Below are positions 1-42,366 of a DNA stretch of 42,366 nucleotides, one piece after another. Positions within the stretch are counted from its first letter, which is position 1; the number at the start of each line of letters is the position of its first letter. The stretch is from the NCBI GenBank assembly GCA_001873135.1, contig MNYP01000046.1, forward strand, positions 1 through 42,366. The letters are read 5' to 3'. The notes below the pieces were generated by a model. The model ran no database searches and had not been told where the DNA came from. It saw only the letters and a list, made by a program, of their open reading frames with translations. Both the position numbers and the translations under genes were made by a program. Origin of the DNA: Helicobacteraceae bacterium CG2_30_36_10. Its GTDB lineage: Bacteria > Campylobacterota > Campylobacteria > Campylobacterales > Sulfurimonadaceae.

Positions 1-2
1 TA

Positions 3-1235
3 CAAAAATTCAATTTTGAAGATGACAACTCTTTGAGTGACACACTCCTTCAAAATCATAGCAGACTCATTAAAGCCACTGCTCTTAAAATTTTGTGGCA
101 AAGACATGGAGCAGATTTCACTCTTCTCTTTGAGGATAAAGAAGTAAAATTATCTACCATAGCGGAAGAAAATTATGAACTGGCTGCAATATGCCACGAC
201 TGGGCAGTAGTTCGCAGAATTGCCAGTATAACAGGCAAATACGATGACAGACTCGAAGACACTCTTTTAGACATTGTGGTTCGTCAAAAACGCTTAGCTG
301 TGGGTCGTGCCTATAGTGAAAAAGCAACTTTTTCAAAGCCTTTAGACAGCGTGGCAATTTTAAAAACTTTACGTGAATTTTGCGGAACAAATACTGCAGA
401 GGACACCTTAACTCAAGAAATAATGCTGCATCTTAGTCATCTTATACGTACAGAACCTGCACTTTTTGAAAATATGATTACTCTGCGTACCTGGTATTTT
501 GTTCAGCTTCTCGTCGGTCAAATCAGCCGTTCTCACAACTTAGCGATTGGCGATGCTTATGAGTCTTTACTCGCCATGGCTCCTAATGAAATTTATAACT
601 GCCTACGCAATATATTGAGATCTTTCAACAAAGAAGTAACTGAGCTAGGAGACCAGGAAAATTTACATGCCTCAGAGGTACCAAGCTTTGCACCGGTACT
701 AAATGGCTCGGCAGACGATGATGCAAGCAAGGACTGGGCTCGATGGCGAAAAGATACTGGAATGATTGGGCGTATGTCATCTAATTTCTATAAAGATGTC
801 TGGCACTTGCTGCAACAGTGTAATGGGCTTGTGATTGGAGATAAATATAGCGTTCAAAGTCGAATAGGCTCAGAACTGACACTTGGGGCAACTGCAGGCG
901 AGCAAAATTTTGCTCTAAGAATCGACACTCTTTTGCACAGCATAGATGCGCCGGATTATCGTCAGTTAAATACTGAAGTGATAGAAAGCTTGGCAAAACT
1001 CTTTAGACAAACGCCTCAGTTGCAAGTTAAAGATGATTTAGTACTAGATATTTTAATAGGGCATGCCGTAAGAATAGCGTGGGTAAAAGAAAACCCTAAT
1101 GAAAATTATGATGACAAACGCGGTTTAGCATGGGAATCTATTTACAAAACATCTCCTATAAAAACAAATCTTGCTTTTATAGAAGCTTTTATGTATTTAA
1201 TAGCACCAGAGTCTTCTATGAAGGCTGAGTATTAG
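3..1235 (+). CDS. Uncharacterised protein, C-terminal part; frame is open to the left window edge, so the listed TTG start at 33 is probably not the real start
   Basis: Frame reads QKFNFEDDNSLSDTLLQNHSRL... with no stop back to base 3; stop at 1233-1235; no recognised domain. Confidence 0.6.
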   Translation, partial: QKFNFEDDNSLSDTLLQNHSRLIKATALKILWQRHGADFTLLFEDKEVKLSTIAEENYELAAICHDWAVVRRIASITGKYDDRLEDTLLDIVVRQKRLAVGRAYSEKATFSKPLDSVAILKTLREFCGTNTAEDTLTQEIMLHLSHLIRTEPALFENMITLRTWYFVQLLVGQISRSHNLAIGDAYESLLAMAPNEIYNCLRNILRSFNKEVTELGDQENLHASEVPSFAPVLNGSADDDASKDWARWRKDTGMIGRMSSNFYKDVWHLLQQCNGLVIGDKYSVQSRIGSELTLGATAGEQNFALRIDTLLHSIDAPDYRQLNTEVIESLAKLFRQTPQLQVKDDLVLDILIGHAVRIAWVKENPNENYDDKRGLAWESIYKTSPIKTNLAFIEAFMYLIAPESSMKAEY

Positions 1236-1257
1236 TTAGCTAAGAGGTACTATTGTG

Positions 1258-3558
1258 TTAATTGTGCTCTATTAAAAACTGCTTATAATCATCAACGGGA
1301 AGTGGTTTAGAGTACAAATACCCTTGAATTTTACTACAACCCTCATTTTGTAAAAAATCTCTTTGCTCAGGAGTTTCTACCCCCTCAGCAATAATATCCA
1401 TATGCAAATGCTTTGCTATAGAGATTACAGAGCGAACAATCGCAATATCGTCTTTGTCATGTGGAAGATCATCTACAAAACTTTTATCAATTTTCAGTTT
1501 ATCTATTGGCAAACGTTTTATATATGCCAAAGAGGAGTGTCCTGTGCCAAAATCATCTATGGAAATACTGATTCCGAGCTCTTTAATTTTATTTAATACT
1601 ACTATTGTTGCTTCTGGATCTTTCATCATCTCCCGCTCGGTAATCTCTAGTTCTAGTCTTGAAGCATCAAAACCTGTCTCTTGCAAAATATTTTTTAACT
1701 CAGCTATCATCTCTTTGCCCTCAAGCTGTTTTGCAGAAATGTTTAACGATAATTTTCCTATATCTATCCCCTCTTTTTGAAAAACCATTAACTGGTGCAT
1801 AGTTTTTTTCATCATCCAAAGATCTATTTTAATTATTAAGTTTGACTGCTCGGCAATAGGTATAAATTCAGCAGGTGAAACAAAGCCTAACTCCGGAGAT
1901 TGCCACCTTATAAGTGCTTCGGCACCAATAACTCTGCCTGTGGTAATGTCAATTTGCGGCTGATAAAATGCTTCAAACTCATCTTCTTGGAGTGCAATTT
2001 TTAAGTTTTTTTCAAATATAACTCTATTAAGTGTATATTTACCCATTGTTTTATTATAAAATTGGTAAGTATTTCTCCCAAGCTCTTTAGCTTTGTACAT
2101 CGCCGTATCAGCATTACTGATTAATACATCGGCATCAACACCATCTACCGGAAAACAACTTATACCTATACTAAAAGTAATACTGAACGTATTGTGTGCA
2201 ATCTCTATAGGTTCTTGAACAGCCTGTATAATCTTTTCAACAATAGATACAAGATTCTCTTCATTGGAATTTCTCAGCAAAATTGTAAACTCATCTCCGG
2301 CAAGTCGAGAAACTGTATCTTGGGTCCTGACACACTCTTTTAGTCTGTTTGCGACACTTTTTAAAAGTACATCGCCTGCATGGTGTCCATGGGTGTCATT
2401 CACATCTTTAAACCTGTCTAGATCTAAAAATAAAATGCTAAATTTTGAGTTTTCTCTTTTTGCACTCTCTATGGCATCTTGTACTATTTCCAAAAATAAA
2501 AGACGATTTGCCAAACCGGTAAGTGTATCATGATGGGCTAGATAAGTAAGCTCTTTTGTCTTGGATTCAAGTATCTCTTCTAATTCATAATTTAACTCTT
2601 CTACGAGCCTTTTTTTAGATTGAAAATATAAAAATATAATAGATGACACAAATAACACGCCTGCAAAGATTAGAAATAAATTATTACGACTCTGAAAAAT
2701 ATCATCTAAATTTATATTGTCTAAATTATACGCCATAATAAAATGTGCCATAGGTTTATCATATTCATTATTTAACCTATAGATACTTACGATCGAATTG
2801 ATTGAAGGGCATATATTAAATTCGCCCTTGCAGTTTATGATAGCTTCGGGGGATTTTCTTTTTATCTCTGCCAATAATTTCTCATCTGGATTACTATTGG
2901 CTACATAATAATTACCGATAAACCTCTCTTTATCGGCATAAACCAATTGGTTTTTATAAGATTCATCCACTAAAATAATTGTACGTTCTTGATTTTTATC
3001 CATCTTTAGAGCTATTGAGTTAAACTGTGCAAGAGTTTCAAATATACCGATAAATGTATTATTTTCATAAATGGGAACCATTACTTTAAACGAAAGAGTA
3101 AATTTGCCAACGCTGATAGATGGTATGATTTGTGGAGCTTTTACCATTTTGGCTACATCTGAACGAGCTTCCAACAGACTGTCTCCACTTTTATCACTAA
3201 AACTTCTGTAGAAACTTTTGCCCTCTTTATCGATAATCTGAAACCAAATATTTTTCAAATCAGTATTTTCTCTTAATTTTAAAGAGAAGTCTTGTAGCTG
3301 TATTTTTGATTTATCTTTACTTAGAAGTGCATTTTTTATTTTCTGATCTTCAGCCATTGCCAAAGCTATTTGCAAGATAGTGCCCTCTTTTTCTTTAATT
3401 AAAGTCTTAAGATGCAGTGTCATGTTTCTAGCAATCTGTGAATATCTCTCATTTATTGATGACTCAGTTTTTTGAGATATCAATATATAGCCCACAGAGA
3501 CGATAAATATTAATATTAAAAGCTGGAGTGTTAATTTTCTCAATTTAGCACTGTTCAT
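1258..3558 (-). CDS. Membrane-anchored diguanylate cyclase/phosphodiesterase (periplasmic sensor + GGDEF + EAL)
   Basis: N-terminal TM, sensor region, second TM, then DTLTGLANRLLF...RLAGDEFTILL (GGDEF variant AGDEF) and EALIRW...ISIDDFGTGHSSL...IAEGVET (EAL). Confidence 0.93.
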   Translation of the reverse strand: MNSAKLRKLTLQLLILIFIVSVGYILISQKTESSINERYSQIARNMTLHLKTLIKEKEGTILQIALAMAEDQKIKNALLSKDKSKIQLQDFSLKLRENTDLKNIWFQIIDKEGKSFYRSFSDKSGDSLLEARSDVAKMVKAPQIIPSISVGKFTLSFKVMVPIYENNTFIGIFETLAQFNSIALKMDKNQERTIILVDESYKNQLVYADKERFIGNYYVANSNPDEKLLAEIKRKSPEAIINCKGEFNICPSINSIVSIYRLNNEYDKPMAHFIMAYNLDNINLDDIFQSRNNLFLIFAGVLFVSSIIFLYFQSKKRLVEELNYELEEILESKTKELTYLAHHDTLTGLANRLLFLEIVQDAIESAKRENSKFSILFLDLDRFKDVNDTHGHHAGDVLLKSVANRLKECVRTQDTVSRLAGDEFTILLRNSNEENLVSIVEKIIQAVQEPIEIAHNTFSITFSIGISCFPVDGVDADVLISNADTAMYKAKELGRNTYQFYNKTMGKYTLNRVIFEKNLKIALQEDEFEAFYQPQIDITTGRVIGAEALIRWQSPELGFVSPAEFIPIAEQSNLIIKIDLWMMKKTMHQLMVFQKEGIDIGKLSLNISAKQLEGKEMIAELKNILQETGFDASRLELEITEREMMKDPEATIVVLNKIKELGISISIDDFGTGHSSLAYIKRLPIDKLKIDKSFVDDLPHDKDDIAIVRSVISIAKHLHMDIIAEGVETPEQRDFLQNEGCSKIQGYLYSKPLPVDDYKQFLIEHN

Positions 3559-3684
3559 ATAAAATACTTCCTAACAAAATAAAATTATTATATTTATAAT
3601 TGTAATAATCAAACTGATTATAGCAAAAATTATAGCCAAAGACATTACAATCATTGGCTTTCATCTTCAATGAGACTGTTTAAC

Positions 3685-3714
3685 CTTGGCATGTGTAAAC
3701 TTCCACATGCCAAG
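3685..3714. repeat. Inverted pair of the dispersed word (CTTGGCATGTGTAAA / CTTCCACATGCCAAG) just downstream of the histidine kinase stop
   Basis: Near-perfect hairpin read directly; right arm contains exact TTCCACATGCC (3701-3711), left arm a one-mismatch copy (3688-3698). Confidence 0.85.
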
Positions 3715-3717
3715 ACT

Positions 3718-4833
3718 CTACCACTTCAGGGTAAAACAACTGCCCTTTTCAAGCTTAGAGCTTAGTTCTATTTTTATGCCAAATTCATCACAAATCTGCT
3801 TAACTATACTAAGCCCTATCCCAAAACCACCGGCTATATTTGAACCTCTGACATAGCTTTTAAATATCAGTTGGTGCTTCTCTTTTGCAATGCCGATGCC
3901 CTCATCTTTTATACTGAAAAAGTTCTCTTTTAATGTGATGGTTATAGTTGTATTTGGCATGGAGTATTTTATGGCGTTAGAAATGAGGTTTGAAAAGAGC
4001 AGTCCTACTCTTGACTCTACTGCACTGAGGTAAGACTCCTCTATATCTGTTTTTATAGTAATCTCTTTAGCCCTTGTCAGCTCTGCATAATACTCTATAC
4101 TTTGCATTAAAATAGCTTTTAAATCTAAAAGTTCTGAGCTCTGTTTTGGTGCAGCAAAGTTCAAATATGAAAGAGATTGGTAGATGCTGTAAAGCTGCTT
4201 TGTACTTATAGATATATTTGTTAAAATTTTTGCATCATACACCTGCTTTTGCAGTGCTCTTTTTGAACTCATTTTCAGGGCTGTGATTGGCGTATTTAAC
4301 TCATGGGAGATATCTTGTATAAACGCTTCAATCTGGCTTATTTTTTCATGAATCGGTCGCATAAAAAGTTTTGAGAGTATAAAAGATATTATTACTATAA
4401 CTGCAAATATCAAGCCCATTATTACTAACACTTCTCTTTGAAGCGTAGTAAGCTTTTTATGATATTCATCTGTTTTAACAACTACATATTGCATGGCTAA
4501 ATGTTCTTGCACGGCAGAAGAGACTAAAACTTTAAAGCCATCTTTTTCAAAGTAGTTTTGCTCATAAACTTTCTGTTGTATTATTGGAATAAGAGAGTAC
4601 TCATAGCCCTCTTCTGCTTTTGGAAGTGTTAATTTTTTGTTCATCATTTGGGCATTTATAACAACTCCCGCGACTCTGTCTGCAAGATGCTGCAGTTTAT
4701 AGTAAACAGTGTTTTCGAGTGAGCTTTTTTGGGCACTGTAGTACCAAAATCCACTCAGCAGTACAAAGAGTAAAGAGGAGCCTAAATAAAGCGCCAAAAA
4801 GGAGTAGAGTGATTTTTTTTCAAGACTATTCAA
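3718..4833 (-). CDS. Sensor histidine kinase of a two-component system
   Basis: Two TM segments; H-box ISHELNTPITALK; N-box LISNAIKYS; G-boxes DEGIGIAKE and GFGIGLSIVKQ; overlaps response regulator gene. Confidence 0.93.
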   Translation of the reverse strand: MNSLEKKSLYSFLALYLGSSLLFVLLSGFWYYSAQKSSLENTVYYKLQHLADRVAGVVINAQMMNKKLTLPKAEEGYEYSLIPIIQQKVYEQNYFEKDGFKVLVSSAVQEHLAMQYVVVKTDEYHKKLTTLQREVLVIMGLIFAVIVIISFILSKLFMRPIHEKISQIEAFIQDISHELNTPITALKMSSKRALQKQVYDAKILTNISISTKQLYSIYQSLSYLNFAAPKQSSELLDLKAILMQSIEYYAELTRAKEITIKTDIEESYLSAVESRVGLLFSNLISNAIKYSMPNTTITITLKENFFSIKDEGIGIAKEKHQLIFKSYVRGSNIAGGFGIGLSIVKQICDEFGIKIELSSKLEKGSCFTLKW

Positions 4834-5473
4834 ACTTATACCCCTCGCCTCTTACATTTAAAATATGCTCTTTACCGAGATATTTTCTAAGCTCTTTTAT
4901 GAGAGTTCTTATAGCGTCTGGGGATGGCATCTCGTCATACTCCCAAAGGTTTTGAAGCATCTCATCCACGCTGACAACACGGTGACGATTTTTATAGAGG
5001 TAGTGCAAAACTGCGCTCTCTTTTGGGCTGAGTGTGTAGGCAATATCTGCACAACGAAGCATGTGAGTTTGTCTGTCAAACTCTATATTTGAGGCAAGTT
5101 TAAGAAGTGAGTTTAGTCCAAAATGCTTTTTTATATTCTCCACTCTCTGCGCCAACTCTTCTAAATCAAAAGGTTTTTTTATAAAGTCATTCGCACCCGA
5201 TTCAAAAGCCGCTTTTAGATACTTTGTATCATGAAAAGCGGTTATAAAGATAGCCGGAGTCTCATCATGAAAACTTCGCAAACTTTTTAGAAGTGAAATG
5301 CCGTCTCCATCAGGCACATTTATATCAAAGATATACAAATCAAAGTTACTCTTTTCGCTTAAACCAAGAGCCTCTTTCATGCTGTAAGTATGGGTGACCT
5401 CATAATTTTCTTGCAAAAAATCTACTAAGATATTTGATAAAACAGTGTCGTCCTCTAGGAGTAAAATTTTCAT
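4826..5473 (-). CDS. OmpR/PhoB-family response regulator; start at MKILLLEDD (5473), not the listed 5515
   Basis: Receiver LLLEDDTVLSNIL...DINVPDGDG...KKPFDLEEL and winged-helix C-terminus RTLIKELRKYLG...RGEGYKFE; the extra 14 N-terminal codons run through the repeat hairpin. Confidence 0.93.
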   Translation of the reverse strand: MKILLLEDDTVLSNILVDFLQENYEVTHTYSMKEALGLSEKSNFDLYIFDINVPDGDGISLLKSLRSFHDETPAIFITAFHDTKYLKAAFESGANDFIKKPFDLEELAQRVENIKKHFGLNSLLKLASNIEFDRQTHMLRCADIAYTLSPKESAVLHYLYKNRHRVVSVDEMLQNLWEYDEMPSPDAIRTLIKELRKYLGKEHILNVRGEGYKFE

Positions 5474-5489
5474 AGAAGTATTATATACT

Positions 5490-5523
5490 ATTTCCACATG
5501 CCAGAACTTTGGCATGTGGAAAT
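5490..5523. repeat. Perfect inverted pair of the dispersed word, TTTCCACATGCCA-GAACTT-TGGCATGTGGAAA, between divergent genes
   Basis: 14-bp perfect stem read directly; two exact copies, 5492-5502 and 5511-5521. Confidence 0.95.
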
Positions 5524-5525
5524 TC

Positions 5526-5547
5526 CCTCACAAACTCCTCACAGACT
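5526..5547 (+). promoter_or_regulatory. Tandem 11-bp direct repeat CCTCACAAACT CCTCACAGACT upstream of the -10; candidate response-regulator binding site
   Basis: 10/11 identical adjacent repeats, followed by TATAAT at 5553-5558 and the 5583 start codon. Confidence 0.6.
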
Positions 5548-5552
5548 ATAAA

Positions 5553-5558
5553 TATAAT
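5553..5558 (+). promoter_or_regulatory. Candidate -10 (TATAAT) of the efflux operon
   Basis: Consensus hexamer 25 bp upstream of the ATG at 5583. Confidence 0.5.
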
Positions 5559-5582
5559 TGCACATAATAAAAAGGATTACAG

Positions 5583-5963
5583 ATGAACAGATTGGCAAAA
5601 ATATTTTTAGCAGCTCTTTTAGGAGCTGCTTTACTCCAAGGTGCGGCATTTGAAAAAACAGCGAAGACTGGTGCTACGCAGGTTGAACTCAGTTCAGAGA
5701 AACCGCTTACAAGCGGGAAGAACACTTTAACTTTGGTAGTTTTAAATGAAGAGTATAAAGATGCCGCAGTCAGCGTAAAAGCTTTTATGCCGGCTATGCC
5801 GGGAATGCCTCATATGGAGAGTCTGAGTGAGGCTGTTAGCTTGGGAAAGGGGAAATACAGAGTTGATTTAAATCTTGCTATGAGAGGAACTTGGCAGCTA
5901 CATATATTTATTACGCCTAAAGAGGGTAAAAAAGTCAGAGTCAAGAGTTCACTCAATCTCTAA
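5583..5963 (+). CDS. Small exported FixH/YtkA-like protein with Met-rich MPAMPGMPHM motif
   Basis: Signal peptide MNRLAKIFLAALLGAALLQGAAF; beta-sandwich-like pattern with GKYRVDLNLAMRGTWQLHIFI; first gene of the efflux operon. Confidence 0.75.
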   Translation: MNRLAKIFLAALLGAALLQGAAFEKTAKTGATQVELSSEKPLTSGKNTLTLVVLNEEYKDAAVSVKAFMPAMPGMPHMESLSEAVSLGKGKYRVDLNLAMRGTWQLHIFITPKEGKKVRVKSSLNL

Positions 5964-5972
5964 AGGTTTATT

Positions 5973-7166
5973 ATGAGACTATATCTACTCTTTCTCTTGC
6001 CATTGTCACTCCTTGGAGTGGAGTTATCTACGCTGATAGAGTATGCAAAAAACAATCACACCTCTTTAAAAACGTTGCAACAAAGAGTGAGTGCGGTTGA
6101 TAATGAGTATGCTATCAGCAGAAATTTTGCAGACCCTGTCATCTCTCTCAGCCTTAGCGACATACAGTTCAAAGACCCGACAAACCGTTCTCTTGAACCT
6201 ATGCAGTACAGCGCTATAAGTTTTGCCCAACGCATACCCTATTTCGGCAAAAGAGATGCAAACTCTGCAAAAGTAGAGGCAAAAAAAGAGAAAATATCTT
6301 TAACTCTTGATGCGCTAAAAGTCAAACTCGTTGAGGGTATAAAAATAACCGCCTACTCTATTTGGCAGATAGAAGAGGAGTTGAGTATCACCAAGAAGTA
6401 TATGCAACTCACAAGGCAAAATATTGAACTCTACTCTGCCTTGAGCAGCACAGATTCAAAGTCACATATGAGTATTATGTCTGCAGAAATGGCACTCTCA
6501 GAGCTTAAAATCAAAAAAAGCAGACTTGAGAGTGCTTTGTCAGGTTTTTACAAAAAGCTCTCGTATCTTTGTGCTGTAGAAGTTAAAAATATTGAGCTTG
6601 TCATGGCTGTGCAAAAACCAAAAGATATCTCATTTTACACCCAAACACAATCACAAAACCTCTCTTACAAAGTAAAAGAGGCGACGCTAAAAGAAGCAGA
6701 TGAAGATATAAAAGTCAAAGAGTTGGCTTCGTATATTGACCCTGTTGTACAGCTCGGGTATTACCACCGTGAAGCCTTTGAAGATTATGCAAATATCGGC
6801 ATCTCTTTTTCACTTCCAATATACTCAACTCAAAAGTCACAAACCCAAATCTCAAGAAAACTCGCCCTTGCATCTCAAGCAGAACTAAGTGATTTTGAGA
6901 ATTTACTTGAAGCAGAGATTGCGCAGAGTTATGCAAAACTTGAGAGTTCTTACAAAATATACGACATTATTCAAAACCAAAGTATGCCCCAGATTGAGCA
7001 TATGTTTGAACTCAGTTCAAGCTCTATAAAAAGTGGGGAGGAACTTTTTTTATATATAGATTTATTAGTAAAAAAGCTCTCCCTTGATGAAAAAAATATA
7101 GCTACTATTGCGGACTATTACAGAGAGTTGGCTACTTTAGATGCCCTGATTGGAGAAACAAAATGA
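5973..7166 (+). CDS. TolC-family outer membrane efflux protein
   Basis: Signal peptide, heptad-rich helices, position ahead of adaptor and RND pump. Confidence 0.85.
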   Translation: MRLYLLFLLPLSLLGVELSTLIEYAKNNHTSLKTLQQRVSAVDNEYAISRNFADPVISLSLSDIQFKDPTNRSLEPMQYSAISFAQRIPYFGKRDANSAKVEAKKEKISLTLDALKVKLVEGIKITAYSIWQIEEELSITKKYMQLTRQNIELYSALSSTDSKSHMSIMSAEMALSELKIKKSRLESALSGFYKKLSYLCAVEVKNIELVMAVQKPKDISFYTQTQSQNLSYKVKEATLKEADEDIKVKELASYIDPVVQLGYYHREAFEDYANIGISFSLPIYSTQKSQTQISRKLALASQAELSDFENLLEAEIAQSYAKLESSYKIYDIIQNQSMPQIEHMFELSSSSIKSGEELFLYIDLLVKKLSLDEKNIATIADYYRELATLDALIGETK

Positions 7167-8134
7167 GATTTTTATTTTTAATAGCACTGCTAATAACGAT
7201 TCCACATGCCAAAGAGGCAACGGTAAAACAGCTCTTTGGCGTACAGACCGTAAAAGTAAAACTGCTTGCACATGCCAAGAGTATAAAAAGTTATGGCTTT
7301 GTGAGAGTTGATGACGCAAGGGTTTATGACGTCAGCCCGAGATTCGGCGGCTATGTAGAGGTTTTATATGCTGATACGCTTTATAAAAAAGTTACCAAAG
7401 GAGAAGCGCTTGCAAAAGTCTATTCCCCTGAAGTTCTAAAAGCAAAAGATGAATATAGAAACAGTGTCAATTATGCAAAAAATAGAACTATGATTGAGAG
7501 TTCAAAAACAAAACTGCAGCTTCTTAACATTCCACATGCCGAGATAGATACAAAAATTTCAAACTTTACAACAATTGTCTCACCAGCAGATGGATATCTT
7601 TTTAAAAAAACACTCAACAACAACTCCGCTTTTAAGGCTAAAAGTCTGCTTTTTAAGATTGTAAATCTCGAGAGTGTCTGGGTCGAGGTAAAGATTTATC
7701 AGGAGCAGTTGGCTTTGCTTGAAAATGTTGAGAGCTTTACCTTTTCAACTGTGGCACTCAAAGAGAGTTTTGAAGCAACAAGAGGAGAAATATACCCTCA
7801 GCTTGATGAGAAAGAGGCAAGTTTTACCCTAAGAGTTGCGCTCAAAAATCCACATGCCAAACTAAAACCGGGAATGTATATGAGTGTTGTGATGAGCCAG
7901 AGTAAAGAGAAGTATTTAACCCTTCCCGCTACTGCCGTTATTAGAAAAAACGGTGCTTTTTATGTCTTTGTTGTTGGAGAGTACGAGGGTGAATATGAGC
8001 CGCTTATGGTAGATGTAGAGGTTTTAAACCCTGACACCTACATCATAAAAAGCACTCTTAAAGAGGGCGATGAAGTTGTCAACAATGCGCTCTTTATGAT
8101 GGACAGTGATGCCCAAATAAATGCTCTCTACTAA
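7163..8134 (+). CDS. RND efflux periplasmic adaptor (CusB/HlyD-like)
   Basis: Adaptor pattern: VSPRFGGYVEVLYADTLYKKVTKGEALAKVYSPEV...IVSPADGYLF...LKPGMYMSVV; 4-bp overlap with upstream gene. Confidence 0.88.
   Translation: MRFLFLIALLITIPHAKEATVKQLFGVQTVKVKLLAHAKSIKSYGFVRVDDARVYDVSPRFGGYVEVLYADTLYKKVTKGEALAKVYSPEVLKAKDEYRNSVNYAKNRTMIESSKTKLQLLNIPHAEIDTKISNFTTIVSPADGYLFKKTLNNNSAFKAKSLLFKIVNLESVWVEVKIYQEQLALLENVESFTFSTVALKESFEATRGEIYPQLDEKEASFTLRVALKNPHAKLKPGMYMSVVMSQSKEKYLTLPATAVIRKNGAFYVFVVGEYEGEYEPLMVDVEVLNPDTYIIKSTLKEGDEVVNNALFMMDSDAQINALY
7200..7210 (+). repeat. Exact TTCCACATGCC copy (encodes IPHAK)
   Basis: Direct read. Confidence 0.95.
7530..7540 (+). repeat. Exact TTCCACATGCC copy (encodes IPHAE)
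   Basis: Direct read. Confidence 0.95.
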
Positions 8135-8144
8135 AGGCTAGTTT

Positions 8145-11100
8145 ATGATAGAAAAAATTATAGAGTTTAGTGTCAAAAACAAATTTTTGCTGCTCATAGC
8201 TACACTCTTTTTAGCTTTTGCCTCTTTTTGGGCACTTAAAAATACGCCTCTTGATGCTATTCCAGACCTCTCTCCTCCTCAGGTAATTGTAAAAATAAAC
8301 TGGGCGGGGCAGTCTCCTGAAATCATAGAGAATCAAGGAACCTATCCGCTTATCTCGCAGTTTTTGGCTATTGCAAATATTGAGACGGTACGAGGTTTTT
8401 CTACCTATGAGAATGGTCTGATATATATTATATTTAAAGAGGGAACCGACCTTTACTGGGCAAGAAGCAGAGTCTTAGAGCAGTTGACTTCCGTGCAGTC
8501 TTCGCTTGATAGTTCCATGAAAGTAACTCTGGGTCCCGATGCAAGCGGTGTTGGCTGGGTATATGAGTACGCTCTAAAATCAAAAACAAAAAATCTCTCC
8601 GAACTTAGAACTCTGCAGGACTACTACTATAAATATGCGCTTTTGGGAGTTGATGGAGTCAGTGAAGTGGCTTCCGTGGGCGGTTTTGTGCCGACTTACC
8701 AAGTCACTCTAAAGAACGATACTCTTGTTAGATACAACCTCAGCATTCAAGATATAGCCAAAACTCTCAAAGCTAACAACAATGACACAGGCGGACGGAT
8801 AGTCATCCAAAACGGCTACGAATGGATGGTTCAAGCCAAAGGGTACGTGCAAAACTTAGACGACATCCGCTCACTTGTTGTTGCCACAAAAGCCGGTATT
8901 CCCCTAACCATAAACGATATAGCAAGAGTTGAACTCACACCCGCGGCTCGCAGAGGCGTAGCCGATTTGAACGGCGAGGGTGAAGTCGTTGGCGGGATTG
9001 TTATGGTTCGTTATGGCGAAGATGTCTACGCGACCATTAAACGAATAGAAAAGAAGATGGGTGAGTTAAAAGTCGACGGCGTTGAAGTCGTTGAAGTTTA
9101 TAATCGCTCACGACTGATTGAAAAAGCTGTTGGGACACTCAAGTCTACTCTTATTGAAGAGAGTATTATCGTCATAGTAGTTATTGCTCTCTTTTTGATG
9201 CATCTGCGCTCCTCTTTTATAGTCATCATTATCTTGCCGCTTACAATCGGTGCGACATTTTTACTTATGAAACTCTTTGGCGTCGGCTCAAATATTATGA
9301 GTCTCGGCGGAATTGCCATTGCAATCGGAGCGATGGTTGATGCAACCATAGTTATGATAGAAAATGCCCATAAGAGCATCATAAAAGAGGAGGAGAAAAA
9401 GGGAGAATCCCTCTCTAAAGAGGAGAGATTTGAAGTGATTTTAAACTCTTCAAAAGTAGTCGGTCGTCCGATATTTTTTGCTCTCTCTTTGGTTGTGGTC
9501 TCGTTTTTGCCTATCTTTGCACTCTCGGGACAGGAGGGACTCCTCTTTACTCCGCTTGCCTTTACAAAAACATTCGCAATGATGGCAGGTGCGATTCTCT
9601 CTATTACTGTAGTGCCTGTTTTAATGCTCTATTTTGTAAAGGGGAAAATCTTAAATGAGCGTAAAAATCCACTCAATAGATTTTTCATCTGGCTCTACAC
9701 TCCCATACTCACTTACGGACTTAAACTAAAGTATCTAGTGCTTGTGCTTGTAGTTGTGGCACTTGGGTACATCTATCCGCTTTATAGCGGTCTGAAATGG
9801 GAGTTTATGCCTCCGCTCAATGAGCAGAGTGTTATGTATATGCCCGTTACTCCATACGGAATTAGTGTGGACCAGAGCAAGATGCTTACTCAAAAAACAG
9901 ATGCCATCATAAAATCATTTCCTGAAGTGGCTATTGTTTTTGGAAAAGGGGGTCGTGCCGACTCTGCAACCGACCCTGCTCCCCTTGGAATGATTGAGAC
10001 TATCATAACTTTTAAACCCCAGAGTGAGTGGCGGGAGGGAATGACTTATGAAAAACTTATGAGAGAACTCGAAGAAGCTCTGAGAGTTCCTGGACTTGTA
10101 AACTCATGGACCTACCCAATTCGTGGACGTATAGATATGCTTTTAAGTGGCATCAGAACACCTCTTGGCATAAAACTTTACGGCAAAAATGCGGAGGGTC
10201 TGCAAAAATATGCCAAAGAGATAGAGGCAGTTTTAAGAGGATACGACAAGACTTTATCTATTTTTGCCGATCAGGCAAGTGCCGGGTATTATCTCGATAT
10301 AGATATAGATGAGAAAAAACTTGCACGCTACAATCTTTCAAAAGATTATCTGTTAGAGTATGTCTCAACGGCTGTTGGAGGCATGAAAATCTCTACTATG
10401 TATAAAGGCTTAGAGCGTTACCCGATAGCACTTAGATTTGAAGAGCAAGAGAGAAGAGACATAGAGTCACTAAAAAATATTATGATAAAGAGTCCGCTAG
10501 GCTTTGTTCCCCTGAGCACCTTTGCTAAAGTCGAGTACCGTGAGAGTGCCTCAGTCATTAAGAGTGAGATGGCTTCTCCCGTGACCTTTATATATATAAC
10601 TCCACATGCCGGTATAAATGCTGCCGAGTATAAACAAGAGGCGAAAAAACTGCTACAAAATATCAAACTGCCGGCAGGGTATTATATAGAGTGGGCAGGA
10701 CAGAGTGAATACCTTGACTCCGCTATGGCTAAAATAGTCTGGATAATCCCAGCCGTTTTAGTAATGATTTTAATGCTTATTTACTTTGCTCTCAAAGAGT
10801 TTATTCCGACGCTTATAGTCTTTTTCACTCTCCCTTTTGCTCTTTTGGGCGGGCTGCTTTATATAGATATTTTAAACTTTAACATGAGCATCGCTGTAGT
10901 CGTAGGCTTTTTAGCCCTCCTTGGAGTTGCGGCTGAAACAGCTATAGTAATGATAGTTTACCTCCAAGAGGCACTCGATACAGCCAAGGAGAAATATGCT
11001 GAGAGTTTTGGACTCCAAGAGCTAAACGAGGCGATTTACGAAGGTGCTGTTGCAAGAGTAAGACCAAAACTTATGACGGTTTTTGCGATACTAGCAGGAC

Positions 11101-11255
11101 TTTTACCTATTATGTATGCAACAGGTGTAGGAAGCGAAGTAATGCAGCGCATAGCCGCACCAATGGTAGGAGGAGTAATTAGTTCAGCCATACTGAGCCT
11201 CGTAATTATCCCTATACTTTTTGAGATTTATGTGAAGAGGAAAATAGAGAAATAA
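8145..11255 (+). CDS. cusA: Heavy-metal efflux RND permease, CusA-type (Cu/Ag)
   Basis: 1036 aa, 12-TM RND architecture; DAIPDLSPPQVIV, ATDPAPLGMIETIITFKP and GRIDMLLSGIRTPLGIKLYG resemble CusA rather than CzcA. Confidence 0.88.
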   Translation: MIEKIIEFSVKNKFLLLIATLFLAFASFWALKNTPLDAIPDLSPPQVIVKINWAGQSPEIIENQGTYPLISQFLAIANIETVRGFSTYENGLIYIIFKEGTDLYWARSRVLEQLTSVQSSLDSSMKVTLGPDASGVGWVYEYALKSKTKNLSELRTLQDYYYKYALLGVDGVSEVASVGGFVPTYQVTLKNDTLVRYNLSIQDIAKTLKANNNDTGGRIVIQNGYEWMVQAKGYVQNLDDIRSLVVATKAGIPLTINDIARVELTPAARRGVADLNGEGEVVGGIVMVRYGEDVYATIKRIEKKMGELKVDGVEVVEVYNRSRLIEKAVGTLKSTLIEESIIVIVVIALFLMHLRSSFIVIIILPLTIGATFLLMKLFGVGSNIMSLGGIAIAIGAMVDATIVMIENAHKSIIKEEEKKGESLSKEERFEVILNSSKVVGRPIFFALSLVVVSFLPIFALSGQEGLLFTPLAFTKTFAMMAGAILSITVVPVLMLYFVKGKILNERKNPLNRFFIWLYTPILTYGLKLKYLVLVLVVVALGYIYPLYSGLKWEFMPPLNEQSVMYMPVTPYGISVDQSKMLTQKTDAIIKSFPEVAIVFGKGGRADSATDPAPLGMIETIITFKPQSEWREGMTYEKLMRELEEALRVPGLVNSWTYPIRGRIDMLLSGIRTPLGIKLYGKNAEGLQKYAKEIEAVLRGYDKTLSIFADQASAGYYLDIDIDEKKLARYNLSKDYLLEYVSTAVGGMKISTMYKGLERYPIALRFEEQERRDIESLKNIMIKSPLGFVPLSTFAKVEYRESASVIKSEMASPVTFIYITPHAGINAAEYKQEAKKLLQNIKLPAGYYIEWAGQSEYLDSAMAKIVWIIPAVLVMILMLIYFALKEFIPTLIVFFTLPFALLGGLLYIDILNFNMSIAVVVGFLALLGVAAETAIVMIVYLQEALDTAKEKYAESFGLQELNEAIYEGAVARVRPKLMTVFAILAGLLPIMYATGVGSEVMQRIAAPMVGGVISSAILSLVIIPILFEIYVKRKIEK

Positions 11256-11390
11256 TTGATAAGAGAAGAGTCTATGGCAAAGAAGTTTAATCAAAAGTTT
11301 ATGTACTCTTCTGAAATATAAATACACAACATCCAATTATTGGATGTCTGCGTACACTTAAATCATATGAAGACTTTAGCAGATTTATTT

Positions 11391-11753
11391 TTACATTCCG
11401 CCTTGTCTCGCTCCATTGCCTTGTCCCATTCCTTTGCCTTGTCCCATATTAGGATTTTGATTCATACGCTCTTGCATTTGAGTTTTTTGATGATTTTGAA
11501 ACTCCACTTGCGTAAGAACACCGTCATTGTTTGTATCAACATCTTCAAAGGTTGGTGCATTGCCTGCATTACGCATCTGCTTTCCCGCTTCTGCTTGTTC
11601 AGTCATACGCGTTTGCTGAGCATTTTCGAACTCTGTCTGCGTTACCTCACCATTACCGTCAGCATCAAAATCACTATAACTAGGCATATTATTGCCCATT
11701 CCCGCCATAAGCACACCGCTAAGAAATACACTTGCTAATGTTAAACGTTTCAT
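11391..11753 (-). CDS. Exported EF-hand protein (two EF-hands)
   Basis: Signal peptide MKRLTLASVFLSGVLMAG; loops DFDADGNGEVTQTEF and DVDTNNDGVLTQVEF; Gly/Met/Gln-rich tail. Confidence 0.88.
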   Translation of the reverse strand: MKRLTLASVFLSGVLMAGMGNNMPSYSDFDADGNGEVTQTEFENAQQTRMTEQAEAGKQMRNAGNAPTFEDVDTNNDGVLTQVEFQNHQKTQMQERMNQNPNMGQGKGMGQGNGARQGGM

Positions 11754-11823
11754 TTTGAACTCCTTGTATTTTTAACATTATATCACTCTAACCATTAACT
11801 GATATATAAAAGTTCTCTGCCCT

Positions 11824-13485
11824 CTATCCTTTTTTCAATTCCTCTATGATTTTATCAGCCACTCTAAAAGAGTTTGCATAAATAGTCCAGGTGTACGGGA
11901 CACTGCCTCCTGTTGGCATAAAGCTCGCATCTGTCACATATAAGTTTTGCAACTCGTGCGCTTTACAGTTTTTGTCTAAAACTGAGGTTTTTGGGTTATC
12001 TCCAAACCTGCAGCCGCCGGCGACCAAGTTTGGCGGCGGTGCTGATGAAATACTGTAGGAAATCTCCTCCGCGCCCATCTCTTTTAAAACCTGTGTCGCT
12101 TTTTTTGCTAAATACTCTCCAATTTTTACATCTTGGGGATGTCCCCAAAGGTTAATCGCACCAACCGGCATGTGGAATTTATCTTCAACTTCAGCATCTA
12201 CACTTACAAAACACTCGTCACTCGGGAGCCAATCATTAAAAACTTCAAAGCTCAGCACTCTTGAAGTTGTTAGAGTTTTATGTATCTTTTTACGAAGCGC
12301 ATCTCCCCAGATAATATCTCCCTCATCATTGTAAAACTCTCTTGAAGCACGCGAGACAATGTTTGCGTGTTCAAATAAAAAGTCAATTGTTCCGCCCTTG
12401 TACTTTTTACCGGACTCTTCATAATCATACCAATCTTGCAAGGAGCGGTTAAAAAACACCCCCGCTTGCATCAACTCTATTTGCTGATTTTTTGTCAGGT
12501 TCTCAAACTTAAAACGACCCTGTCCAGAACCGCCACCGGAAAAGATTAGGTTGCGTCCGACCTCTTTGCTATTGTTTGCTATGCCATGTGGAAAATATAT
12601 GTTTTTGGAGTTTAAAAGAAGTCGCGCACTCTCTATGGCTTGAGCAGCTACGACAAAAATTTTAGCCCTCACTTCATGCGACTGCATATTTTTATCGTAG
12701 TAATGCACTGTAGTTATTTTACTCTCATCGCTCTCAAGTTTATAGACAAAAGCTTCTGTGATTATCTCCGCCTTGCATTTTTGCAAAAGAGCCGCTCTTG
12801 CACTCCCTTTTGCTCCGGTTGCACAGCCGTAGCTTCCACAAAAGTTACTATAAGAACAAGCGTTTCTATTTAGCGTGGCATGTGGAAGTATGGCTCTGGG
12901 AGTCGGTATACTTTCAAACCCTAAATTTGCACATGCCGAGTCAAACCACTTAGTCACGCCATTCTCTTCAAGCTTGGCATGTGGAAAGTTCGGAGTACTG
13001 CGTGGTTCAGAAAATTTGTGTTTCGTAATATTGCCGGACACGCCCACAACTCTTTCAACCTTCTCATAGTAAGGCTCCAGCTCTTCATAACTTATAGGCC
13101 AGTCAACAACATTTGCACCCTCAATTTCTCCATAAACGCTTTTGAGTTTAAAGTCGTTTGGCTTCATTCTGTGAAAATAACCGCTCATAAGATTAGACGA
13201 GCCTCCGACCATTGAGCCGTTCCAAAAACTCCACTCCGCTTCACTCCCGACATAACGGGTTATTGAGCCATCTTCTTCTCTTTGGTTGATTACATGCTGT
13301 TCCTCTTTTAAAAGAGGGGTGAACATATTTCTGCGCGAAACTCCAAGTTCATCTTTGGAAAAATCTTCTTCTTTATAGTTTTTTCCCTTTTCTAAAACAA
13401 CTACATTAAAACCTGCATTGCTGAGTTCATACGCAATCGGTGAACCGCCTGCTCCGCTTCCTATTATACAAACATCATACATCAT
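11824..13485 (-). CDS. GMC-family FAD oxidoreductase (gluconate 2-dehydrogenase-like large subunit)
   Basis: N-terminal FAD motif CIIGSGAGGSPIAYELSNAGFNVVVLEKG; C-terminal NLYVTDASFMPTGGSVPYTWTIYANSFRVADKI. Confidence 0.9.
   Translation of the reverse strand: MMYDVCIIGSGAGGSPIAYELSNAGFNVVVLEKGKNYKEEDFSKDELGVSRRNMFTPLLKEEQHVINQREEDGSITRYVGSEAEWSFWNGSMVGGSSNLMSGYFHRMKPNDFKLKSVYGEIEGANVVDWPISYEELEPYYEKVERVVGVSGNITKHKFSEPRSTPNFPHAKLEENGVTKWFDSACANLGFESIPTPRAILPHATLNRNACSYSNFCGSYGCATGAKGSARAALLQKCKAEIITEAFVYKLESDESKITTVHYYDKNMQSHEVRAKIFVVAAQAIESARLLLNSKNIYFPHGIANNSKEVGRNLIFSGGGSGQGRFKFENLTKNQQIELMQAGVFFNRSLQDWYDYEESGKKYKGGTIDFLFEHANIVSRASREFYNDEGDIIWGDALRKKIHKTLTTSRVLSFEVFNDWLPSDECFVSVDAEVEDKFHMPVGAINLWGHPQDVKIGEYLAKKATQVLKEMGAEEISYSISSAPPPNLVAGGCRFGDNPKTSVLDKNCKAHELQNLYVTDASFMPTGGSVPYTWTIYANSFRVADKIIEELKKG
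12167..12177 (-). repeat. Exact GGCATGTGGAA copy
   Basis: Direct read. Confidence 0.95.
12877..12887 (-). repeat. Exact GGCATGTGGAA copy (gene sense LPHAT)
   Basis: Direct read. Confidence 0.95.
12976..12986 (-). repeat. Exact GGCATGTGGAA copy (gene sense FPHAK)
   Basis: Direct read. Confidence 0.95.
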
Positions 13486-13973
13486 AACAGAGGCTCCTTC
13501 GGACGTGGCATGCCTGCGGCAAACTCAAGCCATTTCTGCCCGTTTTCATTTTTATTTACACCGTAAACTTTGTCACTGAATGTTGCTTCCATTACATACG
13601 ACAAGAGAGCATAGATCCAATTCTCGCCCCATTTTTCTTTTGAAACAATTTTTAGTATCTCTTGACGCTTGTCCGCTGAGAGTTGTGTGTAGGTTTTTTT
13701 GTACTGGGCAACCGCTTCTTCATTAAGCCATTGCGCTCCATTTCTTATAGAAGTTTTCTCTTCTTCGGTTACTCTGGTATGGTGCAGTATTATCAGTAAA
13801 TAAGCCCGAACATCTACTTCTAACTTCTTGGCATGTGCAAACAGATCTTCTGCGGCAATTACCATAGTATCTAAAGGATAGACTGCTCCAAAAAGTTTAC
13901 CTGCGGACATTACTATAACTGCAGTGGTTAAAAAGCTAGTTTTTAAAAAAGCTCTACGGGAGTTCAAAATCAA
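13482..13973 (-). CDS. Gluconate 2-dehydrogenase subunit 3-like protein with Tat signal
   Basis: N-terminus SRRAFLKTSFLTTAVIVMSAGKLFGA; 4-bp overlap with GMC gene. Confidence 0.82.
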   Translation of the reverse strand: MILNSRRAFLKTSFLTTAVIVMSAGKLFGAVYPLDTMVIAAEDLFAHAKKLEVDVRAYLLIILHHTRVTEEEKTSIRNGAQWLNEEAVAQYKKTYTQLSADKRQEILKIVSKEKWGENWIYALLSYVMEATFSDKVYGVNKNENGQKWLEFAAGMPRPKEPLL

Positions 13974-13998
13974 AGTTACCTTCCTTTTAAGTACAGGC

Positions 13999-15594
13999 TC
14001 AAATATAATTAATTATCTCTTTGCTTGTCTCTTCGTTTTCAACGATTATATTTTTAAAACCCATGTCCATAAGACTTTTTTTCTCTCTTATAGAGTGTAT
14101 TTTAATAATCACCTTGTCGGGGTGAACAACTCTTTGAATCATCTGAGAGAGCAGGTAGAGTTTTTTTGCATTATCTATGGCAATGATAATTTTTTTGGCT
14201 CTGGAAATATAGGCTTTGTTCAAAATCTCTCTGTTTGCCGCATTTCCAAATATAACAGATTCATGTTTTGTCTGTGCCAAATGAAACATATCGGGGTTAT
14301 TTTCTACAACAATATAAAACTCGCCGTCATTTTTTAGTTTTTGGGCAACATTCTGCCCAAACTCACCGTAACCTAGAACTACCACATGGTCACGTATCGA
14401 GGTACTAAACATAGACTCTTGCTGCTCATCGGTATCGCTTTTTATAAGAAGGTCGGCTATAGAACTTAAGTTGTTAAGTATGAAAGGGGTCATAATCATG
14501 GAGAGCACTATAGTTATGGTCATCACTTGCCCATAAGGCGAATCAACAAGGGAATGTGCACGTGCAAGTTCTAAAATCGCCAGAGCAAACTCACCAATCT
14601 GGATGAGTGAAAAAGCTGTTTTTATACTTGTTCTTTTATTGTTCTTTTTACTCAGTCTGGTTATTAAAAAAATTATGCTAAATTTTATAAACATAATTGC
14701 AAAAAGCAAAAGTACAATAATATGTGCATACTCAAACATTACGTCAAACTTAATCTGCATACCTATTGTTATAAAGAAAACCCCTAAAAGCAAGTCTCTA
14801 AAGGGAACTAGATCTGCTTCTGCCTGATGTTTGTATTTTGTCTCGGCGATGAGCATTCCCGCAACAAAAGCACCTAAAGAGTATGAGAAACCAAGGAAGT
14901 GTGCCCCGTAAGAAGCAGCGATCGCCAAAAATAAAATGGAGCCGATGAAAAGCTCATCAGAGTGTGTTTTTATAATTTGCGTCAAAAACGGTTCGAGTAA
15001 ATATTTACCCACAACATACAAAACAACGCCGATAATCACAATGCCAAGAACAATGCCCACCATAATATTCTCAATACTGTTCTGGGATGAACTGATGACG
15101 CCGATAACAATCAAAATAGGAATAACGGCAATATCTTGCATGATTAAAATACCCAAGGCATTTTTACCATACTGCTTGTTTATTTCACCCGTTTCATTAA
15201 ATGTTTTTAAAACTATGGCAGTAGAGCTCATTGCCACCGCCAAAGAGATAACCAAAGCACTGTATTGGCTGAGACTAAACACGTAATAAGCAAGAATAAA
15301 AACAATCAAAGCGGTAATAAGAATCTGTGCGCTGCCCACAACAAATACCTCATACTTCATCTCTTTTAAGTTTTTTACGGAAAATTCCAGTCCTATAGTA
15401 AACATTAAAAAAACTATACCAAACTCAGCAACCTCTTTGAGTTGAAAATTATTTGCTACGTTGTGCAGTCCAAACATATACGAAATAATTGTACCCGTAA
15501 TGATATAGCCGATTATCGTCGGCAAACCAAACTTTTTTAGTATGATATTGAGTAGCAATGAAATAAAAAGTGCTGTGACTATTATGGCAAGCAT
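13999..15594 (-). CDS. CPA2 monovalent cation:proton antiporter, KefB/KefC-like, with RCK/TrkA-N domain
   Basis: Polytopic TM region, FTIGLEFSVKNL, AMSSTAIVLKTFNETGE, and Rossmann VVLGYGEFGQNVAQKL. Confidence 0.92.
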   Translation of the reverse strand: MLAIIVTALFISLLLNIILKKFGLPTIIGYIITGTIISYMFGLHNVANNFQLKEVAEFGIVFLMFTIGLEFSVKNLKEMKYEVFVVGSAQILITALIVFILAYYVFSLSQYSALVISLAVAMSSTAIVLKTFNETGEINKQYGKNALGILIMQDIAVIPILIVIGVISSSQNSIENIMVGIVLGIVIIGVVLYVVGKYLLEPFLTQIIKTHSDELFIGSILFLAIAASYGAHFLGFSYSLGAFVAGMLIAETKYKHQAEADLVPFRDLLLGVFFITIGMQIKFDVMFEYAHIIVLLLFAIMFIKFSIIFLITRLSKKNNKRTSIKTAFSLIQIGEFALAILELARAHSLVDSPYGQVMTITIVLSMIMTPFILNNLSSIADLLIKSDTDEQQESMFSTSIRDHVVVLGYGEFGQNVAQKLKNDGEFYIVVENNPDMFHLAQTKHESVIFGNAANREILNKAYISRAKKIIIAIDNAKKLYLLSQMIQRVVHPDKVIIKIHSIREKKSLMDMGFKNIIVENEETSKEIINYI

Positions 15595-16910
15595 CAGACT
15601 CTCTCTTTCATATGTAACTCTAACTGAGGAAAGGGTATAGAAATATTGTTGGCACGTAAAGCGTTATAGATTAAAATTAGAAAATCAGACCTTAAAGACA
15701 TACTTTTTGTTTTAATGTAGAGCAGATTACTTGCACTTAGAGCACCCAGTACTGCGTTTTTTACATCATCAACTTCTGTATCGAATGCGACGGAAAATGG
15801 GATAAGCAATCGCCTGACTTTATCTTCAAGTGTCCAATCAACTACGTTGTTTTGTATAAATGATGAGTTTGGAACTACAATGTCAATATTGTCAAAGGTT
15901 TTAACAGTCGTTGAACGGATACGGATATCTGTTACTGCTCCAAGGACAATATCATTAATTTCAATTGTGTCACCAACTCTAATAGTTCGTTCAAACATTA
16001 AAATAATGCCTGCTATAAAGTTTGAAACAACTGTTTGAAGACCAAAACCAATACCAATAGAGAGAGCCCCGGCTATGAGAGAGATGGAACTCATGTCTAT
16101 TCCAATACTGCCAAGAGCAATAATAAAAAATAGCAGTACAATAGATGTAGAGAGACTGAGAAAACTCATTGGACGCTCATTATAAACAAATATTGGAGAT
16201 GTGCTTATTTCTATTTCTCGCTTAATAGCCTCTATTTTATCACTATCTTCAATTACAGCTTTTTCAAGACGGAGTTTTTGAGAGACCTTCTTTTGCACAC
16301 TCTCTTCAAACTTTGTATCTAAAGAGATTTGTTTTGAAGAGATAGAATCCCAATCACTGCACTCAACCGAGTTAAGGCTGTTGTTTAATAAATCACTTAT
16401 CTCTTCTTGATGCTCTTGGATAAGAGAAATTTTTTCTTTAATATTTTTTTGCTGTATCTTATAATAGGCAAATTGCAATTGATAGGAGAGCAGTTTAGGT
16501 TTTTCATACTCAGTAATACGCTCAATACTCTTTTTTAAAAGCAGTAATTTTGACTGTATCTCACTTGCTGTACTAAAATTTTGTTCCTGCTTATACGTCA
16601 GCAGAGCTAAGGTATTGATGGCGTTATAATAATTTTCTGTGGTAATTTTTTCATTTTTAAGTATTTTTACATCATATTTGTCGATTTTAATTTTGCTTGA
16701 TGTTGCCTCTCGCAGTCTAGATAGTTGCATGATTTCATCTTTAATGATCTCTTCACTGCGCATTCCCTTATTTGACGCATAATCAATGCTTTTTTTTATC
16801 TCATCATAATAATTTTCTTTATCTGCATTTTCAAATAATTTTACATCAATCTCTGCAGAGAATAAACTTATGCAAAGTAAAAAAAATAGTAAGAGCTTAT
16901 TCTTGGGCAT
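15594..16910 (-). CDS. MscS-family mechanosensitive channel; likely start at MPKNKLLLFF (16910) rather than 16967
   Basis: Signal peptide MPKNKLLLFFLLCISLFSAE; MscS core GALSIGIGFGLQTVVSNFIAGIILMFERTIRVGDTIEI; the longer start falls inside the repeat hairpin. Confidence 0.9.
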   Translation of the reverse strand: MPKNKLLLFFLLCISLFSAEIDVKLFENADKENYYDEIKKSIDYASNKGMRSEEIIKDEIMQLSRLREATSSKIKIDKYDVKILKNEKITTENYYNAINTLALLTYKQEQNFSTASEIQSKLLLLKKSIERITEYEKPKLLSYQLQFAYYKIQQKNIKEKISLIQEHQEEISDLLNNSLNSVECSDWDSISSKQISLDTKFEESVQKKVSQKLRLEKAVIEDSDKIEAIKREIEISTSPIFVYNERPMSFLSLSTSIVLLFFIIALGSIGIDMSSISLIAGALSIGIGFGLQTVVSNFIAGIILMFERTIRVGDTIEINDIVLGAVTDIRIRSTTVKTFDNIDIVVPNSSFIQNNVVDWTLEDKVRRLLIPFSVAFDTEVDDVKNAVLGALSASNLLYIKTKSMSLRSDFLILIYNALRANNISIPFPQLELHMKERV

Positions 16911-16944
16911 CTGTGTTTTCCTGTATGGTAAAAGATTAATGCCT

Positions 16945-16970
16945 GGCATGTGGAAACATTTCCACATGCC
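16945..16970. repeat. Perfect inverted pair of the dispersed word GGCATGTGGAAA-CA-TTTCCACATGCC
   Basis: 12-bp perfect arms read directly; two exact copies, 16945-16955 and 16960-16970. Confidence 0.95.
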
Positions 16971-16987
16971 GACTTTTTAACCTTAGG

Positions 16988-18025
16988 TTATTTTTTGTCT
17001 ATGTAGAGTCTCTTTAAAACAGTTATTAAGCTATTGACGGCTTTAATTGAAGTTGTTTCATTCACAGTGTGATACCCAATAGTCGGAATCTGAAGGGTAG
17101 CACCTTGGATTTCACCTTTTGTCGCATGAATCACTCTTCCGAGCTCCGTTGTTCCAAGAGAGCCGTTTGTCCCATTTTGTTGCATCAGATTTTTCAAATA
17201 AGCATCTTTAAAATGGTATTTTATTTTTTCTTCTATAGCAATATTTTTAATTTTATTTTTAAGCGGTGACCTGAAAACTGCATTTGAATCACGATTTCTA
17301 AGAACTATGTCCAAACTAGTAATATCATCTAAAGAGGTATAGGGACTCGTATCGAGCACGAGCAACTCATTTGTGTTTATATCAAATCTTCTAAACCACT
17401 CAAGTAAAAATCTCCAGCTTTTACCTGCTTCTTCTGAAGCTGTAAAAAAAGCAGTACCTCGGTAGCCGATATGGTACATATGGATGATTACCGCCACGGA
17501 GAGGACATTGTCTAATTGTGCAGATATTAAATCATCTTTAATTTCAAGTTTATCCATAAATGCTATGGGCGTTCCCGGAAATAAAAAATCAAAACCTTCG
17601 ACTTTGAAAATTATATTGTTCCTTCTTTCACATAAAAAGGCCTCTTTTATGGTTCCCAAGCCTAAATAAGTACCGGAATAGGGCTGATATGCCTGAACTT
17701 TTTCATCAACAAATCTCGATGTAAAGCTATGTAAAAGTTTCTCAGAGTTCGAAGTTCCTGTTAGGTCGGCTCTATTTTTTGCAATAAAAGCAGCATACTG
17801 AAATTCATTATGTCCCGTACAGATCAGACCGTGTCTATCTGCATGGGCAGAAATATATCCCGACTCCGGCTCGCTCCCTTTTGCAACAAGAACACCATCG
17901 TAATACTCGACCGTTACGCCTATCTCTTCAAGCTCTCGTTTGACAAACATAAAAAATGGATGCTCAGCCCCAACGACGCTTGGTATGCGAATTAGTTGTT
18001 TTAAAATATCATAAAATTGTTCCAT
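16988..18025 (-). CDS. M42/M20-like metallopeptidase (glutamyl aminopeptidase-like)
   Basis: LIRIPSVVGAEHPFFMFVKRELEEIG, SAHADRHG, SAQLDNVLSVAV, FFTASEEAGKSW, EIQGATLQIPTIGYHTVNETTSI. Confidence 0.82.
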   Translation of the reverse strand: MEQFYDILKQLIRIPSVVGAEHPFFMFVKRELEEIGVTVEYYDGVLVAKGSEPESGYISAHADRHGLICTGHNEFQYAAFIAKNRADLTGTSNSEKLLHSFTSRFVDEKVQAYQPYSGTYLGLGTIKEAFLCERRNNIIFKVEGFDFLFPGTPIAFMDKLEIKDDLISAQLDNVLSVAVIIHMYHIGYRGTAFFTASEEAGKSWRFLLEWFRRFDINTNELLVLDTSPYTSLDDITSLDIVLRNRDSNAVFRSPLKNKIKNIAIEEKIKYHFKDAYLKNLMQQNGTNGSLGTTELGRVIHATKGEIQGATLQIPTIGYHTVNETTSIKAVNSLITVLKRLYIDKK

Positions 18026-18089
18026 CTTTCATAACTCCTATTCTGTTATATCTTCACTATCGGCTTAATAGATATACTTTATTGGATAT

Positions 18090-19022
18090 TTAGGCGCCTA
18101 TACTGTCTTTTTTGATTTTTCTTTTTTTACTTTCGGTGTCACTCTTTGGACTTACACTCTTTTGAATATATTCCATGATTTTGTCAGCTATATCAATACC
18201 AGTAGATTTTTCAATTCCTTCAAGCCCCGGAGATGAATTTACTTCCATAACAAGAGGTCCACGGGCTGATGGAATCATATCTACTCCACAAACTCCAAGT
18301 CCCATAGCTTTTGCGGCCGCCAACGCTGTTGTTTTTTCTTTTCTTGTAAGTGTATGCGCAACAGCGCTTCCTCCTTGATGCAGGTTGGATCTAAAGTCTC
18401 CCTCAGCACCTTGTCTTTTCATTGCACCTACAACTTCTCCGCCAATTATCAATACTCTAATGTCTGCTCCGCCGGCTTCTTCAATGTACTCTTGAACAAG
18501 TAAGTTCACATCCATTCCGTAAAATGCATCAAGAACTGATTTTGCGGCTTTTTCGCTATCTACGAGAACAACACCGACTCCTTGAGTGCCTTCAAGTATT
18601 TTAAGGACTAAAGGTGCGCCGCCGCTTAGAGCTATGATATCTTTTGAACTCGACTTGTTTGACGCGAAAACAGTCTTTGGCATGTCAACATCATTTTTTG
18701 ATAAGATTTGAAGACTCCTTAGTTTGTCTCGGCTTCGCTTTATCGCCAAACTGCCTGTAACGGTAAATACGTCCATCATTTCAAAGTGTCTAACCATGGC
18801 TGTCCCGTAAAATGTTTTGCTTGCACCGATTCTTGGAACAATCGCATCTGGAGCAGGAAGCTCTTCTCCAAGATAATTGATTTTTAATTCGCCCTTCATA
18901 ATTTCAATACTGCATTTTAAATAATCAATGACTCTAACTTCCCAGCCTCTAGCCTCTGCCGCTTGGACTAATCTTTTTGTGGAATATAACTCTTTGTTTC
19001 TTGATAATATATATACTCTCAT
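18090..19022 (-). CDS. rimK: RimK-family alpha-L-glutamate ligase (ATP-grasp)
   Basis: [98 protein letters not shown]. Confidence 0.93.
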
Positions 19023-19456
19023 TCTTTTTTCCTTAATAACTGTTTGCTTAAATACTCTTTGGATACATCAACTAAAAATTTGTTTGCTAAAAACTTTCTT
19101 CCTATTAACATTGGGTATTTCATATCTGAGCGATTTGCTAGAGATATAACTGTTTTATATCTCTTTTTAAAAAACTCTACAGTCACTCTAACAGAAGCTC
19201 TCTCTTGTACTTCACCATTGGAACTTTTTACCCGTTTGACTTTATGTAGAGGCATAACTATTCTTTTACCGTGATACGATTCATGAACCTCATCAAGCAA
19301 AGTAAAATGTACAAAGTTGTTTTCATCTATATGAATATCGTCGCAATGCAGGGCATTAGAGTCTGCTCCGGTGTCAACTTTTGCGTCTAAATCATAAAGT
19401 TCTAAATCTAAAATAGAAATTAACTCTATCATCCCTACTATTTTTTTCTCAGGCAT
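19019..19456 (-). CDS. Retropepsin-like 'ATP-dependent zinc protease' family protein (RimB-like)
   Basis: [14 protein letters not shown] motif and [19 protein letters not shown]; 4-bp overlap with rimK. Confidence 0.85.
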
Positions 19457-19477
19457 TGAAGACTTCCTTTAATTTTA

Positions 19478-20338
19478 TTATGTGTTCCTTGTAAAGTTGT
19501 TGTATTTGTCCATTATTGCCAGCTCATCGGCGGCACTAAAAACTATTTTAGGGTCTGATGCCAAATCTAAGGCACGGTTTTTACCATCATAATCTATTTG
19601 ATTTAAGATTAGCTTCATAGTCTCCATGCGTGCTTTATGTTTATCGCTTGAGCGAACCACATGCCAAGGTGCTTTTTCATTACTTGTAGCTTGTAACATA
19701 TTGTATTTTGTTCTTGAAAATTCTTCCCACATACTTTGCGCTTGGAGGTCGATTTCGCTTAGTTTCCACTGACGCAGCGGGTCACTACGGCGCTGTTCAA
19801 ACCTCTGAGCCTGCTTCTCTTTAGTCACACTAAAATAAAGTTTTACAAGTAGGGTTCCCTGCTCCGCTAAAGACGCTTCAAAAGGGACAACATGTTTCAT
19901 AAAAAGCGCATGCTCCTCACTCGAACAAAATCCAAAAATCGGCTCCACCATCGCACGGTTGTACCAACTCCTGTCAAACAAAACAATCTCTCCACCATGT
20001 GGAAAGTTTTTTATATATCGCTGAAAATACCACTCAGTTTTCTCATGTTCACTCGGACGTCCTAAAGCTACGATGCGGTAATGTTTAGGGTTCATATACC
20101 TGCTAACACTGCCGATAACACTCCCTTTCCCAGCCGCATCACGCCCTTCGAAAAGAATAATCATCTTTAATTTACAGCGTTCTATATGCTGCTGAAGTTT
20201 AACAAGTTCCGCCTGAAACGGCTCAAGAGCTAAATTTTCAGAGTAAGTCTGAAGCGCTTCTTCATATTGTATCTCTGTTAAATTGTGTTTTTTCATCTGT
20301 ATCTCACCGACCATTGCATTTTCTGCTTTATATGTCAA
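19478..20338 (-). CDS. ppk2: Polyphosphate kinase 2 (start may be 20296, MKKHNL)
   Basis: FEGRDAAGKGSVIGSVSRYMNPKHYRIVALGRPSEHEKTEWYFQRYIKNFPHGGEIVLFDRSWYNRA. Confidence 0.93.
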   Translation of the reverse strand: MTYKAENAMVGEIQMKKHNLTEIQYEEALQTYSENLALEPFQAELVKLQQHIERCKLKMIILFEGRDAAGKGSVIGSVSRYMNPKHYRIVALGRPSEHEKTEWYFQRYIKNFPHGGEIVLFDRSWYNRAMVEPIFGFCSSEEHALFMKHVVPFEASLAEQGTLLVKLYFSVTKEKQAQRFEQRRSDPLRQWKLSEIDLQAQSMWEEFSRTKYNMLQATSNEKAPWHVVRSSDKHKARMETMKLILNQIDYDGKNRALDLASDPKIVFSAADELAIMDKYNNFTRNT

Positions 20339-20480
20339 TATTATATCTTTTTTACCTACCCAATGCTTAACAAATTATCTGTTTTACAGAGTCCTCTGTG
20401 ATTAAATTTAAAAGAAAGTCGTTTTTATATATAATACATATTCAAATTATTGATAACTTACCTACGCCAAGAGAGATAAT

Positions 20481-21848
20481 ATGGAAATAGATCAGCAAGA
20501 GATAGAATCGTTAATAAATATTGTTGAATCTGAAATACGTCAATATAAGGATAATAACGCAACGGTTCACCCTTATGACATTGCTGAACAACTGCTAGAG
20601 CTCAGAGACTTAAGCAGTGAAGCGTATGTAAAAATCATCAAAACAATCCCTCATGATTTGTTTGCAGAAGTACTCTCCGAGTTTCCCGATTATGTGCAAG
20701 AAGAGATAGCAGACCTGCTCAGTGTTAAAAAGCTAGCAGATATTGCGTCAAAAATGGACACGGATGATGCAGCTACTCTAATCAATAACATCAGTGAAGA
20801 TCATGAAGAGATTTCACAAAACATCCTTCAAACATTTGATGATGAAGACAAAGAACTGCTTGAACAGCTAATTGGATATGAAGAAGATGAAGCCGGTTCC
20901 TATATGCAATCTGAGCTTTTTAGTGCGCAGATTGATGAAAACATTGGCGAGGCAATTAAAAGATTAAAACATTTAAGAGAGAGCGGTGAGGTCGACAATA
21001 TTTGGCATGTTCACTTAGTGGATGACAAGGGCAAATATATTGGTTCAATTGGACTAGAAGATTTAATAGTCTTTGAACATAACTTAAAGTTTTCAGACAT
21101 TCCCTTAGACAAACACAAAACCTACTTTGTTAACCATAAGACTGACATCAAAGATGTTGTTGAGATGGTTACAAACTACAATCTAAGTTCTATACCTGTA
21201 GTTGACAACTATAACAGACTCCTCGGTAGGATTACCTCGGATGATATTTATGATGTTATGCAAGACTCTGCAACAGAGCAAATCTTTAATCTTGCCGGTG
21301 TTAATGATGAGGCTGAGCAGGAAGAAGATATGTTTGAGATTGGAAAAACCAGAGCAATGTGGCTAGGGCTCAACCTCATAACTGCTATAGCAGCCTCTTT
21401 GGTCATCGGTATATTTGACAGCACTATCCAATCTTTAGTGGCACTTGCTATTTTAATGCCCATAGTTGCTTCTATGGGTGGCAATGCCGGAACGCAAACG
21501 CTTACCGTTACGGTTCGACAAATGGCTCTTGGTGATATTGAGGATGAAGATGCTAAAAAAACCATTATAAAAGAGGTTGTTATCGCCCTGATAAATGGCA
21601 CACTCTTTGCAGTAATTATTGGTGTCATCTCCTACTTCTGGTTTAATATACCTCTTCTTGGTCTAGTTATTGCAATGTCAATGCTCATTAACCTAATCAG
21701 TGCAGGGTTTTTTGGCAGTGTTATACCCCTTATTCTTCAAAAAGCGGGAGTAGATCCTGCTATCGGGAGTACGGTTTTACTTACAACCGTAACCGATGTT
21801 GTCGGATTTTTCAGCTTTTTGGGTCTTGCTACCCTTATCTTGTTATAA
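20481..21848 (+). CDS. mgtE: Magnesium transporter MgtE
   Basis: MgtE-N, CBS pair, TM domain with LMPIVASMGGNAGTQTLTVTVRQMALG. Confidence 0.95.
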   Translation: MEIDQQEIESLINIVESEIRQYKDNNATVHPYDIAEQLLELRDLSSEAYVKIIKTIPHDLFAEVLSEFPDYVQEEIADLLSVKKLADIASKMDTDDAATLINNISEDHEEISQNILQTFDDEDKELLEQLIGYEEDEAGSYMQSELFSAQIDENIGEAIKRLKHLRESGEVDNIWHVHLVDDKGKYIGSIGLEDLIVFEHNLKFSDIPLDKHKTYFVNHKTDIKDVVEMVTNYNLSSIPVVDNYNRLLGRITSDDIYDVMQDSATEQIFNLAGVNDEAEQEEDMFEIGKTRAMWLGLNLITAIAASLVIGIFDSTIQSLVALAILMPIVASMGGNAGTQTLTVTVRQMALGDIEDEDAKKTIIKEVVIALINGTLFAVIIGVISYFWFNIPLLGLVIAMSMLINLISAGFFGSVIPLILQKAGVDPAIGSTVLLTTVTDVVGFFSFLGLATLILL

Positions 21849-21857
21849 AGGAATATT

Positions 21858-23042
21858 TTGGCCCAAACAGTTGAAATAACGGTTGCAAAACCTGATAATA
21901 AATTTAAATATTTCATAGAAGATTATTGGGATATTTTTTTAGGAATTTTAAGTATTTTTATTGCTTTTTATTTTCATAAAAGTGGGCAAGGGACTTTTGC
22001 TACACTTTTTGCAGCTGTTGGAATCGGTTCGCTCTCTTTAACCGTTTCAGAGGTGGCTGAGATACTCTCAGAAAAGCTTCAAGAGCCTTATGGCAGTTTT
22101 GTACTGACACTGAGTGCTGTAATAGTTGAAATCATTCTTTTATATATCATTTTACTCCAAGCAGTGGCTGACCCTGAAGTCGTAAAAACCGTCAAGGGCG
22201 GTATTATTTCAGCGGTTATAGTAGATATGAACGTTCTTTTAGGACTTGCTGTATTTTTAGGTGGTCTGCGTTTTACAGAACAAGAACATAACAAAGAGAC
22301 ATCAAGTGCGTATACAACCATACTTTTTGTAGCGACTATTTCTCTGCTTGTTCCGGGAGTTCTGAGTTTTGGCAAACACTCATCCTCAGCGATAGAAGAT
22401 GCTTCTATGGTGATTGCCTTTCTTTTAATGCTTTTTTACATCATAATCTTGGTATTTCAGACAAAAACACATACACACTTTTTCAAGCAAACGGCACGAA
22501 GCAGAATCTTTAGAATAAAAAGAAAACTAGCTAAAGAAAACTCTCAAGATGCCCAAGTGTTGCAAGTGGATGATTATATCTTTGAAAAATTCAACAAACT
22601 CGGACTTATTGCCTCTATTTTTTTCTTAATAGCCATCATAGCTTTTGGTGCGGAAGTATTTGCAATCGATGGAATAAAATTAGCAAAAGAGCATGGAGTA
22701 TCTGCGGGTTTATCGGGGCTTATCATAGCGATAGTAGCCGTTTTACCTGAGATAGTAACAGCAATCAAAGCTGCTAAAAACGATGAGATTCAAAGAGTCG
22801 TAAACATTGCCATGGGTGCTTCGACTGTATCTATTTTGCTCACGGTACCCATCTTGATGGCGCTTGCTTATATGAGTGGCATACGGTTTACACTTGACTT
22901 TAACCCTCTTGAGATTGGGGCATTAATATTTACCGTAATTTTAGCTTGGAAAACAACCGATGAAGGTCATACAAACTACTTTGAGGGGATATCTCATCTG
23001 ATGTTCTTCTTAGCTTTTGCGATTATCGCAATATATTATTGA
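21858..23042 (+). CDS. CaCA-superfamily cation:proton antiporter (ChaA-like)
   Basis: TM-rich; SLTVSEVAEILSEKLQEPYGSFVLTLSAVIVEIILL and LSGLIIAIVAVLPEIVTAIKAAKND; TTG start. Confidence 0.82.
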   Translation: MAQTVEITVAKPDNKFKYFIEDYWDIFLGILSIFIAFYFHKSGQGTFATLFAAVGIGSLSLTVSEVAEILSEKLQEPYGSFVLTLSAVIVEIILLYIILLQAVADPEVVKTVKGGIISAVIVDMNVLLGLAVFLGGLRFTEQEHNKETSSAYTTILFVATISLLVPGVLSFGKHSSSAIEDASMVIAFLLMLFYIIILVFQTKTHTHFFKQTARSRIFRIKRKLAKENSQDAQVLQVDDYIFEKFNKLGLIASIFFLIAIIAFGAEVFAIDGIKLAKEHGVSAGLSGLIIAIVAVLPEIVTAIKAAKNDEIQRVVNIAMGASTVSILLTVPILMALAYMSGIRFTLDFNPLEIGALIFTVILAWKTTDEGHTNYFEGISHLMFFLAFAIIAIYY

Positions 23043-23062
23043 GACTCCATAAAAGGAAAAAT

Positions 23063-23773
23063 ATGAAATACATTTATGTAGCTTTACTGCTCGGTGCTAG
23101 TTTTGTGATTTACTTAACGCAACAAGAGGACGTGGAAGTCAAAAAAGTTGTTCAAGCGAAATATACACCAAGCAGTGTTCCACAAAAAATGTCTACGCAA
23201 GAGAAAAAAGCCAGATTTTATGCCCTGATTGTTCCTGCTGTTGAAAAAGTACATAAAGAGCTAACGACTCAGTATGAAAATACAGCTCAAGATATCAAAA
23301 ACGGCACGAACAGAAAAAACCTACAAAGGTTAAAAGTAATATATAAAGCACAAACGAACGAACAACTTTTGGCTGCACTCAAACCGCATCCTCAAAGTAT
23401 TGTCCTTGCTCAAGCAGCAATGGAAAGCGCATGGGCAACTTCAAGGTTTTTTGTCAAAGCGAACAATATTTTTGGTATATACAGCGTAAATGAAGAGGAG
23501 CCTAGAATTGCTGCCTCAGAAAAAAGAGAGGGGAGAAGAACTATCTGGCTTAGAAAATTTGCAACTGTTGAAGAGAGCGTAAGAGCTTACTATAGGCTCA
23601 TGGCAAAAGGTAGTGCTTTTGAAGAGTTTCGGACATTAAGAGTTACAACAAATGATCCTCATAAACTTGTTAAGAAACTCGACAAATACTCTGAAATCGG
23701 TGCGGCTTACGGTAAAGAATTAAGTCAAGTTATTAAATTTAACAAACTAATTAAGTACGATAAATTACATTGA
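23063..23773 (+). CDS. Exported glucosaminidase-domain protein (Bax-like)
   Basis: ATG at 23063 with upstream AAAAGGAAAA; LAQAAMESAWATSRFFVKANNIFGIYSV and TVEESVRAYYRLM. Confidence 0.88.
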   Translation: MKYIYVALLLGASFVIYLTQQEDVEVKKVVQAKYTPSSVPQKMSTQEKKARFYALIVPAVEKVHKELTTQYENTAQDIKNGTNRKNLQRLKVIYKAQTNEQLLAALKPHPQSIVLAQAAMESAWATSRFFVKANNIFGIYSVNEEEPRIAASEKREGRRTIWLRKFATVEESVRAYYRLMAKGSAFEEFRTLRVTTNDPHKLVKKLDKYSEIGAAYGKELSQVIKFNKLIKYDKLH

Positions 23774-25464
23774 GAAACAGCATGAAAGAAAAGCTTCTTC
23801 TTTTTCTTTTATTTTTTTCACTTCTTCACGGAGATTCTGTTTTTATAAAGTTTCAAGGAAATAAGAGCATCACTGAGCGTGAATTATACGATATTGCGGG
23901 TCTTCATAAACCCTATTTTTATGAGTTTTACAAAAAAGAGCCGAGTGTCAACGCAAAGTCACTCACACTTATTACCCAGACAGTTAAAAACTTTTACAGG
24001 TCTAGAGGGTATTTTCATGCAGTTGTGACCCACTCTCTCAAAGAGGGCTATGCCCAAGTAGTTGTACAAGAGAATGCTCCTGTTCTGGTAAGTGATATCT
24101 CCACCCTATCTCCCAAAGAGATCTCTCTTGCCATACCTTTTAAAAATGGAGCTGTTTTTGATGCACAAAAGTTTGAAGAGAGTAAAAAAGATATAAAACT
24201 CCTCTACGCAGATGCCGGCTACTGTAAGGCTACACTCTATGCCAAAGCCTGGGTAGACATCGACGCCAACCTTGCTTATCTGACCTATCAAGTAGAACAG
24301 GGTGCGTTATGCTACTTTACAAAGTTAAGCATTTCCCCTTCAGAGACTATCGATGCAGATATTATCGAATCTCTTTTATATATTGAGGAGGGTGAACCTT
24401 TTTCGACCAAAAGCATACGTCAAAGTTACGAGAGCCTTTACGCGCAAGAGGGTATCTCTAAAGCGCTCATTAACACCGATTCGCACGGGAATGTTACAGT
24501 GAGTATAACAGAAAATGAAAAGCCGATTCGATTTCAAGCAGGCTTAGGAGTAAGCAGTGACGAGGGTTTAATGGCACTGCTGGGTATAAAGCACAGAAAC
24601 CTTTTTACAAATCTTAAGACACTCGGTCTGAGTACCCGCGTCACAGAGATAAAGCAGACTATACAGACAAACTTTGACATGCCTCTTGCCAACCGAAATT
24701 CAACCGGAGCAGAAGTCGGCTATAGTAATGAGCTGTTTCTCGGCTTTAAAGAGGAGAAAGTCTTTGGAAGTATCTTTTTAAAACAAAGAAACACTCCTTA
24801 CCAGTTTCAAGAGAGCCTTGTGTTTGACCATTCACTTACCTATGACAGCCAAGATGAAGTTCTCTTTGAGCCGGGGGCTTTGTTTATTCTCTCTCCAAAA
24901 CTAGAGTGGAATTACGACACAAGAGACAATTTGCTCAACCCTACAAACGGGCATTTTATACGTACCGAGGCAATGGGCTCGCTCCAGTCGGAAATATCTG
25001 ATGCCACCTATTACAAATACAAACTCTCTGTTGCATATATCATGCCTTTTTTACCCTCTACCGTAGCACTTAAAGCAAGTTTGGGCTCACTGCATCTTTT
25101 TAACGGCGGACTTCCTCCCTCTTACCTTTTTTATGCAGGGGGAATGAACTCCAACAGAGCCTACGGCTACCGTAAACTCGGTCCTACAAATGAGAATGGC
25201 GACCCAATAGGATTTAACTCTTTGTTAGAGACTACGGCTGAGTACCGCTTTGCAATTTATGGCAAACTCAGAGGCGTACTCTTTAGCGACAACACTTTTA
25301 TCGGCAAAGGTGAGGTTCCAAATTATGACAAAGGCTACTACTCAGCGGGGGTCGGACTACGCTACATCACGCCTATCGGACCCATTGCCGTAGATTTCGG
25401 CTTTGACATCAACGACCCTACACAACGGTATGCTTTTCACTTTCACATTGGAGAGTTGTTTTGA
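23770..25464 (+). CDS. tamA: BamA/TamA-family outer membrane protein
   Basis: POTRA-like repeats and C-terminal barrel ending VGLRYITPIGPIAVDFGFDINDPTQRYAFHFHIGELF; followed by tamB. Confidence 0.88.
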   Translation: MRNSMKEKLLLFLLFFSLLHGDSVFIKFQGNKSITERELYDIAGLHKPYFYEFYKKEPSVNAKSLTLITQTVKNFYRSRGYFHAVVTHSLKEGYAQVVVQENAPVLVSDISTLSPKEISLAIPFKNGAVFDAQKFEESKKDIKLLYADAGYCKATLYAKAWVDIDANLAYLTYQVEQGALCYFTKLSISPSETIDADIIESLLYIEEGEPFSTKSIRQSYESLYAQEGISKALINTDSHGNVTVSITENEKPIRFQAGLGVSSDEGLMALLGIKHRNLFTNLKTLGLSTRVTEIKQTIQTNFDMPLANRNSTGAEVGYSNELFLGFKEEKVFGSIFLKQRNTPYQFQESLVFDHSLTYDSQDEVLFEPGALFILSPKLEWNYDTRDNLLNPTNGHFIRTEAMGSLQSEISDATYYKYKLSVAYIMPFLPSTVALKASLGSLHLFNGGLPPSYLFYAGGMNSNRAYGYRKLGPTNENGDPIGFNSLLETTAEYRFAIYGKLRGVLFSDNTFIGKGEVPNYDKGYYSAGVGLRYITPIGPIAVDFGFDINDPTQRYAFHFHIGELF

Positions 25465-28226
25465 TAAAAAAAATTTATCTTTTTGTGAACTACGTTCTCC
25501 TCTTCATTATTGCTCTTGTCGTTATTTTTGTAGCTATTGCCTCGCACCCGCAAAGCTTAGAATATTTTGGAGATAAATTTTTAAAAAAGAGCGGAGTTAA
25601 TTACAGCAAAATAGAGGGTTCGCTTTTAGAGGGCATAACCCTATCTGACGTAAACTATTCGGATGCGATTTTTATGAAAACTCTTCAGATAAACTACGAC
25701 CTTGCCCTGCTTGTTAAGCCCTCACCTAAAATAAAAAAAATTAGCATTACCGGAGTGTCGATTTATCCTGAAAATTTTGCTTCTAAAGATGAGAAGAGTG
25801 AGTTTTTTCTCCCCTCTTTTGAAATTTCTGAACTTATTCTTGAGAAAACGCAAATTATTCTTGATAAGCAAACCTTCTCCTTTGACCTAAATGCTTCGGG
25901 ACTCAGTTATGATGAACAACTCAATGTAAAAAAGCTCTCCATGCTGCTAGAGACTCCCTACGCTAAAGCAAAAATAGAGGGGAAAATAAAATCGAACCGC
26001 TTGATTGCAAAGAGTTTCATTACACCGGAAAAATCCATCACATCAGAGTATCTTGGTTTTTTAGAAGGTCTTCCTCAAAGTTATACCTTAGATTTGGATG
26101 CCTCTTTAGAGAGTTTATGCATAAACACACAACTAAATACTCTTAGACTCAGTGCAGACAAAAATCTGACTCTGCAAAATATAGCTCTTGACTTACGCTA
26201 CTTTATCAAAGAGAACTCTTTTAATTTGGATACTTCTTACTCTCTCTCTTACAGTGAGTTTGAAGCCAACGTAGAACAAAAAGCTCTTTTTACCCCCTCG
26301 GGTGTCTACTCTACAGAGTTAAATGCCACGCTTACAAAACAGCCTTTTGAGTTGCCGTTTAAAGCTTTGCATGCCAAAATATCGGGCGATACACAAAATA
26401 TGAGAGCGACTCTTCAGGCCGGTCCGCTGGAGTTCACTATGCTTGGCAAAGAGTATAAAGAGTTTGTCATTGATGCAAAAAGCGATAGACTCGCCCTCTC
26501 TTTTATACCTATTCTCCCCGAGCTGCTCAAAAAAAATGTTTTGAGTCTAAAAGCAGATGCCATCCTCGACCTCTCCCCCTTTTCTCTTAAAGGGAGTCTC
26601 CTCTCAGAGGGAAAATTTTCTAAGATAACTACAAGCTTTGAAATAGATGAAAAATCAAAACTTTTGCAGGCAACTTTATATCCTAAGTCTGAATCTGAAA
26701 TATTCAAAAGCTATCCTATAGAGAAGTTTTCTCCCTTAAAGCTTGTTTATTATAAAAGCGACAAAACGGAGCTTTTTAACGCTGATGCCAACATGGCAGG
26801 TCTCACTCTTTTTAAAAAAGGCAAAGAGATAAACGGCTGGGGGAACATAGGCTCAAGCTATTTTGAAACAGAAAAAAATCTACTCTACGGGCAAGAAGAG
26901 GTGACATTTTTAGCCAAAATACCCTCAATCAAGAAACTTTTAGAAGAGTTCACGGCAAAAAATTCTTCCGACACACTTCTTATTGACGGTGAAGCCGACA
27001 TAAAAGCAACACTCAGCTTTTCTCAAAAAATATCGCTCACAAGTTCTTTGCACATGCCGTGGTTAATGGTAAAAGTTGATGAAAAAACAAGCTACAGTGC
27101 CCAAAATATTTATATAAAGTCTACCTTATATGAGAATAAAATACAAATCGATGAGTACACAATGAGGGTTTTAGAGCACGATATTTACTCAAAAAGAGCC
27201 TCGCAAATCTCCTTTAAGCAAAATGCAACTATAGAGCTTAAAGAGTTTTGGATTTATGACACTCTCCTTTTAAACGGCTCCTACAATCTAGCCAAGGAAC
27301 AAGGCAAACTACGCCTAAGAAGCAATCGTTTTAATTATAAAGGCGAAGAGGGAAATGTTACTGTAAAAGCCGATATTAAAGCGAGTTTTGAGAGTAATTC
27401 TACTCAGAAAATTGAAGGTGAGGTTACGCTTATTGATGGGGTAATTTCGTATGAGCCGAGCTCAGACTACACTCTTTCTGATGACATAATTATTATACAA
27501 GATATCCGTCCGCCTACAAAGGTAAAACGTTCTATAAATATCCAGATAAATTCTCTAAAACCCATTGCTTATAAAACTGAAAATATAGACATTCTCGTTA
27601 CCCCCGACCTTCTTGTTTCTCAAAAGCCAGACTCACCTTTGAGTATTTCTGGAATGTTACGCATTGAAGAGGGGACGGTTACAGGAGAAGGAAAAGAGTT
27701 TGAATTTGAAAAAAGCGAGATTTATTTTAAGGGCTCACACCCCATAAACCCAAGTTTAAATTTAAATCTGCATTACTACACTTTAGACAATACAGACATC
27801 AAAATATTTATTACCAACACACTTGCTTTACCGGTTATCATCCTCTCATCCACCCCTCAAATGAGCCAAAATGACATCATGTCCTATATTTTATTTGGTG
27901 AGGCAGCCTCTGCAGATTTTGACAGTTCGGGAGAAGGTAGCAACAAACTTGCCGTCAATTCTCTGCTTTTAGCTACCGGACTCAAACAAATATTCAATGA
28001 CACGGCAGGCATTAAGCTAGACACTTTAAACATCATTACCAACAAAGAGGGAACTTTAGGGTATGAAATAGGAACACGCTTTAACAAGCAGATTCGGATT
28101 GTCTACAGAAACGACACCATTTCAAGCGTCATCCTGCAATATAGCCTCAGCAAGTCTATCAGACTCGATGTAGATGTACGTGAAACCGGACAGGGAGTCA
28201 CAATACTTTATGTTAAGGATTTTTAA
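25461..28226 (+). CDS. tamB: TamB-like translocation/assembly module
   Basis: 921 aa, N-terminal TM anchor; C-terminal DUF490-like region IIILSSTPQMSQNDIMSYILFGEA...QYSLSKSIRLDVDVRETGQGVTILYVKDF (begins PVIILSSTPQM). Confidence 0.88.
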   Translation: MIKKIYLFVNYVLLFIIALVVIFVAIASHPQSLEYFGDKFLKKSGVNYSKIEGSLLEGITLSDVNYSDAIFMKTLQINYDLALLVKPSPKIKKISITGVSIYPENFASKDEKSEFFLPSFEISELILEKTQIILDKQTFSFDLNASGLSYDEQLNVKKLSMLLETPYAKAKIEGKIKSNRLIAKSFITPEKSITSEYLGFLEGLPQSYTLDLDASLESLCINTQLNTLRLSADKNLTLQNIALDLRYFIKENSFNLDTSYSLSYSEFEANVEQKALFTPSGVYSTELNATLTKQPFELPFKALHAKISGDTQNMRATLQAGPLEFTMLGKEYKEFVIDAKSDRLALSFIPILPELLKKNVLSLKADAILDLSPFSLKGSLLSEGKFSKITTSFEIDEKSKLLQATLYPKSESEIFKSYPIEKFSPLKLVYYKSDKTELFNADANMAGLTLFKKGKEINGWGNIGSSYFETEKNLLYGQEEVTFLAKIPSIKKLLEEFTAKNSSDTLLIDGEADIKATLSFSQKISLTSSLHMPWLMVKVDEKTSYSAQNIYIKSTLYENKIQIDEYTMRVLEHDIYSKRASQISFKQNATIELKEFWIYDTLLLNGSYNLAKEQGKLRLRSNRFNYKGEEGNVTVKADIKASFESNSTQKIEGEVTLIDGVISYEPSSDYTLSDDIIIIQDIRPPTKVKRSINIQINSLKPIAYKTENIDILVTPDLLVSQKPDSPLSISGMLRIEEGTVTGEGKEFEFEKSEIYFKGSHPINPSLNLNLHYYTLDNTDIKIFITNTLALPVIILSSTPQMSQNDIMSYILFGEAASADFDSSGEGSNKLAVNSLLLATGLKQIFNDTAGIKLDTLNIITNKEGTLGYEIGTRFNKQIRIVYRNDTISSVILQYSLSKSIRLDVDVRETGQGVTILYVKDF

Positions 28227-28285
28227 AGCTACTATTAATATATATCTTTGATATACTATATTTGAAAATTAAACAAAGAGAAATC

Positions 28286-28825
28286 ATGAAAAAGAAAGTT
28301 TTACTTTTACACGGCTGGGGCGGAAGTGATTTTCCGCATTGGCAGAGTTGGTTGGCGGGTGAGTTGGCTAAAGATTATAACACTGTGAGTTTTTTAAAAC
28401 TGAGCAACTTTGACACGCCTAGGCTTGCTATGTGGAAAGAAGAGTTACAAGAACATCTGAGTGATTTCAGACCTGACATAGTTGTTTGTCACTCATTGGC
28501 AAATACCCTTTGGTTTCATGTATGTAACGATGGTTCTATAGACGAAGTGCAAAAACTTTACCTCGTAGCACCGCCAAGTCTAAACTGTAAAATAGAAGAA
28601 CTCAAAGAGTTTTTTCCACTCAATGTTCCGAATAATCCACATGCCAAAGAGGTGCTTCTCATCACCTCAACAAATGACCCTTATATGAGTGAATCTGAGG
28701 CAAAAGATTTACAAGAAAAACTAGGCGTTCCTATGAAAGTACTACAAAATGCAGGACACATTAATGCAGATAGCGGTTATGGAGAGTGGACATGGATTTT
28801 GCAAGAAATTAAAAGTAATATGTAA
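28286..28825 (+). CDS. RBBP9/YdeN-like alpha/beta hydrolase
   Basis: KKKVLLLHGWGGSDFPHWQSWL, DIVVCHSLANTLW, NAGHINADSGYGEW. Confidence 0.85.
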   Translation: MKKKVLLLHGWGGSDFPHWQSWLAGELAKDYNTVSFLKLSNFDTPRLAMWKEELQEHLSDFRPDIVVCHSLANTLWFHVCNDGSIDEVQKLYLVAPPSLNCKIEELKEFFPLNVPNNPHAKEVLLITSTNDPYMSESEAKDLQEKLGVPMKVLQNAGHINADSGYGEWTWILQEIKSNM

Positions 28826-28884
28826 AAAATTCATAATTATTTCTGTGGTATAATCTGCGATATTCGATTTTCAAAGGAGATGTT

Positions 28885-29118
28885 ATGAATGTAGCTAGTT
28901 ACACATATCAAACCCCGTCCTCTTCTGCAGTTCAAGTGGGAAGGCTTGTCCCGAGCAGCGTAAAAAAGGAAGAAAAAGAGACCGCGCAGACAAAAAGTGA
29001 TGTTTCTATGCAAGCTCCCAATGAGACATTGGCAACTGCCCAAAATTTTCAAGCTAAACAAACAACAGAGGCAACACCGACAGTTGGTTCTCAAAATGCT
29101 TTAGATCTTTATGTTTAG
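28885..29118 (+). CDS. Small uncharacterised protein (77 aa)
   Basis: Start preceded by AAAGGAG; low-complexity, polar; ends NALDLYV. Confidence 0.6.
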   Translation: MNVASYTYQTPSSSAVQVGRLVPSSVKKEEKETAQTKSDVSMQAPNETLATAQNFQAKQTTEATPTVGSQNALDLYV

Positions 29119-29172
29119 GCTGAGCTATTAACTAACTGAGTGTATCATTGGCTTTAAAAAGAAGCCTCATTA

Positions 29173-31269
29173 ATGACAAATTTAGTAACCCTGCTTACGC
29201 AAAAAACAAACCTCAAAAAAGAACATATTCTCAGTATTTTAAAGCTTTTAGATGAAGGCGCTACTATTCCTTTTATTGCACGTTACAGAAAAGAGATGAC
29301 GGGCGGAGCGAGCGATGAAGTGCTTCGTGATTTTGAGACTATTTACGAGGGCACTAAAAAGCTTTTAGAGAGAAAAGAGGAAGTCTCCCGCCTTATAAGT
29401 GAGCGGGCGACTTTAACGGAGGCTCTTAAAAAAAGCATAGAAGATGCTGAGAGTTTGCGGATTTTAGAGGACATTTACCGACCCTTTAAAGAGAACAAAA
29501 CCTCTCGTGCTAGTGTCGCTGTAGCCAATGGTTTAGCGCCTCTAGCAGACACTCTGCAGGGTGCAAAGCTTACAAAAGAAGAGCTACTTCCACATGCCAA
29601 GCAGTATGTTAAAGGTTTAGTAACTTCACCGGAAGATGCCATAAAAGGGGCTCAAGATATTTTAGCCCAGAGATACGCCGAAGAGCCTCGAGAACGTGAA
29701 GCCATTAGAAACTCTATGCTCCGGTTTGGCTCTTTGCAGACGAAAAAAACTAAAAAGTTTGATGAAAACGGAAGCTTTAAAAATTTGGCTGAGAAAAGTG
29801 AAAAGGTAGCTTACATTCCATCGCATCGTTACCTTGCCATTATGCGTGGCGTGCGAGAAAAAGAGCTCTCAGTGAAGATTTCCATCGACATTGAGCGCAT
29901 TGAAGAGAATATAAAAGCGTATAAAATTCCTCGTGATGCACAAAGTTCTAAAGAGTATCTTTACGAAGCCTATAAAGATGGACTAAAAAGACTTCTTCTC
30001 CCTTCCATTGAGCGTGAAGTTCAAGCGGAGTTAAAAGAAAAAGCCGACATTGCCGCCATCTCGGTTTTTGGCAAAAACCTTAACCAGCTACTTATGACGC
30101 CACCGGTTACAAAAAGAGTTATTTTAGGCGTTGACCCGGCATATGTAAGCGGCTGCAAGTTAGCCGTGATTGATGAAAACGGCAACTTTTTGGAGTCTGC
30201 GGTTATCTACCCGACTCAGCCTAAAAACGATTATACTAACTCCAAAAACAAGGTGTTAGCGCTCACAAAAAAGTACAACATCACAGGTGTAGCCATAGGT
30301 AACGGCACCGGTTCAAGGGAGACACAGGAGTTTTTTGCACAGCTCAACGAGAAAGAAAGTGCCAAACTCAGTTATACGGTTGTGAGCGAAGCCGGAGCCT
30401 CAGTTTACAGTGCTTCTAAACTCGCACAAGAGGAGTATCCTGACCTTGACGTGACCATTCGCGGAGCTATTTCTATAGCCGGCAGACTGCGTGACCCCAT
30501 GGCAACTTTAGTAAAAATCGACCCGAAATCTTTAGGAATTGGACAGTACCAACACGATGTCGACCAAAAACTTTTGGAGAAAAAACTAGGCGATGTCACG
30601 GGCGATTTGGTAAACCGTGTCGGCGTAGATATCAACTCCGCATCTGCCGCTTTACTCTCCTATGTCGCAGGAATCGGCTTAAAAATAGCAAAAAACATTA
30701 TAGATTTTCGCCAAACAGAGGGCAACTTTACGACAAAAGCACAACTGCTAAAAGTCAAAGGTTTAGGCAAAAAAGCCTACGAACAGGCGGCAGGATTTAT
30801 CCGCATAAAAGAGGGACAGAATGTATTTGACAACAGTGGCATTCATCCTGAGAGTTATGAGGTGGCAAAAAAACTAGACGGTATGGATTTAAACAGCGTT
30901 GACGTGCAGGAAAAAGCACAAGCTTGGCATGTGGGAATACAAACACTCAAAGACATCATCACAGAGCTTCAAAAGCCCGGTTTTGACCCTAGAGAAGATT
31001 TACCTCCTATTCCATTTAAAGAGGGCTTAACAGACATCAAAATGCTCAAAGAGGGAAGTTTTGTCTCAGGCATAGTCCGTAACATCGCAGATTTTGGTGC
31101 CTTTGTAGACATTGGACTTAAAAATGACGGTATGATTCACATCTCAAAAATGAGCCAAAAACGCATCGCCCACCCCTTAGAGATTCTCTCTCTCAACCAG
31201 TTTTTACCACAAATAGAAGTCATAGCCATAGACCACGAAAAAGGAAAAGTGAGTTTGAGTTTGGTATAA
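29173..31269 (+). CDS. tex: Tex-family RNA-binding transcription accessory protein
   Basis: GATIPFIARYRKEMTGG, IGNGTGSRET, helix-hairpin-helix, C-terminal S1 domain GIVRNIADFGAFVDIGLKNDGMIHISKMS. Confidence 0.95.
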   Translation: MTNLVTLLTQKTNLKKEHILSILKLLDEGATIPFIARYRKEMTGGASDEVLRDFETIYEGTKKLLERKEEVSRLISERATLTEALKKSIEDAESLRILEDIYRPFKENKTSRASVAVANGLAPLADTLQGAKLTKEELLPHAKQYVKGLVTSPEDAIKGAQDILAQRYAEEPREREAIRNSMLRFGSLQTKKTKKFDENGSFKNLAEKSEKVAYIPSHRYLAIMRGVREKELSVKISIDIERIEENIKAYKIPRDAQSSKEYLYEAYKDGLKRLLLPSIEREVQAELKEKADIAAISVFGKNLNQLLMTPPVTKRVILGVDPAYVSGCKLAVIDENGNFLESAVIYPTQPKNDYTNSKNKVLALTKKYNITGVAIGNGTGSRETQEFFAQLNEKESAKLSYTVVSEAGASVYSASKLAQEEYPDLDVTIRGAISIAGRLRDPMATLVKIDPKSLGIGQYQHDVDQKLLEKKLGDVTGDLVNRVGVDINSASAALLSYVAGIGLKIAKNIIDFRQTEGNFTTKAQLLKVKGLGKKAYEQAAGFIRIKEGQNVFDNSGIHPESYEVAKKLDGMDLNSVDVQEKAQAWHVGIQTLKDIITELQKPGFDPREDLPPIPFKEGLTDIKMLKEGSFVSGIVRNIADFGAFVDIGLKNDGMIHISKMSQKRIAHPLEILSLNQFLPQIEVIAIDHEKGKVSLSLV
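29588..29598 (+). repeat. Exact TTCCACATGCC copy (encodes LPHAK in Tex)
   Basis: Direct read. Confidence 0.95.
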
Positions 31270-31303
31270 TGGCAGATACAAAAAACAGCCATGAAAGAGC
31301 CTT

Positions 31304-33136
31304 ATGATTCAACTTGTCAATATTTCCAAAAGTTTCTCCTCGCAGGAGCTTTTTTCTAACCTTAACTTCAAACTAAATTCTGGGAATCGTGTCGGTCTTG
31401 TCGGCAGAAACGGGAGTGGAAAGTCTACTCTTTTTAAAATCATTTTAGGTGAAGAGAGTCCTGATAGTGGTGACGTTATCATCCCCAAGGGCTACAAAAT
31501 CGGCACTTTAAAACAGCATCTTACTTTTAATGAGACGACGCTTCGTGAAGAGGCAGCTTTGGCTCTTGAGGAGGAGATGAAATACGATGTTTACAGGGTA
31601 GAGAAGATTCTTTTCGGGCTTGGATTTAGCCAAGAAGATCTAGAGAAAAACCCTCTCTCCTTTTCAGGCGGCTACCAAATACGCATTAACCTCGCAAAAC
31701 TCTTAGTCACTGAGCCAAATCTCTTACTGCTTGATGAGCCTACCAACTACCTTGATATTGTCTCTTTAAGATGGCTAAAATCTTTTTTAAGAGCCTTTCA
31801 AGGCGAAGTCATCTTAATCACCCATAACCGTGACTTTATGGACTCCATTGTGACCCATACTATGGGCATCGTTCGTAAGGGTTTGGCGGTTGTTGCAGGT
31901 GACACACACAAATTTTACGAGCAGCTCCAATCAAACGATGAGCTCCACGCAAAACAGAAAGTTTCTCAGGACAAAAAAGTAAAAGAGCTTGAAGAGTTTA
32001 TAGCAAGAAACAAGGCGCGCGCTTCAACGGCCTCTCTTGCTCAGTCAAAGGTAAAACAGCTTGAGAAGATGGATATTTTAGAAGATTTAGGCTTTGACAA
32101 CTCTCTGAAATTTGATTTTAACTTCAAAGATACTCCGGCTAAAATTCTGCTTGAAGTAAAAGATTTGAGCTTTGGCTATACACCGGAGAAAATTCTTTTT
32201 AAAAACATCTCTTTTACCCTCGCCAAGGGTGAATGTCTGGGCATTATCGGGAAAAACGGAAAAGGGAAGTCTACTCTTTTAAATACCATCGCAGGGGAAC
32301 TAAAACACCTAAGCGGAGAGGTAAAATTTCACAGTAGCACCACTTTTGCTCACTTCGGTCAGACAAATATTTCTCATTTAAGCCCCAATAGTACTGTTAT
32401 GGATGAGATTTATGTTGGCAACCCTCAGCTAGGAGAAGCGGGAGTGAGAGCTATTTGCGGCGGAATGATGTTTAGCGGCGACAATGCTAAAAAGAAAATC
32501 TCTTTGCTCTCAGGAGGCGAAAAAAGTCGTGTAATGCTGGGGCAGATTTTAGCGCGCAATGTAAACCTGCTTTTTCTCGATGAGCCGACAAACCACCTCG
32601 ACATGGATTCTATTGAAGCTCTTACTGTAGCCATACAGAACTTCAAGGGTTCGGTTATTATCGTCACCCACTCCGAAGAGTTGCTCCGAAGAGTTTGCGA
32701 CAGACTTATTATTTTTGCAAAAAACGGTGCTGAGTATTTTGACGGCGGCTATGACGACTTTTTAGAGAAAATCGGTTGGGAAGAGGAAGAAGCGGTTGAA
32801 AAAGTAAAAGCTGCGCCAAAAGAAAACAGCAAAGAAAACAAAAAAATCAAAGCGGAGTTGGTGCGTGAGAGAAACAAACGCACCTCTTCACTTAAGAAAA
32901 AAGTTGAAAAACTTGAGAGCGCTATTATGAAGCTTGAAGAGCAGCTTGAAGGGCACCATAAGGAACTTATAAAGGTCTCAAGCAGCGCAGACAGTGCGAC
33001 TCTCATAGAGCTATCAAAACTTGTCTCAGATGAGGAGGCGCAGATTGAAAAAATGTTTGAAGAGCTTGAGACTGCACAAACCGAGCTTGATGAAATAAAC
33101 CAAAATTATGATGAAAAAATGGAGCCACTCTCATGA
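31304..33136 (+). CDS. ABC-F family ATPase
   Basis: Two ABC cassettes (GRNGSGKSTLFK, GKNGKGKSTLLN), LLLLDEPTNYLD and LLFLDEPTNHLD, C-terminal coiled coil. Confidence 0.95.
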   Translation: MIQLVNISKSFSSQELFSNLNFKLNSGNRVGLVGRNGSGKSTLFKIILGEESPDSGDVIIPKGYKIGTLKQHLTFNETTLREEAALALEEEMKYDVYRVEKILFGLGFSQEDLEKNPLSFSGGYQIRINLAKLLVTEPNLLLLDEPTNYLDIVSLRWLKSFLRAFQGEVILITHNRDFMDSIVTHTMGIVRKGLAVVAGDTHKFYEQLQSNDELHAKQKVSQDKKVKELEEFIARNKARASTASLAQSKVKQLEKMDILEDLGFDNSLKFDFNFKDTPAKILLEVKDLSFGYTPEKILFKNISFTLAKGECLGIIGKNGKGKSTLLNTIAGELKHLSGEVKFHSSTTFAHFGQTNISHLSPNSTVMDEIYVGNPQLGEAGVRAICGGMMFSGDNAKKKISLLSGGEKSRVMLGQILARNVNLLFLDEPTNHLDMDSIEALTVAIQNFKGSVIIVTHSEELLRRVCDRLIIFAKNGAEYFDGGYDDFLEKIGWEEEEAVEKVKAAPKENSKENKKIKAELVRERNKRTSSLKKKVEKLESAIMKLEEQLEGHHKELIKVSSSADSATLIELSKLVSDEEAQIEKMFEELETAQTELDEINQNYDEKMEPLS

Positions 33137-33621
33137 GTAAAGAACTCTACTTTTTACGCTCATCGGAGCAAAAAATAGTTACAGACATGTTCAAATATGC
33201 CCACCTAAAAGAGAGTCAAAACCCGAATATTTACATTGATTTTTACGGTTTAACCCCAAAAGACATCGGTCTCTACGCCTTAGTGAATCAAGAGATTGCC
33301 GGCGCTATTTGGAGTAGAGAACTTCAAAAAAAAGACAAGGCAGAGGGTTTTATAGATGAAAACACTCCCGTTTTAAGTATGGCGGTTGTACCCAAGTTCA
33401 GAGGAGAGGGCATCGGCTCTTTTATGATGGAGCAGTTTTTGCAAGAAGCGGCGGCGGTGCACACGCAAATAAGCGTCTCGTGCGACTCACATACTAGAAA
33501 ATTTTATGAAAAATTTGGGTTTGTCGCGTTAGAGTGCAATAATATCCTCATCAAAAAACTCCAAATAAAAGCGGTTATCCGTCCGTCTGAGGGATACGAC
33601 CCCACCCGCTGGATGGACTAA
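33133..33621 (+). CDS. GNAT-family N-acetyltransferase
   Basis: LSMAVVPKFRGEGIGSFMMEQFLQEA...HTRKFYEKFGF. Confidence 0.85.
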   Translation: MSKELYFLRSSEQKIVTDMFKYAHLKESQNPNIYIDFYGLTPKDIGLYALVNQEIAGAIWSRELQKKDKAEGFIDENTPVLSMAVVPKFRGEGIGSFMMEQFLQEAAAVHTQISVSCDSHTRKFYEKFGFVALECNNILIKKLQIKAVIRPSEGYDPTRWMD

Positions 33622-33935
33622 GCATACGCACTAAAAGATGCAGGATATGAAGATTTTTCTGCCTCTGCAGTTTGGTTGAAGAGTTTCATTATAGCGGCGC
33701 TTAAGTCTTCAACTGTCATGTTTGAGGACTCTATTTGAGCCATTTGGGTCGTTATCTCTTTCTTGCCCACTGGGTCTAAAGTCTGCATTAAACTTTTTAT
33801 GTCTGACTGCATATCTTCTGGGAGCATTTGGATAGTTTCTCGCATCATTCTGTTAAGAGAGCCACCTTGAGCGCCACCCGAACCGTCCATTTTTCTTGTT
33901 TGTTGTTGCATCGCACTTACTGAACTTACATCCAT
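33618..33935 (-). CDS. Small uncharacterised protein (~105 aa), start at MDVSSVSAMQQQ
   Basis: Intact ORF with GAGG upstream of the ATG; no recognised domain. Confidence 0.6.
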   Translation of the reverse strand: MDVSSVSAMQQQTRKMDGSGGAQGGSLNRMMRETIQMLPEDMQSDIKSLMQTLDPVGKKEITTQMAQIESSNMTVEDLSAAIMKLFNQTAEAEKSSYPASFSAYA

Positions 33936-33983
33936 TATAAATCCTCGTTTTATTATGCTCGTATAAAGCAAAAAACATTCCTT

Positions 33984-34494
33984 TTATTCTTGAACTCTAT
34001 CAATCAACTCTTTAATAGTTTCTTGCTCTTTTTGAGTTTTAAAAAAAGCCTGCAATTTATCTCTTGAGCATTAAGCGTGTTATTAAGAGCGTGCAACTTT
34101 TCTAACATTTATTCTGCGTTAGCCACATTTTCTACGAAAAAAATAAGTAAAAAAATGTTGTCATTCCACCTAATAAGCATATCATCTTGTCTTGTGCTAT
34201 TTTTGAAGAGGTCCAAAAATGCACTCAAAGTATCTTCAGAACTAGATATATTAGAACCATCACTCAGATTTGCTTCTATTAAAACAGCACCGATGATTTT
34301 TTCATTAAACACCGTTGCATCTTGATAACTTCGTGCTATTTGTAAAAAATACTTTTTAGTATACGCACCACTTTTAGCATCAATATTTACATGATTTTCA
34401 ATCATAATTCTTCTAATCATGGGTTGTGTATTATCTGTGAGTGTAACTATCTTGTAATCTTCTATAGTGCTCTTAATATCAACACTAACGCATG
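33984..34494 (-). pseudogene. Degraded GGDEF-domain gene remnant
   Basis: Frame reads SGAYTKKYFLQIARS...EDTLSAFLDLFKNSTRQDDMLIRWNDNIFLLIFFVENVANAE*MLEKLHALNNTLNAQ then frame-shifts to RDKLQAFFKTQKEQETIKELIDRVQE*; GGDEF position reads NDNIF; in-frame stop plus frameshift. Confidence 0.65.
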
Positions 34495-34530
34495 CGGCTC
34501 ATAGTTGATGTCATTATACGAAAGAGATGA

Positions 34531-34684
34531 GGTCAGGCACCATTTAGGGAATTATGATACTCTAAAATTTGAAACTTTGTCATATTAAAAATCATCTCAT
34601 GATGTGTTTGTAAATTATAGCATACATCAAAAGTTGCACAGCTGAGATGAACCACTACTTTTTACTGTAATGGAATCAGACCCT
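34531..34684. mobile_element. Possible RAYT-associated / MITE-like fossil without transposase
   Basis: Bounded by GGTCAGGCACC and GGAATCAGACCCT; no ORF; ends resemble sequences that flank REP-associated Y1 transposases (recall, not searched). Confidence 0.35.
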
Positions 34685-34796
34685 ATTTATGCTCCTGACT
34701 TTTCTTCTAAAGTCAAGCCCTCGGCTCCTTTACCCTCATGAAAGCCGCCACTCTATCCGAAGCGATGGTCTGCCTTCGCCTTTTTGTCATGAAATT

Positions 34797-34807
34797 TTCC
34801 ACATGCC
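34797..34807 (+). repeat. Exact TTCCACATGCC copy in non-coding DNA
   Basis: Direct read. Confidence 0.95.
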
Positions 34808-34931
34808 AAACATCATAGTCTGTAATAAAGCGAACTCATCATTTATGGATAAATAGGTTTAGCTGATGAACCTTGCCCCGAACAAGTTCGCGGTACCGAA
34901 GGAACTCTAAAGTAAGCTTAAGTTAGTACTA

Positions 34932-35444
34932 TTATCCCCATGCTTCTATCTTCGCATTCAGATCAATATGTGTCAAATAAAGTCTCAAATCAAACTCTAT
35001 CTGATGATAATTAGGCTCCATATATTCACAAAGTTTATAAAAGGCTTTATTATGCTCTTTTTCTTTAAAATGAGCCAGTTCATGCACGACTATCATGCGT
35101 AAAAACTCTTCGGGTACATATTTAAACATCGAGGCGATTCTAATCTCATTGCTGGCTTTTAGTTTGCTTCCCTGTACTCTTGAAATAAAATGGTGCGTGC
35201 CTAAAGCGTTGTGAATAACATTAATTTTGCCATCATAAAGAGTTTTACTCAGAGGTGGCGTTCTTTTCATATATTCGTTTTTTAAATCATTCACATACGA
35301 AAAGAGTGCTTTATCATTTTTCATGGCATGTGGAAATGGATACTTTTTAACAAGGTGGAGCTCAAGAGTGTTTTGTTCTATAAGCTGATGCACCTGTTTT
35401 TTTGTCTGCTCATGGTAGTGGTTTAGATATTTTAACTCTTTCAT
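34932..35444 (-). CDS. YgjP/SprT-like (DUF45) zinc metallopeptidase
   Basis: VVHELAHFKEKEHNKAFYKLCEYMEPNYHQ. Confidence 0.88.
   Translation of the reverse strand: MKELKYLNHYHEQTKKQVHQLIEQNTLELHLVKKYPFPHAMKNDKALFSYVNDLKNEYMKRTPPLSKTLYDGKINVIHNALGTHHFISRVQGSKLKASNEIRIASMFKYVPEEFLRMIVVHELAHFKEKEHNKAFYKLCEYMEPNYHQIEFDLRLYLTHIDLNAKIEAWG
35325..35335 (-). repeat. Exact GGCATGTGGAA copy (gene sense FPHAM)
   Basis: Direct read. Confidence 0.95.
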
Positions 35445-35672
35445 CTATGTTGTTAAACTCCTTGCGAAACTAAGATTACTTGCAATATTTTGTGTTTAAA
35501 GTCAAGTCTTTTTAAAAGTTTTTCTCACTTCCCTCATTTTCTTCTTATTACGCTTCAGAGGAGTTAAAAAGGATGAAATGGTATAAAACCTTTTTTTTAA
35601 TACCGTCTTAGCAACGGCATTTTCTTTACAAAATTGGCAAAAAAACTTCAGTAAATTTACAGAATTGTGTGA

Positions 35673-35678
35673 TATAAT
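35673..35678 (+). promoter_or_regulatory. Candidate extended -10 (TGA TATAAT) of the DUF302 lipoprotein gene
   Basis: TGATATAAT immediately upstream of the 12-bp palindrome. Confidence 0.5.
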
Positions 35679-35687
35679 ATCTGAACT

Positions 35688-35715
35688 ATTTATGTGATAA
35701 AAATATCACATAAAT
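35688..35715. promoter_or_regulatory. Perfect palindrome ATTTATGTGATA-AAAA-TATCACATAAAT; candidate operator or 5'-UTR hairpin
   Basis: 12-bp perfect arms, 4-nt spacer, read directly. Confidence 0.75.
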
Positions 35716-35738
35716 GCTATTTTAAAAGGAAAGAAGAT

Positions 35739-36323
35739 ATGATGAGAAGACTATCACTAGGGATTTCGGTTGCTTTAATGGCTTTGTTATTTAGCGGTTG
35801 TACTATGATGAAGATGGGTGCAACATTTATGGGTTTTGACTCTGAAACGCAAGATGCTTATGCTAAGATGATGGACGTCATCGGCGAGACTGGAGATCCT
35901 GCGCAGGCTATGATGCTTGAATTCGCTGTAGATCCAGACCTAACAGAAGAAGGGCTAATAGGCTCTATTAACTCAATAGCGCTTGAGTACAACATGATGG
36001 TTGTCGGCGAGAAAAATATGTTTAACCTAGCGGACGCAAAACCTGAAGAGGTAAAACATGCAAGAGTTATTGAGCTTTGCTCACTGAAGATTGCTAAAAA
36101 GATGTTAAACCACTCACGTTTCTATGGCGGTTTTATGCCTTGTAGAATTATTCTTGTAGAGTATGGAAACGGTGAGAGATACCTCATTACTATGGATATG
36201 ACGCTGGCATTATACGGCGGAACTGACAAGAAGCCAATCAATGAAGACCTTTTCAGTGATATGCTAAAAGTTAAAGAGGCTATGGATAATATTCCTAAGA
36301 GAGCTGCTAGAGGTGATTTCTAA
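35739..36323 (+). CDS. DUF302-like lipoprotein
   Basis: Lipobox LLFSGC; C-terminal ARVIELCSLKIAKKMLNHSRFYGGFMPCRIILVEYGNGERYLITMDM; RBS AAAGGAAAG. Confidence 0.8.
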   Translation: MMRRLSLGISVALMALLFSGCTMMKMGATFMGFDSETQDAYAKMMDVIGETGDPAQAMMLEFAVDPDLTEEGLIGSINSIALEYNMMVVGEKNMFNLADAKPEEVKHARVIELCSLKIAKKMLNHSRFYGGFMPCRIILVEYGNGERYLITMDMTLALYGGTDKKPINEDLFSDMLKVKEAMDNIPKRAARGDF

Positions 36324-36342
36324 GCCTAAGCTCTACCAAAAT

Positions 36343-36369
36343 AGTGGAGATCCTCTCCACTGTTTTTTT
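36343..36369 (+). terminator. Rho-independent terminator
   Basis: AGTGGAGA-TCC-TCTCCACT followed by G then T7. Confidence 0.9.
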
Positions 36370-36381
36370 AAACTAAACTTT

Positions 36382-37377
36382 TTAAACTAAAACCGCTTCG
36401 CGTTTACCCTCTTTGATTTCACCTATTAGATAACCGTCAGTTTTTGATAGTACTGCTTGCACATTTGCATCTTCAACTACAAGTATCATTCCGACACCCA
36501 TGTTAAAAGCTCTGTACATCTCCTCTTCTGCAACATGTTCTGCCATGAGTTTAAAGATAGGAAGAACTTTTATAGACTCTTTTTTTACTTCAGCCATTAA
36601 GTGTTCAGGCAAGACACGAGGGAGGTTCTCTACTATGCCGCCACCTGTAATATGAGCCATCGCAACGATTTCATTTTTAAGTGCTTTAAATGTTTTTACG
36701 TAAATATTTGTAGGGGTAAGCAAAGTCTCTATCAGTGGTTTTCCGTTGAAATCATCTTCAAACTTTTTACCCATCTTTTCAAACAGTACCTTTCTTGCAA
36801 GAGAAAAACCGTTTGAGTGCAGACCCGAACTCGGCAGGGCAATAAGTTTATGCCCTGCTCTTACAAGGGAGACTCTGTCCATTTCGCTTTTTTCGGCAAC
36901 ACCGACCGCAAAGCCTGCTAAGTCGTAGTCATTCTCAGAGTACATTCCCGGCATTTCAGCAGTCTCTCCACCGATAAGAGCACATTCGCTTCGTATACAT
37001 CCCTCCGCAATGCCTGCTACGACACTAGTCGCTACATTTACATCAAGCTTGCCTGTTGCATAGTAGTCGAGAAAAAAAGAGGGAGTTCCAAAGTTGCAGA
37101 GTAAATCGTTTACGCACATTGCAACTAAATCAATTCCTACGGTATTGTGTATACCAGAATCAATCGCAAGTTTAAGTTTTGTTCCAACACCATCAGTCGC
37201 TGCAAGCATTACCGGTTCTTTGAACCCTTTTGGGAGCTCAAAAGCTCCGGCGAAAGAGCCTATGCCCCCGAGTACTCCGGGGATTCTAGTAGATTTAACT
37301 AAAGGTTTGATATTCTCAACGAAACTATTACCGGCATCAATGTCAACGCCGGCATCTTTATAACTAATTTGACTCAT
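36382..37377 (-). CDS. purM: Phosphoribosylformylglycinamidine cyclo-ligase
   Basis: ISYKDAGVDIDAGNSFVENIKP, ATDGVGTKLKLA, GGETAEMPGMY, MAHITGGGIVENLPRVLP. Confidence 0.96.
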   Translation of the reverse strand: MSQISYKDAGVDIDAGNSFVENIKPLVKSTRIPGVLGGIGSFAGAFELPKGFKEPVMLAATDGVGTKLKLAIDSGIHNTVGIDLVAMCVNDLLCNFGTPSFFLDYYATGKLDVNVATSVVAGIAEGCIRSECALIGGETAEMPGMYSENDYDLAGFAVGVAEKSEMDRVSLVRAGHKLIALPSSGLHSNGFSLARKVLFEKMGKKFEDDFNGKPLIETLLTPTNIYVKTFKALKNEIVAMAHITGGGIVENLPRVLPEHLMAEVKKESIKVLPIFKLMAEHVAEEEMYRAFNMGVGMILVVEDANVQAVLSKTDGYLIGEIKEGKREAVLV

Positions 37378-37592
37378 TATTTAGACCCGGAGTTGCGTGG
37401 TAAATCACATTTTTTTGAAAAAATACAGAGTGGACAGAAATTAAACAATCCAGCTAAGAGAGGAATAACGCCAAGAAAAAACCATGCAGCTCCATCCATT
37501 GCACCTAGTTGTATAACACCTGTTATTACTAGAGCTAAACCAATAATTATGCGAAATACTCTGCAAAATTTTCTAACTTTATTGTAATCCAT
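37377..37592 (-). CDS. DUF2892-like small membrane protein
   Basis: MDYNKVRKFCRVFRIIIGLALVITGV...FFLGVIPLLAGLFNFCPLC. Confidence 0.78.
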   Translation of the reverse strand: MDYNKVRKFCRVFRIIIGLALVITGVIQLGAMDGAAWFFLGVIPLLAGLFNFCPLCIFSKKCDLPRNSGSK

Positions 37593-37699
37593 TTAATACC
37601 TTTATGTTTATATAAATATTTGGCAATTATATCGTTATTAAGTAAAATTAATACAAATATGCTAAAATCGCTTATAATTAATAAACAGGAATTATTTAA

Positions 37700-38245
37700 A
37701 TGAAATCTTTTATCTATCCAGAAATGATGGTACACGTACCACTTTGCACAAACAAAACCCCAAAGAGTGTTTTAATCATCAGTGATGAGGCAACTCTTTT
37801 AACTCAAGAGGTTCAAAAACATAGTGACGTTAGTTCAAGCGTTATCACTTGCAGCTTAGAGAGCCTTCGCACTCTCGATGATGCCAGCTTTGATGTTGTT
37901 ATATGCGAGATGAGCGGTGACGGAGCTGTTGTTGCTCATCTTAACCGTGTTTTAAAAGAGGATGGACAGCTTACAATAAAGCATGATTCATTAGATGAGA
38001 CGCAAAGCAATAAAGTTCTTATGCAGGTTTTGGGCAATTATTTTAAAGTGATAATGCCTTATAACCTTGGTACCGGAGAAACTGCTCTTTTAGCTTCTAA
38101 AGAGTACCATCCGACTGCAGACGTGATTCTACAAAGATCAGATATGCTCGATGGTTTAAGTTATTATAACTGCGATATGCATGTTTCATCTTTTGCAATG
38201 CCTAACTATATCCGTAAAGAGTATCTAGGAATTATCAGAAATTAA
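37700..38245 (+). CDS. Truncated/degenerate spermidine synthase-like protein
   Basis: YPEMMVHVPLCTNKTPKSVLIISD and C-terminal YYNCDMHVSSFAMPNYIRKE resemble SpeE; N-terminal domain and Gly-rich GGGDGG motif absent; next to coaE. Confidence 0.72.
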   Translation: MKSFIYPEMMVHVPLCTNKTPKSVLIISDEATLLTQEVQKHSDVSSSVITCSLESLRTLDDASFDVVICEMSGDGAVVAHLNRVLKEDGQLTIKHDSLDETQSNKVLMQVLGNYFKVIMPYNLGTGETALLASKEYHPTADVILQRSDMLDGLSYYNCDMHVSSFAMPNYIRKEYLGIIRN

Positions 38246-38847
38246 TGGCTTTTAAATACGCTATTGCACTGACCGGAGGGATTGCTACGGGCAAGAGTAC
38301 TGTAGCTTCACTTTTAGCCCTCAATGGCATGAGAGTCATAGATGCAGATACGATTTCGCATGAAATTTTGGATGCTCACATCGCTTGGGTCAGAGAGACT
38401 TTTGGCGAAGAGTATCTGGATGGCTCAAAAGTAAACAGAGCAAAACTTGGAGTTTTAATATTCTCCGACAATAAAGCGAAGAAAACATTAGAAGATTTTT
38501 TACATCCAAAAATTAGAGCTGAAATAGAAAAACGAAGCATTAAGCAAGACACCTTTAGGTTCCCCTACCTCATAGATATACCGCTTTTTTTTGAAAAATC
38601 AGGTTACGATATAAAAGAGTGTGTGGTTGTTTATACCCCTCCTGAGGTTCAGTTAGAGAGATTTATGAAGAGAAACGGCTACTCCAAAGAGGAGTCTCTT
38701 AAAAGAATTAACTCTCAAATGCCTATAGATGAGAAGAAAAAAAGAGCGACTTGGGTAATAGATAACTCTAAAAACCTTAAACATCTCCAAGCTGAATGTG
38801 AAGAGTTTGTCGAAGTGCTTACAAACAAGTACAAAAACAAGAAATAG
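38245..38847 (+). CDS. coaE: Dephospho-CoA kinase
   Basis: IALTGGIATGKSTVASLLALNGMRVIDADTISHEIL. Confidence 0.95.
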   Translation: MAFKYAIALTGGIATGKSTVASLLALNGMRVIDADTISHEILDAHIAWVRETFGEEYLDGSKVNRAKLGVLIFSDNKAKKTLEDFLHPKIRAEIEKRSIKQDTFRFPYLIDIPLFFEKSGYDIKECVVVYTPPEVQLERFMKRNGYSKEESLKRINSQMPIDEKKKRATWVIDNSKNLKHLQAECEEFVEVLTNKYKNKK

Positions 38848-38913
38848 AGATATTATCTCAATACAAAGTATTGAATCGAAATATATTAAGGCATACAAAT
38901 TATAGGAGAGATA

Positions 38914-39657
38914 ATGACAGTATCTAAATATTGTGCTAGCGGAAATGACTTTGTTGTGTTTCACACTTTTATTAAACAAGAAAGGGGGGAACTGGCAAAG
39001 AAACTTTGTCATAGACAAAATGGCGTCGGAGCAGATGGTCTCATAGTTTTAATTCCACATGCCAAGTATGATTTTGAGTGGCAGTTTTATAACTCTGATG
39101 GGAGTGAAGCTGAAATGTGCGGAAACGGCAGTCGTGCCTGTGCGCATTACGCCTATGTAAATAAGCTCGCAGATGCTAAGATGAGTTTTTTAACTCAAGC
39201 CGGCATTATCTCTGCCCAAGTTGATGATACAATGGTTTTAAGTGAGTTGACTCCACCTGTTGTTTTAGAAAAGAACATAGAGTATAATGGGAAAAAATGG
39301 ATAAAGATTGACACAGGTGTTCCACATCTTGTTAATTTTACTGAGGATATTAATACATTTGATTTACAAGAGGCAAGAGAACTTCGCTATAAATATAACG
39401 CCAATGTAAATATAGCTTTCGTAGATGGAGAGAACTTAAGAGTTAGAACATATGAGAGAGGTGTCGAAGCTGAAACATTGGCATGTGGAACGGGAATGGC
39501 AGCTTGTTTTTACGCAGCTCTTTTAGAGAAAAAAGTTGCAGATATGATAGAAGTCTACCCTACAAGCGGGGAGACTCTTCATTTGGGTATGAATAAGAAA
39601 ACGATTACTTTTAGAGGTGAAGTGAAAAAAGTGTTCGTAACTGATTGGGTAGAATGA
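38914..39657 (+). CDS. dapF: Diaminopimelate epimerase
   Basis: KYCASGNDFVVF, GSEAEMCGNGSRACAHYAY, GVEAETLACGTGMAACFYA. Confidence 0.95.
   Translation: MTVSKYCASGNDFVVFHTFIKQERGELAKKLCHRQNGVGADGLIVLIPHAKYDFEWQFYNSDGSEAEMCGNGSRACAHYAYVNKLADAKMSFLTQAGIISAQVDDTMVLSELTPPVVLEKNIEYNGKKWIKIDTGVPHLVNFTEDINTFDLQEARELRYKYNANVNIAFVDGENLRVRTYERGVEAETLACGTGMAACFYAALLEKKVADMIEVYPTSGETLHLGMNKKTITFRGEVKKVFVTDWVE
39053..39063 (+). repeat. Exact TTCCACATGCC copy (encodes IPHAK in DapF)
   Basis: Direct read. Confidence 0.95.
39480..39490 (-). repeat. Exact GGCATGTGGAA copy inside the DapF ACGTG active-site motif
   Basis: Direct read. Confidence 0.95.
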
Positions 39658-39669
39658 GGTATAAAAACT

Positions 39670-41043
39670 CTATTGCAAAATCCAAACAGAGAAATTTTTT
39701 CCCTTGATTTTGCCGTTTGAGAGTTTTTTATGGGCTGCATCTATTAACCTACTCTCGATAGCTACATAACTCTGTCTCTCATAAATATCTATTTTACCTA
39801 TCGCACTTCCCGCAAGTCCAGCTTCACCTGTTAATGCACCTAGCAGGTCACCTGCACGGACTTTGTCTTTTTTTCCGCCCTCTATTACAAGTGTTACATA
39901 GGGAGGTCTCATCTCGAAACCCTTTACTTTTTTGAGCATACTAGAGTCTTCAAAAAGACGAGTTGTGTTTTGATACTCGTTTGCATTTTGAATCTCATAT
40001 GTATTGTAAAGAGTCATAGCAAGCCCTTCATTACCTGCTCGACCTGTTCTTCCTATGCGGTGAGTGTAGGTCTCCTCGCCATGTGGAATGTCGTAGTTGA
40101 CAACCATCGCCAACTCTTTTATGTCAAGTCCACGAGCTGCCACATCTGTTGCTACTAACACCGTGCAGCTTTTGTTAGCAAACTGAACTAACACATCGTT
40201 TCTCTCATACTGCTCTAAGTCCCCGTGTATCGCCAGTGCATCGATGTGAAGTTTTTGCAACTGCTCGGCTATCTCTTTTGCTTCTAGTTTTGTGTTAGTA
40301 AAAACAATGGCATTTTCAGGTAAGAATGTGCTAAAAATATTGACTAAAGTCTCTAGTTTATTACCATTTTGTGCTTCATAAAATCTTTCAGTTATTTTGT
40401 TCGCTACCTCGGTAGAGACTGTCTTGACACTCATCGCATCTTTTTGAACTCTTTTACTAATGGCGGTTATCTCATCTGTATAGGTCGCTGAGAAGAGAAG
40501 GGTCTGTCTTGTCTTTGGCATGTACTCTAAGACTTTGTCAATCTCTTCGATAAAGCCCATGTCGAGCATTCTGTCTGCTTCGTCAAAAACCAGAGTCTCT
40601 AAATGTTCAAGGGTCAAAGTTTTTTTATCTAGATGCTTTAAAATTCGCCCCGGGGTTCCCACGATTATATGCGCACCGTGAGCCAGAGAGCCAAGCTGTG
40701 GACCAAAAGCCGCACCGCCGCAAAGAGTCAAGATTTTAATATTATGCGCACATCTTGCAAGAACGCGAAGCTCTTTTGCAACTTGGTCAGCTAGCTCTCT
40801 TGTAGGACAAAGAACAAGAGCTTGGACACGAAACTTTTTGACCTGCAGTTTGTGTAACAAGCCAATACCAAAAGCGGCTGTTTTACCGCTTCCCGTTTTT
40901 GCCTGTGCTATGACATCACGACCCTCTAAAATAAGAGGAAGCGTCTCCGCCTGAACCGGAGTCATCTCTGTATAGCCGATTTCATTTAAATTGTGTAGCA
41001 TCTCTTTTGAGAGAGGAAGGTTTGAAAAGTCAGTAGTATTCAT
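39670..41043 (-). CDS. dbpA: DEAD-box RNA helicase, DbpA-like
   Basis: AQAKTGSGKTAAF, VFDEADRMLDMGF, FSATYTDE, HRIGRTGRAG; C-terminal DbpA-type RNA-binding domain VRAGDLLGALTGEAGLAGSAIGKIDIYERQSYVAI. Confidence 0.92.
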   Translation of the reverse strand: MNTTDFSNLPLSKEMLHNLNEIGYTEMTPVQAETLPLILEGRDVIAQAKTGSGKTAAFGIGLLHKLQVKKFRVQALVLCPTRELADQVAKELRVLARCAHNIKILTLCGGAAFGPQLGSLAHGAHIIVGTPGRILKHLDKKTLTLEHLETLVFDEADRMLDMGFIEEIDKVLEYMPKTRQTLLFSATYTDEITAISKRVQKDAMSVKTVSTEVANKITERFYEAQNGNKLETLVNIFSTFLPENAIVFTNTKLEAKEIAEQLQKLHIDALAIHGDLEQYERNDVLVQFANKSCTVLVATDVAARGLDIKELAMVVNYDIPHGEETYTHRIGRTGRAGNEGLAMTLYNTYEIQNANEYQNTTRLFEDSSMLKKVKGFEMRPPYVTLVIEGGKKDKVRAGDLLGALTGEAGLAGSAIGKIDIYERQSYVAIESRLIDAAHKKLSNGKIKGKNFSVWILQ

Positions 41044-41234
41044 TAATATATCTCTTTTACTCGTCCAACTTCACCACTCATAAGGCGAACTTTTATGCCG
41101 TGAGGATGATTTGAAGATTTTGTTAGGATATCGCGGACTATGCCGTCTGTGAGGATTCCGCTTTGTTGGTCTTGTTTGAGGACTATCGCCACGCTTATGC
41201 CACTCTTTATGTTTACTCTTTTTGTGCCGTCCAT
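41043..41234 (-). CDS. YwbE-family small protein
   Basis: MDGTKRVNIKSGISVAIVLKQDQQSGILTDGIVRDILTKSSNHPHGIKVRLMSGEVGRVKEI. Confidence 0.88.
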   Translation of the reverse strand: MDGTKRVNIKSGISVAIVLKQDQQSGILTDGIVRDILTKSSNHPHGIKVRLMSGEVGRVKEIY

Positions 41235-41306
41235 TGTTGAGCCTTTTTAACTGTATGTGTAATTATAGTTAAAAGTTTCCCTATTCTGGCTCACTTCTTT
41301 GCAATA

Positions 41307-42092
41307 TTACTTGATATTATTTTTAAAGTGGTGCATTAAAATAGAAGCAGCAATGGCTACGTTGAAACTTCTAACATCAGGCATCATCTCTATTTGAACC
41401 AATGTATCACAGGCATCTTGAACCTCTTTTGAGAGTCCCGCGCCTTCATTTCCCATAAGTAAGACCCATTTTTTTGGAACTTTCACCTCTGTTAAAGCTA
41501 TAGATTCCACGCTTACCTCAGCTCCAAGAACAGTGTATCCGTTGGCTTGAAGCGTTTGAAGCGTTTGAAAAATGTCATTGTAAATATTTATTTTTAATTT
41601 GCTGACGTGTCCCATAGAAACTCTTAATGCACGCCTTCCGTAAGGGTGAGGAGCGGCTTTTGGGACAAGGTAAGAGTCTACTCCAAGAGCCGCTGCACTT
41701 CTGGCAATAGAGCCTATGTTTTCAGTTGAACTTATAACATCAAGCATTAAAATGTGATTCCCAAGTTTGTCCAGAGGAGTCTCTGGCGGTCGCACTCCGT
41801 GCATCATGCAATTATGGTGGAGTTTATGCCCGATTATCGTTTCCATCTCTTTTTTATCACACACAAAAAGCTTAGCAATGTTTTTTGAAGCTATCAGCTC
41901 CCCAAACTCTTCGTAGTACTCTTTTGTAGCTAAGATACTTTTGACTTCTATCTCCGTGCTTAAGAGCATATTTACCACTTTAGGACTGTCGGCTACAAAG
42001 CTGTTCTCTTTGTCAAAAACATTATCTCTTAACTGCTGGTATATTGCCAGTTCCGGCATGTAGATACTCTCCACAGTTATAAGTTTAAACAT
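41307..42092 (-). CDS. TrmH/SpoU-family RNA methyltransferase
   Basis: LDVISSTENIGSIARSAAALGVDSYLV, LLMGNEGAGLS, EIMMPDVRSFNVAIAASILMH-type SPOUT motifs (reads IEMMPDVRSFNVAIAASILMHHF). Confidence 0.92.
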   Translation of the reverse strand: MFKLITVESIYMPELAIYQQLRDNVFDKENSFVADSPKVVNMLLSTEIEVKSILATKEYYEEFGELIASKNIAKLFVCDKKEMETIIGHKLHHNCMMHGVRPPETPLDKLGNHILMLDVISSTENIGSIARSAAALGVDSYLVPKAAPHPYGRRALRVSMGHVSKLKINIYNDIFQTLQTLQANGYTVLGAEVSVESIALTEVKVPKKWVLLMGNEGAGLSKEVQDACDTLVQIEMMPDVRSFNVAIAASILMHHFKNNIK

Positions 42093-42366
42093 TTTCTATT
42101 TGATTAACATCGCTAATCTCAGCTTCTCTTAAATCTATACTCTTAACCGAATAGCTAATACCCTCGTTTAAAACAATCTCATCGAGTAAAACTTTTAACT
42201 CATCTAGCTTTATTTTATGTTCACTCATTACTACAAAGTCATCTCCAAAGACTCTAAATATAAGGGAATCTTTCATATAATTATCTAAACATGTAGCGAA
42301 CTTTTTCAGAAGCTCATTTCCTTTACTCCAACTGCTTTTTTTATTATATAAAGAGAATCCATGAAT
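42085..42366 (-). CDS. C-terminal fragment of a GGDEF-domain protein, running off the right edge
   Basis: Frame open to 42366: IHGFSLYNKKSSWSKGNELLKKFATCLDNYMKDSLIFRVFGDDFVVM; FGDDF occupies the GGDEF position. Confidence 0.72.
   Translation of the reverse strand: MHGFSLYNKKSSWSKGNELLKKFATCLDNYMKDSLIFRVFGDDFVVMSEHKIKLDELKVLLDEIVLNEGISYSVKSIDLREAEISDVNQIENV

Follow-up and report, generated by a model that had tools for sequence, protein, structure and literature searches.

The question raised by this locus is why one 11-base word, TTCCACATGCC, should recur throughout the window (the whole stretch analysed, 42,366 nucleotides, 38.4% GC). To our knowledge, two unrelated bacterial families are the only ones in which sequence tags for DNA uptake have been described, and a search for literature on uptake sequences in Sulfurimonas or Campylobacterota found none. 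An earlier note on the window had read the repeat as uptake-signal-like. The phylum which that note mentioned, Campylobacterota, proves to be correct, the genus being Sulfurimonas. The analysis indicates that TTCCACATGCC is very probably the word of a putative DNA-uptake-sequence system in one Sulfurimonas clade.

The word in the window

The window holds 15 exact copies of this non-palindromic word and 12 copies with one mismatch (Table 1), all at the positions given in the earlier note, the exact ones being divided 8 on the plus and 7 on the minus strand. Dinucleotide shuffles of the window gave 0.01 exact copies, in agreement with the earlier hand estimate of about 0.01, and 0.49 copies within one mismatch; no shuffle attained the observed count. 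Shuffling in which every protein was preserved and synonymous codons alone were redistributed gave 0.24 copies (maximum 2) versus 11 observed in called genes. The base after the core is A in 12 of 15 copies and G in 3, as had been described, while the conserved word proved somewhat longer than noted, with a full consensus of ATTTCCACATGCCAAA and CCACATGC as the strictest core. The head-to-head pairs described earlier are present, and tail-to-tail pairs occur as well. Hairpins are predicted for the inverted pairs 3688/3701 (-18 to -20 kcal/mol), 5492/5511 (-22.5 kcal/mol) and 16945/16960 (-19.7 to -21.9 kcal/mol).

Table 1. Exact and one-mismatch copies of TTCCACATGCC in the window
Feature	Position	Strand	Context
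One mismatch, TTCCACATGAC	1456..1466	-	GGDEF/EAL gene
One mismatch	3688..3698	-	Left half of inverted pair 3688/3701
Exact	3701..3711	+	Right half of inverted pair 3688/3701; intergenic, past histidine-kinase gene
Exact	5492..5502	+	Inverted pair with 5511; response-regulator gene 5' end / divergent intergenic
Exact	5511..5521	-	Second half of pair 5492/5511
Exact	7200..7210	+	CusB-like gene
One mismatch, TTGCACATGCC	7266..7276	+	
Exact	7530..7540	+	CusB-like gene
One mismatch, ATCCACATGCC	7848..7858	+	
One mismatch, CTCCACATGCC	10600..10610	+	CusA/CzcA-family gene
Exact	12167..12177	-	GMC oxidoreductase gene
One mismatch, TTCCACATGGC	12583..12593	-	
Exact	12877..12887	-	GMC oxidoreductase gene
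One mismatch, TTGCACATGCC	12927..12937	+	
Exact	12976..12986	-	GMC oxidoreductase gene
One mismatch, TTGCACATGCC	13830..13840	-	
Exact	16945..16955	-	Divergent inverted pair with 16960; mechanosensitive-channel gene 5' end
Exact	16960..16970	+	Second half of pair 16945/16960
One mismatch, TTGCACATGCC	27048..27058	+	tamB-like gene
One mismatch, ATCCACATGCC	28635..28645	+	
Exact	29588..29598	+	tex gene
One mismatch, TCCCACATGCC	30926..30936	-	tex
Exact	34797..34807	+	Intergenic
Exact	35325..35335	-	YgjP-like gene
Exact	39053..39063	+	dapF
Exact	39480..39490	-	dapF
One mismatch, TTCCACATGGC	40078..40088	-	dbpA-like gene

Abundance and conservation

The earlier note had proposed a genome-wide count, a check of strand symmetry and comparison with a shuffled background, and each of these agreed with its reading. 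The genome from which the window comes contains 573 exact copies, 292 on one strand and 281 on the other, and none of the reversed word, which served as control.

Among 135 Sulfurimonas genomes, eight hold 318–946 copies of TTCCACATGCC; elsewhere among the 299 genomes of the order that were surveyed its counts are at background. The word-bearing species group together in the tree. In alignments of such species, about 74% identical in nucleotide sequence, 135 of 206 positions (66%) retain the word unchanged, versus 95 of 2060 (4.6%) for matched control 11-mers. The flanks of the word are average and not extra-variable, with 73.6% identity against a gene average of 73.8%. On a 226-kb contig the flanks are flat, and the conserved consensus extends over about 14–16 bases.

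Alternative words in related species

Related species bear other words, CCCACATGCC and CCACATGCT, which are mutually exclusive with TTCCACATGCC. A palindromic alternative, CTACATGTAG/TTACATGTAA, has 300–551 copies in 12 genomes; written as YTACATGTAR it has 306–551 sites there, and the TTCCACATGCC-rich genomes all have 3–12 such sites. A weaker alternative, AGATGC, is degenerate and enriched 2–4 fold at most. The centre common to the words is ATG. When orthologous word positions were compared, ACATGT was found in G301 at 19/57 versus 6/61 controls (p=0.0017), and AGATGC in G415 at 9/61 versus 0/67 controls (p=0.0009), these figures being unique sites after removal of duplicate target sites (they were larger before). 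Both are the best sampled, with 400 kb more sequence; tested singly, G304, G126, G309 and G305 gave no significant sharing. That the alternative words in G301 and G415 occupy orthologous positions more often than controls suggests that a single system has several dialects. Membership in this set, and use of the same machinery, is likely though not certain for the palindromic and AGATGC words.

Self recognition through methylation, the word holding a methyltransferase site as for CtsM in Campylobacter jejuni, is an improbable explanation: a short site would suffice, which leaves the 11–16 conserved bases, the hundreds-fold enrichment and the conservation over the flanks unexplained, even though DNA is chosen in the same order by methylated RATTY sites (PMC8468864), a CATG- or GATG-like centre recurs in all words, and some congeners show depletion of ACATGT/ACATGC outside words.

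Orientation, placement and origin of the copies

The 226-kb contig is mostly of one GC-skew sign and carries 41 plus and 38 minus copies, without replichore polarity. Chi and KOPS motifs are strongly polar along the replichores. TTCCACATGCC shares with them that it is a short, frequent chromosome word, often intragenic as such motifs generally are; it differs in this lack of polarity, which the near-equal genome-wide strand counts repeat. With the inverted pairs, the restriction to a clade and the exclusive alternative words also against it, an orientation-dependent chromosome motif of this type, or a nucleoid-organising site, is very unlikely.

By placement, 63 words are coding (approximately 80% intragenic) and 16 intergenic, the latter being three times the intergenic share of the sequence. 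The intragenic words lie 34 along the gene direction and 29 opposite to it, and the coding words use all six frames, PHA being the most frequent reading. That preferred reading, together with the strong hairpins formed by the intergenic pairs, is what a regulator-binding site, a terminator element or a codon or peptide bias would have in its favour. We give such explanations little credence, since four-fifths of the copies are intragenic and split along and against the gene, six frames are in use, and synonymous-codon shuffles yield 3% of the observed number, 2.15 copies versus 62, an excess of about 29-fold. The inverted pairs, of which there are 7 close ones in G276 versus 1.64 expected, may secondarily be terminators. 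The longest word-free stretch, 17.5 kb, is tuf-nusG-rpl-rpoBC (the rpoBC/ribosomal operon); the word avoids the most constrained genes.

Aligned comparisons with word-lacking orthologues were gapless in 120 of 121 cases, and the word is gained by substitution, without an insertion signature. A small mobile repeat (REP/MITE-like) spread through insertion can thus be practically discounted, the dispersal of the copies and some intergenic hairpins notwithstanding, given this gapless alignment, conservation that ends at about 16 bases and an 80% intragenic placement in six frames. Viral contigs yielded no inverted pair of the word; hits of this kind being infrequent, that carries little weight.

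Competence genes and candidate receptors

The earlier note had also suggested a search for com genes, and comEC, dprA and pilin genes were found in the group. The comEC gene is present in the source genome and in 78 of 79 good congener genomes, and dprA in 17 of the 18 genomes searched, the exception being the incomplete source MAG; a pilin pair lies near comEC. All of these occur in TTCCACATGCC-lacking congeners too, and their presence therefore does not discriminate. Candidates for a receptor are the pilin pair near comEC and a PilV/W/X-like set (G276 C1:114515-120562). A search for a dialect-linked pilin singled out no receptor: of the pair near comEC, pilin 1 shows hypervariability whatever the species, while pilin 2 fails to separate the word-bearing ones.

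In G352, which lies inside the clade, the word is eroded (83 copies versus 946 in its neighbour G351) and comEC is interrupted by an 8.1-kb word-free insertion, the remaining comEC reading frame looking young. Joint word erosion and comEC loss were seen in this one genome only; in G315 the word is eroded and comEC intact. The apparent absence of comEC from G414 was not taken as support: the adjacent dnaB is missing as well, so that an assembly gap is probable.

Comparison with known systems

The DUS of the Neisseriaceae are non-palindromic sequences of 10–12 bases with many copies on both strands and inverted intergenic pairs; their dialects track phylogeny around a short common core, and the words are more conserved than their flanks (PMC3630211, PMC2397512). 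A CTG core is found in all DUS dialects (PMC3630211). TTCCACATGCC resembles these sequences, whose receptor is ComP, in length, non-palindromy, occurrence on both strands, inverted pairs, dialects that go with phylogeny around a common inner core, and conservation over the flanks. It differs in lacking on either strand CTG, the mark of DUS by descent, in belonging to another phylum and in having one candidate dialect that is palindromic.

With the USS of the Pasteurellaceae it shares word length, strand symmetry, enrichment in its own genome and a density of the order usually attributed to USS. Haemophilus influenzae has roughly 1500 USS copies, whereas the present word has about 500–950. No long AT-rich flanking motif surrounds TTCCACATGCC, which lacks on both strands GCGG, the core that marks USS by descent (PMC12616744). 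In C. jejuni, uptake depends on methylation (CtsM, RATTY) and employs T2SS/T4P-like machinery and ComEC (PMC8468864). That system has in common with the present one the order, the choice of self DNA at uptake (putative here) and the T2SS/T4P-like machinery together with ComEC; it differs in using a short methylated site where an enriched long word is found here.

A system analogous to DUS and USS, and independently evolved, appears to be the best explanation of these sequence data, and we infer uptake as the selective cause of the word. The reading of the earlier note is supported by the enrichment, the symmetry, the intragenic and paired intergenic copies and the conservation over flanks, and it further fits the avoidance of constrained genes, the dialects in relatives and the competence genes. 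Counts near background, a replichore strand bias or a regulator site, which that note had named as contrary evidence, were not encountered.

Under the uptake-word reading, a sequence-specific receptor on a competence pilus or pseudopilus would bind word-carrying DNA, ComEC would bring in a single strand, and this would replace the resident copy by recombination. Word-carrying alleles would enter and reach fixation more often, and words would therefore build up on both strands. They would gather mainly in the core genome, where protein and expression constraints permit, and be kept there by the drive. Neighbouring species would run the same system with other words.

Significance

Enrichment of a palindrome similar to YTACATGTAR extends to two more genera (G102, G065), of which one falls in another family, and the system may therefore be old in the order. 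On balance we favour a third, independent uptake-sequence system, in Campylobacterota, with at least 4–5 dialects (one of them palindromic) across one environmental genus, perhaps limiting exchange between species. If true, this third lineage, remote from both known families, would be an independent evolutionary replicate, and would bear on why uptake words exist, through biased-uptake drive or through selection for kin DNA. Dialects at common orthologous positions would make word turnover traceable between species, and the congeners with other words, among them the cultured species, are named test organisms. Environmental, chemolithotrophic bacteria would, if the reading holds, control gene exchange by sequence.

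Distribution of the word

The 15 exact copies of the 11-base word TTCCACATGCC which the earlier note had placed in the window (8 on the plus and 7 on the minus strand), together with its 12 one-mismatch copies, were all recovered at the same positions; shuffling predicts 0.01 and 0.49, respectively. Of the 15 exact copies, 12 are followed by A and 3 by G, again as described. The genome as a whole, a draft of 2.0 Mb in 167 contigs, contains the exact word 573 times, 292 on one strand and 281 on the other; the reversed word, which served as a control, does not occur. At two sites in the window (Table) a mechanically called start codon, that of a response regulator and that of an MscS gene, falls within the word. 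The true starts are probably downstream, in the former case because the response-regulator profile match begins near residue 15.

A survey of 299 genomes of the order revealed more than a handful of copies only in this genome and one congener. Among 135 genomes of the genus, 318 to 946 copies were present in eight, 15–152 in about ten and 0–7 in the remainder. The word-rich genomes cluster together on a short-locus tree, and G315 and G352, in which the word is eroded, fall inside the cluster. Almost every named record with inverted word pairs is a Sulfurimonas, Sulfuricurvum-labelled or Helicobacteraceae/Campylobacterales draft. One contig with such a pair, JAJYNV010000332.1 (L040), is filed under a Bacillota draft genome and is likely a mis-binned Sulfurimonas contig.

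Placement and conservation

On a 226-kb contig of genome G276 no k-mer is more enriched than the word (79 exact copies versus 0.07 expected), the consensus of which is ATTTCCACATGCCAAA with flat sequence further out on both sides. GC skew is positive over nearly all of this contig. The strand bias named earlier as a sign of a Chi- or KOPS-like motif is absent (41 plus, 38 minus), and this lack of polarity speaks against such a motif. Genes contain about 80% of the G276 copies (34 in the orientation of the gene, 29 opposed to it), which argues against a regulator site; intergenic copies are three times as frequent as length predicts. The word is read in all six frames, most commonly as PHA, and a synonymous-codon shuffle, the background proposed in the earlier note, yields 2.15 copies where 62 are observed; both results speak against coding bias. 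Spacing on the contig is near random (CV 1.1) except for an excess of close pairs (7 observed, 1.64 expected). The longest stretch of the contig lacking the word, 17.5 kb, is the tuf-nusG-rplK/A/J/L-rpoB-rpoC cluster, identified by eye from protein sequences. One-mismatch copies in G276 differ at positions 1, 9, 10 and 11 only, whereas in the eroded G315 the mismatches are distributed across the whole word.

The densest 20 kb of the G276 contig is the priA-comEC-dnaB stretch, and priA has five exact words within 1.9 kb. The Neisseria and Haemophilus words reportedly favour genome-maintenance genes.

At sites aligned between word-bearing species, the word was exactly conserved in 135 of 206 cases, versus 95 of 2060 control 11-mers matched for frame and composition, with every species pair counted in both directions. 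Nucleotide identity was 73.8% gene-wide and 73.6% at 7–45 bases from the word. Orthologous sites without the word aligned gaplessly in 120 of 121 comparisons which, with the absence of a flanking unit, speaks against a mobile repeat. Copies thus originate through substitution (or when alleles already substituted recombine) and are retained afterwards. The pattern is the same as that reported for the Neisseria word, for which exact conservation extends to 71% of copies (PMC2397512).

Competence genes

The search for com genes suggested earlier located comEC in this genome, and the gene is present in 78 of the 79 good genomes of the genus. Some 8 kb separate comEC from a prepilin-like gene pair that adjoins priA. 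Pilin sets of T2SS-like and of PilV/W/X-like type were also detected. A search of 18 genomes recovered dprA in 17, the exception being this genome, whose assembly is incomplete. The eroded G352 retains 83 exact words versus 946 in its neighbour G351, and an 8.1-kb insert (29% GC, 0 words) interrupts its comEC following approximately residue 176. This is a single natural case, of uncertain timing. The insert bears a FimT/GspH-like prepilin gene.

Words and genes located in Sulfurimonas and related genomes
Feature	Genome	Location
Response-regulator start within word	own genome (G000)	window 5515
MscS start within word	own genome	window 16967
comEC	own genome	contig C163, L208:4758-6032
Prepilin-like pair	own genome	L207:6431-7416
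Prepilin-like pair	G276	C1:59402-60478
priA	G276	C1:60495-62384 (L141:495-2384)
Interrupted comEC region	G352	L219:1716-11113
Prepilin gene in insert	G352	L219:3703-4239
Dialect word CCCACATGCCAA	G342, G380	
Dialect word CCACATGC[T/C]	G400	
Palindromes CTACATGTAG and TTACATGTAA	G301	L226-L229, L292-L311
	G126	L232-L234
	G309, G304	
	G065	L255
	G102	L249-L250
Looser AGATGC word	G415	L222-L225, L272-L291
	G305	L235-L237

Probable dialects in congeners

De novo word search of congeners revealed other words (Table), the counts of which are mutually exclusive between genomes. Genus-wide, YTACATGTAR has 306–551 sites in 12 genomes and, in TTCCACATGCC-rich genomes, 3–12, equal to the reversed control. 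At positions orthologous to TTCCACATGCC sites, G301 has in-register ACATGT in 19/57, versus 6/61 control sites with ACATGC outside the word (p=0.0017), and G415 has AGATGC in 9/61 versus 0/67 (p=0.0009); significance was not reached in four other genomes with little sequence. An alignment of priA gives a direct view of this sharing, with TTCCACATGCC, CTCTACATGTA and ATCTAGATGCA occupying one position. The dialect words have a common ATG centre, paralleling the CTG present in all Neisseria dialects (PMC3630211).

In a dozen Sulfurimonas genomes the palindromes recur hundreds of times, and G065 and G102, from two further genera of the order, are enriched in them as well. The palindromes are probably a sister dialect, although it would be unusual for an uptake word to be palindromic. 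AGATGC is 2–4 fold enriched, with loose flanks. G415 is strongly depleted in ACATGC (8 versus 45 expected) and ACATGT (2 versus 27), and in 400 kb of it (L272-L291) a group of words, CGCAACTGTAGC and GCTTCATTCGCA among them, is present in 12 copies each, which suggests a longer repeat of tandem or protein type.

Relationship to known uptake sequences

Methylation-based DNA choice of the C. jejuni type (PMC8468864) may act additionally, but it would not account for how long and how conserved the word is. The best explanation is that the word is part of an uptake-sequence system, in which a putative uptake-pilus receptor would prefer DNA bearing the word and repeated transformation would both spread and maintain it. 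Neisseriaceae and Pasteurellaceae have been stated to be the sole families with uptake words (PMC12616744), and our literature search found no paper linking uptake sequences with Sulfurimonas or Campylobacterota. By descent the Sulfurimonas word is neither DUS nor USS, though it behaves like both.
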